Of a DNA stretch of 64,000 nucleotides, positions 1-64,000 are shown piece after piece. The position numbers and the translations under genes were made by a program. The notes below the pieces were generated by a model that saw nothing but the letters and a program-made list of their open reading frames with translations, searched no databases and was not told the DNA's origin. The stretch's first letter is position 1, and each line of letters opens with the position of its first letter. Origin of the DNA: Paenibacillus xylanexedens (GTDB taxonomy: Bacteria > Bacillota > Bacilli > Paenibacillales > Paenibacillaceae); assembly GCF_001908275.1 (NCBI RefSeq), contig NZ_CP018620.1, positions 4,774,001 to 4,838,000 on the forward strand, written 5' to 3'.

Positions 1-1988
1 ACGTCGGTCTCTTGGTCTTTCAATTCAGGATGAGCCAGACTCATTTTGGAGATGGTTAAGGCAACTTCACCCTCACTGGTGAACTTGAATGCGTTCGAGA
101 GCAGGTTTCGGAGAATCTGATGCAATCTCATCTCATCCGTCACGATCGTTTCCGGTAAAGGACTTTGGAGCTGAATCCGAAAATCTATTTTTTTCTGTTC
201 CGCTGTTTTCAGGAAATACTGGTTCATAACTTCAGGAACACTGCCCAGATAGACATCATCGAAATCCACTTCCATCTGTCCGGCTTCCACCTTGGATAGA
301 TCCAGAATATCATTGATCAGATTCAGCAGGTCTTTTCCTGATTTGTGAATGACTGAAGCATAGTTCTGCTCTTCACTATTCAAGTGTTGATTTTTATTTT
401 CAGCCAATATCTCAGATAAAATCAACATGCTGTTGAGCGGTGTCCGCAGTTCATGGGACATGTTCGCCAAGAATTCGGATTTGTACCCCGAGCTCGTTCG
501 TAACTGATCTGCCACAACCGAAAGTTCATTGGCTGATGTCTCTGCAGCACTCTTCTGTACTTCCAGACGATCGTTCAGCATATGAAGCTCTTCGGTCTGC
601 ATCTGCAGTTCCTCCGTCTGAGACAACATCTCTTCGGTCTGAGCCTGAAGTTTCTCCGATTGTGCCTGTAATTCTTCATTCAGAACTTGTGACTCATCAT
701 ATAATTGCTGTAATTCCATGCGAGTGACGGTCGAGTGTAGTGAAACACCAAAAATGTCCGTCAGTTCTTGCATCAGCTTCATATCATTCTCTTGCAACGG
801 CTTCATTGAAGCAAGCTCGATTACCGCAATCGTTCTGCCTTCGAAGAGGACCGGTACTACAGTAAGTGATGTGGCAGATGTATACCCGAGCCCCGAAGAG
901 ATTCGGATATAGTTCTGGGGCAGATCATTCATGCGTAGAACTCGCTTCTCAACAGCACTTTGACCTACAAGCCCCTCACCCGGGGCAAGCGACACTTTAC
1001 CGAGCGAACGTTCTTTCTCTCCATCCCCAGCATATGCAGCCACGCGCAGCAGTCGATTGTCTTTCCAGTAATATAAAACGCTATAGGGAACTTCAAACAA
1101 CTTGGCAAGCTCGTTCAGGAACAAGCGGGACAATCCCTCCAGATTGGTCGGGTTCTGTAAGAGTGTGGCAATGCCTGTGATCTGGTCCTTGACCCGATTC
1201 TGTTCCTGTACTTCATCCAGTAATTTGTTGGTTTCGTGGCCCAGGTCTCCCACTTCATCATGTGTCCGAACCTGAATCCGCTGCTTCAGGTTTCCACCTT
1301 TGGAGATATCACTGATGGTTTGCATAACATCTCGCAACGTTTTGACGATATTTCCTGATATCACAATCGCAGCGGCAATGGATAATGCTGCAATAATACC
1401 CCACAGCGTGTACATAATCGTCAGTAGTGTGGAACTGCGTCTGGCAAGTTCAGTAACCCTCGCCTCGGTCAGAGCGATCTCTGTGTTACGGAAGGTTGTA
1501 AGTTGAGAGCGCAGTAGATCAATTTCAGTTTTACCCGGATCAGATTGAAAGAATGCAACAACTTTCGCTTGATCCCCTTGCTTTTTCAAGTCCACCGACG
1601 GCTCCCCAGCGATCTCAATCCAGCGTGTAATATGAGCTTTGATGCTTTGCAGACTCTGCTGCTGTGAAGGATTATCGCTAATGAGAGCATTCAACTGATT
1701 ATAGTTGGAACTCCACTGGGATAGGCCTTGGGAGTAAGGCTCCAAGTAACTTTCATTGCCTGTAATCATGAATCCACGCTGTCCTGTCTCCATGTTCAAG
1801 ACATTTTTTTCAATCGCGTTGGTCAGATTATGTACTTCCAGATCATGATGGGAGATAAAATCATTTTCCTTCTGTAACACATTAATTTGGGCCGTAAGCA
1901 CTAGCAGAACAGCACCAAACAAAAGCACAACCACAAGATAGCCCAATAAAATTTTGGAGCGTATCGTAAATCTTCTCGTTTTTGACAA
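1..1988 (-). CDS. Sensor histidine kinase (CHASE3-HAMP-GAF-HisKA), 3' end outside window
   Basis: Membrane histidine kinase of a two-component system. My reading starts at a TTG (1988) preceded by GGAGG. Residues about 12-33 form a first membrane helix. An extracellular CHASE3-like helical domain follows (ETGQRGFMITG is typical), then a second helix near residues 185-205, a HAMP region, a GAF domain, a long Gln/Glu coiled coil (repeated LQAQTEEL-type heptads) and the HisKA dimerisation helix with H-box FLANMSHELRTPLN. The ATPase domain begins (N-box NLLSNAFKFT) but runs off the left edge, so a fused receiver domain cannot be checked. This architecture resembles the hybrid kinases common in Paenibacillus. 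The ligand is unknown. The gene lies downstream of fumC, separated from it by a terminator, so it should have its own promoter. Confidence 0.9.
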   Translation of the reverse strand, partial: MSKTRRFTIRSKILLGYLVVVLLFGAVLLVLTAQINVLQKENDFISHHDLEVHNLTNAIEKNVLNMETGQRGFMITGNESYLEPYSQGLSQWSSNYNQLNALISDNPSQQQSLQSIKAHITRWIEIAGEPSVDLKKQGDQAKVVAFFQSDPGKTEIDLLRSQLTTFRNTEIALTEARVTELARRSSTLLTIMYTLWGIIAALSIAAAIVISGNIVKTLRDVMQTISDISKGGNLKQRIQVRTHDEVGDLGHETNKLLDEVQEQNRVKDQITGIATLLQNPTNLEGLSRLFLNELAKLFEVPYSVLYYWKDNRLLRVAAYAGDGEKERSLGKVSLAPGEGLVGQSAVEKRVLRMNDLPQNYIRISSGLGYTSATSLTVVPVLFEGRTIAVIELASMKPLQENDMKLMQELTDIFGVSLHSTVTRMELQQLYDESQVLNEELQAQSEKLQAQTEEMLSQTEELQMQTEELHMLNDRLEVQKSAAETSANELSVVADQLRTSSGYKSEFLANMSHELRTPLNSMLILSEILAENKNQHLNSEEQNYASVIHKSGKDLLNLINDILDLSKVEAGQMEVDFDDVYLGSVPEVMNQYFLKTAEQKKIDFRIQLQSPLPETIVTDEMRLHQILRNLLSNAFKFTSEGEVALTISKMSLAHPELKDQETD

Positions 1989-2099
1989 CGCGGAAACCTC
2001 CAAATATATACGTATCCCATTCAATTAAATTAAAACGGTGCATATGTAGTTTATATGTATACGTATAGTCTGACAAGCTTTAAGTTCATCCGTAAGCAT

Positions 2100-2128
2100 G
2101 AGAAAAACGACCTGCTTGTGCAGGTCGT
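2100..2128 (-). terminator. Intrinsic terminator of fumC
   Basis: A perfect 9-bp stem (ACGACCTGC / GCAGGTCGT) with a 4-nt loop is followed on the minus strand by a TTTTT run. It lies 38 bp past the fumC stop codon. Confidence 0.9.
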
Positions 2129-2165
2129 CCTCTTCATTGATCTATATTGCTCATTTTGGCTGATT

Positions 2166-3554
2166 TTAGGCCTTTGGAGCGATCATTTTGGCTGGATCGA
2201 CATATTGATCAAATTGCTCTTCGGTAAGCAGGCCCGTTTGTAACGTCGCCTGTTTCAAAGACAAGCCTTCTTTATGTGCAAGCTTCGCGATTTTGGCTGC
2301 ATTCTCATAACCAATATGCGGGTTGAGCGCTGTAACCAGCATAAGCGAGTTGTTCAGATTATGTTCAATCTGATCCAGGTTAGGCTCGATGCCTACGGCA
2401 CACTTGTCATTAAACGCAATAATGGAGTCCGCCAGGAGTTGCACGGATTGCAGGAAGTTATAGATGATAACCGGTTTGAATACATTCAGTTCAAAATTAC
2501 CCTGACTTGCCGCGAAACCAATCGCTGCATCATTACCCATGACCTGCGTAACCACCATAGTAATGGCCTCGCTCTGAGTTGGGTTGACTTTCCCCGGCAT
2601 AATGGAGCTGCCTGGCTCATTCTCAGGAATACGGATCTCGCCCAATCCACTACGAGGGCCACTGGCCAACCAGCGGACATCATTGGCAATTTTCATCAAA
2701 TCAGCTGCGAGCGCTTTAACCGCACCGTGCGCATACACAACTTCATCATGACTTGTAAGTGCGTGGAATTTGTTAGGTGCAGATACAAAATCTTTCCCCG
2801 TATGTTTGCCAATCTCCTTGGCAGTGAAGTCCCCAAAGTCCGGATGCGCATTAATGCCCGTTCCGACAGCTGTACCGCCGATTGCAAGCTCCTTCAGGTA
2901 CTGTACACTTTCACGGATCATACGCTCACTCTTGCCCAGCATGGCTTCCCAACCACTGATCTCCTGGCCAAGCGTAATTGGTGTTGCATCCTGGAGGTGG
3001 GTACGTCCAATCTTGATAATATCCTTGAATGCCTCCGACTTGTCTGCAAAAGTGGCTTTTAATACCGCAATGGCCGGCAAGAGTTGATCCTCAACAGCCA
3101 GAACACCTGCGACATGCAGAGCCGTTGGGAATGTATCGTTGGAGCTCTGGGACATATTCACGTCATCATTTGGATGCAGACGCTCTTCCTTGCCCTTTTG
3201 CTCCAGCAGTTGGTTCCCCAGATTGGCAATCACTTCGTTCACGTTCATATTGGATTGTGTTCCGCTACCAGTCTGCCATACTACCAATGGGAAATGGTCA
3301 TCAATTCGGCCGGCAATAATCTCGTCTGCTGCATAAGCAATAGCATCGGACTTAGCCGCAGATAATTTACCTAATTTATGGTTACTGGCCGCAGCACTTT
3401 TTTTCAAAATGGCAAGAGCGCGGATAACTTCCATCGGCATATGTTCACTGCCAATCGGGAAGTTCTCCTTGCTGCGCTGCGTCTGAGCTCCCCACAGCCT
3501 GTCGGCTGGTACTTTCATTTCGCCTAACGTATCTCTCTCAATGCGGTATTCCAC
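2166..3554 (-). CDS. fumC: Class II fumarate hydratase
   Basis: Interconverts fumarate and L-malate in the cytoplasmic TCA cycle. The 462-residue product matches the usual class II fumarase length. Family landmarks are the N-terminal [22 protein letters not shown], the active-site region [10 protein letters not shown] and the signature loop [14 protein letters not shown] longer reading frame exists upstream, but a GTG start (VEYRIERDT) is chosen because GGAGGAC sits just before it and homologues begin there. It is apparently monocistronic, with its own terminator. The assignment to fumarase rather than aspartase or argininosuccinate lyase rests on overall resemblance and is strong. Confidence 0.95.
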
Positions 3555-3686
3555 TTGCTTGTCCTCCTCCAAAAAGATGGTTTGGGTCTCTACAAAGCTT
3601 GTGTATCTCGTCATATTATACATGAATTGCGAGCAGGTTTTCACCTTTTCGACAAAATTGTAAGCGTAGTGCAAAATGAGCGTGAA

Positions 3687-4697
3687 TTATTTTTGTGACG
3701 CAATTGGATACAATCGGCTACTCTGTTCGAATAGTTCACCTGGTTCCAGACCGATCAATCCGATTTCTTCCGCTGGAATGCCTTCAACATTAGGAGCGTT
3801 AACCAGGTTCATCTGTGGTTCAGGACAGAAGAATTCGCCACCCATGTTATTGTTCCAGATCATCCAGTGCTTGTAGGAGGTACCCACATCGTATACCAGT
3901 TTGTCTCCAGTACGGTGATCCGTAAGTTCCATATAGTTACGTCCATTCTGCGGTTCCGCCGTGTAATGATTATCCATGGCAGCAAAGAACGGACTAACCC
4001 CGTCTTTCTTCAATTGTTCTTCCTCAGGTGTAAGCGGTTGAAATTGTCCTGTTGGCAGGGAACGCTCATTCAATTCACGACGTTGTCCAATCGTAACTTT
4101 GGCCGTGTAATCCGAGGCTTGACTGTCCGGTGCAAAAGGTACAGCAATCGCCGTGTGGAATGCAAACAAATTCGGCATATATTCAGTCCCGTTGTTGCGG
4201 ACGATCAATTGTTGCTGAAGTCCTTGGCTACTCAAAGAATAACGGAGTGTCACTGTGAACGTAAACGGCAGGTACTGATGGAATGTATGCCCTTCTTTCA
4301 CGTCCTGGCTAAGCAACACATAACTCTCCAGCTGATCCGAACCGTATCCCTCAACCTTCCACTCGGCATCATGCAAAAATCCATGCAAATGGTTACCTGT
4401 AGCCGGTTCGTTCACAGGCAACTGATAGACTTTACCATTCCAGGGGAAGCGTCCATCCTCATAACGGTTCGGTGGAGAAAGAATCGGAATTCCATAGACC
4501 GCAGGTGCAGCCATAAACTCATCCATCTGATCCTGATTCGGCTCTCTCAAATAACGGAAACCCTTTTCTGTATCACGGAAAGCAACGAGGTTGGCACCCA
4601 CGCTTGGAATAACTGCCGCTTCAAACTGATTAAAACGAAGCCAAATGGCTGGTATCCCTCCAAATTGTTCTTCAAATGCTGCATTTTGCTGTGTCAT
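3687..4697 (-). CDS. Aldose 1-epimerase (GalM-like) family protein
   Basis: A 336-residue cytoplasmic protein of the galactose mutarotase superfamily, which equilibrates alpha and beta anomers of aldoses. Visible landmarks are the histidine segment GNHLHGFLH, the second histidine in FAFHTAIAVPF, and a C-terminal glutamate region (IGLEPGELFE). The start is the second ATG (MTQQNAAF), 11 nt after AGGAGG; an upstream in-frame ATG overlaps that Shine-Dalgarno site. It is more like the diverged YihR/LacX group than classical GalM, so the true sugar substrate is uncertain. It shares strand with the flanking genes but has no obvious operon partner. Confidence 0.8.
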   Translation of the reverse strand: MTQQNAAFEEQFGGIPAIWLRFNQFEAAVIPSVGANLVAFRDTEKGFRYLREPNQDQMDEFMAAPAVYGIPILSPPNRYEDGRFPWNGKVYQLPVNEPATGNHLHGFLHDAEWKVEGYGSDQLESYVLLSQDVKEGHTFHQYLPFTFTVTLRYSLSSQGLQQQLIVRNNGTEYMPNLFAFHTAIAVPFAPDSQASDYTAKVTIGQRRELNERSLPTGQFQPLTPEEEQLKKDGVSPFFAAMDNHYTAEPQNGRNYMELTDHRTGDKLVYDVGTSYKHWMIWNNNMGGEFFCPEPQMNLVNAPNVEGIPAEEIGLIGLEPGELFEQSSRLYPIASQK

Positions 4698-4814
4698 CGT
4701 TATATGTACCTCCTGCATACTAAGGTTATATTATACGGCTCGACTATATCATGCCCGAGCGCAAAATACCAATCTATGATAGAGAACAAATTCATGATAG
4801 AAAGACAAAAAAGA

Positions 4815-4862
4815 CAGGAAAAAGACAGCTGCAATACGTTACGGCTGTCTCTGCTGTCTTTC
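4815..4862 (-). terminator. Probable terminator of the metallo-hydrolase gene
   Basis: GACAGC and GCTGTC arms are followed on the minus strand by a TTTTTCC run. A second GACAGC copy offers an alternative pairing. The site lies directly after the stop of the gene ending at 4877. Confidence 0.6.
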
Positions 4863-4876
4863 ATATGATGGTTCAA

Positions 4877-5686
4877 TTAATCCACATATTTGCCGTGATC
4901 CGGCACAGTGCTCTCTTCAAAGTCCAGATCAAGCCGCTTCAAGGATTCACTCAGCATATCTCCGCTCAAGGCATGCCCATGCCCGGTAATCGCAAGTTTC
5001 GGCTCCAGATGCCTTATATGCTGGACAGATTGATGAGCAGCCTGCCAATCGGTTGTAAAATAGGAAGGTGGGCCATGCAACTGTTTGTCCTGAAGCAACA
5101 CACTCCACAGCGACTCCTGCTTCACTGTGATGATTGCGTCTCCCGCAATTAACAAACGGTCTGCTTCTCGAAACAGCGACACATGTCCAGGCGTATGACC
5201 TGGCGTGTGCACCCACTCCCATCCTGATAGACCTGGAACAGAATGATCTTTGGGTAAACTGAATATCCGATCATCCAGATTGATTGCCTCATTAGGATAA
5301 GCGAATGACAACCTGGACATTAGACCTCCACCTACAGAAGGGTCCGCTGGCGGGTAATCTTTTAATCCCGTTAAATACGGAATTTCAAGCGGATGGGCAT
5401 ACACTGGCACACCCCAGAATTGTTCCAGCTCAATAACCGTTCCTACATGGTCGAAGTGACCGTGTGTCAAAATGATCGCAGACGGCGGACCTTGAAATCG
5501 TTCTGTTGCAACCTGAACAATATGATCTGTGAACCTCGCCATTCCGGTGTCCACGAGGACCCAGTTCCTGCTTCCTGGCTCTCCGATGAACACGACATTA
5601 ACGAATAGTGTACGTAGACTGAGAATATCGGGCGCGACTTCTTCAAGTCCCGTCAACCCTTCTGTAATCAGATTGTCAGATGCCAT
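4877..5686 (-). CDS. Metallo-beta-lactamase-fold hydrolase
   Basis: A 269-residue MBL-fold metal hydrolase. The zinc-binding HxHxDH motif is present as THGHFDHVG. The third-ligand region HTPGHTPGHV, the bridging aspartate in LIAGDAI and a terminal histidine in ITGHGHA are also present. The start ATG has GGAGG 8 nt upstream. The substrate cannot be inferred: the superfamily includes glyoxalase II, lactonases and many unassigned thioester or ester hydrolases. There is no signal peptide, so it is cytoplasmic. Confidence 0.88.
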   Translation of the reverse strand: MASDNLITEGLTGLEEVAPDILSLRTLFVNVVFIGEPGSRNWVLVDTGMARFTDHIVQVATERFQGPPSAIILTHGHFDHVGTVIELEQFWGVPVYAHPLEIPYLTGLKDYPPADPSVGGGLMSRLSFAYPNEAINLDDRIFSLPKDHSVPGLSGWEWVHTPGHTPGHVSLFREADRLLIAGDAIITVKQESLWSVLLQDKQLHGPPSYFTTDWQAAHQSVQHIRHLEPKLAITGHGHALSGDMLSESLKRLDLDFEESTVPDHGKYVD

Positions 5687-5782
5687 TCACGGTTACCTCC
5701 CATTAGGCGGATTGTCTCTCTGGTTCCATTCATCTCGTAGACTTCCCTTTTCTGGATCATCTATTCAACATTTCCAATAAAA

Positions 5783-5820
5783 TAGACGGTATACACCCTG
5801 TTTCGGGCATACACCGTCTA
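5783..5820 (-). terminator. Terminator after the small acidic protein gene
   Basis: A 15-bp stem containing G-U wobbles (outer AGACGGT / ACCGTCT, inner CCC / GGG) is followed on the minus strand by TATTTTATT. It lies about 45 bp past the stop at 5867. Confidence 0.7.
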
Positions 5821-5866
5821 GTATAGTCATCGACACTACACAATAGAACAAGAACATCTCGGCCAG

Positions 5867-6133
5867 TTAAGCCGGAAATGCCTCCAGAGCAGCATCGAGC
5901 AATTGATTGTACAGATCGTCATCATTCTCAAGCAGCTCGTCCATACGCAGTAACTCTTCTTCATCACCGGATTGCTCCGTGAAATGTAAGCTATAGTCCC
6001 AATCTTTTCCGTTCTTGCTCATGAAGGTAATCTCATATACTGACTTTTCGCCTTCTGTGCGGTAAACGGTATTCCCCACGTATCCTTTTTCACCTTCACG
6101 GCGCATTTCAGCACTTATAATTTCAATATTCAT
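5867..6133 (-). CDS. Small acidic conserved hypothetical protein
   Basis: An 88-residue, strongly acidic protein with no membrane segment. I do not recognise a named family. The N-terminal half alternates in a way that suggests a beta-sheet (NTVYRTEGEKSVYEITFMS); the C-terminal half is helical and acidic (DELLENDDDLYNQLLDAAL). Of two in-frame ATGs the second is preferred, because GGAGAG is directly adjacent to the first but about 7 nt from the second. It has its own terminator. The codon use and Shine-Dalgarno site make it a real gene; the function is unknown. Confidence 0.7.
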   Translation of the reverse strand: MNIEIISAEMRREGEKGYVGNTVYRTEGEKSVYEITFMSKNGKDWDYSLHFTEQSGDEEELLRMDELLENDDDLYNQLLDAALEAFPA

Positions 6134-6349
6134 AATCATTCTCTCCTTTAATCTTTCATCTACAGTCGGTCTCCAACATTTCTGGTAAACCTAGTTTGGT
6201 AATTATTATTGGTTAATTGTACAATATATAACGTAGCAACGTATACCTTATTCAATGAAGGAACCATTCTGAGTCCTTACATAGTTGTAATGAGGACTAT
6301 AATAGCCAACAAGCTACGATATTATTATCACATTGGAGGAAAAAATAGC

Positions 6350-7582
6350 ATGAATACTTTTGAAACGAATCTGCAGCAATATGCTGAACTGGCTGTACAA
6401 GTCGGTGTCAATGTCCATCCTGGGCAAACACTCGTGGTTAACGCTCCAATCTCGGCAGCACATTTTGTACGACTGATTGTCAAAGCAGCTTACGGTAAAG
6501 GTGCGAAATTGGTCAAAGTAAACTGGAGTGATGAAACCGTTACACGTCTTCATTACGATCTTGCACCTGATGAAGCCTTCTCCATTGAACCAAAATGGTT
6601 TGCAGCTGAAATGACTGAACTCGTTGAAGAAGGTGCCGCTATTCTGCACGTCATCGCTGAAAATCCGGATCTGCTGAACGGTGTAGCTCAGGAACGCATT
6701 ATTACTAGCCAAAAAGTGCGCGGCAAAGCGCTCGAAAAATATCGTTCTTATCAGATGGCTGACAAATTCAGCTGGTCTATCGTGGCCGTTCCTTCTCCGG
6801 AATGGGCAGCTAAAGTGTTCCCGGATCTGCCGGAAGCGCAACAAGTGGACCGCCTGTGGGATGTCATTTTCAAAACGGTACGGATCGGTGAGCAGGATGC
6901 TGTTGCCGAATGGAAAACCCATTTGCAAAACCTGGATTCCCGCGCTGATCTGCTGAACAACAAAAAATACAAAAAGCTACACTATACAGCTCCAGGCACA
7001 GACTTGACCATTGAACTTCCAGAAGGCCATATCTGGGTATCCGGTGGAAGTGTGAATGAGCAAGGACATGTCTTTATTGCCAATATGCCTACGGAAGAAG
7101 TATTCACGGCTCCGCTGAAAACGGGTGTTAACGGTACAGTGCGCAGCACGAAACCACTGAGCTACGGCGGCAACCTGATTGACGGATTCTCACTAACATT
7201 CGAGAACGGCCGAATTGTTGACTATACCGCCGATCAAGGTCTCGATGCACTCAAAAACCTGATTGAGATAGATGATGGCGCACACTATCTGGGTGAAGTA
7301 GCCCTCGTTCCACATCAGTCCCCAATTTCCGATACCAATATTTTGTTCTACAATACTTTGTTTGATGAAAATGCCTCCAACCATTTGGCGATTGGTAATG
7401 CCTATGCCTTCTGTCTGGAAGGTGGTAAAACGATGTCCAAAGAGGAACTGATTGAACGTGGCATGAACTCCAGTCTCACTCATGTAGACTTCATGATTGG
7501 ATCCGGAGAAATGAACATTCACGGCGTGACCTCCGAAGGTACGGAAGAGCCGATCTTCCTGCAAGGAAACTGGGCATTTTAA
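6350..7582 (+). CDS. ampS: M29 family aminopeptidase, copy 1
   Basis: A 410-residue metallo-aminopeptidase of the AmpS/AmpT (peptidase M29) family, which removes N-terminal residues from peptides in the cytoplasm using a co-catalytic metal pair. Conserved features are the N-terminal VHPGQTLVV, ELPEGHIWVSG, the central NMPTEEVFTAP glutamates, the HYLGEVALVP Glu, and the C-terminal metal-ligand region ITHVDFMIG-like (LTHVDFMIGS). The start ATG follows GGAGG at 8-9 nt; the frame extends upstream but without an RBS. A close paralogue of identical length follows 90 bp downstream behind a terminator hairpin. The symbol is by family and was not verified. Confidence 0.85.
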   Translation: MNTFETNLQQYAELAVQVGVNVHPGQTLVVNAPISAAHFVRLIVKAAYGKGAKLVKVNWSDETVTRLHYDLAPDEAFSIEPKWFAAEMTELVEEGAAILHVIAENPDLLNGVAQERIITSQKVRGKALEKYRSYQMADKFSWSIVAVPSPEWAAKVFPDLPEAQQVDRLWDVIFKTVRIGEQDAVAEWKTHLQNLDSRADLLNNKKYKKLHYTAPGTDLTIELPEGHIWVSGGSVNEQGHVFIANMPTEEVFTAPLKTGVNGTVRSTKPLSYGGNLIDGFSLTFENGRIVDYTADQGLDALKNLIEIDDGAHYLGEVALVPHQSPISDTNILFYNTLFDENASNHLAIGNAYAFCLEGGKTMSKEELIERGMNSSLTHVDFMIGSGEMNIHGVTSEGTEEPIFLQGNWAF

Positions 7583-7603
7583 TCCCGTTTGATGTGATTT
7601 AGG

Positions 7604-7630
7604 AGAGAGGAGATTACTCCTCTCTTTTCC
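7604..7630 (+). terminator. Terminator or attenuator between the two M29 genes
   Basis: A perfect 9-bp stem AGAGAGGAG / CTCCTCTCT with an ATTA loop is followed by TTTCC. It sits between the two tandem paralogues and should at least reduce read-through. Confidence 0.75.
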
Positions 7631-7672
7631 TGCGTCAACAGGTCAAAAATTCAACAAATGGAGGGAACTCAT

Positions 7673-8905
7673 ATGTTAAGTTTTGAACAAAAACTGGATC
7701 GTTACGCTGAACTTGCTGTAAGAGTAGGTGCTAACGTGCAACCAGGACAAGTATTTGTCATCTCTGCGATGATTGATACCGCTGAATTTGTACGTTTGCT
7801 GGTACGTAAGGGATATGAAGCTGGAGCCAAGCAGGTGATTGTAAAATACGGAGATGAAACCGTCAATCGATTGCGGTTTGAGATGGCCCCTGAGGAATCC
7901 TTCCAAGAGCCGCCGAAATGGCATGCAGCGGAGCTTGAAGAACTGGCAGCCAATAATGCAGCCTTTCTGACCGTATTGTCATCCAGCCCAGACCTGATGA
8001 AAGGTATTGACCCGGAGCGGATTTCCACCCAGCAGCGTACATATGGTCAGGCGATGGCCAAGTACCGTCAGTATCAACAGGCGGATAAAATGAGCTGGAC
8101 GGGTGTGGCTTGTCCTTCCTCCGATTGGGCAGCCAAAGTATTCCCGGATCTCCCGGCAGCCGAGCAGGTTAGCCAGCTGTGGGAAGCCATTTTTGCTGCA
8201 GTGAGAGCCGATCTGGAGGACCCTGTAGCGGCTTGGGAACAGCATATTGAACGACTGGAGACCAAAGCCGTTGCCCTGAACAACAAGAAGTATCAAGCAT
8301 TACATTTCCTCTCCCCGGGGACGGATCTTACTGTCGAGCTTCCAGAAGGTCATATCTGGGCGCAGGCAGGTAGCGTGAATGAGCAAGGCACCCCTTTTGT
8401 CGCGAATATCCCGACAGAGGAAGTATTCACCGCTCCAGCCAAACATGGCGTTAATGGCAAAGTGTCCAGCACCAAACCACTCAGCTATGGCGGCAGTATT
8501 ATTGATCGTTTTTCACTCACATTTGAGAACGGACGTATCATTGATTTTCATGCTGAAGAAGGTCAGGATACGCTGGAAAGACTCATTTCCATGGATGAAG
8601 GATCTCATTACCTCGGCGAAGTCGCTTTGGTTCCCTTCCATTCACCGATCTCTGAGAGTGGCATCCTGTATTACACTACATTGTATGATGAGAATGCGTC
8701 TTGCCATCTTGCGATTGGCAGTTCCTATGCATTCAATATCGAAGGTGGCAAAACGATGTCTCCTGAAGAGCTTGCAGCTCGTGGCATGAACACCAGCATC
8801 ACCCATGTGGACTTCATGATGGGCTCTCCCGAGACGGACATCTACGGTATCACGGCAAACGGCGAACGTGAAGCCATCTTCCTTAAGGGAGACTGGGCGT
8901 TCTAA
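7673..8905 (+). CDS. M29 family aminopeptidase, copy 2
   Basis: A second 410-residue M29 metallo-aminopeptidase, collinear end to end with the preceding gene and sharing ELPEGHIWAQAGSVNEQG, NIPTEEVFTAP, HYLGEVALVPFHSP and the terminal THVDFMMGS region. The start is the ATG after GGAGGGAACTCAT; an in-frame ATG 15 nt upstream overlaps the Shine-Dalgarno site. All presumed metal ligands appear conserved in both copies, so neither looks inactive. The pair is most simply a tandem duplication that has since diverged in the N-terminal substrate-facing part. A strong terminator follows. Confidence 0.85.
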   Translation: MLSFEQKLDRYAELAVRVGANVQPGQVFVISAMIDTAEFVRLLVRKGYEAGAKQVIVKYGDETVNRLRFEMAPEESFQEPPKWHAAELEELAANNAAFLTVLSSSPDLMKGIDPERISTQQRTYGQAMAKYRQYQQADKMSWTGVACPSSDWAAKVFPDLPAAEQVSQLWEAIFAAVRADLEDPVAAWEQHIERLETKAVALNNKKYQALHFLSPGTDLTVELPEGHIWAQAGSVNEQGTPFVANIPTEEVFTAPAKHGVNGKVSSTKPLSYGGSIIDRFSLTFENGRIIDFHAEEGQDTLERLISMDEGSHYLGEVALVPFHSPISESGILYYTTLYDENASCHLAIGSSYAFNIEGGKTMSPEELAARGMNTSITHVDFMMGSPETDIYGITANGEREAIFLKGDWAF

Positions 8906-8953
8906 ATGATCACGGAGAGTTATCTCCCGTAATGTATGTTCTCTGAATAGTCG

Positions 8954-9004
8954 AAAGGCTGTCTTGCAACCATGTATTCATGGTTGGCGAGACGGCCTTT
9001 TATT
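8954..9004 (+). terminator. Intrinsic terminator after the M29 pair
   Basis: A long imperfect stem (AAGGC, GTCTTGC, AACCATG pairing with CATGGTT, GCGAGAC, GCCTT) ends in TTTTATT. It is just downstream of the stop at 8905. Confidence 0.85.
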
Positions 9005-9151
9005 AATTTTCAGCCAACTTTCCCGCATGTTATACACACTTCTCTCATCTGGTTTTTCCCGGACCAACCTCCCATTGTACCGTTTCCATATTATGTTGTA
9101 AAATGTAATGATACCAATGTTTGTGGACTGTTCACCAGAAAGGAGAACATC

Positions 9152-9742
9152 ATGGCCAATCGGCTCCAGTTATTACTAGCCTCAGATTTCCATAATTTAG
9201 GCTCTGCACTTCAAGAAGAAGTGTATTATGAATATTATAATATGGTACATGGTCTTATCGTTTATATCATCAAGGAGCGTGCTGCAGCAGAAGATATTAT
9301 TCAGGAAGCTTTTATCAAAATCATTAAAAACAAACCCATCTTTGAAGACGAGGTCAAACTGAAAGCCTGGCTCAAGGTCGTCACACGGAACACAGCTATT
9401 AATTATCTGAGAAAAAATAAAAATAACCGTAACCAATTGGATACGGATAGTGTTTTTATAGATATGGAGACGATGAATCAGACCGCAGCTTCCGTGGAAA
9501 GCATGGTAGAAACGCAGATGATGGAAGAGTCTATTGAATATTATCTCGGACAGCTCAAACCGGAATATCGTGTACTGGTGGAGTTACGGTGGAAAAAAGG
9601 TCTCTCTTACCGAGAGATGGCCGAACTGCTGGATACCTCCGAAGACATTGTGAAGCAACGCTTGTTCAGAGCCCGTGGCAGTATCAAGAAGAAATTACAT
9701 AAGGAATGGGGTGGAAGCATTGAGCAAAGGCAAGTCCGATAA
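9152..9742 (+). CDS. ECF-type RNA polymerase sigma factor
   Basis: A 196-residue extracytoplasmic-function sigma factor with region 2 (the segment around AAAEDIIQEAFIKI, then LKAWLKVVTRNTAINYLRK) and a region 4 helix-turn-helix (LKPEYRVLVELRWKKGLSYREMA, read in parts). It directs RNA polymerase to a stress regulon. The start ATG follows AAAGGAGAACATC. The next gene overlaps its 3' end and encodes a membrane-spanning protein, the usual sigma/anti-sigma arrangement, so release of the sigma factor is probably controlled from the membrane. The target promoters are unknown. Confidence 0.92.
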   Translation: MANRLQLLLASDFHNLGSALQEEVYYEYYNMVHGLIVYIIKERAAAEDIIQEAFIKIIKNKPIFEDEVKLKAWLKVVTRNTAINYLRKNKNNRNQLDTDSVFIDMETMNQTAASVESMVETQMMEESIEYYLGQLKPEYRVLVELRWKKGLSYREMAELLDTSEDIVKQRLFRARGSIKKKLHKEWGGSIEQRQVR

Positions 9743-10673
9743 AAACGTGGAGCGATTCGATTCAGAGCTGGAAGACGAATATTTCGACGCTGCGTTTGAC
9801 CTGGCTTTTGATGAAGCTTTCCATCAGGCCGTCTCTGCCCCTTCCGCCTCCCATACCAAAGCCATGCAGCAATCCTGGCAGAAGGTACACAGGGAAATTA
9901 ACAGAATCGGTTTACGTAAAAAAAGAATACGTACCTTGCGACTTTCAGTCGTCGTAGCTGCGTCCGTGACCATCGGAGCCGTTATTTTCAGCCTGCCGTC
10001 CGGTACGCAAGCGGTGTCCCCTTTTGTGCAATCTATCAAAGATTGGGGTAATGGTATGAAGTCCATTATCATCGAGGATCGCACGACCCATCTGGGGGCT
10101 GATCCGTCAACAGCCAAAACGCCTCCACCACCGGAAACCAGCTTAGACGACATTCTTAAAGTACAAGAAGAAGAGGCTCTTAATACACCTTCGTATGAGT
10201 TATCGAGCCATCTGTTTCGTCCAGTACTTGTTACGGAAGAGATCGCACGCGAAGGGTTCATGGGTGACTTTCTGTTATCCAATGCCATTCCCGAGAGATT
10301 CAACAAGGTCAAATTCGAACTCGTGCTTGATACTGAAAACCCTGTGAATCCAGACGATTATTATGAGTCCACACAAATGAGAGTTCAATATACGAGTGAA
10401 GGCAAGAGCATAGAGGATGAGATTATCCAGTTTGATTACGTCCATGTCATGCCTGGGGAGAAAATTGAAGGGGCCATGCTTCGTGATATGAGCACCGTAA
10501 AGCTGGCGGATGGCTCGGAAGCACTGATGTATATCGGCCCACCCTATAACTCCTTTCAGTGGATGATGGGTTCCAACAATATGAGTCTGTTTGGCACCCT
10601 CTCGGAAGAAGAAATGACTGCTATTGCCAACGATTTTCAAGAGCAGAAGTTTCCCGGCAGCACCCGTCGATAA
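9720..10673 (+). CDS. Membrane-anchored probable anti-sigma factor (DUF4367-like C-terminus)
   Basis: A 317-residue protein whose TTG start lies inside the sigma gene (23-nt overlap, preceded by GGGGTGGAAG), implying translational coupling. An acidic cytoplasmic N-terminus of about 60 residues (FDAAFDLAFDEAFHQAV) leads to one membrane helix near residues 65-88 and a large extracellular part. The end of the extracellular part (WMMGSNNMSLFGTLSEEEM) resembles DUF4367 domains found in ECF partner proteins. No zinc-binding HxxxCxxC anti-sigma motif is visible, so it would be a non-ZAS type. The role is inferred from context. Confidence 0.75.
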   Translation: MSKGKSDKNVERFDSELEDEYFDAAFDLAFDEAFHQAVSAPSASHTKAMQQSWQKVHREINRIGLRKKRIRTLRLSVVVAASVTIGAVIFSLPSGTQAVSPFVQSIKDWGNGMKSIIIEDRTTHLGADPSTAKTPPPPETSLDDILKVQEEEALNTPSYELSSHLFRPVLVTEEIAREGFMGDFLLSNAIPERFNKVKFELVLDTENPVNPDDYYESTQMRVQYTSEGKSIEDEIIQFDYVHVMPGEKIEGAMLRDMSTVKLADGSEALMYIGPPYNSFQWMMGSNNMSLFGTLSEEEMTAIANDFQEQKFPGSTRR

Positions 10674-10675
10674 GA

Positions 10676-11188
10676 TCAGAATAACACGGTGCCAGAGACA
10701 TGTTTGCTTGTTTCCGTCGTACTTCCATCATACGCTGTATGAATACTGGTAACGCGATAATAATATCCTGGCATAACGGTCCAATCCGATGCGGCATTCA
10801 GTAGGTTTGTATTCGTGGCATTGTTGGAACTCGTTTTAAAAGTTACCCATGCTGTTCCTGTCCAGCGCTCAAGTCGATAATCTACGGAAAGTGTCTTCAT
10901 TGCTGTATATGTCATGGTCTTGGTATTGACGATAGCCGATAGTCCACCCCCAGGAATGACTGCACCGACCGCTTGATAGATATGTCCGCGTTCGGAATTG
11001 GTAGCAAGCGAATGGATGGATGGTTCCGGCGGTGGCGGAGCTGTAAGGGCACCAGAGGACATCTTGATCATCGGGCTTGCAACGGCTGGTTCGGACGTAG
11101 GTATAGCCAGGATTGTTGGCACCATTAACAAGGCAACAAGGGTTATTTTTAGCATAGATGCCGCACTCTTCGTTTTCATTTTCCGCAT
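10676..11188 (-). CDS. Secreted hypothetical protein
   Basis: A 170-residue protein with a clear signal peptide: basic start MRKMKTKSAAS, hydrophobic LKITLVALLMVPTILA and cleavage near AVASPM. The mature part has a proline-rich linker (APPPPEPS) followed by an all-beta-looking domain with many Thr/Ser/Tyr residues, ending in a segment with TETSKHVSGTV. It may belong to the DUF6147-type secreted proteins of Bacillales, but I am not certain. The start ATG is 10 nt after GGAGG. Its stop faces the stop of the anti-sigma gene only 2 bp away, so the two transcripts must overlap. Confidence 0.75.
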   Translation of the reverse strand: MRKMKTKSAASMLKITLVALLMVPTILAIPTSEPAVASPMIKMSSGALTAPPPPEPSIHSLATNSERGHIYQAVGAVIPGGGLSAIVNTKTMTYTAMKTLSVDYRLERWTGTAWVTFKTSSNNATNTNLLNAASDWTVMPGYYYRVTSIHTAYDGSTTETSKHVSGTVLF

Positions 11189-11263
11189 ATTGATCCATCC
11201 TCCGGTTTCATATTTGATTTTGTGTAAGGGTATAAACGGACGGATCGGGTGACAGGTTTCAAA

Positions 11264-11303
11264 AAAAATTAGACGCTCCGATGTTTCTGTCGGCAGCGTC
11301 TTT
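11264..11303. terminator. Bidirectional hairpin with T-runs on both sides
   Basis: AGACGCT and AGCGTCT arms enclose a CCGA/TCGG pair. On the minus strand the stem is followed by AATTTTTTTT, on the plus strand by TTTTG. It may end read-through from the convergent plus-strand sigma operon, and it lies in the leader of the minus-strand secreted protein gene. Confidence 0.65.
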
Positions 11304-11420
11304 TGTCTTTGCATGCATCTCCAGCATGGCTGAAACCTAAATTATTCCAGCCCGTATGTATTGGGTAATGGATACACGAAACCATATTAACCAACCAGAT
11401 TTGCGAATGAGGTGTAGAAC

Positions 11421-12071
11421 TTGAGTAAATTTCAATCCAAATCCAGAAGGCATCGTCACAGCTCCAATCCGAATGAACTACATATCGAAGTTTCCGGCTC
11501 GTTCAAACGTTGGCTTGTTATCTTGGTGAGCTCGCTTACCGCAGGGACCTTAATATATTTCTTGGCTACAGCTCGGGAAAGCTGGATAAGCATGGGGATT
11601 GAACGCTATGTATTGCCCTTTATGATCTGGGGACTTGTACTGGCCCCCGTCCTTGCTTTTCTTTTCCTCAAGCAGAGCGGACGAACCCTTTCCCATGTCA
11701 AATTTTTACGTGTTTTCGGGATTGCTTTCTGCCTTCTGCCTCTGGTACTTCTGTTTTATGTGTTACCCGTAACACTTGGCATGGTGAATGATCACCTGAC
11801 CCAGTATAAGCAAAATCCCGTGTTATCCACCACTAAGGTGGGGGACTACAATTCTCACGAGGTTACTTTTGTCGATACGCCCATGTACGCCATCATCACC
11901 ATTAAGACACCGACAACAACCCAATCCACTCGAAAAAAGCTGAATATCCAGCATGATCTGGCTCCTGGAGAGAATGTTTACGTCACTTATAAGCGAATTT
12001 CTATCGAGAATAGCTTGGTCACGGAGAATCGTTACGCCGATATTGTCATTCATGCACCCAAAGAATCATGA
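11421..12071 (+). CDS. Small integral membrane protein of unknown function
   Basis: A 216-residue protein starting at TTG, with GAGGTG 6 nt upstream. A basic cytoplasmic N-terminus (SKSRRHRHSS) precedes three predicted membrane helices (near residues 30-50, 60-80 and 95-115). A C-terminal soluble domain of about 95 residues then looks beta-rich (NSHEVTFVDTPMYAIITIKT; GENVYVTYKRIS). I recognise no family. It is a single plus-strand gene facing the CorC gene, ending at a shared terminator. Confidence 0.7.
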   Translation: MSKFQSKSRRHRHSSNPNELHIEVSGSFKRWLVILVSSLTAGTLIYFLATARESWISMGIERYVLPFMIWGLVLAPVLAFLFLKQSGRTLSHVKFLRVFGIAFCLLPLVLLFYVLPVTLGMVNDHLTQYKQNPVLSTTKVGDYNSHEVTFVDTPMYAIITIKTPTTTQSTRKKLNIQHDLAPGENVYVTYKRISIENSLVTENRYADIVIHAPKES

Positions 12072-12077
12072 GCATGC

Positions 12078-12121
12078 AAAAAAAGCTGTACGATGACCAT
12101 TACGTCACCATACAGCTTCAT
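12078..12121 (-). terminator. Terminator between convergent genes
   Basis: AAGCTGTA / TACAGCTT arms with an inner GTGAC/GTCAT pairing are followed by TTTTTTT on the minus strand. It serves the CorC gene, and the plus-strand side could serve the membrane protein gene. Confidence 0.85.
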
Positions 12122-12141
12122 CTGTTACAATTTTGATCCGG

Positions 12142-13458
12142 CTACGCGCCTTCTTCTTCAACCAATAGTTCCAGCTTAATCACATTTACTCGGGAAATCC
12201 GCTTATGCTCTGTCTCTTGAATGACAAATACATAACCCCCATACTCAACCGATTGACCAACCTCAGGTGGAATGGCATCTACTCTGGAGTACAGCCAGCC
12301 CCCGATGGTATCGTAATCGGCACGATCCATCTCCAGTCCGAATCGTTCGCTGACTTCTTCAATCAGCATCAATCCATCAATAGAGTATTCCATCTCATCC
12401 ACTTTTTCAATGACAGGACGTTCATGGTCGAATTCATCCTGAATCTCGCCTACGATCTCTTCCATGATATCTTCAAGTGTGACAAGCCCGGAGGTTCCCC
12501 CGTATTCATCAATCAGAATCGCAATCTGTGTCTTGCTACGCTGCATACGTTTGAGCAGATCACTGATTAGCGTGGTATCTGGCACAGCCAGGATGGGCCG
12601 GATTACGGAGATGGTATCCGTAAGTTGGGATCGCATCAGATCCTTAATGTGAATAAAGCCGATAATATGATCCTTGTCTCCGTTATATACCGGATACCTT
12701 GTTCGCATACTCTCACTGGCAATCTCCAGATTCTCCAGCATGGACTCATTGGCATTCAGACAGATCATTTCCGTCCGCGGAATCATAATTTCACGGGCGG
12801 TTGTATCCGTAAAATCAAATATATTATCAACAAGTGCTAATTCAGTGTTGTCAATTAAACCGCTCTTATTGCTTTCTTTCATCAGAATACGTATTTCATC
12901 TTCGCTATGTGCCGAGTCAATCTCCGAAGCTGGTGCTATTCGGAACAGTCTCAACAAGCCGTTAGCCATACCGTTCAGTGCCCATATGAATGGATACATT
13001 AACTTGTAGAAGAACGTTAGCAAAGCCGCAGACCACAACGTGATCGTCTCAGACTTTCGAATCGCCATCGTTTTGGGAGCAAGTTCTCCCAGTACAATGT
13101 GCAAGATCGTAATAATCACAAATGCAATGGCAATAGAGATTCCATGAACGTAGACTGGTCCCAGTCCAAATGCGGTAAACATGGGCTCTAACAGATGTGC
13201 AATTGCCGGTTCTCCCAGCCACCCGAGTCCCAGTGAAGCCAAAGTTATACCTAGTTGGCAAGCTGATAGATATGCATCCAGATTACGTACGATATTGGAA
13301 GCATAGATGGCATTTTTGTTGCCTGTTTCCACCAAAGCCTCAATCCGGCTTCCACGAACTTTCACCATCGCAAATTCCGCCGACACAAAGAAACCATTCA
13401 TTAATACAAGTAAACCAATGATTACTAAATTTAAAATACTCGGTAAGGGGTCACTCAA
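12142..13458 (-). CDS. CorC/HlyC (CNNM-type) membrane transporter family protein
   Basis: A 438-residue protein with the CNNM architecture: an N-terminal DUF21 membrane domain (four helices, with NGFFVSAEFAMVKVRGSRIE and ACQLGITLASLGLGW), two CBS domains (TREIMIPRTEMICL; PDTTLISDLLKRMQ), and a CorC_HlyC domain (SIDGLMLIEEVSERFG; DTIGGWLYSRV). CNNM/CorC proteins act in magnesium or other divalent-cation export. 'Hemolysin' is a historical label. Translation starts at TTG 13458; upstream in-frame codons hit a stop. The start is preceded by only a weak AGGAT, but a strong GGAGG lies beyond an 11-bp hairpin (see the separate site). A SigmaA-like promoter is visible at 13613-13640. Confidence 0.9.
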   Translation of the reverse strand: MSDPLPSILNLVIIGLLVLMNGFFVSAEFAMVKVRGSRIEALVETGNKNAIYASNIVRNLDAYLSACQLGITLASLGLGWLGEPAIAHLLEPMFTAFGLGPVYVHGISIAIAFVIITILHIVLGELAPKTMAIRKSETITLWSAALLTFFYKLMYPFIWALNGMANGLLRLFRIAPASEIDSAHSEDEIRILMKESNKSGLIDNTELALVDNIFDFTDTTAREIMIPRTEMICLNANESMLENLEIASESMRTRYPVYNGDKDHIIGFIHIKDLMRSQLTDTISVIRPILAVPDTTLISDLLKRMQRSKTQIAILIDEYGGTSGLVTLEDIMEEIVGEIQDEFDHERPVIEKVDEMEYSIDGLMLIEEVSERFGLEMDRADYDTIGGWLYSRVDAIPPEVGQSVEYGGYVFVIQETEHKRISRVNVIKLELLVEEEGA

Positions 13459-13466
13459 ATTTTCAT

Positions 13467-13496
13467 CCTATTCGCCGTCATTCTTCGGCAAATAGG
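13467..13496 (-). promoter_or_regulatory. Hairpin between a strong Shine-Dalgarno site and the corC start
   Basis: On the minus strand CCTATTTGCCG (13486-13496) pairs with CGGCGAATAGG (13467-13477), 11 bp with one G-U pair and an 8-nt loop. The 3' arm contains the only weak SD-like AGG near the TTG start. GGAGG (13501-13505) lies just 5' of the stem. When folded, the hairpin would bring GGAGG to about 12 nt from the start codon. Confidence 0.65.
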
Positions 13497-13542
13497 TCCA
13501 CCTCCTTCGAAAATGTAGGATATTTGCCATTCTGCCGCTCAT
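13468..13542 (-). CDS. Possible 24-residue leader peptide of the CorC gene
   Basis: An ATG-started frame of 24 codons (MSGRMANILHF... ending YLPKNDGE, then TAG) sits in the CorC leader and stops within the 3' arm of the hairpin, 9 nt before the TTG start. It has no good Shine-Dalgarno of its own; GGTGGAGGTGG is more than 20 nt upstream. An internal TTG (second half, PKNDGE) does have a well-placed GGAGG. It could be chance. If translated, ribosomes would melt the hairpin. Confidence 0.3.
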   Translation of the reverse strand: MSGRMANILHFRRRWTYLPKNDGE

Positions 13543-13612
13543 ATGCAATTTCAACTTCCCAATGCTTCCACCTCCACCTTGTTATGTCGAATAAAAAAGA
13601 TATGCTTCTTTT

Positions 13613-13640
13613 ATTATATAATTCTAAACTACACAGTCAA
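13613..13640 (-). promoter_or_regulatory. SigmaA-like promoter of the CorC gene
   Basis: On the minus strand TTGACT (13635-13640) and TATAAT (13613-13618) are separated by 16 bp. It implies a 5' leader of about 150 nt before the TTG start. Confidence 0.7.
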
Positions 13641-13751
13641 TCCGTGTCCTATGACAACGAAATGGCACAAACGCCTTTTTTCTTTAACAAAAGTCTCGAT
13701 TACGCTGTTTTTTAACATTTCACAAACAATGATCTACCAGAACCAAACCAA

Positions 13752-13801
13752 AGAGAGCATCCTCGCTCATGCTTCCGCATGACTGGATACTCTCTTTTTG
13801 C
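13752..13801. terminator. Hairpin downstream of the sigma/DUF1835 gene
   Basis: AGAGAG...CTCTCT arms extend through ATCC/GGAT and an inner CATGC / GCATG pair. T-runs occur on both sides (TTTTT on plus, TTTGGTTT on minus). It lies 35 bp past the stop at 13835 on the minus strand. Confidence 0.75.
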
Positions 13802-13834
13802 AATACTGTTATTTTCTCAGATTCTATCCGTTAA

Positions 13835-15418
13835 TTACGATGTCGACTCAATCTCCACTACGGTTTTCGAAGCGGGATTCCAGCGCCACTTCGCTCGTTC
13901 CCCGCTTTCGTTATGCAGCCCACCGATCCAGAATTCATCCTGCTTCAGCAGTGCCCAATCGACTTCTCCATTCAACACCTGAATTCCGAGTTCCGTTAGC
14001 GACAGTACTCCGTCACGGAATTTTTCATCATGCTGCATGAATTTAGGGAAAGTGGTTGCACCGCTCATCTGAAGAAGGGCATGAGGTCCTTCTGTCATCC
14101 GCTTCAGATGTGCCCAGTATTCAAGATCACCCATCCCGAGAATATGCAGCTTGTCTCCTACCTCGCGAAATAATGGATACGGATGTTCCACACCTGCTCT
14201 AATAGTCTCCAGTGTTGTCTGCTCAATGAGTCCCAGACCGTTGGATACAGATGGCAGACGGGACAAATGTGCCTTAAAGGTAGCTTTCGCAAAGGGTAGA
14301 GCAGAAGTATCTGCCTGTAAGTAATCCAGATGATGCCGGAAATCAGTCGACGTATAGGCTTGCCAGAACTGTGCACCGGCTTGTAACTCGTTTTTCTCAA
14401 TCACATGCCAACTGCCGGACAGACGTTCAATCTGTGTGGAGGTAAGCTGTCCCAGTCCTCTAAAATGCTCGATCTCTGGATACGAGTCAATACAGAGCAG
14501 ATTCAGTTTCGTATTCTGGAGTGCTTGTCCTCTGAAATAATGCAATAGATAAGATAACATCGTCTGATCATAGAGATCGTATTCGAACCATAAAACAATT
14601 TCCTTGTATTGTTGAAACGAATTCAACTTGCGTTCCAGTTCCTCAATCTTCAAGTATTCCGCCTGTGGAATGCCCAACTGCTGCTCTAACACGGATGCCC
14701 GATTCTGCCGCTCCTTCGTATCTCCCATCTCTTTGGCTACCGGGCCGAACGTGTACAACTCTCTCCATACCAGGATGTCTCCCTGAATTCCACTTTCTCT
14801 TAAACGATTGGCAGCGTGATCCCCATTCATAATGTGTAACAATCCTTTTCCCCCTTCATACAAGTCACTGAATACAGAGACCAAATCCCTTACTGGCATA
14901 GAGCGCTTGAGTTTGGATCGGGCATCGAACAGTCTTTTCTTTAATGCAGGTACCTTCACCCCGAGGAAATCCGATATTTCCTTGAGCGAGTATCCTTCCA
15001 AATAAAACAGTTCAACAGCAATCCGCATCGATGATGGCAGTATTGCAATGGAATCACGCAGCGTACGATGCATTTCATTTTGCACCGCTTGTTTTTCCGG
15101 ATTATGCTCCTGATCCTCTTCATGGAATACATGCTCCAGCTCCTGAACTGGAATCATGGTATGTTGCTTGCGTCTTAGCCAGCGATAACACTGCCTCTCC
15201 ACGATCACCTTGAACCACCCGGGAAAAGCCTCCGAGTCCTCCAACTTGGACAGATTGCCAAAGGCTTCAGTAAACGCCTCCTGTACGACATCTTCAGCCC
15301 AGAATGTATCCCCCAGTCGGTGATAGGCAACAGCAAGAGCCATCCCGCGATATTGAGACATCAGTTGTGCGTAAGCTTCAGGTTCGCCCTTCATCGCTCC
15401 TTCAATCCATGAATTCAA
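13835..15418 (-). CDS. ECF sigma-70-like regulator fused to a DUF1835-like domain
   Basis: A 527-residue protein. Residues 1-165 form an ECF sigma factor: region 2 with AEDVVQEAFTEAFGNL and FPGWFKVIVERQCYRWLR, and region 4 with LFYLEGYSLKEISDFLGVK. Residues from about 185 match the DUF1835 pattern (LHIMNGDHAANRLRESG; GDILVWRELYTFGPV) followed by the acidic/aromatic region typical of that family (VLWFEYDLYDQTML). DUF1835 proteins are usually separate and of unknown role. The start is a TTG with AGGGAGT upstream. No anti-sigma gene is adjacent, so the C-terminal domain may itself regulate the sigma part. Function inferred from domains only. Confidence 0.82.
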   Translation of the reverse strand: MNSWIEGAMKGEPEAYAQLMSQYRGMALAVAYHRLGDTFWAEDVVQEAFTEAFGNLSKLEDSEAFPGWFKVIVERQCYRWLRRKQHTMIPVQELEHVFHEEDQEHNPEKQAVQNEMHRTLRDSIAILPSSMRIAVELFYLEGYSLKEISDFLGVKVPALKKRLFDARSKLKRSMPVRDLVSVFSDLYEGGKGLLHIMNGDHAANRLRESGIQGDILVWRELYTFGPVAKEMGDTKERQNRASVLEQQLGIPQAEYLKIEELERKLNSFQQYKEIVLWFEYDLYDQTMLSYLLHYFRGQALQNTKLNLLCIDSYPEIEHFRGLGQLTSTQIERLSGSWHVIEKNELQAGAQFWQAYTSTDFRHHLDYLQADTSALPFAKATFKAHLSRLPSVSNGLGLIEQTTLETIRAGVEHPYPLFREVGDKLHILGMGDLEYWAHLKRMTEGPHALLQMSGATTFPKFMQHDEKFRDGVLSLTELGIQVLNGEVDWALLKQDEFWIGGLHNESGERAKWRWNPASKTVVEIESTS

Positions 15419-15537
15419 TGCTATGGACTCCCTTCATATAAGCATGCTGCTTGTTCTATTCATGTATAAGTGCCATGTTATCGCCAAAAGGTTACGTATA
15501 ACTCTAAACCTATAGTAACCTTCGTATATATGTTTAT

Positions 15538-15583
15538 GTAAAAAGCTGTCCTGTCTGCGGATTACCTCCACATTCAGGACAGC
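15538..15583 (-). terminator. Terminator of cwlJ-gerQ
   Basis: GCTGTCCTG and CAGGACAGC arms (9-bp perfect stem, long loop) are followed on the minus strand by TTTTT. It is 60 bp past the gerQ stop. Confidence 0.75.
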
Positions 15584-15644
15584 GAAGTAAATCATTATGT
15601 GTTGGACATGTCAGTTATCAATCAAAATGATGAGGTGAAAATGA

Positions 15645-16160
15645 TTATCTGCTTGGAGCTTGCGGGTAATTGCCTACCACGCCCGGATATTGATACAACA
15701 ACGGCTCATCAAATGTAGCATAGTCGAAGTTGACCATCAACAGCATAATCCGTCTTCCTGTCTTCGGGTCACTGATGATAATATGGTCACGGCCCGCTGC
15801 TTCAATGATACCTTGGAATATGCGAGCGTTCCATTCTTTGTTGCCTTCATATGTCATGTAGAATGTACCGAATTTCCCGAGATTCAAACGTAAAATATTC
15901 TCAATGTATGACTGCTCAAACTGTGGAGCTGTTGTTGTAATCACTGCACCCGTTGGTGTCATTGGGCTACCACTGGATACGAGTGGCGGTACACTTGTGG
16001 AGCTTGGTGATACCATCCCTGGCGTTGGTGACATGGCAGGCATTCCGTTACCGATTTTGTAAGACGTACCTTGAACCTGAGAATTGGCTTGTTGACCCAT
16101 CACAGAATTTGCTTGCTGACCGAGTGTTTGAGTTGTTGGTTGATAAGGCTGATTAATCAT
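15645..16160 (-). CDS. gerQ: Spore coat protein GerQ
   Basis: A 171-residue spore coat protein needed in Bacillus for localisation of the cortex hydrolase CwlJ and hence for germination by calcium-dipicolinate. The N-terminal 85 residues are low-complexity (Gln, Ser, Pro, Thr). The C-terminal conserved domain contains QSYIENILRLNLGK, FYMTYEGNKEWNARIF and AAGRDHIIISDPKTGRR, all hallmarks of GerQ. The start ATG follows GGGAGG at 7 nt. It lies directly downstream of cwlJ (18 bp), the same pairing as in B. subtilis, so the two are probably co-transcribed in the mother cell. Confidence 0.93.
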   Translation of the reverse strand: MINQPYQPTTQTLGQQANSVMGQQANSQVQGTSYKIGNGMPAMSPTPGMVSPSSTSVPPLVSSGSPMTPTGAVITTTAPQFEQSYIENILRLNLGKFGTFYMTYEGNKEWNARIFQGIIEAAGRDHIIISDPKTGRRIMLLMVNFDYATFDEPLLYQYPGVVGNYPQAPSR

Positions 16161-16178
16161 GGTGATTCCTCCCAAAAT

Positions 16179-16601
16179 TTAATATACTTCCGGACAGTCA
16201 TCGCCTGTCGGACTGAAGAAACAATGCGCTTTGAAACGTCCTGTATTTTGCTGGTCATACCACGTTGGTGGGCAGTCGCCCACAGGTCGGAAAAACCACA
16301 ATGAATTGCTCGCTGGCCAGATGCGCTCTCCATTGATCACCCGTTGTGCGAGACGAATCTCGGACTGTCTTGCCCGTTGGTAAAAGTACCCCTTCTGTGT
16401 TGACTCGTAGCCTCCTGGATTCTGGAATACCATACGATTGATATCGCGAATATCCTTAAAGTCCAGACAATCCACTAGCACCCGGTTCACACCTACATTG
16501 CCCACAAGCAACATGCCCTGTTCGCCGTCACCTTCAGCCTCTGCCCTCATGAGCCTAGCCAGCAGCTTGACGTCCTCTGAGTTGGCTTTAATAACAGCCA
16601 T
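16179..16601 (-). CDS. cwlJ: Spore cortex-lytic cell wall hydrolase CwlJ
   Basis: A 140-residue Hydrolase_2 (SleB/CwlJ) family enzyme that degrades spore cortex peptidoglycan during germination. Landmarks are LLARLMRAEAEGDGEQGM with the catalytic glutamate, VGNVGVNRV, the GYESTQKGYFYQRA segment, and the C-terminal PASNSLWFFRPVG and AHCFFSPTG. It has no signal peptide, as is normal for CwlJ. The start ATG has GGGAGG 9 nt upstream; the longer upstream frame lacks an RBS and crosses a terminator. It forms an operon with gerQ. Confidence 0.93.
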   Translation of the reverse strand: MAVIKANSEDVKLLARLMRAEAEGDGEQGMLLVGNVGVNRVLVDCLDFKDIRDINRMVFQNPGGYESTQKGYFYQRARQSEIRLAQRVINGERIWPASNSLWFFRPVGDCPPTWYDQQNTGRFKAHCFFSPTGDDCPEVY

Positions 16602-16691
16602 AGTCTGTTTCCTCCCTTGTTTCAGCTGTTCATCTCCGTACATCGTATTGTGCAGGAGCCCATTCGGTGACACGATTCCATCTTTTTTCCA

Positions 16692-16734
16692 TAAAAAAAA
16701 GCCCGGAACCTCACCCAAGGTGAAGTCCCGAAGC
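16692..16734 (-). terminator. Strong terminator of the duplicated-barrel gene
   Basis: A 13-bp stem with wobble pairs (GGGACTTCACC against GGTGAGGTTCC) is followed by CTTTTTTTT on the minus strand. It is just after the stop at 16762 and before cwlJ. Confidence 0.9.
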
Positions 16735-16761
16735 AACTCGTTTCTTATAATACTCGCCTGT

Positions 16762-18507
16762 TTAAGGCTTGGCTTCAATCCAATAATCATAGGCATGAAC
16801 AATGTTGCCTTGGTAAGCCTGATGTTCGGCCAGCAGATCCGGAAGCTTGGCAAGCTGAAGTTCCATCTCCGCTACCCCTTTTTCATAAAAAGAAATATGA
16901 GGACCTTCATGGTTCTGCTTCATTTCGACCGAAATCATTAACCTTTTTCCCAGACGATCTGCAATCTCCATCTCCTGACTCACAACTGCAGCAATGCCAT
17001 TGGAGCCTTCGGCATTGTTACGGAAAGCCATCAGCGACACATGATCGAGTGTACGGATCATAAATTCAGCCACAGATGTATCCTTTCCTGGCAACGCGAA
17101 GCTATCCAGCCATACAGCAAGGTCTGCGCTTGTTTCAAGATCACTGTCCTTCTTCGTTTCTTCCTGGAAAAATGTAATGTTGGCAGCCCATTCGGTCAAC
17201 AGGGTGTCCCGACTATTTTCCCACTCTGGCAAAGTGTACGGCTCAATATCCAGATGGATGCCTTCAAATTGTTCATCCGGCTCGGATTCAGCATTATAGT
17301 TTTTTACATAATCAATCAAGCGCTTAATGCGTGGACGATTCTCCTTTTTGCCCCAGATCGGATGTCCACCCATCGCATGGATCTCAATGCCCTGCGCTTT
17401 TGCCCGTTTCACAAAACTGCGGTAACTGGAATAGGGTTGATCCAGATCTAATCGAACATACAACCAGTTAATATTCTGCTCTCTAGCAAACGCTAGTATG
17501 TGCTCTCCCCCGTCATTCGTCACCTGAGAGGCCTCCCAGATATATGTTCCCCGAATCTCTGGCTGATTAGATGGAATCTCCGGTGATGGCAGTTCTGACG
17601 GCTCCAGTTGTCCCCAGTATACGATGTCATGTACAGCAGAACCGGCGTAAGAAGTATGTCCGCTGAATGCGGAGGCAACTTCTTCAATAACACTTTCCAG
17701 TTGTGCTGCACCTTTACCCGCAAATGTCGTGAACTCCTCGCCAGGCATTGGCTTGGTGTTCAACCCAACTGTGACGCTCACATTGCTAGTATCGGCCCAG
17801 TTCATTTCCTGTTCAATTAAACGTATAATACCATTGTTCCCTTGCGCATTATCACGGTAAGCGAGTAAAGTGACATGCTCCACTCGTTCAATGAACCAAC
17901 GTGACAATGGTTCGTTATCTGCATCTTCAGAAACTCTATTTCCTGTGACGGTGTACGAATCCAGCCAGAATGGCAAATCAATATTCACTGCAACTGCGCC
18001 ATCCTGTCTCACTTGCTCAAATAACAGATTCATATTGGCTACCCAGGATTGTACCAGTGGCTTGGCATCTTCTTTCCAGGCTGGTAACACATAGGGCTTG
18101 ATATCCAGATGTATGGCATCAAATTGCTCGTTGGTCTCCGCAGCTTGATTGTAATCACTTACCCACGACGCTAATCTGAGCATGGGGCCTTCACGACCAC
18201 TGAGTGCCCAGGATGGATCGCCTCCCAGCGCTTCAACCGCAATACCCGCACGGCTTGCTTTGGCTATAAACGTCTGGTATACCTCCTTGGACAGCGTCAT
18301 GTCTACATTCACGTACAGCCTGTTTATCTTATGTTTAGCTGCATTGGCCAACAGCTCATCTCCGTTGCTAACAGACTGTGCCTGCCATACCCAGGCCGCC
18401 CGTATATCTGCGCCGTCAGCTTCAGCAGGTGACTCATTCCCTATCATTATCATCCCTCCGATCAGCAGTAACAGCCAAAATACCTTCCGGGATTGTTTCC
18501 CGAACAT
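16762..18507 (-). CDS. Secreted protein with two tandem glycosidase-like barrel domains
   Basis: A 581-residue exported protein. A signal peptide (KVFWLLLLIGGMIMIG, cleavage near AEADG) is followed by two homologous domains of about 265 residues each (about 33-300 and 318-581). Paired segments are AWVWQAQSV / TYIWEASQV, ALGGDPSWA / AMGGHPIWG, AIHLDIKPYVLPAW / GIHLDIEPYTLPEW and VTLLAYRDNAQGNNGI / VSLMAFRNNAEGSNGI. The beta-strand HLDIEPY pattern resembles TIM-barrel glycoside hydrolases. The putative acidic residue is Glu in domain 2 but Lys in domain 1. I know no named function. The start ATG has GGAGGGAG upstream. A carbohydrate-related role is only an inference. Confidence 0.75.
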   Translation of the reverse strand: MFGKQSRKVFWLLLLIGGMIMIGNESPAEADGADIRAAWVWQAQSVSNGDELLANAAKHKINRLYVNVDMTLSKEVYQTFIAKASRAGIAVEALGGDPSWALSGREGPMLRLASWVSDYNQAAETNEQFDAIHLDIKPYVLPAWKEDAKPLVQSWVANMNLLFEQVRQDGAVAVNIDLPFWLDSYTVTGNRVSEDADNEPLSRWFIERVEHVTLLAYRDNAQGNNGIIRLIEQEMNWADTSNVSVTVGLNTKPMPGEEFTTFAGKGAAQLESVIEEVASAFSGHTSYAGSAVHDIVYWGQLEPSELPSPEIPSNQPEIRGTYIWEASQVTNDGGEHILAFAREQNINWLYVRLDLDQPYSSYRSFVKRAKAQGIEIHAMGGHPIWGKKENRPRIKRLIDYVKNYNAESEPDEQFEGIHLDIEPYTLPEWENSRDTLLTEWAANITFFQEETKKDSDLETSADLAVWLDSFALPGKDTSVAEFMIRTLDHVSLMAFRNNAEGSNGIAAVVSQEMEIADRLGKRLMISVEMKQNHEGPHISFYEKGVAEMELQLAKLPDLLAEHQAYQGNIVHAYDYWIEAKP

Positions 18508-18567
18508 ATACTCCCTCCATTCCTCTACTGTTGTAAAATCACATTTATTATAGCAACCGAGTTATTA

Positions 18568-18602
18568 AAAACAAATAAGCCCAAGTGCTTAACTTGGGCT
18601 TA
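18568..18602 (-). terminator. Terminator after the SDR gene
   Basis: A perfect 9-bp stem AAGCCCAAG / CTTGGGCTT with a 7-nt loop is followed on the minus strand by ATTTGTTTTT. Confidence 0.85.
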
Positions 18603-18651
18603 TTACTCTTAATTTGGGACAGCTTAGGGCTCGCCCGGTTTAATCCCGGTT

Positions 18652-19401
18652 CTAGTCCTCATATATCATTTTTCGGGTCATGCCTCCATCAATAACGAGG
18701 TTGGTCCCTGTGACAAAGGTATTGCTTGGATCAGACAAATATAAACAAGCACGGGAGATATCCGAAGGAACACCCACACGACCGGAGGGATGCTGTTCAT
18801 GATCCTCCTTTTTCAGTTTCTCCACGTCACCTGTCTCAATCCATCCCGGACTGATACAATTGACCCGAATTTGGTCCTTGCCCAGTGAGACCGCCAGCGC
18901 ATGGGTCAGAGCCACAATTGCCCCTTTGGAGGCAGCATAGGCTTCGGTATCCGGCTCAGACATCAGCGCACGAGTAGAAGCCATGTTGATAATGGCACCT
19001 CCATGTTCATTGCTTTTCATATGTTTGGCTGCTTCCCGACTCGCCAAAAAGCAACTTCTCACATTGGTATTGAGCACATCGTCCCATTCTTCCAGCGTTA
19101 ATTCATAGGGGGACTTCCATTTTGCAAGCCCTGCGTTATTCACCAGAACATCGATTTGCTTGAATTCTTCCACGGTTGTGCGAAAAAGATTTGTAATATC
19201 CTGCTCGCTCCGAACATCACATTGAACAAAAATGGCTTCTCCGCCTTCATTACGAATGGAAGCTGCAGCTGCCGCCCCTTCTGCTTCCTTGTAGTCGGCA
19301 AGTACAACTTTGGCTCCAGCGACTGCATAAGCCTCGGCCACACTTCGTCCTATTCCCTGAGCGGCCCCGGTTACAACAACGACCTGATCTGTAAATGACA
19401 T
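18652..19401 (-). CDS. SDR family oxidoreductase
   Basis: A 249-residue classical short-chain dehydrogenase/reductase. It shows the cofactor motif TGAAQGIG, the NNAG motif (VLVNNAGLA), a catalytic Ser/Thr region (INMASTRALM), the YxxxK active site (YAASK) and the SPGWIETG segment. An acidic residue at the end of strand 2 (VVLADY) favours NAD(H) over NADP(H). The catalytic position before the YxxxK looks like an ordinary SDR. The start ATG follows GGAGGCAATCAAT. The substrate is unknown; no pathway neighbours. Confidence 0.88.
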   Translation of the reverse strand: MSFTDQVVVVTGAAQGIGRSVAEAYAVAGAKVVLADYKEAEGAAAAASIRNEGGEAIFVQCDVRSEQDITNLFRTTVEEFKQIDVLVNNAGLAKWKSPYELTLEEWDDVLNTNVRSCFLASREAAKHMKSNEHGGAIINMASTRALMSEPDTEAYAASKGAIVALTHALAVSLGKDQIRVNCISPGWIETGDVEKLKKEDHEQHPSGRVGVPSDISRACLYLSDPSNTFVTGTNLVIDGGMTRKMIYED

Positions 19402-19510
19402 ATTGATTGCCTCCTCTATGGTAATGATCCTTTGATCATAATCTCATTAAGCCTCTTCTTATATAAAAACACGTTAGGCCCATTAAGAAACGCTTGTCCA
19501 GCAAATAATC

Positions 19511-19541
19511 AAAAAAAGCTCACGCCATTCTGGCGCAAGCT
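19511..19541 (-). terminator. Terminator of the DUF2500-like gene
   Basis: AGCTTGCGCCA pairs with TGGCGTGAGCT (two G-U pairs, GAA loop), followed by TTTTTTT on the minus strand. Confidence 0.88.
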
Positions 19542-19548
19542 GCTCAGT

Positions 19549-19941
19549 TTAACCCCGTAGGCGTTCAGAATATACGCGATTATATCGCTCGAAGCCTACA
19601 TAACGCGTTCCTTTGAACGAGAGCCGTCCTTCATCCCCCTCAGCACACAAACCATACTCTTCGCCATTGACTTTGAATTCGAGCCGATCTCCACTTTCTA
19701 CTTCAAAGGTGACGTAGTATAACGTTCGTGCTGTACTACCCGGTTCAGATGGCGACTGACTCATCTTCATCCGTCTGCTGGTGATTCGTGAAGGCACGGT
19801 CAATAGCGGCTCCGAGTTGTTGCGTCCCCACCTCCATACCTCCTTTCCCATCGACAGAAGGACTATACCTATAATCAGAACAAATACAACCGGAAAGACG
19901 GTTCCAAACAAATCAAACATCCAGGATGATTCAATGCCCAT
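19549..19941 (-). CDS. DUF2500-like membrane protein
   Basis: A 130-residue protein with one membrane helix (LFGTVFPVVFVLIIGIVLLSM) near the N-terminus and a C-terminal beta-rich domain. The pattern TVPSRITSRRM ... YYVTFEVESGDRLEFKV ... LSFKGTRYVGFER fits DUF2500 proteins. The role is unknown. The start ATG (MGIESSW) is chosen because GGAGGGAGAGAC precedes it; an upstream frame of 35 codons lacks an RBS. A degenerate copy of its last roughly 28 codons, including the following terminator region, occurs at 22.3 kb. Confidence 0.7.
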   Translation of the reverse strand: MGIESSWMFDLFGTVFPVVFVLIIGIVLLSMGKEVWRWGRNNSEPLLTVPSRITSRRMKMSQSPSEPGSTARTLYYVTFEVESGDRLEFKVNGEEYGLCAEGDEGRLSFKGTRYVGFERYNRVYSERLRG

Positions 19942-20054
19942 GTCTCTCCCTCCGTTCATACAACTTAGGACAGCCGGAGTCTTGACCCGTCTCCAGTAAT
20001 GTATATGCACGTAAACAAGGAACTTGTTATCCGGATTGAAATCCAACGATGTGA

Positions 20055-20090
20055 AGGGAAAAACCCTCCGGCAGAATACCGAAGGGTTGC
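20055..20090 (-). terminator. Terminator after the lipoprotein gene
   Basis: AACCCT-CGG and CCG-AGGGTT arms are followed by TTTCCC on the minus strand, 60 bp past the stop at 20150. Confidence 0.7.
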
Positions 20091-20149
20091 TTCATACGAA
20101 AATAAGTACTATTTCATTATCTAATACCCTGCTGCCTGGAAGCTATGTT

Positions 20150-20719
20150 TTACTTAAAGGTTGTTGCAAATCGTTGATCCGACAATATAACCTGATTAAC
20201 CTGTCCCTCTTTTGTCAGCATAAACGATGCACGATAGATAGCCAGATCATCTTTTTCCGCTTGCAGCGACTTCTCATCCAGGAATGTTTCCTTCTGAATA
20301 TGATAGGCATAATCGATATTACGTTCAGACTCGACTAAAACATGTTCCTTGCCATACAGATCGAGAATCTCTTGATGTGTCATCCCCGCCTCTGCCCCGC
20401 GAGCCGTCTTAAAGTACCCTTTCGAGTCCTTATTCAAGATGATACTAACGACTTTGGCATCCCTATAGCCAATCGTGATCCCGTTATTGTATTGATAGGA
20501 TTGACCCAAACCCGTTGATGTTCCCTCACCGAGGATTTTCTCCGCCTCTTCCTGACTCATTCCATACATAATCTTATCCTCACTGTCGGTCTTTGTCACA
20601 GCCAGATCCTGTTCTGAAAATTCGTTTGGATTGAATTTGCTATTGCTGCAAGCCGTGATCATGATTAATAATAATGCCGCAACAACCCATGTTATTTTTC
20701 TCCAGTGTCCATTCTTCAT
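20150..20719 (-). CDS. Lipoprotein of unknown function
   Basis: A 189-residue exported lipoprotein: basic start MKNGHWRK, a hydrophobic core and the lipobox ITAC at residues about 22-25 (lipidated Cys). The mature part has the segment MYGMSQEEAEKILGEG followed by GITIGYRDAKVVSIILN, reminiscent of the SmpA/OmlA-like 'BLIP' beta-lactamase-inhibitor fold seen in many small lipoproteins, where a helix with MSxxEAxxILG precedes beta strands. That is an inference from pattern. The start ATG has GAGGTGAG upstream. No operon partner. Confidence 0.75.
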   Translation of the reverse strand: MKNGHWRKITWVVAALLLIMITACSNSKFNPNEFSEQDLAVTKTDSEDKIMYGMSQEEAEKILGEGTSTGLGQSYQYNNGITIGYRDAKVVSIILNKDSKGYFKTARGAEAGMTHQEILDLYGKEHVLVESERNIDYAYHIQKETFLDEKSLQAEKDDLAIYRASFMLTKEGQVNQVILSDQRFATTFK

Positions 20720-20856
20720 GTACTCACCTCTGAGGTTTTTCCAATATTTTATCATATTAACAACTGAAAAAATAATTAGTAGTGACGTTTTCACCATTCC
20801 TCACAAAACAAAAAGGGTATCCGATATGTAGTTACTCCTGTACCATTATCCGCTCC

Positions 20857-20898
20857 AACTGAGATAACAGCCTTAGGTAAAGCACTGTTATCTCAGTT
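20857..20898. repeat. Perfect 14-bp inverted repeat without a T-run
   Basis: AACTGAGATAACAG and its exact complement CTGTTATCTCAGTT are separated by 14 nt. It lies between the lipoprotein start and the 3' end of the collagen-like gene. No poly-T follows on either strand, so it is not a standard intrinsic terminator. Confidence 0.8.
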
Positions 20899-20973
20899 CA
20901 AGCAAATCCATGTTACCATTGTGGATGCATATTTAATAAAGTAAAGGATAATTAACTTAGGCTGTTAACGGAC

Positions 20974-22086
20974 TCATGCTAATTGTGTAATCACAAGATG
21001 TGCCGATACAGGTCTTGTTCCGCCCGCAAGTGGCGTGATTGTTAATGCTGTAGCATTACCAGCCGGGTTCCGCACGGTCAGAATAGAATTAATCACGGTT
21101 GTCTGCACCAAAGCCATACCAACAATCTGAGACGTTCCCGTTGCTCGCCCAACTACAGTAGGAGCCAAATCTGCCCCATTGAGGGTTAAGATTAATTGAC
21201 CCGCTTCATTGATGCTCACCTGGAACAAAATCTGATACGTACCAATGGCTGCCAGATTGAAGGAGCTAGGCCCCGTGCGTGCGATAGTTGTTCCACTTGT
21301 CGGCCCATCCTGAGGAAAGCTTACATCTGTACCGGGAGCAACCGTTGCAGCATTATCAGGTGGCATCAGTGCGAAAAAGTCAGCGAAACCAAGTACGCTT
21401 CCGGCTGCCCCTGTTACACCTGTAGCTCCCGTTGCTCCAGCGGGACCTGCTACTCCTGTCGCACCAGTCGGGCCTACTGCTCCAGCAGTACCTACCGCTC
21501 CTGTTGCACCAGCTGGGCCTGCCGGGCCTACTGCTCCAGCAGCGCCTACCGCTCCTGTTGCACCGGCTGGTCCTGCCGGGCCTACTGCTCCTGCTGCACC
21601 GGCTGGGCCTGCTGCTCCTGTCGCACCCGTCGGCCCAACAGCTCCTGGAAAACCTTGAGGTCCAATTGCTCCGGCAGGTCCGGGATTACCTTGCGGACCT
21701 TGTGGCCCTACAGCCCCTGCTTCTCCCGGAATCCCCTGCGCTCCCATAGGTCCAGCAGGTCCTACCGGACCTTGAGAACCTACCGCTCCAGCAGGACCAG
21801 GCTGTCCCTGAGGCCCTTGTGGTCCAGGTGGCCCACCCGCTGGTCCTTGAGCTCCTGGTGGTCCTTCAACCCCTTGTTTACCTTGGATACCCTGTACGCC
21901 TTGTGTACCTTGTGGTCCTGTTGGACCAACAACAGTAGGGGTAGATATATTTACTTCTGGAGGCGGACATTTTACTTGAACGAACTTTTTAACCACTTTC
22001 AATCGGCGGTCTTTTCTTTTAACTTTACATGGACATACTGTTGCCTTTTTTCTCTTCATACGTTTCTTCACTTCTGAATGACTCAC
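20974..22086 (-). CDS. Collagen-like (Gly-X-Y) spore surface protein
   Basis: A 370-residue protein. A basic Cys-containing N-terminus ([17 protein letters not shown]) leads to about 170 residues of Gly-X-Y triplets from about residue 53 ([13 protein letters not shown] onwards), rich in [13 protein letters not shown] units. One extra glycine interrupts the register at GPAGGPPGP. The C-terminal 135 residues form a beta-rich domain like the BclA C-terminal trimerisation domain. Such proteins make the hair-like nap of the exosporium. The start is GTG with GGAGGTGTC upstream, and a SigmaK-like promoter is visible, consistent with late mother-cell expression. There is no signal peptide, as expected for a spore surface protein. 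Confidence 0.88.
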
Positions 22087-22120
22087 AGTGTGGACACCTC
22101 CCTATAGACATAGTTTAACG

Positions 22121-22145
22121 TACGTATGTAGATGAATAGATGCGT
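22121..22145 (-). promoter_or_regulatory. SigmaK-like promoter of the collagen-like gene
   Basis: On the minus strand CATACGTA (22121-22128) matches the SigmaK -10 pattern CATANNNTA-type, and an AC dinucleotide lies 15 bp upstream (22144-22145). It is 35 bp from the GTG start. Pattern match only. Confidence 0.45.
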
Positions 22146-22285
22146 GGACGAACAACCATTTTAACTAAAAACTCCGCTAATTCCCAGAAAAAACAATAAA
22201 ATGGATATCACACCACCCATACGGTTGATCTAAATTGTTCATAACCATTAATTGAGGCGAGCTGGTTTACGTAGCGATATTTGTT

Positions 22286-22317
22286 CAAAAAAACTCATGC
22301 CATTTGGGCATGAGTTT
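22286..22317 (-). terminator. Terminator after the C39-like gene
   Basis: AAACTCATGCC and GGCATGAGTTT arms are followed by TTTTTTG on the minus strand. Confidence 0.88.
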
Positions 22318-22321
22318 CATG

Positions 22322-22406
22322 ATTTAACCACACAGACGTTCCGAATAATGTCGATTAGTTCGTTTAAAGCTAATATATCATGCCCTTTGAAAGAGAGCCG
22401 TCTTAA
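22322..22406 (-). pseudogene. Degenerate 3' fragment of a DUF2500-like gene
   Basis: Minus-strand sequence here aligns over about 85 nt with the last codons of the DUF2500-like gene at 19549-19941. The shared ACGGCTCTC-TTCAAAGG codes RLSFKG in both. It then follows the intact gene through CGATTA/CGATATA and GTTCGGAA/GTTCTGAA-type matches to the GTTAAA stop region, with a similarly placed terminator downstream. The reading frame diverges (RLSFKGHDILALNELI) and there is no start. It abuts the stop codon of the C39-like gene. Confidence 0.7.
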
Positions 22407-22996
22407 ATCTGCACCGGGTTTACCACGATATAGGAGTTTTGAGAAAAAGGTAACCACGACCTCCATAACACGTTGAGTTCACTTATGCTGATTTTTCGAT
22501 TGTAATATTCTTCATCACAATTAATCTTGTGATCTAAAGATTCAGCCAAGTAAAAATGCGTTTCATCATAACCAACGACGGGAACAAAATGCAAATAACG
22601 TTGTTTGGGATGTACTCTAATAAATAAAATAACAGGCACACCCTGGCTGATCTGTTTCTTCAACGTGTTCACATTTCCACGTAAGTACATTGCCTGATAG
22701 CCTAGCTTCTTGAAAAAAACAACGACCGCTTTGGGATATACCGTCCCATCCAGTAATTTGCGAGGATAGGTTTCATAAAGCTTTGTTCCGTTGGACTCCA
22801 AACCGAAATGTCTCAAGACAAACGCACTGGAAAATGCAGCGCATTCGTAGTTTTTCTGAGTATCCAAACGATTTGAAGATTGAATGTAATATGTGCTTGG
22901 CACATTGACTGTGTACATGCGATCTTTCTTAGGAAAACTGAAATACAGGGAGATCACCCAGAGAATAATCAACCAAGTTAATACATTGAGAAACAA
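22403..22996 (-). CDS. Membrane-anchored C39-like peptidase domain protein
   Basis: A 197-residue protein with an N-terminal membrane helix (FLNVLTWLIILWVISLYFSF) and an extracytoplasmic papain-like fold. The Cys region is YECAAFSSAFVLRHFG, the His region YLHFVPVVGYDE, with a following Asp/Asn region, in the C39 order. Homologues are often annotated as C39 or YvpB-like proteases. The start is TTG with GGAGGTCACGAA upstream. It heads a run of small minus-strand genes but with separate spacing. The substrate is unknown. Confidence 0.78.
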   Translation of the reverse strand: MFLNVLTWLIILWVISLYFSFPKKDRMYTVNVPSTYYIQSSNRLDTQKNYECAAFSSAFVLRHFGLESNGTKLYETYPRKLLDGTVYPKAVVVFFKKLGYQAMYLRGNVNTLKKQISQGVPVILFIRVHPKQRYLHFVPVVGYDETHFYLAESLDHKINCDEEYYNRKISISELNVLWRSWLPFSQNSYIVVNPVQI

Positions 22997-23037
22997 TTCG
23001 TGACCTCCTTCGTCTCATCAAGATGTCTTTTAGATGT

Positions 23038-23532
23038 TCATTCAACACACCAGTTCTTTAAAACCCATTCTTTAACTTGTTCAGCTACTTCCACTGCTGT
23101 AAGTTCTGTCGTATCAATTGTTTGCATTGGCGGGTCAAACGCAGTTTCCGAATTCTGGAGTAACCAGTTGGCAAAACTTTTGTGATCTTCAACTAGGTTC
23201 TCGTCCCACCCACGGGCTCTTAAACGTGTCTCGCGAGTAACATCGTCACAATGCAAATTCATATATAGAATCCGATCAAATCGATCTATGTAATCCGACG
23301 ATGCAATGTTTTCCGGAACCATCGTTCCGCATAAAACAGTCCCTCGTCCACTTAGCGATATGTTATACGCAATCCTCAACCAATTCTCTTTGGCAACCTG
23401 CCAATCCACGTTATCGATGATATCCATATCAAAGACGTCAAATTCGGGAAGTTGCTTGCGAACAAGCGAAGAGATCGTTGTTTTTCCTGTTCCACTTGCG
23501 CCTGTCACTATAAAAAGCGGTAATCTTCTCAT
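23038..23532 (-). CDS. P-loop nucleotide kinase-like protein
   Basis: A 164-residue cytoplasmic P-loop protein with Walker A GASGTGKTT at residues 11-19 and a DxD-like strand (VFDMDIID). A lid region rich in Arg follows (RETRLRARGW). The overall arrangement is that of small AAA_18/shikimate-kinase-like ATPases that phosphorylate small molecules; the substrate is unknown. The start ATG has AAGGAGCTAGTT upstream. It lies in a run of minus-strand genes for GNAT, methyltransferase, Nudix and phosphotransferase proteins, an assortment seen in resistance or detoxification regions. Confidence 0.8.
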   Translation of the reverse strand: MRRLPLFIVTGASGTGKTTISSLVRKQLPEFDVFDMDIIDNVDWQVAKENWLRIAYNISLSGRGTVLCGTMVPENIASSDYIDRFDRILYMNLHCDDVTRETRLRARGWDENLVEDHKSFANWLLQNSETAFDPPMQTIDTTELTAVEVAEQVKEWVLKNWCVE

Positions 23533-23567
23533 AACTAGCTCCTTTAGTTAAAATAAAATTTGATCTA

Positions 23568-24110
23568 TTACGTTCTCCATTGATCTGCTTTCAACCCATA
23601 AATAATCCTGTTTAAATATGTACCGTTAATATATTCGTAATCTCTTAATTCACCTTCACGTTGAAAGCCTAATTTTTCAGGAATTGCGCGGCTTTTGAGA
23701 TTGTCTGTTGCTACGCCAATTTCAACTTTATTTAATTCAAGTTCATCAAATGCGTAATCAATTAAATTTTTAATCGATTTTGTAATAAGTCCCCTACCCT
23801 CATATTCCTGACCAAGCCAATATCCTATTTCAGTCTTCTTGTTTTCTTGATCAATGTACAAGTATCCAATAGAACCAGCAAGCTCGTCTCCACACCAGAT
23901 TCCTAACCAATAACCATCATCTTGAGCATAGCGTATACGTGTTCCCTTGATGAAATTTCTTGAATCCTCTTCTGTTAATGTCATACTGGGGAACTTCAAC
24001 CACGCTCCTATATGATCCCTGTTTCGATCGATCAGATTATATAATTGGGGTGCATCTTTCATTGCCAATAGTGATATATAGGTAGCAGTATCCATTTGAT
24101 ATTTAAACAT
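23568..24110 (-). CDS. GNAT N-acetyltransferase (RimJ/RimL-like)
   Basis: A 180-residue acetyl-CoA-dependent N-acetyltransferase. Motifs are the strand-4 region KKTEIGYWLGQEYEGRG followed by the pyrophosphate-binding GRGLITKSIKNLIDYAF, and the typical RimL segment GVATDNLKSRAIPEKLGFQREG. The resemblance is to the ribosomal-protein serine acetyltransferase group (YdaF-like), which in practice acetylates varied amines. The start ATG follows GGAGAGTGGGCT. It is about 30 bp from both neighbours, suggesting co-transcription with the flanking kinase and methyltransferase genes. Confidence 0.87.
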   Translation of the reverse strand: MFKYQMDTATYISLLAMKDAPQLYNLIDRNRDHIGAWLKFPSMTLTEEDSRNFIKGTRIRYAQDDGYWLGIWCGDELAGSIGYLYIDQENKKTEIGYWLGQEYEGRGLITKSIKNLIDYAFDELELNKVEIGVATDNLKSRAIPEKLGFQREGELRDYEYINGTYLNRIIYGLKADQWRT

Positions 24111-24138
24111 AGCCCACTCTCCGATTCATTTCATTTAT

Positions 24139-24885
24139 TCACCGTTTTCTCGCTTTAATCACAAAGGATACAGGTACCATCTTCGCTCTTTTAAGGAGAC
24201 TATCGCTATTATTATGTAATTGCATGATATCCTCATCGGATTCTTCTATCATTTGTTCAATGACAAATCCTGCTTTCGCTAACGCATTGACATAGGTTGA
24301 CAGTTGACGATCAGCCAAGGTTAATTGACCCTGACAAAAGTCAGGAGATACCGCATACCACGATTCATCAGAATATGGCTTATTGAAGACAAATCTATCA
24401 TTTTCTTCAACGACACATCTATGAATTGGATGAGACCAACTGAAAATAAAAATACCATCTTTCTTTAAATAAGAAGCGATTCGGCTGAAAGTACCTTCAA
24501 GATCGGTTGTCCAACCTATGGCATAAATCGAATACACAGCGTCAAAATAATTAGTAGGAATCCCACATTCCTCTTCCATGGGTGAACATATCAATGTTGC
24601 AGGAATTCCGTATGTTCTCAAGTGTTGTTGTGTCTTTTCTATCTGTTTCTGGGATATATCCATACCCCATAGCTCACCTGCTTTGCGATCCCCATGATAC
24701 TGCAAGGATTGACCATTTCCACAGCCCACCTCTAACATCTTTAATCCTGAGACATCACCAAAAAGTTGGTGTTTTTCTTCTGAGATAAATGCTCCATAAT
24801 GTGGAAGCACGATTGCACTCAAAAAGTCATTCCCTTTTGTATCCCAATAAAAGCTGTTTGTTTCATAAACACTGTACTTATTCAT
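24139..24885 (-). CDS. Class I SAM-dependent methyltransferase
   Basis: A 248-residue methyltransferase with motif I MLEVGCGNGQSLQ, motif II GMDISQKQIEKTQ, and post-motif segments NYFDAVYSIYAIGW and YLKKDGIFIFSWSHP. The fold binds S-adenosylmethionine; the acceptor is unknown. The start ATG (MNKYSVYE) is selected because AAGGAGGCTATCAG lies immediately upstream; the in-frame ATG further upstream contains that site. It is the first gene of a compact minus-strand run. Confidence 0.88.
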   Translation of the reverse strand: MNKYSVYETNSFYWDTKGNDFLSAIVLPHYGAFISEEKHQLFGDVSGLKMLEVGCGNGQSLQYHGDRKAGELWGMDISQKQIEKTQQHLRTYGIPATLICSPMEEECGIPTNYFDAVYSIYAIGWTTDLEGTFSRIASYLKKDGIFIFSWSHPIHRCVVEENDRFVFNKPYSDESWYAVSPDFCQGQLTLADRQLSTYVNALAKAGFVIEQMIEESDEDIMQLHNNSDSLLKRAKMVPVSFVIKARKR

Positions 24886-24993
24886 CTGATAGCCTCCTTT
24901 ATACACTACATTCAGAACATTACTTGTTACCTTCGTTGAAATATGTAAACTACATCGACTCGTTTCATTGATTGAACTTCCTTTCCGGAAACA

Positions 24994-25419
24994 TTAAATA
25001 TTATTCTTATCACTGAATTCAATGCAAAAAGGTTGCATCTCAGGTTTTAAGCAATACTCTATTCTTTCTCTGAAGTTTTTCCATTCGACTTTTAAAATGG
25101 CTTCTTCGATTGGAAAGAAACCAGACTCTAAGCTCTCCGATGTTGTCGTTAATTCTCCTCCTATTGGTTTGGCTAGAAATAATGTGTTACATATTGAATT
25201 TTCGATATTCTGAAATATTCCACAGAATTTGATGATTTCAATGTCGATTCCGGACTCCTCTTTCGTTTCTCTGATCGCAGCTTGACTTAGGGATTCTCCT
25301 TCTTCTACTTGACCACCTGGCATTTCCCATCCTCTTCGTGGTCCTCTAATAAGCAATAATTCATTTTTGTCGTTTATCACGATTGCAGCGGCAGATAAGA
25401 TATGTTTTGGAGGGCTCAT
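24994..25419 (-). CDS. Nudix hydrolase
   Basis: A 141-residue Nudix-box protein that hydrolyses a nucleoside diphosphate linked to another moiety. The box follows GX5EX7REUXEEXGU: GGQVEEGESLSQAAIRETKE then ESGID, with all catalytic glutamates present. The upstream LLIRGPRRGWEMPGG is typical of MutT-like members. The start ATG follows AGGAGTCGAATAA. It sits between a methyltransferase and a phosphotransferase gene. Substrate not predictable. Confidence 0.9.
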   Translation of the reverse strand: MSPPKHILSAAAIVINDKNELLLIRGPRRGWEMPGGQVEEGESLSQAAIRETKEESGIDIEIIKFCGIFQNIENSICNTLFLAKPIGGELTTTSESLESGFFPIEEAILKVEWKNFRERIEYCLKPEMQPFCIEFSDKNNI

Positions 25420-25476
25420 TTATTCGACTCCTTCTAGAGAGATTAATATACGTTTGAAGAACAATTTATTGGCACA

Positions 25477-26256
25477 CTAAAAGAAGTTATATATCCCGTC
25501 TTCAAAATAATTATATTCTTCATCCGTTATTCTTAACTTTCCATACCCGTTATAAAAGATTTCTCTATCTCTTTCATTATCAAAAGCATTATGCTTCGGT
25601 CTAATGGCTAACGCTACATCATATCTTGGATCGCCATAAGCTGCTCCTGCCCAGTCAATAACTCCAACAATATTGCAATCATTAACTAGCACATTATCTA
25701 TAGTAAAATCTCCATGAATGAAAGTGTTCTCTATTGGTTTTGGTCTTCCTTCTTTCAACTGTTGAAGTAGTTCTGCTGAGCCGTCTACAGCAAAGTGAGT
25801 TAGATTATATTCTGCTTTATTAAGCATTGTATCTAACCAAGGACTGTTGTTGTTCAATAATTCAACAGGACAAGAGCATTCATGTATTTTCTTTAAACAA
25901 AGCCCAAAGTTAAAAATCGCTTTTTCTTTACATTGGAGGTCAGGCATTTTAGAGAGAAATTCTCTTAAACTTATTCCATCAATATAATCCATCAGAAGCC
26001 ATCTCGATGTGTCCTCAATATGAAATGAATATGCCTTTGGAACAGGGAGTCCCGTATGGTAAAGGTATTGGAGCACCTTATATTCATCGGATAACCATTC
26101 ATTATAAAGATCGTTTTCTGTCTTCTTGATGATGTACTTTTGATCAAACGTATCCAGTATAGCCACAGTAGAAGTATGACCTTGCTTAGGAAAAGTGATT
26201 TTCTGAACTTCCCCTATATGTTCTTTTATTTCAATTGGGAGATCTTGAATATTCAT
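25477..26256 (-). CDS. Aminoglycoside-phosphotransferase-like (APH) kinase
   Basis: A 259-residue protein with an eukaryotic-kinase-like fold. The catalytic loop is FIHGDFTIDNVLV (HGDxxxxN) and the metal-binding segment VIDWAGAAYGDPRYD. The APH family phosphorylates aminoglycosides, macrolides or small metabolites. No resistance phenotype can be claimed. The start ATG (MNIQDLP) follows AAAGGATAAAACT; the frame continues upstream without RBS. Transcribed with the minus-strand group. Confidence 0.85.
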   Translation of the reverse strand: MNIQDLPIEIKEHIGEVQKITFPKQGHTSTVAILDTFDQKYIIKKTENDLYNEWLSDEYKVLQYLYHTGLPVPKAYSFHIEDTSRWLLMDYIDGISLREFLSKMPDLQCKEKAIFNFGLCLKKIHECSCPVELLNNNSPWLDTMLNKAEYNLTHFAVDGSAELLQQLKEGRPKPIENTFIHGDFTIDNVLVNDCNIVGVIDWAGAAYGDPRYDVALAIRPKHNAFDNERDREIFYNGYGKLRITDEEYNYFEDGIYNFF

Positions 26257-26410
26257 AGTTTTATCCTTTCTACAATTACATGCCCTTTCTCTTTCAGATA
26301 AAGTCAATAAAACAATTCCACATTTTGATTAATTTACCTTAATTATTTCTATAATAACCCATGCTGCAATATTTGCGAAGTGAATTTAAAAGCGTATACA
26401 ATTCACTTCA

Positions 26411-26445
26411 AATCAAAAAGAACCCTCCCGCAGGAGCGTTCTCCG
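26411..26445 (-). terminator. Terminator of the small Cys-rich protein gene
   Basis: AGAACGCTCC and GGAGGGTTCT arms are followed by TTTTG on the minus strand. Confidence 0.8.
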
Positions 26446-26457
26446 TGAATGATTAGC

Positions 26458-26667
26458 CTAAGCGTACATCAAGTCCATAAACCCGCGAGTTACATCTCCA
26501 CCTTCAGCTGGTTCGGGTTGGTCTGCCTGTGCGTGTTCTGCCATGCAAGCCTTCACCGCTTCCTCTGTTGTACAACGATTCGCATCGTCACATGTGTAGC
26601 ATAATTGAAGCATATATCTGGTTAATTCATCCGCCTGCGTGAATTGAGTTTGACCGTTGGTTCTCAT
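26458..26667 (-). CDS. Small cysteine-containing hypothetical protein
   Basis: A 69-residue protein, acidic, with four cysteines in LCYTCDDANRCTTEEAV and KACMAEH. The spacing CxxC-x5-C-x8-C might bind a metal, but no family is recognised. Three in-frame starts exist. The ATG giving MRTNGQTQ is preferred because AAGGAG is about 8 nt upstream; it is only 2 nt from the preceding ATG. It has its own terminator and no partner genes. Confidence 0.65.
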   Translation of the reverse strand: MRTNGQTQFTQADELTRYMLQLCYTCDDANRCTTEEAVKACMAEHAQADQPEPAEGGDVTRGFMDLMYA

Positions 26668-26745
26668 CTTCATCACTCCTTCTCTTGTTGAGTTAAATAT
26701 ATCACCTTCTAGTGGATTTATTTGTGATTTATTTCACAAACTAAG

Positions 26746-26786
26746 CAAAAAAAAGAAAGGAACCCTTAGGCTCCTCTCCTTTCTCC
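26746..26786 (-). terminator. Terminator of the Ycf48-like lipoprotein gene
   Basis: AGAAAGGA and TCCTTTCT arms lie around an inner AGG..CCT pair, followed by TTTTTTTT on the minus strand, 30 bp past the stop at 26816. Confidence 0.85.
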
Positions 26787-26815
26787 TATCTATTCACATC
26801 GATAACACTCTACGT

Positions 26816-28093
26816 TTATAGTACTTTCCAATGTACACCGCCGTCCACCGTTTGCAATAACAACGATCTTTTGGCATCTGTGTTTTCAACCAGTATCCAG
26901 CCAAGCTTGGAGGTAACCATCTGCATCTTCACAATCTCCGGATAGTCTTCCAAAATTTTCTCCAGTACACTGCTTGCAGGAAGAGCGCTCCATGTTTTGC
27001 CCGCATCCTTAGTGTGGTAGGTTATGCCCTTTTGCATCGCCCAACCTTCCAATGCGTTCAGAAATACCGGTGAAAGGTTACGATTCGGACCCGTTTGTTT
27101 GTATAAAGTGAAATTGGACAGCTTCCAGCTCTTTCCGCCATCTGTTGTGAAGAATCCATTGAATGTCGTGCTCTCGCCTTTAGAACAGGACATTGACATC
27201 CAGGCTGACTGTGCTTCACGTCCAAAAAATTGTGGTGAACTAACACTGAAATTACCACACCCGTTGAATTTGTTTCGATCAAAAAAGGATGGCCCAGTAT
27301 CCCAGTTCTCTCCGCCGTCTGATGTTACATACAACTTCGGTGTACCGAACTCAAGCGCTGTTAAGAAACCATGCTTTGGATCCGAGAAAGTCATCCCCGT
27401 GGTGTATCCACGTTTGGAAATCTCTTCTGCTTCCTGTTTGCCATCTTCATCACTGGATGACATCCGATTCCAGGTAATTCCACCGTCCTCGGTAAAGTAA
27501 AGTTTCTTGTCCTGTTTACCAATAGCGGTATCGACCGTGGTGAGAATCCAGCCTTTCTCAGGAGATACAAATGAGATCGCAGTCACTTTATCCGTCTTAG
27601 ACAGAGAAGACAGGCTCCAAGTTACGCCCCCGTTGTTGGTGCGAAGCACCATGGTATCTGTTCCACCCATGCCTTCACGAACAATCCAACCATGTGCACG
27701 ATCTACAAAATAAATGCTTTGTCCATATTTAGGGTTAGCCGGAAACTGTACATTTTCCGAAGGTGAAATATTGGTCCAGGTCTTTCCCTGATCCTGAGTG
27801 TAGTACAGGCGCAGCGCATTCCGCGTCACACCCCACGCCAATCCTCCGTTGTCATTGAGCAACTGAAAATCGGTCAAACGGGTCTGTATTTGGTACTTGG
27901 CCATATCTGCAGATTCTGTACTGTTCACAGGGGGAACGACAGTTAATGTCTGCCCTGTATTCCCGGCGTCCTCCTGCTGCTGCGGAGGTTCTGCTACCGG
28001 AGGTTGATCTGAGTCGGTGCATGCAGCCAATACAGCTGCTATACCTATAGACAGCAATGCTGTCTGCGTGATTTTAATCCATTGCGAACGCAA
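26816..28093 (-). CDS. Lipoprotein with Ycf48/BNR-type beta-propeller repeats
   Basis: A 425-residue exported lipoprotein: signal sequence ending in the lipobox VLAAC at residues about 22-26, then a Gln/Pro/Glu linker. Repeated Asp-box blades follow: YYTQDQGKTWTNI, RTNNGGVTWSLSS, YFTEDGGITWNRM, YVTSDGGENWDTG, FFTTDGGKSWKLS, YHTKDAGKTWSAL and LQTVDGGVHWKVL (seven S/T-x-D-x-G-x-T-W motifs). This matches Ycf48/sialidase-like propellers. The role in Gram-positives is unknown. The start is TTG after GAGAGGTGGAACCCAC. A surface-located binding or assembly role is an inference. Confidence 0.83.
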   Translation of the reverse strand: MRSQWIKITQTALLSIGIAAVLAACTDSDQPPVAEPPQQQEDAGNTGQTLTVVPPVNSTESADMAKYQIQTRLTDFQLLNDNGGLAWGVTRNALRLYYTQDQGKTWTNISPSENVQFPANPKYGQSIYFVDRAHGWIVREGMGGTDTMVLRTNNGGVTWSLSSLSKTDKVTAISFVSPEKGWILTTVDTAIGKQDKKLYFTEDGGITWNRMSSSDEDGKQEAEEISKRGYTTGMTFSDPKHGFLTALEFGTPKLYVTSDGGENWDTGPSFFDRNKFNGCGNFSVSSPQFFGREAQSAWMSMSCSKGESTTFNGFFTTDGGKSWKLSNFTLYKQTGPNRNLSPVFLNALEGWAMQKGITYHTKDAGKTWSALPASSVLEKILEDYPEIVKMQMVTSKLGWILVENTDAKRSLLLQTVDGGVHWKVL

Positions 28094-28430
28094 GTGGGTT
28101 CCACCTCTCTCATCCAATATACAGGCGCGCATGCCTGTCCTATGGCGTTTTATTTACGATTCATCAGAATCCACTGCTCCTATTCTACCACAAACCTTAT
28201 GTAAAAGGCTCATTGCCCACTCATGGTTGGCCCGCTCCCTTTTTCCAGTTCATACTCTGGGCTATAGGTCGCACATTTATTACCATTAATTTCATCCTAA
28301 ACTGTTTTTCGACGGAATAATTGGTAAAAAGACATGAAATGTGAACTATTTTATAGACAACACTCGCTTTATATTCTCTAATCCCTTAATATGGATGGGA
28401 GTATAACCCAAAAAGGAGAGGATATTGAAC

Positions 28431-29360
28431 ATGACAAATAGTGCAGCTCTGAAACCAAGTCGTGTCGTGATTGTAGGCATGGGTGCGGTGGGAACAACAA
28501 CGGGATACACGCTAATGTTGAGACAGCGTTCGTCCGAGTTGGTATTTGTGGATGTGAATCATGATAAAGCAACCGGCGAAATGCTGGATATGAACCACGG
28601 TCTTCCATTTACGGGAGGCGTGAAAGTATGGGCTGGCGATTATTCCGACTGCAAAGATGCAGATATCATTATTATTACAGCGGGTGCTTCCCAGAAGCCG
28701 GGCGAAACTCGGATTGATCTGCTGAAGAAAAATGCAAGCATTTTCAAAGATATTATTGAGCGCATTACTGAAGTGAATTCTCATGGTATTTTACTGATTG
28801 CAACCAATCCTGTAGATATTTTGTCCTATACTTCATGGAAACAAAGCGGATGGCCTGCTTCCCGTGTCATCGGTTCAGGTACATTGCTCGATAGCGCACG
28901 TTTCCGTTACCTGATTGGTAAGAATAAAGGGATCGACCCGCGTAGTATTCACGCACACATTATTGGTGAGCATGGAGATTCCGAAGTACCGGTATGGAGC
29001 CTGGCTAACGTTGCAGGAACAGATCTGGAATTGGATGAAGAAACACAACAGGATATCTTCGACCGCACCAAAAATGCAGCGTATGAGATTATTAATGCCA
29101 AAGGCGCGACTTCCTATGCAATCGCCCTTGCTCTGGACCGCATTGTAGCTGCAATTCTCGGCAACGAAGGCTCCGTTCTGAACGTATCCACGTACCTTGA
29201 AGACTACAATGGTGTATCGGATGTTTATCTGGGTGTTCCATGTGTTGTCGATCGCAACGGTGTGCGCGAAATTCTGCCTCTTCCGCTGAATGAAACCGAA
29301 AAAGTGGCTTTCCAGGCTTCTGCTAACAAATTAAAAGAACAGATCGCTGGATTGGAATAA
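28431..29360 (+). CDS. ldh: L-lactate dehydrogenase
   Basis: A 309-residue NAD-dependent L-lactate dehydrogenase that reduces pyruvate to lactate in fermentation. The nucleotide fold GMGAVGTTTG is followed by the loop GASQKPGETR, whose Gln marks LDH rather than malate dehydrogenase (Arg). Also present are the substrate Arg/Asp region LLDSARFR and the catalytic IGEHGDSEVP histidine. The start could be TTG 28425 or ATG 28431; both follow AAGGAGAGG, and the ATG is reported. A hairpin follows the gene. Regulation by Rex is plausible for the family, but I saw no convincing Rex site. Confidence 0.93.
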   Translation: MTNSAALKPSRVVIVGMGAVGTTTGYTLMLRQRSSELVFVDVNHDKATGEMLDMNHGLPFTGGVKVWAGDYSDCKDADIIIITAGASQKPGETRIDLLKKNASIFKDIIERITEVNSHGILLIATNPVDILSYTSWKQSGWPASRVIGSGTLLDSARFRYLIGKNKGIDPRSIHAHIIGEHGDSEVPVWSLANVAGTDLELDEETQQDIFDRTKNAAYEIINAKGATSYAIALALDRIVAAILGNEGSVLNVSTYLEDYNGVSDVYLGVPCVVDRNGVREILPLPLNETEKVAFQASANKLKEQIAGLE

Positions 29361-29431
29361 TCCAGCCACGCAATCATTCATATCGTGAACGATTTAGCAT
29401 GTTAAACGGTGTGAATTAAGATATCCGTGCT

Positions 29432-29486
29432 AGCCAAAAGGACCATTTGTTTCTTCCAGAGAGAAGAAGCGAATGGTTCTTTGGTT
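29432..29486 (+). terminator. Hairpin after ldh
   Basis: CCAAAGGACCATT-type and AATGGTTCTTTGG arms with an inner CTTC/GAAG pair form a long imperfect stem. The tail TTTGACTTC is only weakly T-rich. Confidence 0.6.
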
Positions 29487-29524
29487 TGACTTCTATTTAT
29501 ATAACTATTTAAATATCAGATATT

Positions 29525-29552
29525 AGTTTACATAATATTAATTATGTTTAAA
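29525..29552 (+). other. dif-like recombination site, copy 1
   Basis: Three elements in the 11-6-11 spacing of Xer sites: AGTTTACATAA, TATTAA, TTATGTTTAAA. The first arm is identical to the complement of the XerD half TTATGTAAACT of B. subtilis dif as I recall it. The second arm is its imperfect inverted repeat. It lies 82 bp past the stop of the tyrosine recombinase at 29634. Confidence 0.55.
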
Positions 29553-29575
29553 TTTCCTGCATCCCAATCAATAAC

Positions 29576-29606
29576 AAAAAAAGCCTGTCACTTGGACAGA
29601 CTCCTT
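29576..29606 (-). terminator. Terminator of the XerC/D-like gene
   Basis: AGTCTGTC and GACAGGCT arms are followed by TTTTTT on the minus strand, 30 bp past the stop. Confidence 0.85.
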
Positions 29607-29633
29607 TTTGGATCAAATATTGGCTTTTTTCTT

Positions 29634-30554
29634 CTAATATGTCGGAAGTTTAACGTCCAGCAGAGCCATAGCCTCTTCTTTCTCCCTACTGGTTACGTGT
29701 GTGTACACGGTTGTCGTTTGAATCGATGCATGACCAAGCAGTTCCTGTACCGTACGCAAGTCGGCACCACGCCGTAACATCATGGTCGCGAAAGAGTGAC
29801 GCAGCTTATGACTGGAGTAGTTTTGACGTTGATTGGCTGGTGATTCCTGCTGGAAGCGTTCAAAGGTTTCGGTGGATATGAGCTGGATGCTGCGAATCGA
29901 CAGTCTCTTCCCTTTCTGCGAGACAAATAACGCTTCCTCTTTTGGCCGCCAAGGATCGAGACGCTCAGCCATCGCTTGAGATAATACTTTTGCCACAGTC
30001 TCCGGTACAGGGAGCGAGCGCCATTTACGACCTTTACCAAATACATCCAATGTACGCCGCTCCGCATTATAGTCTTTGCAATCCAACGCATGCACTTCTC
30101 CAACCCGTAATCCCATATATCCCATCAATAGAAAAACAGCCAGATTACGTGTACGATACTTGCCTTCTACCGACTCCAAAAAACGTGTCAGCCCACTTTC
30201 ATCAAGGAAAACGGGCGCACGGTTTTTTTCGGTTTTGGATTTCTTGATCCCAAACGCCGGATTATTCGTTAACAATTCGAGTTCAATGAGGGACTTGTAA
30301 AAACAGTTCACCGCCGCATGTTTGCGATTTCTTGTGGCATCACTAACCCCACGCTCTCGCGCGCGGGACAGAAAAGACAACACATGCAGCTTTTTGACCT
30401 GCTCCAGTGACTTTCCTTGAATGGAGATCAGGAATTCCACCACGTCACCCGTGTATGATTTTACCGTATGGCCTGTATATCCGGCGTCCTTCATCCATAT
30501 GTGAAAAGCTTCAAGCTCGTCCGCATATTGCTCCTGAATCTCCTCGGTCATCAT
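29634..30554 (-). CDS. Tyrosine recombinase, XerC/XerD-like
   Basis: A 306-residue site-specific recombinase of Xer size. The N-terminal SAM-like DNA-binding domain covers residues 1-100. The catalytic domain shows the first Arg in [11 protein letters not shown], the Lys in [12 protein letters not shown]-x-x-R as [12 protein letters not shown], the second His in [10 protein letters not shown] and the nucleophilic Tyr in VYTHV. All catalytic residues are present. Xer proteins resolve chromosome dimers at dif, or move integrative elements. It is a monocistronic gene with its own terminator, and a dif-like sequence lies 82 bp downstream. Whether it is the housekeeping XerC or XerD or a third paralogue cannot be told without comparison. 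Confidence 0.88.
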
Positions 30555-30648
30555 CTGTCTACGTCACCTCAATTCGGTTAAAATTGACTAAGATTATTTA
30601 CACGGGCACTGCGATGACAGAACAACCTTCTTAAGCTGAACAGAGCCC

Positions 30649-31728
30649 CTAGGCTTCATCCACAATGACAACGTCAATCAGCGGAATGATCACTTCGGGT
30701 TTGCCTTGACTACGAGTAAGTACAAACGATGGCAATGGATTCTCGTGCAGACCATTCACGGATTCACAGATCTGAGTATATAAATCCATGTGCAACGTCT
30801 CACCTTCACCAGCCACATCAATAACAGGCCAATCGTTCTGAACGCAGGCAGGCCAGTAAGCCAGCTCATTCGCAGGTACGATACTTAATTGCTGAATGGA
30901 CGGATCAATATGGTAGATCCCTTGCCGTTCAGGTTCATCACCCAGCTTGTCCACGGCAAGTATTCCAGCCGACTGCTCATCTGGTGCAGAATAGAGTGAA
31001 TAACACCACGGAGTAACACCCCAGGCGATCGCCATCAGCCCCTCTTCCAGCAACGTATCCGACAGTTCCCCTTCCGCAAATTGTTCGATCAGATTATGGT
31101 TACCCGGTCCCATCAGTTCCTCTACACGTTCAGCGAGTCGAGGCAGGTCAGCGAGAATGAATCCTCCTCTGCCGTAGGAGTCAAATACATGATGGTTTCT
31201 GCTCCACACAGCTTGAGATGGTGAACTCAACAACGCAGCTTCTGCCGGGAAAAGCGATATATATACGGTGATAACCTGCGCGTACTTAACCATTGCAAGC
31301 TGTTCAGGTTCGAGTGTACCTTCAGCAATACGAGGTGTTTTCATATGCAGGGAGATTCGAAGTTCGTATTCCCCCTCTGTAAATACTGACCAACCAAGAT
31401 TAACAGACTGTTCAACGCCTTCAATAGATGCAATGGAGATTGAGCTATCCGGTTTCAGGTTAACAGCATACTGCACGTATGCCAGCTCCTGACCATAGAT
31501 GATATTGGCATCCTGACGATTGACCGGTGAGTCCAACTGTTGTGCAATGACAGATACTTTACGTCCATCCTTCAGAAGGCGCTGCGGATCAATATCTAAC
31601 TGTAGGTCACCTGCACCTCCTGATTGTGAAACAACTAATTGTGCCTCTGCAAGTACGGATGAGTCAGCTAATGCAAATCCAAAAGTTGCATTTTGATGAT
31701 CTGAATTCGTATGTAATGGTGTGTTCAT
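30649..31728 (-). CDS. Hypothetical protein of unknown family
   Basis: A 359-residue cytoplasmic protein with no signal peptide or membrane segment. The N-terminal 170 residues look beta-rich (VSVIAQQLDSPVN; YVQYAVNLKPDSSISIA); the C-terminal half has mixed structure with ILADLPRLAERVEELMG and a cysteine pair region WCYSLYSAPD. I do not recognise it. The start ATG has AGAGGGGATGTATC upstream. Its length and well-placed RBS support a real gene. It is flanked by a recombinase gene and a permease gene but linked to neither. No homology could be tested. Confidence 0.7.
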   Translation of the reverse strand: MNTPLHTNSDHQNATFGFALADSSVLAEAQLVVSQSGGAGDLQLDIDPQRLLKDGRKVSVIAQQLDSPVNRQDANIIYGQELAYVQYAVNLKPDSSISIASIEGVEQSVNLGWSVFTEGEYELRISLHMKTPRIAEGTLEPEQLAMVKYAQVITVYISLFPAEAALLSSPSQAVWSRNHHVFDSYGRGGFILADLPRLAERVEELMGPGNHNLIEQFAEGELSDTLLEEGLMAIAWGVTPWCYSLYSAPDEQSAGILAVDKLGDEPERQGIYHIDPSIQQLSIVPANELAYWPACVQNDWPVIDVAGEGETLHMDLYTQICESVNGLHENPLPSFVLTRSQGKPEVIIPLIDVVIVDEA

Positions 31729-31988
31729 GATACATCCCCTCTCTTATGTCTGATGGCATGTCACATCCCCAAATATATTTCATATTTGTCTTAGCCGCAA
31801 CCCCGACTCCTTGATTAAGTTCGTCACGCCCCTTATTACTTACCCATATATGAAGAAAATTCCAACCTTCCCCTGCTGTTATCATCCTTTATCTTTCTAT
31901 ATAAAAAAAATCCCCTTCCCGCTTCGCCTAAGCGATACGAAATGAGGAAAAATGAAGATATTCTCGGTTAAAGATGTTCTCAACTAAT

Positions 31989-33425
31989 CTATTTATCCTT
32001 CGCTCTGAAAGCACTCGAGATCCGGCGTGCCGGATTCAGATGACTGTAATGACGTCCATACGCAAAGTAGATAATTAATCCAATGATCAACCAAGCAAAA
32101 AACGTAATCCATGTCAGAGCCGCAAGGCGTGTCATCAAGTATACACAACCCAATGCACTCAGAATCGGAATCAGTGGCACAAGTGGAACGCGGAATCCGC
32201 GTTTGAGATCAGGGTTATTTTTACGCAACACAATAATGCCCAGATTTACAACTGCAAAAGCAAACAACGTTCCGATGTTCGTTAGCTCCGCCAGATGTCC
32301 CAACGAGATGAACCCGGAGAACAAAGCCACGATAATGCCCGCAACCCATGTCCCTACCGCTGGTGTCTGACTCTTGCCACTAACTTTGGAGAAGACAGGT
32401 GACAGCAGTCCGTCACGAGACATGGAATAGAGCAAACGTGTCTGACCATACATCATGACCAGCAATACGGTCGTAATGCCGGCAATCGCTCCAAGAGATA
32501 CAATCCAGGATAATCCCTTCAATTGAACAAATTCAAATGCAAACGCAACCGGATCACTTACATTCAACATGTTATAAGGCACAATCCCTGTGAGGATCAA
32601 CGATACAACGATGTAGAGAACGGTACAGATTGCCAGTGACGCAATAATTCCAATCGGCAAATCCCGTTGTGGCTGCTTAACTTCTTCTGCCGCTGTGGAG
32701 ACCGCATCAAATCCGATGTAAGCAAAAAATACCGTAGCTGCTCCAGCTGTTACACCCGAGATACCAAAAGGCAAAAATGGCTGCCAGTTGGTTGGCTCTA
32801 CATAGAAAACACCTACACCAATGAAGATCAGCACCACGATAATTTTAATCGCTACCATGATGCCGTTCGCACGAGCAGCTTCCTTCACCCCTCGGGTAAG
32901 CAGGAAAGTGATAATTAACGTAATGACCGCAGCCGTGATATCAAAATAGGTTCCCTTTTCCGGGCTGAACGCACTCGTAAGCGCATGGGGTAACTCCAGT
33001 CCGAATCCGGACAATAACGTTTGAAAGTATCCAGACCATCCGCTAGCTACCGCCGCACTCGCGAATCCATATTCCAATATCAGATCCCATCCCAGAACCC
33101 AGGCAATCACTTCACCAAAAGCCGTATAGCTATACGTGTACGCACTGCCCGAGGCCGGTATGCTTGAGGCAAATTCCGAGTAACATAATGCCGCGAATGC
33201 ACATATGATACCTGCCAGCAAAAATGACAGTACAAGGCCAGGGCCAGCATACGTTGCGGCAGCTACACCAGTCAGCACAAAAATCCCGGTACCAATAATA
33301 GCTCCTACGCCAAGTGTGGTTAAGTCCAACGGACCGAGCGCCCGATTCAATGCACTGCTGTTATCGCCCGCTGAGGCAATTGATTTTTTACGAAATAATG
33401 AAGATCGTTGTTTGTTCTCACGCAT
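31989..33425 (-). CDS. Amino acid permease (APC superfamily, CAT-like)
   Basis: A 478-residue integral membrane permease with about 12 helices. APC hallmarks are GVGAIIGTGIFVLTG near residue 40, the FAALCYSEFASSIPASGSAYTY segment (read in parts), and FFAYIGFDAVSTAAEEVKQPQRD (read in parts), typical of YfnA/CAT-type cationic amino acid transporters in Bacillus. The start is the second in-frame ATG because GAGAGG is 9 nt from it and only 3 nt from the first. The 515-bp upstream gap contains a palindromic hairpin. Substrate (lysine, arginine or a branched amino acid) not assigned. Confidence 0.88.
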   Translation of the reverse strand: MRENKQRSSLFRKKSIASAGDNSSALNRALGPLDLTTLGVGAIIGTGIFVLTGVAAATYAGPGLVLSFLLAGIICAFAALCYSEFASSIPASGSAYTYSYTAFGEVIAWVLGWDLILEYGFASAAVASGWSGYFQTLLSGFGLELPHALTSAFSPEKGTYFDITAAVITLIITFLLTRGVKEAARANGIMVAIKIIVVLIFIGVGVFYVEPTNWQPFLPFGISGVTAGAATVFFAYIGFDAVSTAAEEVKQPQRDLPIGIIASLAICTVLYIVVSLILTGIVPYNMLNVSDPVAFAFEFVQLKGLSWIVSLGAIAGITTVLLVMMYGQTRLLYSMSRDGLLSPVFSKVSGKSQTPAVGTWVAGIIVALFSGFISLGHLAELTNIGTLFAFAVVNLGIIVLRKNNPDLKRGFRVPLVPLIPILSALGCVYLMTRLAALTWITFFAWLIIGLIIYFAYGRHYSHLNPARRISSAFRAKDK

Positions 33426-33673
33426 AGTCATGTTCCTCTCGTCATGAATCTTGATTGTGCTATGGATGTAGTAGCGATTGGATGGCTTCCCATCTGTTCT
33501 ATGAAAAAGTCGTTTGTTCTATCTTATCGATCACCTATAAAAACCTATCGAATTCTACACGTTATCGCGTTGCTTGGTTAAATTTATTTTTGTAGATCAC
33601 TTATTTTGTTCTTTTTCCGCGGAATTTATCATGATCTGTTGCACGTGGTTGAATATGAAAATGGATTTAAAAC

Positions 33674-33708
33674 AAAACTGCGTATAATTTATATTATGCG
33701 CAGTTTTT
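33674..33708. repeat. Near-perfect 15-bp palindromic hairpin in the permease leader
   Basis: AAAACTGCGTATAAT and ATTATGCGCAGTTTT are separated by 4 nt, with 14 of 15 pairs. On the minus strand it is followed by GTTTTAAAT, weakly T-rich. It lies about 250 bp upstream of the permease start, in a 515-bp gene-free stretch (33426-33946) that otherwise holds only the downstream terminator of the amidohydrolase. Confidence 0.7.
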
Positions 33709-33837
33709 ATGAGCCTATTTTTCCGCAAAAAAACATCTTATATCCCTTGTTATCTGAAGTTTAGAAAAAGAGAGCTCTTTTCGTCTTTTTCTGCTGTATC
33801 TTCCTCCCTTATCCTGTCTAATTCCACGATATGAAGG

Positions 33838-33876
33838 CATGTAAAAGAGCCACATAGCGTTATGCGGCCCTTTATT
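33838..33876 (-). terminator. Terminator of the amidohydrolase gene
   Basis: AAAGGGCC...CATA and TATG...GGCTCTTT arms form an imperfect stem followed by TTAC; the minus-strand T content is modest. About 70 bp past the stop at 33947. Confidence 0.65.
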
Positions 33877-33946
33877 TCTTACTATAGGTAGAGGTGTATA
33901 TAAAAATACGAACTGACTTCATTTCAGGCTTTTATGAAAAAGTAAA

Positions 33947-35317
33947 TTATGAGAAAGCAATTCTCTCTGCATCTGACATCCGGTATTGGGATAACAAATA
34001 ATCTTTGCTTTGCATCGCCGCATGACGAATCGCATCCAGATCAACATTCAACAGCTTACCCTCTCGTTTCACGAGTCTACCTGCCACAAAGACCGTATCC
34101 ACGTTGGATGGATTGGCAAATTGCACAACAGCGCCGATTGGATCATGAACGGGGAACATATTCAGATCGGTGGTACGAATCATGATCAGATCCGCTTCCT
34201 TCCCTGGGGTCAACGTACCCACCTTCTGCTCCAATCCCAATGCTTGGGCACCAGCTGAAGTTGCAAATCTCAGCACTTGGCTGGACTGCAAGTTCAACTC
34301 ACCGGGCATCTCACCCTGCTGCAGAAGTTGTTCATTAGCTCTGGATCGTTCAGCCTGAAGTGCAAACTTCATCTGCGAGAACATATCTCCGCCTGTGGAC
34401 GTCACTACATCTACACCAAGTGTAGGGGTTCCCCCGTGTTCAAGAAAATAGCCGGTGGCCGGATATCCATGACCCATCATCATTTCAACCTCAGGTGTGA
34501 CCGACAAGGAAGCACCGCTATCTGCCAGCATTTTGTATTCATCCATGCCCATGGTGTTACCATGAACGATATTCACCCGTGGACTTAACAGTCCCGCTTC
34601 GTACAATTGACTAATCGAGCGATCCACAGATCCCCAACTGCCAAATCCGGCATGCATGGAACAGATCGCATCCAGTTCTTTTGCTAGCTCGATCTCTTTC
34701 ACGGTTGTATCCCAATGACTGAACTCCGGACCACGAATGGCAAGCCCATAAGTAAGTAATTGATCCTGTGATGAAAAATAACGTTCGTTGACTCTTCTCA
34801 CATCATTATTCGAATACGTGATTTGACTATCCCGATTCCAGTAGTCCGTCTCACCAGGTACTCCGTGAGCAAATACCGCCCGAATGCCAGCATCCTGAAG
34901 TCCACGAATCAGTTCATCCGTATGGTCAGGAGAATACGGCATGCTCCAATCCATTACTGTCGTCACTCCTGCATTAAGCGCTTCCAAGGAACCGAGCAGG
35001 TTGGCAATATAACTATCTTGTGGGCGGAGCTTGCTTCCCATCGCACCATAATAGAGATTTTGCAAATAAACTGGTAACGACCAGTTGGTTCCCGCTGTTT
35101 TGACAAGTGATTCCCACATATGCCGATGTGTGTCCACCAGCCCAGGCATAATAATCATCGATGAAGCATCAATGACCTCCGCATCCGGTATATCCAGGTC
35201 GGGCTGGATCGCCATAATCAGTGAATCCTGAATCAGAACGTCCGCCCTCTTATACTGTCCAATTTTAGCATCCATGGACAACACACAGCCATTTTTCAAC
35301 AGATAACTTGTCCGCAC
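33947..35317 (-). CDS. Amidohydrolase superfamily protein (cytosine deaminase / atrazine chlorohydrolase-like)
   Basis: A 456-residue metal-dependent hydrolase. The metal site MPGLVDTHRHMWES gives HxH as HRH. Further ligands lie in ICSMHAGFGSWG (His), INIVHGN-type VNIVHGNTMG, and the late Asp in TLGVDVVTSTG. The C-terminal TPGKEADLIMI strand and repeated beta composite domain are family typical. Such enzymes deaminate or dechlorinate purines, pyrimidines or triazines. The start is GTG (VRTSYLLK) with GGGAG about 9 nt upstream; a longer in-frame ATG overlaps that site. Unlinked to neighbours. Substrate unassigned. Confidence 0.85.
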   Translation of the reverse strand: MRTSYLLKNGCVLSMDAKIGQYKRADVLIQDSLIMAIQPDLDIPDAEVIDASSMIIMPGLVDTHRHMWESLVKTAGTNWSLPVYLQNLYYGAMGSKLRPQDSYIANLLGSLEALNAGVTTVMDWSMPYSPDHTDELIRGLQDAGIRAVFAHGVPGETDYWNRDSQITYSNNDVRRVNERYFSSQDQLLTYGLAIRGPEFSHWDTTVKEIELAKELDAICSMHAGFGSWGSVDRSISQLYEAGLLSPRVNIVHGNTMGMDEYKMLADSGASLSVTPEVEMMMGHGYPATGYFLEHGGTPTLGVDVVTSTGGDMFSQMKFALQAERSRANEQLLQQGEMPGELNLQSSQVLRFATSAGAQALGLEQKVGTLTPGKEADLIMIRTTDLNMFPVHDPIGAVVQFANPSNVDTVFVAGRLVKREGKLLNVDLDAIRHAAMQSKDYLLSQYRMSDAERIAFS

Positions 35318-35437
35318 AAGAAACATCTCCCATCTATTTTGGTTTGAAAGACGATCACATCCTGCTTACGAATCTGTACTGCTTCTGACTGTTTTTTCGC
35401 TAGTATATATATATTATATAGTTATTGTTAGTATTTA

Positions 35438-35989
35438 TCAATTTTGGAATTTGCGTTTTGCCCGAAATCTTCTAACCTTCATCAGATTGCCACACATCTT
35501 ATCATCACAGTACTTCTGTGTTCTGCTTCGGGTATCATCATAGAACATCCAGCGACAATCCGAATTATCACAGATCCGAATCCTGCCGCCTTCTCCCTCC
35601 ACCAAAGTCAAAGCAAAGTCAGCAGCTACCTCAGCCATAACCTGATGCCAATGTGCTTCTACAGCTACCAGTTGGAGTTTCAGTTCCTCATCAATTGTAG
35701 TCAATGTCCTTCTCACATGCCCTGCTTCCATAACGCCATTCAACCATTGTTTTTCTATATCCGTTAATGATGCTCCAGAAGACAAGCGGGCTCCAAGAGC
35801 TATCAATTCATTCCTGAAATTTCTCATCGACAACTCATCTTCTGGAGATGCAGGAACAGAAGCGTTAAGTTGCCATCGTTCCAGAAAGTCTTGCTGCCAG
35901 CTAGCCTTCCCCAGTCTGTCCTCCGATCGATCTCCCCCACGCCAGTCGTGATAATCGCTGTTTACAAAATCGGTCCATAATCGGTCCAT
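35438..35989 (-). CDS. CGNR zinc-finger (ABATE domain) transcriptional regulator-like protein
   Basis: A 183-residue protein. Residues 1-135 form the ABATE domain; residues 138-180 form the CGNR zinc finger with RICDNSDCRWMFYDDTR, QKYCDDKMCGN and the basic KVRRFRAKR tail, four cysteines in all. Proteins of this type are thought to be stress-inducible transcription regulators. The start ATG has GGAGGTATATAT upstream. It is divergent from the DinB-like gene, and the 145-bp gap has an inverted repeat that could be its operator. Inferred regulator, not demonstrated. Confidence 0.85.
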   Translation of the reverse strand: MDRLWTDFVNSDYHDWRGGDRSEDRLGKASWQQDFLERWQLNASVPASPEDELSMRNFRNELIALGARLSSGASLTDIEKQWLNGVMEAGHVRRTLTTIDEELKLQLVAVEAHWHQVMAEVAADFALTLVEGEGGRIRICDNSDCRWMFYDDTRSRTQKYCDDKMCGNLMKVRRFRAKRKFQN

Positions 35990-36029
35990 ATATATACCTC
36001 CGTTTATGTAACTATCTAATTAAATAAAG

Positions 36030-36073
36030 AAGGTTACAACTCGTCTTTGATGTGTTATATTAAGTGTAACCTT
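36030..36073. promoter_or_regulatory. Inverted repeat, candidate operator in the CGNR-DinB divergent gap
   Basis: AAGGTTACA (36030-36038) is repeated inverted as TGTAACCTT (36065-36073), 9-bp arms 26 bp apart. Two further GTTAC/GTAAC half-sites lie in the same gap (near 36007 and 36094). Operator role is inferred from position. Confidence 0.5.
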
Positions 36074-36133
36074 ATTATTCAGTTTTAGCTAGTTACATCA
36101 CAAATCACAATAATTCGCAAGGAGGAATAAGCA

Positions 36134-36634
36134 ATGACAAAAACAACAGCACTAGATGTGTTACTTATTCAAAAGGATGATACCTGGGATCAATGTAATT
36201 GGATTGTACCTTTGTCGAAATCCTTGGAGGGTCTTACAGCAGAACAAGCAGCCTGGATTCCACCCGCAGGGGGATTGAGCATCTGGCAGTTGGTTAACCA
36301 TATGTATTATTACAACCATCGCTTATTGTGTCGCATGCAAGGTAAGGAGCCTACCCTTCCTTCTGTAGACTCCAATGAATACACATTTGGGAATTCCGGA
36401 GATCCAACGGACGCAGTTGGATGGAATACACTGCTACAGGGTACAACTCGATTAGCCCAGCAGTTGCGAGATCAATTAGCTGCACTACAAGAACCAGATC
36501 TTGAAGCGGCATATATGGACTCCGAAGAGAAATGGGCACACGAACTATCTCGCTGGGTACTCCATGATGCGTATCACGCAGGTCAGATCGTGCTCCTCCG
36601 CAGACAGCAAGGAAGCTGGAAAATCGTTTTCTAA
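36134..36634 (+). CDS. DinB-like metal-binding protein
   Basis: A 166-residue four-helix bundle protein of the DinB/YfiT superfamily. Metal-binding histidines are visible in the helix IWQLVNHMYYYNHRLL and in the C-terminal segment LHDAYHAGQIVLLRRQ. Some relatives transfer bacillithiol or act on toxic thiol compounds; many are unassigned. The start ATG lies after AAGGAGGAATAAGCA. It is transcribed divergently from the CGNR regulator, so probable targets and regulators share the promoter region. Confidence 0.85.
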   Translation: MTKTTALDVLLIQKDDTWDQCNWIVPLSKSLEGLTAEQAAWIPPAGGLSIWQLVNHMYYYNHRLLCRMQGKEPTLPSVDSNEYTFGNSGDPTDAVGWNTLLQGTTRLAQQLRDQLAALQEPDLEAAYMDSEEKWAHELSRWVLHDAYHAGQIVLLRRQQGSWKIVF

Positions 36635-36685
36635 AAAAAATGCTTGAACTGCTAGCGCTTACAGGAATAAGATGAACTTATTAAT

Positions 36686-36714
36686 GTTACAGCTTGTTCA
36701 ACACACTATATAAT
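36686..36714 (+). promoter_or_regulatory. Promoter of the FMN-riboswitch transcript
   Basis: GTTACA (36686-36691) and TATAAT (36709-36714) are separated by 17 bp, close to the SigmaA consensus. It is 6-7 bp upstream of the riboswitch. Confidence 0.65.
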
Positions 36715-36720
36715 TGAATA

Positions 36721-36870
36721 GGATCTTCGGGGTAGGGTGCAATTCCCAACCGGCGGTGATGTTCTTCGGAACCAGCCCGCGACTCGCTATTTGTTCTTAA
36801 CGAAGGACATCTAGCGACTGACTTGGTGTGAATCCAAGGCCGACGGTACAGTCCGGATGAGAGAAGATCA
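36721..36870 (+). ncRNA. FMN riboswitch (RFN element)
   Basis: All conserved blocks of the RFN element are present in order: the P1 stem (GATCTTC at 36722-36728 pairing with GAAGATC at 36863-36869), GGGTAGGGTGCAATTCCC, ACCGGCGGTGAT, AGCCCGCGAC, GACTTGGTGTGAATCCAA, GCCGACGGT and AGTCCGGATGAGAGAAG. It binds FMN and is followed by a terminator, so it should repress the downstream transporter when FMN is abundant. Confidence 0.96.
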
Positions 36871-36926
36871 ACACAATGACATGCCGTTCACGGGAAGGCC
36901 TCTTTCCTGACGCATGTCCTTGGATG

Positions 36927-36967
36927 AGCCCCCGTTTATTTGGTATATGCCAAAACGGGGGCTTTTG
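36927..36967 (+). terminator. Riboswitch-controlled terminator
   Basis: AGCCCCCGTTT pairs with AAACGGGGGCT around a TTGGT/GCCAA inner stem, followed by TTTTGT. It separates the FMN riboswitch from the EamA start codon and is the expression platform. Confidence 0.9.
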
Positions 36968-37016
36968 TCGATTTTGCCAACTGAAGATTCCGTGTTCTGA
37001 CGAAGGAGTCCTGAAT

Positions 37017-37997
37017 ATGGAAAAGACATCAGCAGCATCACCTGTTTACCGCAAGGAACGAAGTAATACCGGATTCTGGCTTGTAGTTCTCGGCGCCGCC
37101 TTATGGGGTGTAGACCCACTCTTCCGCATTATTTTGCTAAATACGATGACATCAACGCAGATTGTACTGGTGGAACACATCATCGTCAGTCTTATTGCCA
37201 TTCCCGTACTGTGGAAATTCCGGTCTGACCTGAAAAACCTGCGTGCTCGCCACTGGATTGCCGTGATTTTTATCTCATGGGGAGGATCAGCACTCGCAAC
37301 GGTATTGTTCACCATGGCGCTTACACATAACGATCCGAATACGGTGCTTTTATTGCAAAAAATGCAACCACTCTTCGCTATCGTGCTGGCTAAACTTTTA
37401 TTAAAAGAAACGTTGCCACGTCGCTTCGGTGGATTGTTCTTCATAGCATTAGCAGGAACGTACCTGCTTACATTTGGCTTTACATTGCCATTAGGTAACT
37501 GGGACAACTGGATTCATGCTGGAAGCTTGTTGTCCCTTGGGGCTGCTGCCTTATGGGGAGGTTCAACTGTTATGGGACGATTGATGCTGGGGCAGGCGCG
37601 TTATGAAACGGTCACCTCCCTTCGCTTTGTCGTTGCTCTCCCGCTCCTGATCTTTATGACGTGGAACGAAGGTGCCGCATGGACGTTTCCGTCCGGAACG
37701 GGTGAACAGACTGCTGTCATCCTCAACATTCTCGGTCAGGCATTGTTACCAGGTCTGCTCAGTCTTCTGTTGTATTACAAAGGTCTGTCGTCAACCAAAG
37801 CATCTGTTGCAACTCTCGCAGAACTTAGCTTCCCGATGGCGGGTGTGTTGGTGAACTGGATTGCTTTCCGTACACTGATTACATGGGAGCAGCTGCTTGG
37901 TTTTATCCTGATCTGGGTGGCCCTCTTCGCCATTTCCAGACAGCAGGAAAGATCATCAACTGCGGCCGATGCTGCACCGAAGCTGCGTACAGAGTAA
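37017..37997 (+). CDS. EamA/DMT family transporter, riboflavin-transporter candidate
   Basis: A 326-residue membrane protein with two EamA repeats, about ten helices, starting at ATG after AAGGAGTCCTGAAT. Segments WLVVLGAALWGVDPLFRI, LLLQKMQPLFAIVLAKLLLKE and LGAAALWGGSTVMGR are typical of the drug/metabolite transporter superfamily. The FMN riboswitch upstream directly controls it. FMN riboswitches control riboflavin synthesis and uptake genes, and DMT-type riboflavin transporters (RibN, ImpX) are known, so uptake of riboflavin or a flavin is likely. The family call is secure; the substrate is inferred. Confidence 0.88.
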   Translation: MEKTSAASPVYRKERSNTGFWLVVLGAALWGVDPLFRIILLNTMTSTQIVLVEHIIVSLIAIPVLWKFRSDLKNLRARHWIAVIFISWGGSALATVLFTMALTHNDPNTVLLLQKMQPLFAIVLAKLLLKETLPRRFGGLFFIALAGTYLLTFGFTLPLGNWDNWIHAGSLLSLGAAALWGGSTVMGRLMLGQARYETVTSLRFVVALPLLIFMTWNEGAAWTFPSGTGEQTAVILNILGQALLPGLLSLLLYYKGLSSTKASVATLAELSFPMAGVLVNWIAFRTLITWEQLLGFILIWVALFAISRQQERSSTAADAAPKLRTE

Positions 37998-38045
37998 GTG
38001 GATATATCTGAGGTTCACATATAAACAAATAGTCAAATATAAAAT

Positions 38046-38086
38046 AAAACCATTGCACATCAAATTAGATGAGCAGTGGTTTTTTA
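38046..38086 (+). terminator. Terminator after the EamA transporter
   Basis: AACCATTGC-CATC and GATG-GCAGTGGTT arms are followed by TTTTTT. It is 50 bp past the stop. The rest of the 318-bp gap to the amidase shows no other gene. Confidence 0.8.
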
Positions 38087-38315
38087 TTTCCATGACTCGA
38101 TATTACTCGTTCATTTTCTCAATTAGCAATATGAGCTATTAACCCTTTGCTTTATCTCTATTTCGCAAACGCAAATCCCCCTCTTTTCCCTCCAACCTCA
38201 TAACGAATATGCATATCATCACACTACGTCTCTTCTATGTTTTGTCTTTTGTCTAATCCGGTGGTACGATGACATATGGAATAAACAGATGAATTATATT
38301 CAGAGAGGAACGATC

Positions 38316-39815
38316 ATGATGTCTTCATTCTCATATACCTCCTTCGACGCCGTAGGTTTGGCTGAACTGATCCGATCCCGGGAAGTATCCCCGGTTGAAA
38401 TGCTGGAAGCGGCGTTTGCACGCCTTGAAGAAGTGAATCCGCAACTTAATGCGGTTATTCGTACATATGAATCTCACGCACGTGAGGAAGCCGGTTTGGT
38501 TCGCCCTGGAGAACAACCTTTTGCCGGGGTTCCCCTGCTCTTGAAAGATATTTCGCAATCCTTGGAAGGTGAATTTCTGACTTCAGGCTCCCGTTTGTTC
38601 AGCGAGCATCGTGCATTACGCAATTCCAATTTTGTCACTCGACTCCGTGATGCAGGCTTTATCTTCATAGGACATACCAATACGCCTGAATTTGGTTTGA
38701 AAAATATTACCGAGCCCCGTCTTCATGGTCCAACTCGCAATCCATGGAATATCAATCACTCCCCAGGTGGTTCAAGTGGGGGTGCAGCTGCCGCTGTAGC
38801 TTCGGGTATTGTTCCTCTTGCCGGAGCCGGTGACGGAGGAGGTTCGATTCGTATCCCGGCTTCCTTTAGCGGATTGTTTGGATTGAAGCCAACCCGCGGG
38901 CGCACACCTGTAGGACCGGGAGTTGGTCGTCAATGGCAAGGCGCATCGATTGATTTTGCCCTCTCTCGCTCGGTTCGGGACAGTGCTGCATTGCTTGATA
39001 CGTTACAAGTCATTCAGCCCGAAGCTGCGTTCCATGCTCCACTCTTTCCAGGCAGTTACTTGGCTGATATGAGCTATCCACATCAACGCAAACTGAAAAT
39101 TGCATACACAACGGATTCGCCCGTGGGAACACCTGTCAGCGCAGAAGCCAAAGAGTCTGTATACAAACTCGTTCGCTGGTTGGAAGATCAAGGTCATCAT
39201 GTTGAAGAAAAGCTGAGTCCCGTCAACGGAGTTCGGTTGATGGAGAATTATTACATGATGAACAGCGGTGAGATGGCTGCAATGATCTCTTCCATGGAAC
39301 GATCCATGGGCCGGGCTCTGACCTCCGATGATATGGAGATTGAATCTTGGGTTCTGGCTGAAGCAGGCAAAAAGGTGTCCGCTGCGGAATTTGTACATAG
39401 CTTAGCTGAATGGGATGTAGCTGCAGCTCAGATGTCCACCTTATTTGAGCGTTATGACTTCTACGTCACACCCGTTAATGCTTTTCCTGCGCCTAAGATT
39501 GGTGAATTAACGCCTCATGACGAACAGATCCGTAATCTGATGCGAATTAGTGAATTGGACAAGACCCAGCAGCAGCAACTCATCTATGAAATGTTTGAGC
39601 CAAGTCTTACGTATACACCGTTCACCCAGCTTGCTAATCTGACAGGCCAGCCTGCGATAAGTGTACCTCTGCATATGACACCTGAAGGTTTGCCAATGGG
39701 CGTTCAAGTGATGGCAACCAAAGGACGCGAAGATTGGTTATTACATCTGGCTGGACAGCTTGAACAATCAGACCTCTGGATCGGGATGAGAGGTAATCCA
39801 CTATTTCCAGCATAA
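38316..39815 (+). CDS. Amidase signature family hydrolase
   Basis: A 499-residue amidase. The Ser-cisSer-Lys triad is visible: Lys in [10 protein letters not shown], cis-Ser in the signature [16 protein letters not shown], and the nucleophilic Ser in [11 protein letters not shown]. The region preceding ([19 protein letters not shown]) is typical of fatty-acid or aryl amidases rather than GatA. The start ATG follows GAGAGGAACGATC. A DUF1989 gene follows 134 bp later on the same strand. The amide substrate is unknown. It likely generates ammonia or carboxylate from an external amide. Confidence 0.88.
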
Positions 39816-39949
39816 AGACGTATTATGTGGTGTGTTAAATTTACCATTGGATGTTCCTGCCTGAGTACAGAGTGCATCGTCATAAAAGTGCATGAAAGCA
39901 TCATCTGCTCCGCATACTGAAAGCAAACAGTAGCGGAGGAATGTAACAG

Positions 39950-40558
39950 ATGAATACGAATCAGCGCCATAAACAGTCTTATCGTATCCCAGCCAAAACG
40001 GGATATGCCCTGAAAGTAAACAAGGGTTCTTTACTACGCATAACGGATCTGGAGGGACAACAAGTCATTGATTTTGTGGCATACGATGCTACGGATGCTA
40101 ACCATCGCTTGGACCCCGGCGTGACAATGGACGTATTGCGTACTTACCGCATTAAACCGGGACAGTTTGTGTATTCCAATCAATACCAACCTTTACTCAA
40201 GATTGTCCGTGACACCGTTGGGGTACATGATTTCTTTAACTCCGCTTGTCGTCCCGAGATGTATGAGGTGTTATACGACAAAAAGGATCACGCGAGTTGT
40301 TATCACAACCTGAACACGGCACTGGAACCCTTCGGGATTCTACCACCAGATCAACACTATCCATTTAACCTGTTTATGAAGTCCGTTGTAGACAGTGAAG
40401 GCAAAATTGATGTTGTAGCTCCCGACTCTCGTGCAGGTGATTATATCGAGATGGAGGCACTAATGGATCTCACAATTGGGCTCTCTGCTTGTCCTTGTGA
40501 AGAAAGCTCATGTAACGGATACAACTGCACCCCAATTCAATTGGATGTGGAACTTTAA
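39950..40558 (+). CDS. DUF1989 (urea carboxylase-associated) family protein
   Basis: A 202-residue cytoplasmic protein of DUF1989. Family segments are IRIPAKTGYAL-like (YRIPAKTGYALKV), LRITDLEGQQVIDFVAYDA, and the C-terminal cysteine cluster LSACPCEESSCNGYNCTPI, possibly metal binding. DUF1989 proteins occur beside urea carboxylase, allophanate hydrolase or nitrogen-compound transport genes. Here the neighbour is an amidase, suggesting nitrogen-source use. The start ATG has GGAGGAATGTAACAG upstream. Function not established. Confidence 0.82.
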   Translation: MNTNQRHKQSYRIPAKTGYALKVNKGSLLRITDLEGQQVIDFVAYDATDANHRLDPGVTMDVLRTYRIKPGQFVYSNQYQPLLKIVRDTVGVHDFFNSACRPEMYEVLYDKKDHASCYHNLNTALEPFGILPPDQHYPFNLFMKSVVDSEGKIDVVAPDSRAGDYIEMEALMDLTIGLSACPCEESSCNGYNCTPIQLDVEL

Positions 40559-40691
40559 CAGAATAACAAGGCCTTGACGCAGTATGAGATAAAAGTAGTT
40601 TGTTCTAATTCACTCCTTGCGGGAATACGATGACTTGTACCCATTTTCTGTGACAACTGGTACAATTCATCGAACCCGTTAAGGAGTGAAC

Positions 40692-41324
40692 GTGTTTATG
40701 TCTGTACTGTTCAGTTATATCATTCTGGGAATATCATTGTCCGCTCCAATTGGTCCGATTAACGCCGCCCAACTCGACCGTGGAGCCCGCCACGGATTCA
40801 TGCATGCCTGGATTCTAGGACTCGGCGCTATGTTTGCAGACTTGGTGTATATGCTGCTGATTTATTTTGGAGTTGCCCATTTTCTGGACACGCCGTTCAT
40901 GCGCTCTTTTCTCTGGTCATTTGGCAGTTTTATTCTGATTTACACGGGAGTGGAAACGCTCTCGAAGCTGAAGCAAGGCATTCAAGGTACATCTACTGCG
41001 GAAGCGACTGTTCGGAAATCGTTTATATCCGGATTTTTGATGGCCCTGTCCAATCCACTGAATATTTTATTTTGGCTTGGGATCTACGGCTCTATTCTCG
41101 CGACAACTGTGAAGCATACGGACACGGCTCATTTGCTGCTCTACAGTTCAGGCATATTCATTGGTATTCTGGTGTGGGATGTCATTATGGCTGGCATGGC
41201 CAGTCGATTCCACAAACATAGCAGTGAGAATGTATTGCGCTGGATCTCTATCATTTCGGGAATCTGCCTGATCGGATTTGGTTTGTATTTTGGGTACGAA
41301 GCTGTACGTTCCATTTTTTTCTGA
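40692..41324 (+). CDS. LysE family amino acid exporter-like protein
   Basis: A 210-residue membrane protein with about six helices. The LysE/RhtB signature is present: GISLSAPIGPINAAQLDRGARHGF, read as SLSAPIGPIN followed by GARHGF, plus FLMALSNPLNILFWLGIYG. Members export amino acids or related metabolites. The start is GTG (or ATG 6 nt later) after AAGGAGTGAAC. An extended -10-like TGGTACAAT lies about 20 bp before the RBS. The YcgG-like gene follows on the same strand. Substrate unknown. Confidence 0.85.
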   Translation: MFMSVLFSYIILGISLSAPIGPINAAQLDRGARHGFMHAWILGLGAMFADLVYMLLIYFGVAHFLDTPFMRSFLWSFGSFILIYTGVETLSKLKQGIQGTSTAEATVRKSFISGFLMALSNPLNILFWLGIYGSILATTVKHTDTAHLLLYSSGIFIGILVWDVIMAGMASRFHKHSSENVLRWISIISGICLIGFGLYFGYEAVRSIFF

Positions 41325-41348
41325 CAACAAAATCAGGCTGGACAGTCA

Positions 41349-41401
41349 CCCAACTTCCCCCACATTAATACTGTAACGGTATCATGTGGAATGGAGTTGG
41401 G
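41349..41401 (+). promoter_or_regulatory. Hairpin covering the ribosome binding site of the YcgG-like gene
   Basis: CCCAACTTCC...CCACAT (41349-41365) can pair with ATGTGG...GGAGTTGGG (41384-41401), with an inner ATAC/GTAT pair. The 3' arm includes the GGAG of the next gene, so folding would block its Shine-Dalgarno site. It is not followed by T residues. Confidence 0.5.
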
Positions 41402-41406
41402 AATCA

Positions 41407-42168
41407 ATGGCGGAGCTGTATAGTGCCGACGAAATAAACACCTTGTTTGAGCGTCTTCCATCTTGGCAGCAGGACGCTTATTCGCAATTTGGTAAAATGA
41501 TCGCCGACGAAGATAATACGTATCCATGTGTACCTGGACGAATGGGGTTTCTGTCAGGACATTTGAGGTACGGATTTACGTGTGACCCCCGATCTGAACA
41601 TGCTGCCGAAGATATGGCAGATCTGCTTAGACAATATGGTCCTGTCTCCAGAGACACCGGTCATTATGCTTCCATGGTCGTGATCTGTGAGACGCCAAGT
41701 GATCTGAAAGATCATACAACCGTAGAGCAATATCAGACGTTATTCTGGCAAATGCTTAATCGGGTAAGTTCACACGATACCGAGCCGTGGCCGGAACATA
41801 TTTCAACCGATCCTCATGATTCATCATGGGAGTTTTGCTTTGGCGGAGAGCCTTACTTTTGTTTCTGTGCAACTCCTGCACATGAACTCCGAGCCAGCCG
41901 TCATTTTCCTTATCTCATGTTTGCTTTTCAACCGCGGTGGGTATTCGAATCCATTAATGACAACACCCCTCTTGGTCGTAAAATGAAAACCTTGATTCGC
42001 AAACGTCTCGCTGCGTATGATGCTGTACCTGCTCACCCTTCGCTGATGTGGTATGGTCAGCAGGATAATCTGGAATGGAAACAGTATTTCCTGCCTGATG
42101 ATGAGCAGACACCTTCCAAATGTCCATTCATGCGGATGAAGCAAGCCTTAGGCAAGTTGACGAAATAA
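41407..42168 (+). CDS. YqcI/YcgG family protein
   Basis: A 253-residue cytoplasmic protein close in length to B. subtilis YcgG. Family landmarks are YPCVPGRMGFLSGHLRYGF (read as YPCVPG and GHLRYGF), EFCFGGEPYFCFCATPAH and the late LMWYGQQDNLEWKQYFLP. No function is known; a haem- or metal-binding role is suggested for the family by its Cys/His residues but is unproven. The start ATG (MAELYSADE) follows a GGAGTTGGGAATCA Shine-Dalgarno that lies inside a hairpin. It ends before a convergent permease. Confidence 0.85.
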   Translation: MAELYSADEINTLFERLPSWQQDAYSQFGKMIADEDNTYPCVPGRMGFLSGHLRYGFTCDPRSEHAAEDMADLLRQYGPVSRDTGHYASMVVICETPSDLKDHTTVEQYQTLFWQMLNRVSSHDTEPWPEHISTDPHDSSWEFCFGGEPYFCFCATPAHELRASRHFPYLMFAFQPRWVFESINDNTPLGRKMKTLIRKRLAAYDAVPAHPSLMWYGQQDNLEWKQYFLPDDEQTPSKCPFMRMKQALGKLTK

Positions 42169-42224
42169 CCTTAAAACACTCATTAATCCGTTATACGACC
42201 TCCACAAGAGTTGCTGAGAGTTGC

Positions 42225-43571
42225 TTATGGTTTGGATGGAGCTGACTGTGGTGGTTTCGAGCCACGTACCTTATAAACAACATACGTGATGATCCCAAGG
42301 AACACCAAAAGTCCCACACTTGCCAGCAGACCCGTTCTGCTGGCTTTTTCCATCGCTGTCCCAGCCACAGCAGCCACAATTAACACTATGGCAATCCACA
42401 CTTTGATGCGATTCCACTTCACGGGCTTCATTTTTTTAATGTACGTGATGCAGATGAGTAGCCATGTATACATTAATACCAGACTACCTGCTGTCGTCAC
42501 ATATTCAAACAAACTCTTGGGCATCCATAATGCCATCAACGTAGATAGGACTAATCCAGCCGCTGTGCAACACAATGCTTGAAGTGGCATGTCCTTTTTT
42601 CCCCAGGTCTTCGTGAACAGCTTTGGTGCATCTCCATCTTCCGCGAGTTTCACCAACATGGACGTAATGGCATATAACGAAGCCACCATCGTCGAGAATC
42701 CGGCTATAATCAGAATTCCGTTGAGAATGTGGACCACAACAGTGAATCCAATGGTTGACATGGCTTTGACAAGCGGACTTTCATCTGGAGTTAACTGAGC
42801 TGAAGGTACAAGCAACAGGATCAACGCAATTGAAATCACATAGAGTGTACTGACCGATAATAACATTACTCGACCTGATTTCACTGCATCTTTTGGTTCT
42901 TTCAGGTTAGCTGCCATCAAGCCCATAACCTCGATTCCGGCAAAAGCAAAGAATGCATAGATAAAACCGGTCCATACGCCTTTCCCCCCATGCGGGAACC
43001 ATTCATTCTTCAATTGCTCGGGTGTGACTTTTACAGGTAACCAACCCAGACAAGCCGCTCCTGCTATAGCTATAAATGCAACCGTTGCAGCAAGTTTGAT
43101 TACAGCAAGAATATTCTCCGTTTTGGTTAATCCCTTCGCTCCCAGTGCAGCAATGAACAGACCTATAGCGGCATAGATCGCAACAAATGCCCATAGCGGA
43201 AACTTGGGAAACCAGAATTGAGAGAACAGCCCAAGTGCCGTTAATGAGCTGCCCATGATGAGCATTTCAGAGAACCAGTACATCCATCCACTACCAAAAC
43301 CAGCCCAAGGTCCGAATGCTTCGCCCGCATACGTTCGAAAAGCGCCTTCCTTTGGATCATCTGCAGTCATCTGTGCCAGCGCACCAAATACAAAGTAAGT
43401 ACCTGCCGCCGCCAGCACCAACAATATAAGTACGGATATGCCGGCCCAATGAATCGCGAGACTGGTTCCAAGAAAAAATCCCGTTCCCAGTGTGCAACCC
43501 GCGCCAAACAAGGATAGGCTGAACCAACTTAGTTTTTCGTCGTCGTTTTTACGGTGTTGCTGACTTTTCAT
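42225..43571 (-). CDS. Amino acid permease (APC superfamily)
   Basis: A 448-residue membrane permease with about 12 helices. Segments LSWFSLSLFGAGCTLGTGFFLGTS and FIYAFFAFAGIEVMGLMAANLKEPKDAV (read in parts) match the amino acid-polyamine-organocation pattern, with the helix-1 Gly-rich break (GCTLGTG). The C-terminus has a charged tail (YKVRGSKPPQSAPSKP). The start ATG has GGAGGAGCTTC upstream. The substrate is unknown. Its upstream region holds the dif-like copy 2 and a 627-bp AT-rich gap. Confidence 0.86.
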   Translation of the reverse strand: MKSQQHRKNDDEKLSWFSLSLFGAGCTLGTGFFLGTSLAIHWAGISVLILLVLAAAGTYFVFGALAQMTADDPKEGAFRTYAGEAFGPWAGFGSGWMYWFSEMLIMGSSLTALGLFSQFWFPKFPLWAFVAIYAAIGLFIAALGAKGLTKTENILAVIKLAATVAFIAIAGAACLGWLPVKVTPEQLKNEWFPHGGKGVWTGFIYAFFAFAGIEVMGLMAANLKEPKDAVKSGRVMLLSVSTLYVISIALILLLVPSAQLTPDESPLVKAMSTIGFTVVVHILNGILIIAGFSTMVASLYAITSMLVKLAEDGDAPKLFTKTWGKKDMPLQALCCTAAGLVLSTLMALWMPKSLFEYVTTAGSLVLMYTWLLICITYIKKMKPVKWNRIKVWIAIVLIVAAVAGTAMEKASRTGLLASVGLLVFLGIITYVVYKVRGSKPPQSAPSKP

Positions 43572-43653
43572 GAAGCTCCTCCTTCTGCCTTATCCCCTTA
43601 CGATTTACAGGTCATGGAGGTTTTATGTCTGTATTGCCAAAAGAATTATTGTT

Positions 43654-43681
43654 AGTTTACATAATAATAAATATGTTATAA
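43654..43681 (+). other. dif-like recombination site, copy 2
   Basis: AGTTTACATAA, TAATAA, ATATGTTATAA in an 11-6-11 arrangement. The first arm is the same exact XerD-type half as in copies 1 and 3 and has the same orientation. It lies 83 bp upstream of a permease start, without an adjacent recombinase gene, so it could be a chance relative or an operator. Confidence 0.4.
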
Positions 43682-43871
43682 TCATTCTGATAATGAATTT
43701 AAGCTGTATGCTTTTAGGCATTATTCATAAAGTTATATTTTCAATTTGATTTAAATCTACAAAAAAAGTGGTTGACTTCAATCGCTTAGAATGGTTTCCA
43801 TTTTAAACTTGGTGGTGTGTCAATGTGGCTGTATGAGCGATGGTAACTAAGGTGAGAAACTGATTTTTCTA

Positions 43872-43895
43872 TTGTGAATTTTTCATATGTTGAAA
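43872..43895 (+). repeat. 24-bp direct repeat, copy A
   Basis: TTGTGAATTTTTCATATG plus TTGAAA is repeated identically at 44113. The gap 43572-44198 between the permease and the aldo/keto reductase contains no gene. It is AT-rich, and this repeat pair plus the dif-like copy 2 are its only evident structures apart from the terminator at 44158. Confidence 0.7.
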
Positions 43896-44112
43896 TTTTA
43901 TAAATTAAGTCGTTATTTCTTTTAAATTGAACGCAGACTGCCTATTTTTTGTATTATCTCAATAGCTTTATCGTTTTTTATAGATTTAGTTGTTTTAAAG
44001 AAGGGCTACTTCCTGGGATTTTCCTCTTTCATCCTTTTTCACCCGTTTCGGACTAAGCTGACGTATAGGTATTGTTCTCTATTATTTTTCACAGCCTCTT
44101 TTCCAATAATTG

Positions 44113-44136
44113 TTGTGAATTTTTCATATGTTGAAA
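44113..44136 (+). repeat. 24-bp direct repeat, copy B
   Basis: Identical to the 24 bp at 43872-43895, 217 bp away. The sequence between and outside the copies is unrelated. It may be a remnant of a small repeated element or a regulatory site pair. Confidence 0.7.
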
Positions 44137-44157
44137 ATATTTTATATTTTTTTCATA

Positions 44158-44184
44158 AAAAAAGCCGCCATAATGGCGGCTTCG
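44158..44184 (-). terminator. Terminator of the aldo/keto reductase gene
   Basis: A perfect AAGCCGCCAT / ATGGCGGCTT stem is followed by TTTTTAT on the minus strand. Confidence 0.9.
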
Positions 44185-44198
44185 CGAATATTTCCAAA

Positions 44199-45092
44199 TT
44201 AAGTCCGGCCAGTCCAATCTGCTCCGGCGATTTCTTTCCATCGTGCTCTAATATCATCATACAGTTCCTGCAGGAGTGGCCCCTTAGCCACAAGATCAGC
44301 ATTTTGCTGCCAGCGATTGGGCTTGGCTGTTCCTACAATAGCTGTGTCTACACCTTCAGTACTTAGCGTAAAACGCAGTGCTGTCTCCACCGCTGCCTGG
44401 GCATCTTCACCCAGAAAACCATAGTTAAGTTCGCTTAAGCGCTTCCAGTATATAAATGGATAAGCCTCTTCCGAAAGTGTTTCATACGTCCAGGCCGCAT
44501 TGGCAATTGGTCTTTTCGCGATTACACCCATGTTTCTTTTTCTTGCCTCAGGCAACGTAAGATCAATTGCTTCCTGATCTGCGATATTTAATGAAGTCTC
44601 CAGACTGTCAAATACTCCGGTCTGAATCGCATATAGCGCATCTGTTGTATCCCCACTGTATCCGATAAACCTGGTCTTACCTGATTCCTTGGCACGCTGT
44701 AGCACTTCGATCACTGCTCCTTGTCGGAGTACTTCTTCGGAGCAGCTATGCAAATGGATAACATCCACATAGTCGGTTTTCAGCCGTTTCAGACTACGGT
44801 CAATCGTTTGCTCCAGTACTTTGGCATCCCAATCCGGACCTTCGATCCCGGCAGCATGTCCACATTTGGTGAATAAATAGTAGTCATCACGCCGACGTGA
44901 CAACACCTCGCCGATTAATTCCTCGCTGTCACCGTAACATTCAGCCGTGTCTATCACGTTTAATCCAGCATCCAGGGCACTATTCAGCAATGTTGCTACA
45001 TCCGTTTTGGATACATTTTTGCCTATTTCCGCTCCGCCAAATCCAAGTGTACTTACGTTCATGCCAGTATTACCGTACTTGCGCGTTTCCAT
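44199..45092 (-). CDS. Aldo/keto reductase
   Basis: A 297-residue NADPH-dependent aldo/keto reductase with (beta/alpha)8 fold. The tetrad is visible: Asp in NVIDTAECYGDS, Tyr in the same segment, Lys in YYLFTKCGHA, and His in DYVDVIHLHSC. The C-terminal AIVGTAKPNRWQQN is the usual NADP-binding site. The start ATG has GGAGGAAGATAACC upstream. The substrate is unknown. The next upstream gene on the same strand is an SDR. Confidence 0.88.
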   Translation of the reverse strand: METRKYGNTGMNVSTLGFGGAEIGKNVSKTDVATLLNSALDAGLNVIDTAECYGDSEELIGEVLSRRRDDYYLFTKCGHAAGIEGPDWDAKVLEQTIDRSLKRLKTDYVDVIHLHSCSEEVLRQGAVIEVLQRAKESGKTRFIGYSGDTTDALYAIQTGVFDSLETSLNIADQEAIDLTLPEARKRNMGVIAKRPIANAAWTYETLSEEAYPFIYWKRLSELNYGFLGEDAQAAVETALRFTLSTEGVDTAIVGTAKPNRWQQNADLVAKGPLLQELYDDIRARWKEIAGADWTGRT

Positions 45093-45226
45093 GGTTATCT
45101 TCCTCCAAGTTCAGTGAATTGGGTACAGATAAATAGAAATACAGATTAACTTCAACTTCCCTTATGTTATTACCCATGAGTTGGTTATGCCACCCACTTT
45201 TCTAAACTACAACCAACTTCATTTAC

Positions 45227-46000
45227 TTAGAAGCCATAAATGGACATTCCACCGTCAACCAATAACGTCTGACCCGTTATGTATCCCGCTGCATCTGATG
45301 CCAGGAATACAACCGGCCCTACCACTTCTTCGAGTTCTCCCACTCGCTGTAGCGGTGTACGGCTTACAATTTCCTGCAAATACTGGGGATCATCCAGCAG
45401 TTTTTCAGTCAGAGGTGTTCGGAAATACCATGGTCCTACTGAATTGACACGGATTCCATACTTGCCCCATTCCAGTGCGAGCACTTTGGTCATATGAATT
45501 AACGCAGCTTTGGTCGCGCCATATACAACCCCTGTCCGCAAAGCCGTGTGACCGCCTACCGAAGAGATGTTAATGATCTTCCCAGTCCCACGTTCTTTCA
45601 TATGCTGACCCGCCAATTGCGAAGCGAAGAAAGCCGATTTTAAGTTTGTCTGCATGATGGTCTCCCACTGCTCGTCCGTCACTTCAAGTGCTGGAGTCCG
45701 TATGTTCATACCTGCGTTATTCACCAGAATGTCCAGACTACCCATCTCCGAGATCGCCTCTTGAAACGTCTCTTCCATTTGTTCTTTTGATGTCACATCC
45801 GCCGTCAGAGCTAGCGCTTTACGCCCTGTCTGTTCATAGATATAGGCGGCTGTCTCCTCAATTTCTTTCATTGTACGAGATACAAGTACAACGTCACAGC
45901 CTGACTGGGCAAGTCCAATCGCAATTGCTTTTCCGATTCCTCTCCCCGCACCTGTCACCAGTGCTGTCTGTCCATCAAGATGGAATGTGGGTACGTTCAT
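45227..46000 (-). CDS. SDR family oxidoreductase (gluconate 5-dehydrogenase-like)
   Basis: A 257-residue short-chain dehydrogenase. TGAGRGIG, NNAGMN, INISSVGGHTAL, the active site VYGATK and a C-terminal GYITGQTLLVDGGMS are all present. The pattern resembles gluconate or 2-dehydro-3-deoxygluconate dehydrogenases, but I cannot confirm the substrate. The start ATG (MNVPTFHL) is chosen for AAGGAG 8 nt upstream; the upstream GTG overlaps that site. Confidence 0.88.
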   Translation of the reverse strand: MNVPTFHLDGQTALVTGAGRGIGKAIAIGLAQSGCDVVLVSRTMKEIEETAAYIYEQTGRKALALTADVTSKEQMEETFQEAISEMGSLDILVNNAGMNIRTPALEVTDEQWETIMQTNLKSAFFASQLAGQHMKERGTGKIINISSVGGHTALRTGVVYGATKAALIHMTKVLALEWGKYGIRVNSVGPWYFRTPLTEKLLDDPQYLQEIVSRTPLQRVGELEEVVGPVVFLASDAAGYITGQTLLVDGGMSIYGF

Positions 46001-46078
46001 GCCACTCACTCCTTCATCAGATTCTTTATTTCAGCATTCAAGCAGAATGCTTTATATGTAGGTAAACCCCGATAGGAA

Positions 46079-46567
46079 TCAGGTTACAAAATACTGGCTT
46101 GGATTGCCTAGCTCCGGATGGAACTTTTCTCGAAAACGGCCTCCGGTATAATCCCCTATAATTTTTCGCCAGAACGCCTGCGCAATGACATTGTTACGAA
46201 CCTGAGTCACTTTCCATCTTCCTGGAAAACGTTTAAACAGCTCATAGGCTGCCCGAGTGCCCACCCCACTGCGCCGATATTTTTGCATCACAAAAAACTC
46301 AGTCAAATAGTAGTCGTTATCCTTACTTCCAGGCTCCAATTTTTCCACCAGAGCAAACCCTGCAGGTGCCCCATCACTTGTAATCAAAAAAGGAAACTTG
46401 CTGTCCTCTTCTGCCCAGAATGCCTCCAGACCGGGATATTCCGGAAAAATGCCGTTACTGTCCACGTCAATATTCAGATATTTAGTAAAATCATATAGAT
46501 AAAATTGCATTAAATGACGAATCACCTGACTTCGTTCCCGGGGAACCAGTTCTATTTTCATATTCAT
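46079..46567 (-). CDS. GNAT family N-acetyltransferase
   Basis: A 162-residue GNAT protein. The acetyl-CoA motif is FFVMQKYRRSGVGTRAA, preceded by the strand YLTEFFV and followed by a segment NNVIAQAFWRKI with the usual Asn. Substrate unknown. The start ATG has GAGGTGAACCGG about 8 nt upstream, and a close GTG was rejected for poor spacing. It is on the same strand as the SDR, 78 bp upstream. Confidence 0.85.
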   Translation of the reverse strand: MNMKIELVPRERSQVIRHLMQFYLYDFTKYLNIDVDSNGIFPEYPGLEAFWAEEDSKFPFLITSDGAPAGFALVEKLEPGSKDNDYYLTEFFVMQKYRRSGVGTRAAYELFKRFPGRWKVTQVRNNVIAQAFWRKIIGDYTGGRFREKFHPELGNPSQYFVT

Positions 46568-46760
46568 CCGGTTCACCTCCTCTGCTCTACGTATACTAAT
46601 TACTTTAAAGGTTTACGCGCCGAAGGGCAAGGAAGCATACTCTACTTACTGCCTGCTTTGGTGAACAAGCTGTGAGCATGTAAATTATGGTACACTAGAG
46701 CATAGAATACTATTAAATTGAATATTCATTTTATATGTTTTTCACATGGAGGTGTCGAAC

Positions 46761-47852
46761 TTGACCAACGTGCAAAAAGAGATTGATCGACGCAAGCTGG
46801 ATGACAAACTACCTTCCATGCCTTGGTTCGTTCAGCAATTCATGGACTACAAGCTGCCTGACCTGTCCCCCTCTACCCTGCTCGAATATCTGAGAGATTA
46901 CGAAGCTTTCTTTGGATGGTTGCGAGCAGAAGGGCTGTCCGAGGCAAGTTCTAATAAAGAAGTAACTTTGAATGAACTGGAAGTCCTACGCATGGATTCA
47001 GTTACCGCCTATCGGTTATTTCTCACAACCAAACGGGAAGGAACAAACTCCAGAATTACCGTCTCTCGCAAACTCTCTTCCCTTCGCTCCCTTTTCCATT
47101 ACCTGAGCCAGATTGCGGAAGATGAAGACTTTTATCCTTTGCTGAAGCGGAACATTATGGCCAAAATCGAGATCAAGCGTACCCATAAACCCAAGGACAC
47201 CGCTGCCAAACTCAAAGGTAAAATTCTGGAGGAAGAGGAACTGCTGGAATTTATCGGCTATATCCTTGAAGGTTACGCTGTTGATATGGAGAAGAACAAA
47301 CAGGCACTGTACTCCCATGAAATCAACAAAGAACGGGACGCCTGTATTGCCAGCCTGATTCTGAATTCCGGCTTACGGGTGTCGGAAGTTGTGAACCTGA
47401 ACGTCGATGATCTCGATCTGAACAACAAACTCCTGTATGTTTATCGCAAAGGTAACAATGATGAGACGTACAAAACACCCGTTTATTTCAGGGAGCAAGC
47501 CAAGGACGAACTCGCAACTTATATGAACCTGCGGCAATCACGTTACCGTACGCCCAAGCGGGAGAAAGGTCTGTTCATTGCTTTGCGTAACGGAGATTCA
47601 GAAGGCAGTCGAATGACCAAAAGAGCGATTCAGGCCATGATCATGAAATACGCCAAGCGCTTTGGCAAACCCTACTTGACCGTGCACAAATTACGCCACT
47701 CATTCGCAACCGACTATTATTTGCAAAATGATATTTACAAAACGAAGGAGCAGCTTGGACACGCTTCTACGGAAACAACCGAGATCTATGCTCACCTTAC
47801 CGACAAAACGATGTCCGAAGCCATCGAACGTCGTACTGATGACGGGATGTAA
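46761..47852 (+). CDS. xerS: Tyrosine recombinase XerS-like
   Basis: A 363-residue tyrosine recombinase longer than XerC/D, with an extended N-terminal domain (about 170 residues) like the streptococcal single recombinase XerS. The catalytic residues are Arg in NSGLRVSEVVNL, Lys in VYRKGNNDETYKTP, H-x-x-R as [14 protein letters not shown], His in EQLGHASTETTE and Tyr in EIYAHLT. The start is TTG, 6 nt after GGAGGTG. XerS in streptococci acts on a difSL site close to its gene. A dif-like sequence lies 117 bp past this gene's stop. The name is by resemblance. Confidence 0.83.
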   Translation: MTNVQKEIDRRKLDDKLPSMPWFVQQFMDYKLPDLSPSTLLEYLRDYEAFFGWLRAEGLSEASSNKEVTLNELEVLRMDSVTAYRLFLTTKREGTNSRITVSRKLSSLRSLFHYLSQIAEDEDFYPLLKRNIMAKIEIKRTHKPKDTAAKLKGKILEEEELLEFIGYILEGYAVDMEKNKQALYSHEINKERDACIASLILNSGLRVSEVVNLNVDDLDLNNKLLYVYRKGNNDETYKTPVYFREQAKDELATYMNLRQSRYRTPKREKGLFIALRNGDSEGSRMTKRAIQAMIMKYAKRFGKPYLTVHKLRHSFATDYYLQNDIYKTKEQLGHASTETTEIYAHLTDKTMSEAIERRTDDGM

Positions 47853-47867
47853 CATCCCAAACATAAT

Positions 47868-47929
47868 AAAAGCAGCAAACCGCATCAAGGATTTCGATCC
47901 GAGAAAGGTCTGCTGCTTTTTGTTTTTTT
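47868..47929 (+). terminator. Terminator after xerS
   Basis: AAAGCAGCA and TGCTGCTTT arms with an inner stem are followed by TTGTTTTTTT. Confidence 0.85.
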
Positions 47930-47968
47930 GCCTCATTCAAGGAGAAGAGCGCAAGCAAGAAATAATTC

Positions 47969-47996
47969 AGTTTACATAATAATAATTACGTTATTT
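47969..47996 (+). other. dif-like recombination site, copy 3
   Basis: AGTTTACATAA, TAATAA, TTACGTTATTT in an 11-6-11 arrangement. The first arm is identical to copies 1 and 2 and in the same orientation. It lies in the convergent gap after xerS, 117 bp beyond its stop, and before mobB. Confidence 0.55.
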
Positions 47997-48095
47997 CAAA
48001 GGGATCAATCTTACTCTCTGTACATTCAATCATATCCAGCGACCATAATATCCCACTTCTTGACGTTTCTACGATTCGAATTCACGATTCTGCCT

Positions 48096-48629
48096 TCACT
48101 CGCTCTCAACCATCGCTAACAACGCTTTGGCTATATCCTCAGTTTCATGAACCGAGTACCATGTTATATCTCTGCTTACGGTGCTCTGCTCTATAAACTG
48201 CTCTGAAGGTAACCATGAGATCATACCCACTACCCCTTTAAGCTGATCAACCAAGTTCAGATCTTTCTCTTCTCGAACCATCACGAATTTGGGATAAGAA
48301 GCATCCTTGAATCCTTCAACAACAATCCAATCATAACCCGACAGATAGCTCAGCATATCCTCCAGCTTGGTTGCCTGTCGCTCCATAATCGCAGTACGTT
48401 TCTCCGACATAACAACCACCGCCGAGGCCCCAGCCTCTCCAAATCGATACGAATCCGTTCCTTCTTGATCCATCTCAAAATGGTCATGTCCATCATGCTT
48501 AATTGCTGCTACTTTAAGTCCCATAGAAGAAAAGTACCCGATCAGCGCGGCTGTCAGGGTTGTCTTGCCCGTGTTTTTGTATCCAACAATCTGTATGATA
48601 TGTGGCTTTGTATCACTCATTGTAGTCAT
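48096..48629 (-). CDS. mobB: Molybdopterin-guanine dinucleotide biosynthesis protein B
   Basis: A 177-residue P-loop GTP-binding protein that assists MobA in attaching GMP to molybdopterin. Walker A is GYKNTGKTTL, with IKHDGHDHFEMD (metal-binding His/Asp) and the WIVVEGFKD segment characteristic of MobB. The start ATG follows GAGGTAGTGGTAG. It lies 6 nt downstream of moeA, so they are co-transcribed. Molybdoenzymes themselves are not in the window. Confidence 0.9.
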   Translation of the reverse strand: MTTMSDTKPHIIQIVGYKNTGKTTLTAALIGYFSSMGLKVAAIKHDGHDHFEMDQEGTDSYRFGEAGASAVVVMSEKRTAIMERQATKLEDMLSYLSGYDWIVVEGFKDASYPKFVMVREEKDLNLVDQLKGVVGMISWLPSEQFIEQSTVSRDITWYSVHETEDIAKALLAMVESE

Positions 48630-48635
48630 CTACCA

Positions 48636-49931
48636 CTACCTCACATGACCTGAGGGCAGTTTGAGAATTCGTACCTGCTCACCCGCAGGAATGCCTTTTT
48701 TCTCAGGAGGAACAACAATCAGACAATCACTGTCCTTAATGGTGATCATCACGCTGGATTCATCTACACGGGCGGCAGCCGGTATCGCGTACACCATTCC
48801 GTTGCGGATCTCTGTGCGTCCACGAACGAATCGTGTAAAATTGTTCACTTTGGTGTATTCTTCTTCCAAGATCGCAGTCCATTCTTCCATATAAGGATGA
48901 GCATCCGCCTGCATGGAACGAATAGTTGGACGAACAAACAGACCAAAACCTACAAAACAAGCCCCCGGGTTACCCGAAAGTGCAAACAGCAATTTTTCTT
49001 TATATACAGCTGCTGTGGTCACACTGCCTGGTCGCATCGTCACTTTGTTAAACAACATCTCCACATGTTCTTCCAGCACAAGTTCACCCATAATATCATA
49101 ATCCCCGACGGATACACCGCCTGTGGTCACCACGATATCATTATCTTGAATGGCTTCTTCCAGTTTGGCCCTTGCCGTATTCACATCGTCTGCAATAGAA
49201 CCGTACATCACAGGCTCTCCACCTGCTTCAACAACCAGAGAGCGCAGCATGTAACTGTTGCTGTTCCGAATCCGACCTGGTTGTAATGGCTCATCTACAT
49301 CAAGCAATTCCGTGCCGGTTGCGAATATCGCCACCTTTGGACGTTGAAAAACGGGGACTTCTGCTATGCCAAAAGTAGCTAACACGGACTGCTCTCCTGC
49401 CCTGATGATCGCTCCTGCTTCGAGCAGTTGCTGTCCTTCTTGGACTTCCAGTCCGATCGGGGTGATGTTAGCACCCGATAATATGTGCCGTTTCAATGCA
49501 ATCCATTGTTCTCCGTCCTCTACCTTGCTCTCGGTCATCTCCATCATGACTACCGCATCCGCACCTTCCGGAACCTGTGCACCGGTCATGATGCGAGCCG
49601 TTGTACCTGAAACAATGGTGTGGTCCGAGGTGTAGCCGCATGGAATTTCGTCAATTACTCTAAACCAAACTTGACGATCACTGGATGCATCTATGGTATC
49701 TGTACTTAGAATAGCGAATCCATCCATACCCGATCTCCGGAAGAATGGATACGGATGGGGTGCCTGAATCGTCTCTGCAAGTGTGCGGCCATGAGCAGAT
49801 TCAAGATGAACTTTCTCTATGGAGCCTACAGTAACTCTTGCAGCTATTTTGGCTTGGGCATCCGGTACCTGTACAGCTGTTCGATTGAATTTGGCAGTTG
49901 TCATATCATGTGAATGTGAGTTCATTTTCAA
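48636..49931 (-). CDS. moeA: Molybdopterin molybdenumtransferase MoeA
   Basis: A 431-residue enzyme that inserts molybdenum into molybdopterin. Signature segments are SGMDGFAI, IMTGAQVPEGADAVVMME, VAIFATGTELLD, VVTTGGVSVGDYD and FALSGNPGACFVGF. The start is TTG with GGAGG about 11 nt upstream. mobB follows after 6 nt. Genes for the rest of the cofactor pathway (moaA, moaC) are not seen here. It is transcribed away from the HNH gene, so the 188-bp gap holds two divergent promoters. Confidence 0.93.
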   Translation of the reverse strand: MKMNSHSHDMTTAKFNRTAVQVPDAQAKIAARVTVGSIEKVHLESAHGRTLAETIQAPHPYPFFRRSGMDGFAILSTDTIDASSDRQVWFRVIDEIPCGYTSDHTIVSGTTARIMTGAQVPEGADAVVMMEMTESKVEDGEQWIALKRHILSGANITPIGLEVQEGQQLLEAGAIIRAGEQSVLATFGIAEVPVFQRPKVAIFATGTELLDVDEPLQPGRIRNSNSYMLRSLVVEAGGEPVMYGSIADDVNTARAKLEEAIQDNDIVVTTGGVSVGDYDIMGELVLEEHVEMLFNKVTMRPGSVTTAAVYKEKLLFALSGNPGACFVGFGLFVRPTIRSMQADAHPYMEEWTAILEEEYTKVNNFTRFVRGRTEIRNGMVYAIPAAARVDESSVMITIKDSDCLIVVPPEKKGIPAGEQVRILKLPSGHVR

Positions 49932-50119
49932 AAGTATTCTTACCTCCTAAAGACTATCATCCTTTAAGAAAGTGTAGCCCGAATACTGTAAGATAACAAG
50001 TACATCACTTATTGAATCCTGTGACAAAATCTTATTTCTTACAGGTGTAACATTCCTTGACCTATGTTCAACATGAAAGGCATCTTGTCTGCCCATAATA
50101 TAAGTGACAAAGGGAGGCG

Positions 50120-50416
50120 ATGATCATAAGTAATCGATGTGAATTATGCGGAAGAGAACCTGTAAACACGACCGTTCATCATCTGACACCCAAAGAAATG
50201 GGCGGAACATTTCTACCAACGGCCAACCTGTGCATCCCCTGTCACAAACAGATTCATTCGCTATACACCAATCGCGACATTGTAACCCTTGGTCTCACGG
50301 ATCTGCAATCCTTGAGACAGGATGAACGAATGATTCCATTTATCCGCTGGATTCGCAAACAACCTGCTACAACGATTCCCCGCGTACGCAAGTCCAATCA
50401 TGTTCGCAAGTCGTAA
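50120..50416 (+). CDS. Small HNH-endonuclease-type protein
   Basis: A 98-residue protein with an HNH/zinc-finger motif: CELCGREP (CxxC), TVHHLTPKEMGG (HH), ANLCIPCHKQIH (CxxCH with the last His). The Asn/His order fits HNH nucleases, but it lacks other domains. B. subtilis has similar small HNH proteins of unknown role. The start ATG has GGGAGGCG immediately upstream. It is not linked to a restriction system here. A Lys/Arg tail (RVRKSNHVRKS) may bind DNA. Confidence 0.75.
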   Translation: MIISNRCELCGREPVNTTVHHLTPKEMGGTFLPTANLCIPCHKQIHSLYTNRDIVTLGLTDLQSLRQDERMIPFIRWIRKQPATTIPRVRKSNHVRKS

Positions 50417-50488
50417 AGAAAAAAGAACAGCTCCAAGGTAAATGCGCGGATAGAGATAAATCCGTCATACCTTTTCCTGTTCTTTTTG
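50416..50488. terminator. Bidirectional terminator between convergent genes
   Basis: AAAAAGAACAG and CTGTTCTTTTT arms flank an inner GGTA.../TACC-type pair. T-runs occur on both sides, serving the HNH gene (+) and the DUF4247 gene (-). Confidence 0.75.
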
Positions 50489-50530
50489 GATTGAACTATA
50501 TGTTGGGCAGCCAAGCTTATAATTAAATCA

Positions 50531-51271
50531 TTATCTTCGCCTCTTAATTCGTCCGCCGCCCACTCTGGTTTTTGGTTTTTTATAGGATTTCTTAGGTGAA
50601 TCAAACAACCCACCACTGCTCTTGTTGCGATCAATGGTTCCCTTGCTCTGATCCTTGTTGCGGTTGAATAATCCTCCGCCAGATCCCACGCTTGAATCTT
50701 TATCGCTTCCGCGCCTTGTAATCGTACCTTTCCGATCAACAGTAATAGGTGGAGCAAGCTTCTTGTCATTACTTGTTGGTGCACGATAAGATCCTGCACT
50801 CGGTTTATACGTATCTTTATTGGTATATCCTCGATAGTTGCCATAACCTCGCCCGCCAAAAGAATCGAACAGATTACCAATTAATGTAGCGGTGAGATAA
50901 CCTTGTAAAAAAGATGAATCGTAGTTCTGCCGAACATATTCCTTGGAGTCCACCTCAACCAAGGTATCCTCCGGCTTGTTCGGGTCTTGTTGCAGGTGAT
51001 AATACTCGTCCTGATACACGAGGAACATACGCTCAGTGTTCTCTGCCGATATCTGATCCGGTTGCCGCTGGTCAGACAATTCCTGAGCCACTTCCGGCAC
51101 GGTACGGTCCGAAGCCCGGTACACATAGGACGTTGAGTTACCACTGCCGTTAACCGATTCAAGCGGATATGTGTCCTGAACAGAAGGTGCTGCTCCGCAC
51201 GCGGACAACAGAGACATCACAAGGCTGAGGACCAGCATTAATTTTAATCCATGTGCCAAGCGTTTTTTCAT
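50531..51271 (-). CDS. DUF4247-type lipoprotein
   Basis: A 246-residue exported lipoprotein with lipobox LSAC after a Leu-rich signal, a conserved middle (TERMFLVYQDEYYHLQQD; SKEYVRQNYDSSFLQGYL) matching DUF4247, and a long Gly/Ser/Lys/Arg tail ending in GGGRIKRRR. The function is unknown. The start ATG has AGGAGAGG upstream. It is the last gene of a minus-strand set: LpdD-like, PspA, DUF350, DUF4178, DUF4247, an association also reported for PspA-linked genes in other bacteria. An envelope-stress role is inferred from context. Confidence 0.78.
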   Translation of the reverse strand: MKKRLAHGLKLMLVLSLVMSLLSACGAAPSVQDTYPLESVNGSGNSTSYVYRASDRTVPEVAQELSDQRQPDQISAENTERMFLVYQDEYYHLQQDPNKPEDTLVEVDSKEYVRQNYDSSFLQGYLTATLIGNLFDSFGGRGYGNYRGYTNKDTYKPSAGSYRAPTSNDKKLAPPITVDRKGTITRRGSDKDSSVGSGGGLFNRNKDQSKGTIDRNKSSGGLFDSPKKSYKKPKTRVGGGRIKRRR

Positions 51272-51282
51272 TGGAACCTCTC

Positions 51283-51789
51283 CTAGCTCGAACGAATCAC
51301 TTTGATATCCGCAGGAAGAATGGACTCACCCTCATACAGTGTAAATCTTCTGTCTTGCCACTCCACGCGAAGAAGCATATTATCATCCGACTGATACTGC
51401 CATACCAATTGTTCTCCAGCCTGACCATATGGAGTTCTACCTGCCGTTGATACCATGCCTCCATACTCTTCCTCCAGATGATATGCGCGACCATCCAGGT
51501 CCAGCAATGTAGGCACCTCATCAGGTGCATCAAGCCTGCCATCAATTGGTGTGTATAGGGCGTAACGTGTGAGTTCGCGTTCTTCGATATGCAAATATCG
51601 AAATGCGGTACCATCCTGCAGCGTGAGTACAACTGCATTTCGAGCACGATTTTGTACCCGACCAACAACTTCATAAGTGACCAGAGAAACCTCACAGATA
51701 TCACCAGGTGAAAGCTGAAGCATCGTTTTCTCTGCCTGCGGTGGTTCAGCTTTCGTTAGTATTCCTTTAATTCGTTTCCATACACTCAT
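51283..51789 (-). CDS. DUF4178 domain protein
   Basis: A 168-residue cytoplasmic protein. The DUF4178 pattern is visible: LQLSPGDICEVSLVTYEVVGRV, AVVLTLQDGTAFRYLHIEE and QYQSDDNMLLRVEWQDRRFTLYEGE (read in parts), all beta-strand-rich. It is thought to form a beta barrel of unknown function. The start ATG has ACAGGAGTAATTCTC upstream. It lies 11 bp before the DUF4247 gene and 23 bp after DUF350, so the three are probably one operon. Confidence 0.8.
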   Translation of the reverse strand: MSVWKRIKGILTKAEPPQAEKTMLQLSPGDICEVSLVTYEVVGRVQNRARNAVVLTLQDGTAFRYLHIEERELTRYALYTPIDGRLDAPDEVPTLLDLDGRAYHLEEEYGGMVSTAGRTPYGQAGEQLVWQYQSDDNMLLRVEWQDRRFTLYEGESILPADIKVIRSS

Positions 51790-51812
51790 GAGAATTACTC
51801 CTGTTCCTTATC

Positions 51813-52214
51813 TTATAAACAAGCTGCAATAATCAGTGCGCCCACGATATGTAAAGCGCCAGAGAACAACCCGTATCCTGTCTTCCCTTGCTGAATTCCC
51901 GTATCCAGATCCAGATTGGCCCATTTGCGAATCATAAAGTGTACAACACTCTCCAGAATCAACAAAATGATAAAGGATACAACGGAGACCAACAATGCTT
52001 CTCCAAGATGACCAGCCGTAGAAATGGACGTAGCGAGTACATACCCTTGTGCAAATAATTTCATCACCATACGTGTGGTTACTGCCATATTGCCAGCCTT
52101 AACTTCAGCAAAATCCTTATATTTCGTGAACAGTGAATCTACATACATCAAGACAAACAGCAAAACCGAACCAGAACCGGTCCAGACCAGCATCGCTAAA
52201 ATATTCAAATCCAT
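51813..52214 (-). CDS. DUF350 membrane protein
   Basis: A 133-residue integral membrane protein with four helices (LAMLVWTGSGSVLLFVLMYV; a charged loop AEVKAGNMAVTTR; GYVLATSISTAGHL; SFIILLILESVVHFMI; and GLFSGALHIVGALII). The repeated halves fit DUF350, which is found beside DUF4178 and PspA genes. The start ATG follows GGGGGCTGTGTAA. It is separated from pspA by 95 bp with a hairpin that may lower read-through. The function is unknown. Confidence 0.8.
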   Translation of the reverse strand: MDLNILAMLVWTGSGSVLLFVLMYVDSLFTKYKDFAEVKAGNMAVTTRMVMKLFAQGYVLATSISTAGHLGEALLVSVVSFIILLILESVVHFMIRKWANLDLDTGIQQGKTGYGLFSGALHIVGALIIAACL

Positions 52215-52252
52215 TTACACAGCCCCCACATATCAACATGAACCGCATTTAA

Positions 52253-52283
52253 AAGCGAAGGAGAAATACTCTTCTCCTCCGCT
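52253..52283 (-). terminator. Partial terminator or processing hairpin between pspA and DUF350
   Basis: AGCGGAGGAGAA and TTTCTCCTTCGCT arms are followed by TTTTAAA on the minus strand. It would make pspA mRNA more abundant than the downstream part. Confidence 0.6.
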
Positions 52284-52309
52284 GGTTAACCCTGCTGACA
52301 ACCAAGGTA

Positions 52310-52981
52310 TTAGTTCTTATTATCGTACTGTTTCATCAATGCTGCGAGTTCGTCTTCAACAGCCTGATCTTTACCCAACTTCTCGAACTCTTCATCCAAA
52401 GACTTGCCTTTGGAAGACATTTCGTTGCTTGCTTCTGCCTGTGCTTCCATCTGCATCATTTTCTCTTCCATACGCTTCATACCAGCACTTGCAGTATCAG
52501 AGCCAAACCCATTCAACGCTTTGTTGATTTCCGTTTGGGCTTTTGCTGCATTGTAGCGGGCTACCAGTGTTTCGCGTTTGTTCTTCATTTGAGTCAGTTG
52601 CTTACGCATCTCGTCGAGCTTGCCACGCAGGTTATCTGCAGAAGCCTTGTTTTGGTCATAGCTGGTTTTGTACTCAGCCATCTTCTCTTCAGCAGCCTTT
52701 TTCTCTTCCAGAGCACGTCGAGCCAAATCCAGATTCTGAGCACGTGCCGCCGTATGCGCCTGCTCTTCACGTTTCTTTACAAGTGCTTCCTGCTCTTCGA
52801 ATAACTGCTTGAACTTCTTCTCAATGGCGATCTGTTGAGCTACTGCTTTCTCCGCATCTTCCAGATCCTCTTGCATGTCACGGATATATTGGTCCGTCAT
52901 CTTGATTGGATCTTCCGCCTTGTCAATAATGGCGTTAACGTTAGACATTGTTAAATCACGCAATCGTTTGAAAATGGACAT
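52310..52981 (-). CDS. pspA: Phage-shock protein A (PspA/IM30/LiaH family)
   Basis: A 223-residue almost wholly helical coiled-coil protein that binds the inner face of the membrane and stabilises it under stress. It starts MSIFKRLRDLTMSNVNAIID, typical of PspA/LiaH, has EDPIKMTDQYIRDMQEDLED and long heptads to the end. The start ATG has GGAGGAATAACATA upstream; an in-frame ATG 27 codons upstream lacks RBS. Neighbouring DUF350, DUF4178 and DUF4247 genes suggest a non-Lia membrane-stress set. Regulation is not visible in sequence. Confidence 0.93.
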   Translation of the reverse strand: MSIFKRLRDLTMSNVNAIIDKAEDPIKMTDQYIRDMQEDLEDAEKAVAQQIAIEKKFKQLFEEQEALVKKREEQAHTAARAQNLDLARRALEEKKAAEEKMAEYKTSYDQNKASADNLRGKLDEMRKQLTQMKNKRETLVARYNAAKAQTEINKALNGFGSDTASAGMKRMEEKMMQMEAQAEASNEMSSKGKSLDEEFEKLGKDQAVEDELAALMKQYDNKN

Positions 52982-53093
52982 TATGTTATTCCTCCTAGTC
53001 GATATTACATCGTATATAAACATACATACGTAACAATCTACAACTCGTTTCAATTTTAGCAAATAAAATCAAAACAAGCGATTGCTCTTTATG

Positions 53094-53435
53094 TTAGGAA
53101 GATCGTTTATCGTTGTTCAGATGATCCTCCATCAGCCTCTCTGCAGTCTGCACGATTTCGTCGATCTGCATCCGCGTGATGGAATCAAAATGGATACCCA
53201 TGATCACCGTAACGGTTACTTTCAGCTGCAGGGCAGCCTTTCGGGCAAGTCGCTCACACAGCTCTTGTTCCTTATGCCCAGGAATATGTACCGTCGTCCC
53301 GCTTACGCGCTCATGATCCACGTAGAACGTGGCTACGGCGCCAGTATGCGCCTTTCCTCCGGTAACGAGAAAAACCTTATCCTCTCCTGCTTCAATCACC
53401 TGTAAACGTATGGATTTCAAATCATATGTACTCAT
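53094..53435 (-). CDS. LpdD-domain (prenylated-flavin chaperone-like) small protein
   Basis: A 113-residue protein whose pattern GEDKVFLVTGGKAHTGAVAT, TTVHIPGHKEQELCERLARKAA and VTVIMGIHFDSITRMQIDEI (read in parts) matches the LpdD domain seen with gallate decarboxylase and proposed to handle prenylated FMN. No UbiX or UbiD gene is nearby, so the role here is uncertain. The start ATG follows GGTGGATAGGAT. It precedes pspA by 112 bp on the same strand. The match is by eye only. Confidence 0.65.
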   Translation of the reverse strand: MSTYDLKSIRLQVIEAGEDKVFLVTGGKAHTGAVATFYVDHERVSGTTVHIPGHKEQELCERLARKAALQLKVTVTVIMGIHFDSITRMQIDEIVQTAERLMEDHLNNDKRSS

Positions 53436-53589
53436 ATCCTATCCACCTATCCTTTTCTATATGTTATATATGGAGGAATTATGGCTGTCATAAGCTAAAT
53501 CCGCAATGAAACTTCTCACACTACGCATATTTTATGGAACCCCCGGGCATACCAAGGAGAACGTCATTTTGGAAAAGGAGGCCGTTATT

Positions 53590-54381
53590 ATGCGCGTACG
53601 CCTCATTATGCTGATGGTTATCGTTATTTTTCTCGGGGGATATCATGCTCCAGTTTCATCGCGGGATGTTTCAAACCCGTCAATTGAATCAGTATCAGGT
53701 TCGGATTCTGCTGAAGAAGAACAACTGACATTGGGACAGTTACGTCAAAAATATGCCGATACGTTCAAAACCAATGGTCCTTCAACAAAGAAGGTTGCAC
53801 TGACTTTTGATGATGTACCTGATCCACGGTTTACTCCACAAGTGCTGGATGTATTGAAGAAATACAATGTCAGAGCTACATTCTTCATCGTGGGTAGTCG
53901 TGCTGAGAAACATCCGGATCTGGTGAAACGCATCGTTAAGGAAGGGCATATGGTTGGTAATCACAGCTACAATCATCCTGAATTCAGTAAGCTGTCGATG
54001 AATGCCTTTCGCAAACAAATTTTACATACCGGGGATATTATTCGACGTTTGGCGGGATATACGCCCAAGATGATTCGGCCGCCTTATGGAGACATTAATG
54101 AAGAACAGCTGCGATGGGCTGCCAGACAACACTATAGCATTGTGAACTGGAACGTAGACTCCCTGGACTGGAAAGGCCTTTCAAAGGAACAGGTGAAAGA
54201 TAACATCCTGTCTGCCGTGAAACCTGGCTCCATCGTTCTGCAACATGCTGGAGGCGGTGTAGGATCAAATCTGAACGGTACGATTGAGGCTTTGCCTGAA
54301 GTCATTGAGGAACTACGTAATCGGGGATATGAACTGGTCACCTTGGACGAAATGCTGGGATTGCCAAAGGCCAAAGATTAG
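53590..54381 (+). CDS. Polysaccharide deacetylase (NodB homology)
   Basis: A 263-residue exported carbohydrate esterase family 4 protein with an N-terminal hydrophobic signal or anchor (LIMLMVIVIFLGGY). NodB motifs are TFDDVPDPR (motif 1, metal Asp), GNHSYNHPEF (motif 2 with two His), IRPPYGDIN (motif 3) and IVLQHAGGG (motif 5). Motif 1 has Val in place of the common Gly (TFDDGP). It probably removes acetyl groups from peptidoglycan or a surface glycan. The start ATG has AGGAGGCCGTTATT upstream; a TTG 21 nt further up with its own SD is an alternative. Confidence 0.88.
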   Translation: MRVRLIMLMVIVIFLGGYHAPVSSRDVSNPSIESVSGSDSAEEEQLTLGQLRQKYADTFKTNGPSTKKVALTFDDVPDPRFTPQVLDVLKKYNVRATFFIVGSRAEKHPDLVKRIVKEGHMVGNHSYNHPEFSKLSMNAFRKQILHTGDIIRRLAGYTPKMIRPPYGDINEEQLRWAARQHYSIVNWNVDSLDWKGLSKEQVKDNILSAVKPGSIVLQHAGGGVGSNLNGTIEALPEVIEELRNRGYELVTLDEMLGLPKAKD

Positions 54382-54411
54382 GATGACCGTGATAACAAAT
54401 AATGAGAATAT

Positions 54412-54464
54412 TAAAAGGGTGCTGTTCAATCGCGAATTAGCGACTGGCAGACACCCTGTTTGAA
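54412..54464. terminator. Bidirectional terminator
   Basis: AGGGTG and CACCCT arms with an inner CGC/GCG pair are flanked by T residues (CACCCTTTTAA on minus; GTTTGA on plus). Lies between the convergent deacetylase and LysM-3D genes. Confidence 0.65.
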
Positions 54465-54488
54465 TTCATTTTAAATGTTATTTTCTCT

Positions 54489-55163
54489 CTACTTCAGAAT
54501 ATACAGTTCGATATCCTGAAATCCAAATGAGCTTACGGACTGTTTGCTACCCGGGATAAAGATATCAATCCGGTGACCTTTGATTGCACCGCCCACATCA
54601 CGTGCTGTGGCTACAAAAGCTTGTTTTGGCAATCCTGGATGGCTATGACCAGTTACCAGTACTTTGGTTCCAAGTGGAATTACACTTGGATCAACTGCAA
54701 TTGTGCCCAGTTCAAGGTCATTTCCGAAATAATCGACTGCACCCCATCCTCCATTTTCAGACGGATCTGCAGAGTATGCCGTTGCTTTTACGTTCACAGC
54801 TTTGCTGTAATCGAATGTCTTACCCCAGGCTTGAACCACTTTGTTATCTGCGTTAACGTCCAAGCTCGCTGTAGTAACAGTCTTCGCTTGGGTCTTGCTC
54901 TCCGTTGCCGCAGCGGCTGCTACATTGTTTGCCTTACCGGGAATCGTAATTTTCAAACCACCATAAATGTTGTAAGCCGAAATGTCGTTGTTTGCTTTAA
55001 CCAACGTGTTGAGTGCTACTCCATAATGTTTTGATAAGGTGTAGAAGGTATCCCCTTCTTTGGCCACATGAACTGAATCGGCGTGAGCCGGAACGGCTTG
55101 AATGAGCATTGCTGTTGTCAATAATGCTACTGCTGTTTTGGCTATACGTTTCTTGTTAATCAT
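54489..55163 (-). CDS. Secreted LysM and 3D-domain cell-wall protein
   Basis: A 224-residue exported protein. Signal peptide (KTAVALLTTAMLIQAVPAHA), then one LysM domain (HVAKEGDTFYTLSKHYGVALNTLVKANN read in parts, ending IYGGLKITIPG), a Thr/Ala linker and a C-terminal 3D domain (DPSVIPLGTKVLV; ATARDVGGAIKGHRIDIF) with its three conserved Asp residues. It resembles B. subtilis YocH, an autolysin-like protein. The start ATG follows GGGAGGAAGACC. It lies directly below a c-di-AMP riboswitch, which ties wall turnover to c-di-AMP. Confidence 0.9.
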   Translation of the reverse strand: MINKKRIAKTAVALLTTAMLIQAVPAHADSVHVAKEGDTFYTLSKHYGVALNTLVKANNDISAYNIYGGLKITIPGKANNVAAAAATESKTQAKTVTTASLDVNADNKVVQAWGKTFDYSKAVNVKATAYSADPSENGGWGAVDYFGNDLELGTIAVDPSVIPLGTKVLVTGHSHPGLPKQAFVATARDVGGAIKGHRIDIFIPGSKQSVSSFGFQDIELYILK

Positions 55164-55181
55164 GGTCTTCCTCCCTCATTG

Positions 55182-55358
55182 TGCCTGCGAAGTTAGTTGT
55201 CGGATTCGGATGAGGAGCCCACCCTATAGGTTCTTCATTACATTTAAAACGTTATGTACCCCTAATTCACCCCAAGCAGTGTGCTGTAGATCTTCCCCCT
55301 GCACAATCTGCATCGTTACATCCCCCGCACTCCCTGTCCGGAAGTTTCGGCAGAGTTC
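55182..55358 (-). ncRNA. c-di-AMP riboswitch (ydaO/yuaA motif)
   Basis: On the minus strand the leader carries the ydaO landmarks: CTGCCGAAACTTCCGG at the 5' side, GGGGTGAATTAGGGG in the middle, and TCCGACAACTAACTTCGCAGGC at the 3' end. These match the typical pattern of CCGA, GGGGTGAAT and CCGxxAGCTAACxxCGCAGGC. It lies 20 nt above the RBS of the LysM-3D gene. Riboswitches of this class normally turn off expression when c-di-AMP is high. Boundaries approximate. Confidence 0.8.
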
Positions 55359-55528
55359 AATATATCACAATATTGTAACCTGAACTTGTAGTAATTCTTA
55401 CCAAATGGTTTTCAACGTGTCATTATATGTAAGAATACTGCATACTTTAGAATTGTTGGACGACCCGATTCCTTTACATCTGGTAACAGAATAGTTACTT
55501 TTCAAATCTATAAGTGATTAATGCGTGC

Positions 55529-55570
55529 AAAAAAATAGCGTTACCGACTCGAAGTCAGTAACGCTATTTG
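55529..55570 (-). terminator. Terminator of the glutamine-type ABC operon
   Basis: AAATAGCGTTACTGACT and GTCGGTAACGCTATTT pair almost perfectly over 16 bp, followed by TTTTT on the minus strand. Confidence 0.93.
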
Positions 55571-55580
55571 ATCACTTCGT

Positions 55581-56309
55581 TTAGAGTACTTTCGCAAGAA
55601 AATCACGTGTACGTGAATTTTTTGGAGCTCCAAACACCTCATCAGGTGTTCCCTCTTCCACAATAACCCCGCCATCCATGAACAGGATCCGGTCTCCCAC
55701 TTCACGTGCAAAACCCATCTCATGTGTTACGATGACCATCGTCATCCCGCCTTCTGCAAGACGTTTCATGACATCCAGCACTTCGCCAACCATCTCGGGG
55801 TCCAGTGCCGAAGTAGGCTCGTCAAACAGCATCACATGCGGCTGCATGGCCAATGCTCTAGCAATGGCGATCCGCTGCTTCTGTCCACCGGACAGCTGAT
55901 TCGGGAATGTATCTTTTTTATCGTACAAGCCTACGGTGTTAAGCAGATCAGCGGCAATTTTCTCCGCTTCCTGAGTGGATAGTTTCTTTACTTTAATCGG
56001 AGCAATCGTAATGTTTTGCTCTACAGTTTTGTGTGGGAACAGGTTGAAGTGCTGGAACACCATGCCCATTTTCTCACGAGTTGCGTTAATGTTATGCTTG
56101 GGGTCCGTGATTGACACGCCTTCAAAATCAATCTCTCCTGAGGTAGGCTGTTCCAGCAGATTCAGACAACGCAAGAAAGTACTTTTACCTGAACCGGAAG
56201 GACCGATGACCACGACAACCTCACCTTTGCCAATCGTCACGTTAATGCCCTTAAGCACATCGTTATTTCCATAAGATTTGTGTAATTGTCTAACGTCTAT
56301 CACTTGCAC
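55581..56309 (-). CDS. Polar amino acid ABC transporter ATP-binding protein (GlnQ-like)
   Basis: A 242-residue ABC ATPase. Walker A is [16 protein letters not shown]-loop [13 protein letters not shown], signature [15 protein letters not shown], Walker [17 protein letters not shown] and the H-loop VTHEMGFA; the [12 protein letters not shown] segment is typical of GlnQ/HisP/ArtP ATPases. The start is GTG, 20 nt inside the end of the upstream fused binding-protein/permease gene, so the pair is translationally coupled. It powers amino acid import. Substrate (glutamine or another polar amino acid) is by family. Confidence 0.92.
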
Positions 56310-57753
56310 TCAACTTCCTTTCCAGTCGTCCCAGCAGCTTGGACAAAATGAACGTCATTACAAAGTAGATGGCTGCTGCAATCAAAAATGGACTCAAGCC
56401 TTGGTACGTAATGTTTTTGACTACACTTGCCTGATACATAATATCCACCATACCGATAACGGAAATAATGGAGGATTCTTTGATGATAGTTATGAATTCA
56501 TTACCGATCGCTGGTAATACAGCTTTGAAGGCTTGTGGCAATATAATGTAACGCATTGCTGCACCTCTTCCCATTCCGAGGGAACGCGCTGCCTCCAACT
56601 GACCACGATCCACACCTTGGATACCTGCACGGAAAATCTCCGCCAGATACGCACCACTATTGATTGAAAGTGTAATGATACCTGCCTGAAGTGCAGTGAA
56701 GTTAATGCCAAAGCTCAGGGAAAAACCATAGTAAATAATCATCAATTGTACCAGCATCGGTGTGCCACGGATCACTTCAACGTAAGCAGTACCGATCCAG
56801 CGCAAGATTGCAGCGTCATGCAAACGGAACAAACAGATGATCAATCCAATAATTACCCCGAAGATAACCCCAAGTGCAGACAACAGAAGTGTGTATCCTA
56901 CACCTGTAGCATAGAAACTTTTGTACTCCCAGAATACTTGGAAAATATTTTGTGATTTGTTCGCTTTATCCGCCATCAAAAGGCTGGCGTCCGTCACCAT
57001 CTGATTGATTTTATCTTCACTTTTCAGCCGCTCCAGTGTTCCATTTACTGCAGCTAGTAGTTCGGTATTACCTTTACGAATCCCGATTGCCGCTTCTGCT
57101 TGCTCTTCGTCCGGAACAGCAGCAGCAAGCCCAATGATATCGTCCAGATAACCTGCAGCAACGGTATCTTCAACGATTGCCGCGTCAATGCGTTTTGTTT
57201 GCAGTTGAAGCACGATATCCGAGATTTTATCCAGCGCAGTAAGCTTCGCTCCTGGAATACTCTGTCCGATCGTTTCCTGAATGGAGCCTTTCTGAACGCC
57301 AATCTTCGCATTTTCAAGTTCTGCCATGGTTGGATATTTGTCTTTATCCACATTGCGAACCATAATCACTTGTTTTGATTTATAATAGGTGTCGGAAAAA
57401 TCGATACTTTTCTTCCGCTCATCCGTCGGCGTCATACCAGAAATCACCAGATCAACTCGCCCGCTCTGCAATGAAGGCAGAAGACCGTCGAAGCCCATAT
57501 CCTCAATCACAAGCTCAGCGCCAAGATCTTTGGCAATCTCTTTGGCGATCTCAATATCGAAGCCGACGATTTCATCTTTGCCATTAATCACTTTATGGAA
57601 TTCATATGGTGCAAAATCGGCACTTGTACCGAGCACCAGCTTTTTACTGCTTGAATTATCTGTAGTTCCACTTGCAAATGCCACAGGAACGGCAGTCGTC
57701 AGCAGAATAACAAAGGTCAACAGCATCATGGTGTAACGAGTTATTAATTTCAA
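56290..57753 (-). CDS. Fused substrate-binding protein and permease of a glutamine-type ABC importer
   Basis: A 487-residue fusion. Signal peptide ([19 protein letters not shown]), then a periplasmic-type binding domain of about 240 residues ([39 protein letters not shown] read in parts; [14 protein letters not shown]), and a HisM-type permease of about 210 residues ([31 protein letters not shown], and the EAA loop [22 protein letters not shown]). This fused order is known from GlnPQ/GlnP-type systems. The start is TTG with GGGGAG upstream. It precedes the ATPase gene. Confidence 0.9.
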
Positions 57754-57889
57754 CCTTGTTCTCTCCCCTTACAATACTTTGTATGCTTCTCATGTTGATG
57801 ACTGAGTCATTATAAAGTACAATGCATGATTATGCAATGCATTTTGACATTACAAATCTTGACTTGTTTCTGAAAAATTGAAGCAAACA

Positions 57890-57898
57890 TGATATAAT
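57890..57898 (+). promoter_or_regulatory. Extended -10 promoter of the M20 gene
   Basis: TGATATAAT gives the extended -10 motif TGnTATAAT, 38 bp upstream of the M20 start codon. A conventional -35 is weak (TGAAAA 17 bp upstream). Confidence 0.55.
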
Positions 57899-57936
57899 CA
57901 ATGAATTATTTTCATTTTTGCATAAGGAGTTTACTA

Positions 57937-59112
57937 ATGACATTTAACAAATCACAGATACTGACGGTTATTGATCAATATGCTTCCCGTTTTAAAGCCA
58001 TTTCATCATATATCGGTGCCAATCCCGAACTGGGAAATGAAGAGTTCCTTGCTTCTGCTCGTCTAAAAGAAGAACTGGTCTACCACGGTTTCACTGTAGA
58101 GGCTCCAATCCTTGGACTGGAGACAGCCTTTATCGGAACCTATTCAGCCGCCAAACCCGGCCCTACCATTGCTTTATTGTGTGAATATGACGCCTTGCCG
58201 GAGATCGGTCACGCTTGTGGTCACCATCTGATCTGTATGATGAGTCTTGGAGCTGCTGTTGGGCTGAAATCCATTCTGGATGAAGTAGGTGGAACCATTA
58301 AAGTGTTTGGTACCCCTGCTGAAGAGACACGTGGTGCCAAAGTACCGATGGCGGAAGCAGGTTTGTTCGATGACTGTGATGTCGCTCTCATGGCGCATCC
58401 GTATTATGCCTACGAAAAGTCCGGCAGCTCACTGGCTATTGATGCTGTGCAATTTGAATTCCATGGCCGATCTTCACATGCTGCTGCAAGTCCGCACGAA
58501 GGTATTAATGCTCTTGATGCCGTCATTCAAACGTTTAACGGAATCAACGCATTCCGGCAACAAGTGAAAAGCACCGTTCGGATTCATGGTGTGATCAACA
58601 ACGGAGGTCAGGCAGCAAATATCATTCCTGACTATGCTTCTGCGCAATTTTATGTACGTGCAGCAACTCGCAAAGAATTGAATATCCTCACAGAACGTGT
58701 GATTCAGATCGCTGAAGGCTCTGCTTTGCAGACAGGTTGCAAGCTCGTGACATCCAACTATGAAACGTCCTATGATGAGATGGTTACCAATGAAGCATTC
58801 TCAGCTGCGTTTAGTCAGAATCTGATGGAACTCGGCATCCCGCAAGAAGAGATTGTAAGTGGTAATGATCATGGCTCCATGGACATCGGTAATGTTTCCC
58901 TGAAATGCCCTGCAATCCATCCCTACATTCGTGTTGTAGACGAGGTGCATACCCTGCACTCCATAGCCTTCCGTGACCTTGCATTACAGGAGCGCGCGCT
59001 GGATGGCATGATTCTGGGAGCAAAGGCACTTGCTACAACAGCCTATGACGTACTGAGCCAGCCAGAGCTGCTTCAAACCATCCGCACGGAGTTCGAGCAA
59101 GCTATTCGCTAA
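57937..59112 (+). CDS. M20 family (M20D) amidohydrolase
   Basis: A 391-residue zinc-dependent amidohydrolase of the aminoacylase/AbgB/hippurate hydrolase group. Metal-site segments are CEYDALPEIGHACGHH, GTPAEETRGAKV, and a conserved His in the dimerisation region FHGRSSHAAASPHEG; a late His occurs in DEVHTLHSIAFRD. These enzymes cleave N-acyl or N-aryl amino acids, often from peptide-like substrates. The start ATG follows AAGGAGTTTACTA, with an extended -10 promoter upstream. The amino acid importer is divergent, so uptake of the released amino acid is plausible. Confidence 0.9.
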   Translation: MTFNKSQILTVIDQYASRFKAISSYIGANPELGNEEFLASARLKEELVYHGFTVEAPILGLETAFIGTYSAAKPGPTIALLCEYDALPEIGHACGHHLICMMSLGAAVGLKSILDEVGGTIKVFGTPAEETRGAKVPMAEAGLFDDCDVALMAHPYYAYEKSGSSLAIDAVQFEFHGRSSHAAASPHEGINALDAVIQTFNGINAFRQQVKSTVRIHGVINNGGQAANIIPDYASAQFYVRAATRKELNILTERVIQIAEGSALQTGCKLVTSNYETSYDEMVTNEAFSAAFSQNLMELGIPQEEIVSGNDHGSMDIGNVSLKCPAIHPYIRVVDEVHTLHSIAFRDLALQERALDGMILGAKALATTAYDVLSQPELLQTIRTEFEQAIR

Positions 59113-59137
59113 AATTCACTTTCAACATGTTATATAG

Positions 59138-59186
59138 GGGTGCCCTGAACAATCTTGAATTCCAAGCTGTTCAGGGCACCCTTTTT
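59138..59186 (+). terminator. Terminator of the M20 gene
   Basis: GGGTGCCCTGAACA and TGTTCAGGGCACCC form a perfect 14-bp stem followed by TTTTT. Confidence 0.93.
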
Positions 59187-59379
59187 CTAAATTAGCAGTA
59201 AGTATAATCAGCACAAAGCTGGAAATGCTGTGAAAGAAACCTTTGAAAACAATGAAAATAATACATTTTATTACAGTAAATGTGATTCGTTTGCTGGCTA
59301 ACTTGGTTAATTATAACTATAAGTGCGTGTTCAAAAAGACTGGTTTTCATAACTTATCCTAGATTCAGGAGGTGCTGTC

Positions 59380-61146
59380 ATGCTGCTTGAAGCCATGTAT
59401 CATGTTCCTCGTGACAAATGGGCTTATGCTTATAATTCGTCTACCATACATCTGCGCGTACGAACCAAACGTAATGATGTGCAATACGTGACTGCACTGA
59501 CCGGAGATAAGTACGATTGGAATGGAACATACAAGGAAATTCAATTGGAGAAGGCTGCTTCGGATAACATGTTTGATTATTGGGAAGCTGCCGTCAAGCC
59601 ACAGTTCAAACGTCTCACCTATATATTTCGGATAACTGCTGGTTCAGAAGATGTGTTTCTAGCGGATAATGGAATTCATTATGAGACCCCCTATCCAACT
59701 GGAGGATATTATGAGTTCTCGTATATACATGAAATTGATGTGTTTAAAGTGCCCGAGTGGGCCAAAGAAGCCGTCTTTTATCAGATCATGACGGAACGGT
59801 TTGCTAATGGAGATCCCAAGCTGAATCCAAAAGAAACGCATGACTGGGGTGGCAAACCTGAGTTGGACAATTATTTTGGTGGAGATCTGCAAGGTGTGCT
59901 GGATCATCTGTATGACCTAACTGAACTTGGCGTGAACGCCATTTACTTTACCCCGTTATTCCAGGCCAATTCCTACCACAAATACGACACGATTGATTAT
60001 AAAAAAGTCGACCCCCATTTCGGTGATAATGCCCTGCTTAAACAATTGACAGAAGAATGTCATCGCCTGGGTATAAGTGTCATGCTTGACGCGGTGTTTA
60101 ACCATTGCAGCGAAGACTTCCCTCCTTTTCAAGACGTTCTCCAGAATGGAAAAAACTCTAAGTATGCCGATTGGTTCCACATCAATGAATATCCGGTTCA
60201 GATCAAGGATGGTATACCAACCTACGATACATTTGGGTTCTACGGCAACATGCCCAAGTTCAATACAGCCAACCCTGAGGTTAAGGCATATCTACTTGAT
60301 GTAGCAGAGTACTGGATTAAGGAAATTAAGCTGGATGGGTGGCGTCTGGATGTAGCAAATGAGGTGGACAACCATTTCTGGCGTGATTTTCGCAAGGTTG
60401 TGAAGGCAGCGAATCCTGAAGCCTATATTGTTGGTGAAGTATGGAGCGACTCCTTGACCTGGCTCATGGGGGATCAATTTGATTCCGTCATGAATTATCC
60501 TTTTGCCGACAAAGTGCTTCAGTTCTTCTGTGGATCAATGGATGGTTATAACTTTGCCAACGAGATGGGTTCACTGATTATGCGCTATCCGCAACAAACC
60601 AACGAAGTGATCTTTAATATGCTGTGCAGCCACGATACCCCACGACTGCTCACCCGGTTAGGAGAAGACAAACGCCGTTTAAAATTGTCGGTTGTATTTC
60701 TTTTCACCTATATCGGTACACCTTGTATCTTCTACGGCGACGAAGTTGGGATTAGTGGTGATGCTGACCCGGATTGTCGAAAATGTATGGAATGGGACCC
60801 GGACAAGCAAGACAGAGAATTGTATGATTTCTATCGTCTGATGATTGATTTACGCAAAAGCAATGAAGCCCTGCGCAAAGGACGCTTCCGATTCCTCAAG
60901 GCGGATCACAATGATCCCTGTATCGTGTACGAGCGTGTGGATGACAACCTTCACTTTACCGTATGGATGAACAATACACCTCAAGATCGAACACTTTCTC
61001 ATCCCATGGAAACAAAAGACTGGAAAGATGCATTAACTGAAGAGCCTGTGTTTCCAGCCGATGGAATGATGAACATTAAGCTTGACCCCTATGGGTATCG
61101 CATTTTGTACAGACAGCTTGATCCGGCAACTATCCAACACAACTGA
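59380..61146 (+). CDS. GH13 alpha-glycosidase (neopullulanase/cyclomaltodextrinase type)
   Basis: A 588-residue enzyme. An N-terminal CBM34-like beta domain (residues 1-130) is followed by the GH13 barrel. Catalytic segments are DAVFNHCSE (region I), DGWRLDVANEVD with the nucleophile Asp (region II), VGEVWSD with the acid Glu (region III) and CSHDTPRLL (region IV). This combination is typical of neopullulanase, cyclomaltodextrinase and maltogenic amylase (GH13_20). No signal peptide, so it works inside the cell on imported maltodextrins. The start ATG has AGGAGGTGCTGTC upstream. The glycogen synthesis genes lie convergently downstream. Confidence 0.92.
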   Translation: MLLEAMYHVPRDKWAYAYNSSTIHLRVRTKRNDVQYVTALTGDKYDWNGTYKEIQLEKAASDNMFDYWEAAVKPQFKRLTYIFRITAGSEDVFLADNGIHYETPYPTGGYYEFSYIHEIDVFKVPEWAKEAVFYQIMTERFANGDPKLNPKETHDWGGKPELDNYFGGDLQGVLDHLYDLTELGVNAIYFTPLFQANSYHKYDTIDYKKVDPHFGDNALLKQLTEECHRLGISVMLDAVFNHCSEDFPPFQDVLQNGKNSKYADWFHINEYPVQIKDGIPTYDTFGFYGNMPKFNTANPEVKAYLLDVAEYWIKEIKLDGWRLDVANEVDNHFWRDFRKVVKAANPEAYIVGEVWSDSLTWLMGDQFDSVMNYPFADKVLQFFCGSMDGYNFANEMGSLIMRYPQQTNEVIFNMLCSHDTPRLLTRLGEDKRRLKLSVVFLFTYIGTPCIFYGDEVGISGDADPDCRKCMEWDPDKQDRELYDFYRLMIDLRKSNEALRKGRFRFLKADHNDPCIVYERVDDNLHFTVWMNNTPQDRTLSHPMETKDWKDALTEEPVFPADGMMNIKLDPYGYRILYRQLDPATIQHN

Positions 61147-61185
61147 GGTTTAAATTCTAAACAGTCATATAAAAGAAAAGAAAAA

Positions 61186-61238
61186 CACTTCCACCGTCTC
61201 AGATGATACTTCATTCTGAACTTTGGAAGTGTTTTTTT
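61186..61238 (+). terminator. Terminator of the GH13 gene
   Basis: AAACACTTCCA and TTGGAAGTGTTT arms with a 28-nt loop are followed by TTTTTT. Confidence 0.85.
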
Positions 61239-61245
61239 GGATGAG

Positions 61246-61277
61246 AAAAAGCCACAGCATCATATGCTGTGACTCAT
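61246..61277 (-). terminator. Terminator of glgA
   Basis: AGTCACAGCAT and ATGCTGTGGCT arms are followed by TTTTTCTC on the minus strand, 15 bp past the stop codon. Confidence 0.9.
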
Positions 61278-61288
61278 TCAAGACTACA

Positions 61289-62731
61289 TCAATTTACAGG
61301 GTCAAGTGTGATCCGACGATAAATATCCATATATTCTTCAGCTGAGACATTCCAGCTGTATTCTCCGCCCATTGCATTTTTCACAATTTTCTTCCAGTGT
61401 TCTGGCTGTTTGTAGATCTCCTCAGCACGCCGAATGGTACTCATCATGTCATGTGCGTTAAAGCTTGTGAATGAGAAACCATTCCCTTCTCCAGTAAACT
61501 CATTGTATGCCTGCACAGTGTCGTTCAGACCGCCTGTTTCCCTTACGAGAGGCACACTACCGTACCGCAGAGCCAGTAGCTGACTAATACCACACGGTTC
61601 GAATCTGGACGGCATCAGGAAGATATCACTGCCTGCATAAAACCGACGGGATAATCCGTCGTTGAACTTGATCTGTGCAGACATTTTAAGTGGATAACGA
61701 TTCGCGGCTTCACGGAACCAATGTTCATAGGACTGCTCCCCTGTTCCAAGTACAGCGAATTGAATGTCATCATAATACAACAATTCATCCAGGATACGGC
61801 AGACCAAGTCAAGTCCTTTGGAATCCACAAGCCTTGTGACCATGACCATAAGAGGTACATCAGGACGAACAGGAAGTCCAAGTTCCTTTTGCAGCTCAAT
61901 TTTGTTTTCCGTTTTCTTGGACAGACTTGTTCTGTATTTCACCGGGATCTTGGTGTCTGTAGCCGGGTTGTAGCTCTTGGTATCAATGCCATTTACAATC
62001 CCGCTGAATCGATCTCCAAGTGAACTAAGCAGTCCGTCCAGACCGTATCCGTAATAAGATGTTTTCACTTCCTGTGCGTAAGTTGGACTAACGGTTGTTA
62101 CATGGTCAGCGTAGACAATTCCAGCCTTCAAGAAATTGACGTTACCGTAATATTCGGCTCCATCCACGGTGAAATATCGATCGTCCAGCTCAAGGATATC
62201 ACTGAATAACTCATGCGGGAATACCCCTTGGTACAACAAGTTATGTATGGTGAATACCGTACGAATATCACTGTAGAATGAATCATGTCTGTAATGGGCT
62301 TCAAGCACCAAAGGAATCATTCCTGCATGCCAGTCATGACTGTGCAACACGTCAGGCTTGAACTCAATCTGTGGCAATACTTCGAGCACTGCACGGTTGA
62401 AGAAGGCGAAACGCTCGCCATCATCCATATAACCGTACACTCCATCACGCCCAAAATAATACTCATTATCCACAAAATAGACTGGAATCCCATCATGAAC
62501 CAGCATTTCTATTCCACAATAGGGTCTGCGCCAGCCAAGAGGCACATCCGTTGTAATTACGGGCTGTAACGCGTCTTTATACTCATCGGGAATCCCCTTG
62601 TACTTAGGCATAATCACCCGCACATCTGCCCCGCTCTTCTTCAAAGCAAACGGGAGAGCACCGATTACGTCAGCAAGGCCTCCTGTTTTGATAAATGGAT
62701 GTACTTCAGCAGCAGCAAATAGAATATTCAT
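61289..62731 (-). CDS. glgA: Glycogen synthase
   Basis: A 480-residue GT5 glycogen synthase that extends alpha-1,4-glucan from ADP-glucose. Signatures are AAEVHPFIKTGGLADVIGALP (N-terminal KTGGL), DVLHSHDWHAGMIPLV, and the C-terminal EPCGISQLLALRYGSVP with TGGLNDTV. The start ATG overlaps the stop codon of glgB by 4 nt (ATGA), implying translational coupling. In bacterial glg operons glgC/glgD and glgP usually accompany these genes, but only glgB is visible before the window edge. Confidence 0.95.
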   Translation of the reverse strand: MNILFAAAEVHPFIKTGGLADVIGALPFALKKSGADVRVIMPKYKGIPDEYKDALQPVITTDVPLGWRRPYCGIEMLVHDGIPVYFVDNEYYFGRDGVYGYMDDGERFAFFNRAVLEVLPQIEFKPDVLHSHDWHAGMIPLVLEAHYRHDSFYSDIRTVFTIHNLLYQGVFPHELFSDILELDDRYFTVDGAEYYGNVNFLKAGIVYADHVTTVSPTYAQEVKTSYYGYGLDGLLSSLGDRFSGIVNGIDTKSYNPATDTKIPVKYRTSLSKKTENKIELQKELGLPVRPDVPLMVMVTRLVDSKGLDLVCRILDELLYYDDIQFAVLGTGEQSYEHWFREAANRYPLKMSAQIKFNDGLSRRFYAGSDIFLMPSRFEPCGISQLLALRYGSVPLVRETGGLNDTVQAYNEFTGEGNGFSFTSFNAHDMMSTIRRAEEIYKQPEHWKKIVKNAMGGEYSWNVSAEEYMDIYRRITLDPVN

Positions 62732-64000
62732 GCCTTTGTCCTCCTCTTCGGTTTGAGCGTGTTGCTTTCATTGTTATTCTTCGTTTTTGAACTGACGGAA
62801 GTTATACTCGCAGGTGATTCATCCGTTTTCCGACGTGTGTTCTTTTTTAGAATCACGATGCTAAGCGGAGGCAATACCAATTCGAGACTATGCGGATGCC
62901 CATGAAAAGGAATCTTTTCGGTAGGCAGTTGCATATCATTAGTAATGCCTGAACCGCCGTAAACGGAATGGTCACTGTTCAGTACTTCGGTATACATACC
63001 GGGACGCATGACACCAATCCGGTAACGCTCCCGCTTGACCGGCTGAAAGTTAATGAGCACAAGGAGTGTATCCGCAGGTTTTTTTCCTTTGCGTACGTAT
63101 GAAATGACACTCTGGTCCTGATCATCCGGAGTGATCCATTCATAACCGTCTAGGGAATGATCAAGCTCCCACAAAGCTTTTTCACTCAAGTACAGGTTAG
63201 ACAGCTCGCGCTCAAACTTATGCAAATTGCGGTGACTGTCATAATCCAGCAAGAACCAATCCAGTTGATCCTCATCTTTCCATTCAATGAACTGGCCAAA
63301 GTCTCCACCCATAAACAACAGCTTTTTCCCTGGGAAAGTCATAAAATAGCCCAGAAAAGCACGCATGCCGGCAAATTTCTGCTCATAGGTTCCTGGCATC
63401 TTGTCGAGGAGCGACTTTTTGCCATGAACAACCTCGTCATGTGACAGAGGTAGCACATAATTTTCAGCAAAGGAGTATACGACCGGGAAAGTCAGCAAAT
63501 GATGTTTGGAAGGACGCTCATGAAAATCAGATTCCATGTAATCAAGCGTATCGTTCATCCAGCCCATGTTCCATTTGTAGTTGAAACCCAGACCCCCTTC
63601 ATCTACAGGTAAAGTCACCATTGGCCATGCACTGGATTCTTCAGCCATCATCAATGCATAAGGGAAATACTTGAATACTGTCTCATTCAGCTGCTGCAAA
63701 AAGGCTACAGCTTCCTTGTTCTCAAGACCACCTTCATCATTGGTACGATATTGTCCTGGCTGCTTCTCAAAATCAAGCCGAAGCATACTCGTAACCGCAT
63801 CAACACGGAGTCCGTCAAAATGATACATCTCCATCCAATATAATGCATTGGAGATCAGAAATGAACGAATCTCAGGTTTCGAGTAGTCAAAGCTAAGTGT
63901 ACCCCAGCCTGGCTTCTCTGCTAACATCGGATCTGCATACTCATACAAAGGCGTACCATCAAACATACGCAACCCATGAGCGTCTTTGGCAAAATGTGCA
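62728..64000 (-). CDS. glgB: 1,4-alpha-glucan branching enzyme, 5' part outside window
   Basis: The C-terminal 423 codons of GlgB, which introduces alpha-1,6 branches into glycogen. The frame is open to the right edge (DAHGLRMFDGTPLYEY), so its start is outside. Catalytic segments are DGLRVDAVTSML (nucleophile Asp), MAEESSAWP (acid Glu) and PLSHDEVVHGKKSL (region IV). The C-terminal beta domain ends in SLELVLPPLSIVILKK, the usual GlgB end. Beyond it is an unusual 40-residue Ser/Thr/Lys/Arg/Asn-rich tail (NNNESNTLKPKRRTKA). The gene overlaps glgA by 4 nt. Confidence 0.93.
   Translation of the reverse strand, partial: AHFAKDAHGLRMFDGTPLYEYADPMLAEKPGWGTLSFDYSKPEIRSFLISNALYWMEMYHFDGLRVDAVTSMLRLDFEKQPGQYRTNDEGGLENKEAVAFLQQLNETVFKYFPYALMMAEESSAWPMVTLPVDEGGLGFNYKWNMGWMNDTLDYMESDFHERPSKHHLLTFPVVYSFAENYVLPLSHDEVVHGKKSLLDKMPGTYEQKFAGMRAFLGYFMTFPGKKLLFMGGDFGQFIEWKDEDQLDWFLLDYDSHRNLHKFERELSNLYLSEKALWELDHSLDGYEWITPDDQDQSVISYVRKGKKPADTLLVLINFQPVKRERYRIGVMRPGMYTEVLNSDHSVYGGSGITNDMQLPTEKIPFHGHPHSLELVLPPLSIVILKKNTRRKTDESPASITSVSSKTKNNNESNTLKPKRRTKA

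Follow-up and report, generated by a model that had tools for sequence, protein, structure and literature searches.

Putative XDS-like XerD sites in the terminus region of Paenibacillus xylanexedens, apart from the likely dimer-resolution site

Three 28-bp inverted repeats in a stretch of 64,000 nucleotides of the Paenibacillus xylanexedens chromosome (contig NZ_CP018620.1, positions 4,774,001 to 4,838,000; hereafter the window), initially annotated as dif-like, are probably not dif. Together with a fourth copy outside the window, they rather appear to form a terminus set of sites resembling the XDS of Bacillus subtilis, at which XerD would unload SMC complexes, while chromosome dimers would be resolved by XerS at a different element, here called F. 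From the sequence comparisons presented below, we regard this reading as likely.

The window sites all lie on the plus strand. Site B (29525..29552) is the XerD-type inverted repeat AGTTTACATAA-tattaa-TTATGTTTAAA, site C (43654..43681) reads AGTTTACATAA-taataa-ATATGTTATAA, and site D (47969..47996) reads AGTTTACATAA-taataa-TTACGTTATTT. The initial annotation had the coordinates and the window copy number right, and its shared arm, 6-bp centres and inverted right arms match the sequence. In 100 dinucleotide shuffles of the window the shared 11-mer occurred 0.04 times on average and at most once, compared with its three copies here. It had also been matched to the XerD half-site of dif from B. 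subtilis, and comparison with the printed dif sequence, ACTTCCTAGAATATATATTATGTAAACT, showed it to be the exact complement of that half at 11 of 11 positions; the second arm looks like an XerD half in inverted orientation. Sites B and D sit in convergent gaps. Site B is separated by 81 bp from the end (29634) of a gene for an XerC/D-like tyrosine recombinase of 306 amino acids (29634..30554, minus strand), in which the catalytic residues are present by eye. Site D starts 116 bp past the stop (47852) of xerS (46746..47852, plus strand), which encodes the tyrosine recombinase XerS of 368 amino acids (NF003462, 381 bits, cut-off 267). Site C has no recombinase gene alongside and lies 82 bp upstream of a minus-strand permease gene.

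By itself, the 11-mer shows no excess in the genome (8 matches, compared with 3 + 5 in the reversed control). Combined with the inverted right arm at up to three mismatches, it gave five matches in the whole genome and none in the reversed sequence, namely the three window sites, a site at contig position 4731074 (one mismatch) and, at 4643324, a weak match with three mismatches. The site at 4731074, site A, is located outside the window, 72 kb away and on the same strand, and no PF00589 recombinase gene was listed near it. The genome-wide search that the initial annotation had proposed hence yields four good sites, all on one strand and inside 91 kb of a 7.05-Mb chromosome; they lie in the terminus region, with the GC skew switching 88-179 kb from sites A-D.

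Of 75 genus genomes, 74 carry sites with up to two mismatches, and the reversed control gave none in any of the 75. Such sites also occur in 150 of 198 genomes of an order-level sample; the 48 genomes of this sample with no match include some from the window's own family. In 399 kb from 20 genomes, 76 sites were counted over both strands (53 of them distinct), against one in the reversed sequence. Perfect palindromes of two XerD halves, AGTTTACATAA-N6-TTATGTAAACT, occur in G009, G018, G026 and G028. The distance of 4.3-4.5 kb between sites C and D is kept in three relatives (G003, G033 and G049), and direct repeats with similar spacing are preserved in relatives. In the window's clade, the sites share one orientation and are confined to the shorter chromosome arm.

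The sites are probably not dif. The GC-skew switch lies 88 kb from the nearest of them, and another element, F, is found there. None of the three window sites is located at the switch, and the earlier idea of one true dif accompanied by decoys was wrong in this detail. The 11-6-11 layout and the XerD half in one arm are shared with the XerCD dif of B. subtilis. In contrast to that dif, with one XerC-type and one XerD-type arm and a single copy at the skew switch, the sites have no XerC-type arm, number four and are 88 kb or more away from the switch. A search of the genome for a canonical B. subtilis-type dif gave none at three mismatches.

Element F, TATGTACAAAATACGRGTTTTGTGAA, is an inverted repeat at the skew switch, outside the window. 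It was found without mismatch in all 12 genomes in which the switch region was covered, in 11 of them within about 0.2 kb of the switch, and 4.58 Mb of reversed sequence gave no match at up to five mismatches. Its copy number was judged within the stretches examined. There, a search at up to nine mismatches gave one strong match (0-3 mismatches) each in G000, G024 and G028, while the rest had 8-9 mismatches. These weak matches were about as frequent as in the control in G000 (7 and 7) and G028 (8 and 7) and above it in G024 (3 and 1) and in G013 (4 and 0), whose searched stretch ends short of its switch. F adjoins an xerS fragment in G028 and lies ~85 bp upstream of a full-length xerS at locus L224, from another family of the order. 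As an inverted repeat at the switch that stands beside xerS in another family, F may be comparable to difSL-XerS of streptococci and lactococci and to difH-XerH; difSL is described as adjoining xerS in streptococci. It differs from difSL in sequence and in lying 178 kb from xerS in the window's genome, and the window's three sites are themselves unlike difSL. F appears to be a better dif candidate than the sites, with XerS as its likely recombinase. F also shares TATGTAC and AAAT with an RTP Ter consensus, so that an RTP site could be represented by F itself and not by sites A-D.

A further site, E (4643320, minus strand; GGTTTACATAA-ttatta-TGGTGTTTTCA), was considered as dif. It is present without mismatch in 7 genomes and with up to three mismatches in 16 of 75, although the matches in G034, G054 and G065 resemble other sites. 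Of the 10 genomes tested, 8 have it at a distance of 0.6-2.9 kb from the skew maximum; in G055 this distance is 13 kb, and in G054 it lies 18 kb from the peak of a stretch that contains no switch. Site E was demoted because F is nearer to the switch wherever both were covered, G055 included, and is also present in G024 and G028, which lack E. Carrying an XerD arm and lying 0.7 kb from F in the window's genome, E could be a second dif.

None of the 75 genus genomes has an XerC above the NCBI cut-off; a loss of XerC is in this sense a statement about a score cut-off, and the window genome's own XerD also falls under its cut-off (307 of 330 bits). The XerC-like protein next to site B reaches 202 bits with TIGR02224 (XerC; cut-off 335) and is also under NCBI's XerD cut-off, and many other genomes of the genus have matches of ~200-206 bits among those listed. 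Another recombinase, L014, reaches 260 bits with the XerC model. Despite the missing over-cut-off XerC, XerD and the sites persist in the genus. All 20 clade genomes examined and all 58 clade proteins show a rewritten catalytic-tyrosine segment in XerD; it is canonical in the 59 other readable proteins. The persistence of XerD and the sites with no XerC above the cut-off, together with the rewritten tyrosine segment, supports the assignment as XDS-like sites.

In B. subtilis, XerD is described as an SMC unloader acting at XDS, which are reportedly XerD-binding sites where it unloads Smc-ScpAB. Going by such descriptions, the sites are like XDS in their XerD half-site (11 of 11 positions), in occurring as several copies, all in the terminus region, and in standing apart from the likely dimer-resolution site. 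They differ from XDS in carrying XerD half-sites as inverted pairs, which form perfect palindromes in some relatives, in the restriction of the clade's sites to the shorter arm, and in a host without over-cut-off XerC and, in the clade, with an altered XerD tyrosine segment. Among the papers searched, none links Paenibacillus, a dif site and XerD, and the one that combines Paenibacillus with SMC, the terminus and XerD is on a phage. Compared with matS-MatP of Escherichia coli, protein and sequence are different and the sites are far fewer. The likeness lies in having multiple sites in the terminus from which an SMC complex would be kept away (PMC8669397, PMC10945525).

We infer XerD binding, SMC unloading and the action of XerS at F from sequence. 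Each site combines one strong XerD half-site with another in inverted orientation, at the 6-bp spacing of dif, and XerD bound there would unload SMC complexes coming from the origin, with no recombination. As the clade's sites are found on the shorter arm only, the SMC complexes caught there would be those arriving earliest at the terminus. XerS, acting at F at the skew switch, would resolve chromosome dimers. More tentatively, dimer resolution in Paenibacillus may have passed from XerCD-dif to XerS-F with the loss of XerC, leaving XerD as an SMC unloader only, at palindromic sites, non-recombining in the clade, and the sites one-armed and under selection.

Alternatively, the sites might be recombination targets of their neighbours, of the XerC-like protein at site B and of XerS at site D, in the style of single-recombinase systems such as xerS-difSL and xerH-difH, as the initial annotation had suggested. 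The 28-bp dif geometry favours this, and in 16 of 20 picked genus genomes (17 at a looser cut-off) a site follows the XerC-like gene at 10-162 bp from its stop codon. This link is genus-wide, unlike that to xerS. It falls outside the account of the sites as XDS-like and was counted against it. At the stricter cut-off, 13 of 80 xerS loci have an XerD-type site up to 500 bp beyond the stop codon, all with at least 93% protein identity, and under a looser site rule 19 of 80 do; the link is limited to the clade. At L224, an XerD-type site lies ~55 bp past xerS. The expected proximity to xer genes in relatives was hence found for the XerC-like gene, but for xerS in close relatives only, which is also not the linkage across species of a difSL-XerS pair, and XerS has a better candidate site in F. 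Among the window and the 19 xerS loci with a site (n = 20), the first arm of site D is 99% identical, partly by construction as these rows were chosen by their match to the site, while the flanks are 52% and 46% identical. A conserved 35-bp element 5' of xerS was rejected as difSL-like, as only some of the 80 loci show it clearly and it is degenerate in the window and off the switch.

The position away from the GC-skew switch, the lack of a listed PF00589 gene near site A and of one beside site C, and the candidate site F for XerS all argue against recombination targets. Furthermore, recombination would be expected to delete several copies arranged as spaced direct repeats, but these are kept in relatives; nothing seen suggests the 18-kb excision between copies that had been envisaged earlier. 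We consider it unlikely that the sites serve as recombination targets.

A role as polar barriers to replication forks, with an RTP homologue as the binding protein, is quite unlikely. Such a homologue (PF02334) is encoded in 74 of 75 genus genomes, sites A-D share one orientation and one arm, opposite to E, and the skew switch is sharp and off-centre. However, the exact XerD half-sites and the spacing of dif speak against it, the perfect palindromes of relatives would not be polar, and a Ter consensus at up to six mismatches showed no excess over the reversed control around the terminus of four genomes. A fork trap is also described as two opposing groups of sites (PMC13220808), whereas A-D occupy one arm and strand and only E faces the other way. 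Ordinary regulator operators or hairpins sharing an AT-rich palindrome by chance, for which the position of site C 82 bp upstream of the permease gene might speak, are very improbable given the terminus clustering, the clade-wide single orientation, the convergent gaps of B and D and the identity of the XerD arm.

When a single protein carries out both recombination and SMC unloading, the two are difficult to disentangle. Paenibacillus seems to provide a natural separation of the two, with no XerC by the curated model and with another recombinase that has its own likely terminus site. As XerD and the sites are kept while the catalytic segment is changed in one clade, a catalysis-free role of XerD becomes testable by comparison. 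Defined sites, offset from the dif candidate and laid out on one side, may also inform models of how the journey of SMC complexes ends on chromosome arms of unequal length.

The three copies of the 11-mer AGTTTACATAA reported by the initial annotation are present on the plus strand of the window (0.04 expected), with the centres and right arms described there. By itself the 11-mer is not enriched genome-wide, giving 8 matches versus 8 for the reversed pattern. The genome-wide search that had been proposed, with the inverted second arm required, returned four good sites with 0-1 mismatches: site B at 29525, site C at 43654 and site D at 47969 in the window, and site A at 4731073 of the 7.05-Mb contig, of which the window covers 4774001-4838000. 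The reversed control returned 0, and one weak match (3 mismatches) lies on the opposite strand at 4643324. As stated in the initial annotation, AGTTTACATAA is the complement of the right (XerD) half of B. subtilis dif, which is printed as ACTTCCTAGAATATATATTATGTAAACT in an excerpt of PMC3025954; excerpts of PMC5357621 state that RipX (XerD) prefers this right half. Judged by their arms, sites A-D are XerD-type. In the relatives G009, G018, G026 and G028, perfect XerD halves occupy both arms around a 6-bp centre.

Among the 75 genus genomes searched, 74 have a site match with at most 2 mismatches, the matches being clustered, and none matches the reversed pattern. Twenty genus regions of ~20 kb each around the XerC-like gene, the minus-strand recombinase gene beside site B, hold 53 distinct sites in 399 kb; counted on both strands there are 76, versus 1 in the reversed sequence. 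The spacing is alike in the window's clade (G000, G003, G033, G049), with 49-72 kb between A and B, 14 kb between B and C and 4.3-4.5 kb between C and D. In a sample of 198 genomes of the order, 150 have a match and 10 a single reversed match, and 48 have no site match, including some of the own family. A class sample of 299 genomes gave 64 with a match (27 of 27 drawn from the own family and 37 of 272 others) and one reversed match. In each of four genomes of a further family, f32 (G413, G438, G454, G494), two or three sites share one orientation across 180-265 kb, while other f32 genomes have sites in both orientations, or none.

The GC skew, named by the initial annotation as a check, spoke against one of its three sites being the true dif. 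The own genome has its cumulative skew maximum at 4642618, so that sites A-D lie 88, 161, 175 and 179 kb away, all to one side, and none of the three in the window is at the switch; sites A-D are not at the terminus point. In G028 the skew peaks at 2959717 and five sites lie at 3.064-3.105 Mb, while in G024 (peak at 2466929) three sites are 46-56 kb away and one 6 kb away; the stretch examined in G013 ends before its skew switch. The own origin is placed by skew between 704 and 740 kb, which gives arms of ~3.92 and 3.13 Mb and puts A-D on the shorter one. In G003, whose contig begins at dnaA (identified by reading the translation), the sites are at 57-58% of the chromosome, likewise on the shorter arm.

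Two other elements are found near the switch, outside the window. Site E (4643320-4643347 of the own contig, C1) has an XerD arm, but its second arm is different. When nine genomes are aligned around it, every position of a 30-mer at the skew peak is conserved. Element F, TATGTACAAAATACGRGTTTTGTGAA (26 bp; C1:4642572-4642597, position 2573 of stretch L163), is located at the skew switch; site E is 0.7 kb from both this peak and F. The repeat arms of F are inverted around a TACGRG centre, a layout resembling difSL and difH as these appear in excerpts of PMC5357621 and PMC2731167. A search of genome stretches found F without mismatch in all 12 genus genomes whose switch region they cover (G000, G001, G003, G024, G028, G033, G036, G049, G051, G052, G053, G055), the same genomes from which the pattern was derived, and with 2 mismatches in locus L224 of G078, from another family; the reversed control, 4.58 Mb, gave 0 with as many as 5 mismatches allowed. 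The distance to the skew maximum, determined from 40-kb stretches in nine genomes and from 200-540 kb in G000, G024 and G028, is ~0.2 kb or less in 11 of the 12 and 2.1 kb in G003.

In L224, F precedes a full-length xerS (NF003462, 360 bits, cut-off 267) by ~85 bp, an XerD-type site follows ~55 bp past the xerS stop and a second copy 1.1 kb further. In G028, F adjoins an xerS fragment (50.9% identity, last third), the full xerS being at 3093029, and in G052 an xerS-like stretch of 34 residues is found at a distance of 12 kb from F. The conservation of F at the skew switch and its link to xerS in L224 and through the fragments suggest that F is likely dif, and a better candidate than the sites, and that XerS is likely the recombinase acting at it. 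Beyond the G028 fragment (L256, ~19376-19910 and beyond), GACACAAAGTT-type sequences are repeated in both orientations. An E-type match occurs in 16 genomes, i.e. part of the genus. After leaving out G034, G054 and G065, where the match looks like another site, and G029, G040 and G068, where E and the sites are on different contigs, none of the 34 sites in the remaining 10 genomes shares the strand of E; as these genomes are related, this is one inherited layout and not 34 events. Site E is possibly the leftover of an older dif.

The own genome encodes XerD, the window's XerC-like protein and XerS, with xerD in a fur-xerD-punA neighbourhood (gene names read from the translations). XerC above NCBI's cut-off was found in 0 of 75 genus genomes and in 2 of 14 control genomes, by a score test in which the own XerD, with 307 of 330 bits, is likewise below the threshold set for XerD. 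Of the 335 bits needed for XerC, the XerC-like protein reaches 202 and a further recombinase, L014, 260. The adjacency of sites to two xer genes, reported for the window, held among relatives for site B: 16 of 20 genomes have a site 10-162 bp beyond the XerC-like stop, and a looser cut-off adds G005 as the 17th, while G007, G008 and G051 have none there. With the stricter of these cut-offs, a site within 500 bp past the xerS stop was found at 13 of 80 loci. The adjacency is therefore genus-wide for site B and limited to close relatives for site D, although a site past xerS recurs in L224. Site B and the XerC-like gene may form a recombination module, and their link speaks against the SMC-unloading role considered below.

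A looser site rule gave 19 of the 80 xerS loci. In the alignment of these with the window (20 sequences), site D averages 99% identity in its first arm and 52% and 46% in the flanks, a contrast that arises partly by construction because rows were picked by their match to the site. The genus name follows the labels of 77 of the 80 xerS loci, which read Paenibacillus. Among these records, L073 is titled Neobacillus mesonae, has an xerS 84% identical to the window's and may be mislabelled. Upstream of the window's xerS lies a 35-bp element (46602-46640), degenerate here, whose counterpart in several relatives forms an inverted repeat, ATAACTTTG...CAAGGTTAT; it may be a promoter or an operator.

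XerD itself is altered in the clade. In the own protein (C1:5246089-5246958, L015) the catalytic-tyrosine segment is rewritten, the clade having GHVEQPGQQY, which lacks STTQ and is one residue shorter, in place of GH(A/S)DISTTQIY. All 20 clade genomes examined carry the rewritten segment, in one case with A replacing P. So do 58 of 58 clade proteins (57 GHVEQPGQQY, one GHVEQSNNPY) within the best 120 of 7999 protein matches; of the remainder, 59 have the canonical form and 3 were unreadable by script. NCBI names omit XerD for many of the clade's proteins. Against E. coli XerD the tyrosine still aligns if a gap is placed just before it, so that catalytic activity of the clade XerD is doubtful but may persist.

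Sites A-D could also be part of a replication fork trap with the replication terminator protein RTP, as they are one-sided and one-way and 74 of 75 genus genomes have RTP homologues; an opposing set of sites is absent, however, and the palindromic sites in relatives argue against it. The own RTP homologue (C1:3490474-3490824) is 1.15 Mb from the skew switch and 1.2 Mb from the nearest site (0.4-1.4 Mb in the other genomes compared). F has letters in common with an RTP consensus site.

In B. subtilis, the terminus is where XerD unloads SMC (excerpts of PMC12322038, PMC8242196, PMC8669397, PMC13220808), the site being named XDS (excerpt of PMC10945525). A role of A-D in SMC unloading fits their XerD arms, their several copies and their position in the terminus region at a distance from the dif candidate, as well as their being kept where no XerC was found and the XerD catalytic segment is altered. 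Karaboja et al. in 2021 reportedly found that unloading by XerD is independent of both the catalytic residue and XerC. Sites A-D are most likely XDS-like, putative XerD-bound sites of SMC unloading, and SMC coming from the origin along the shorter arm would reach them before F.
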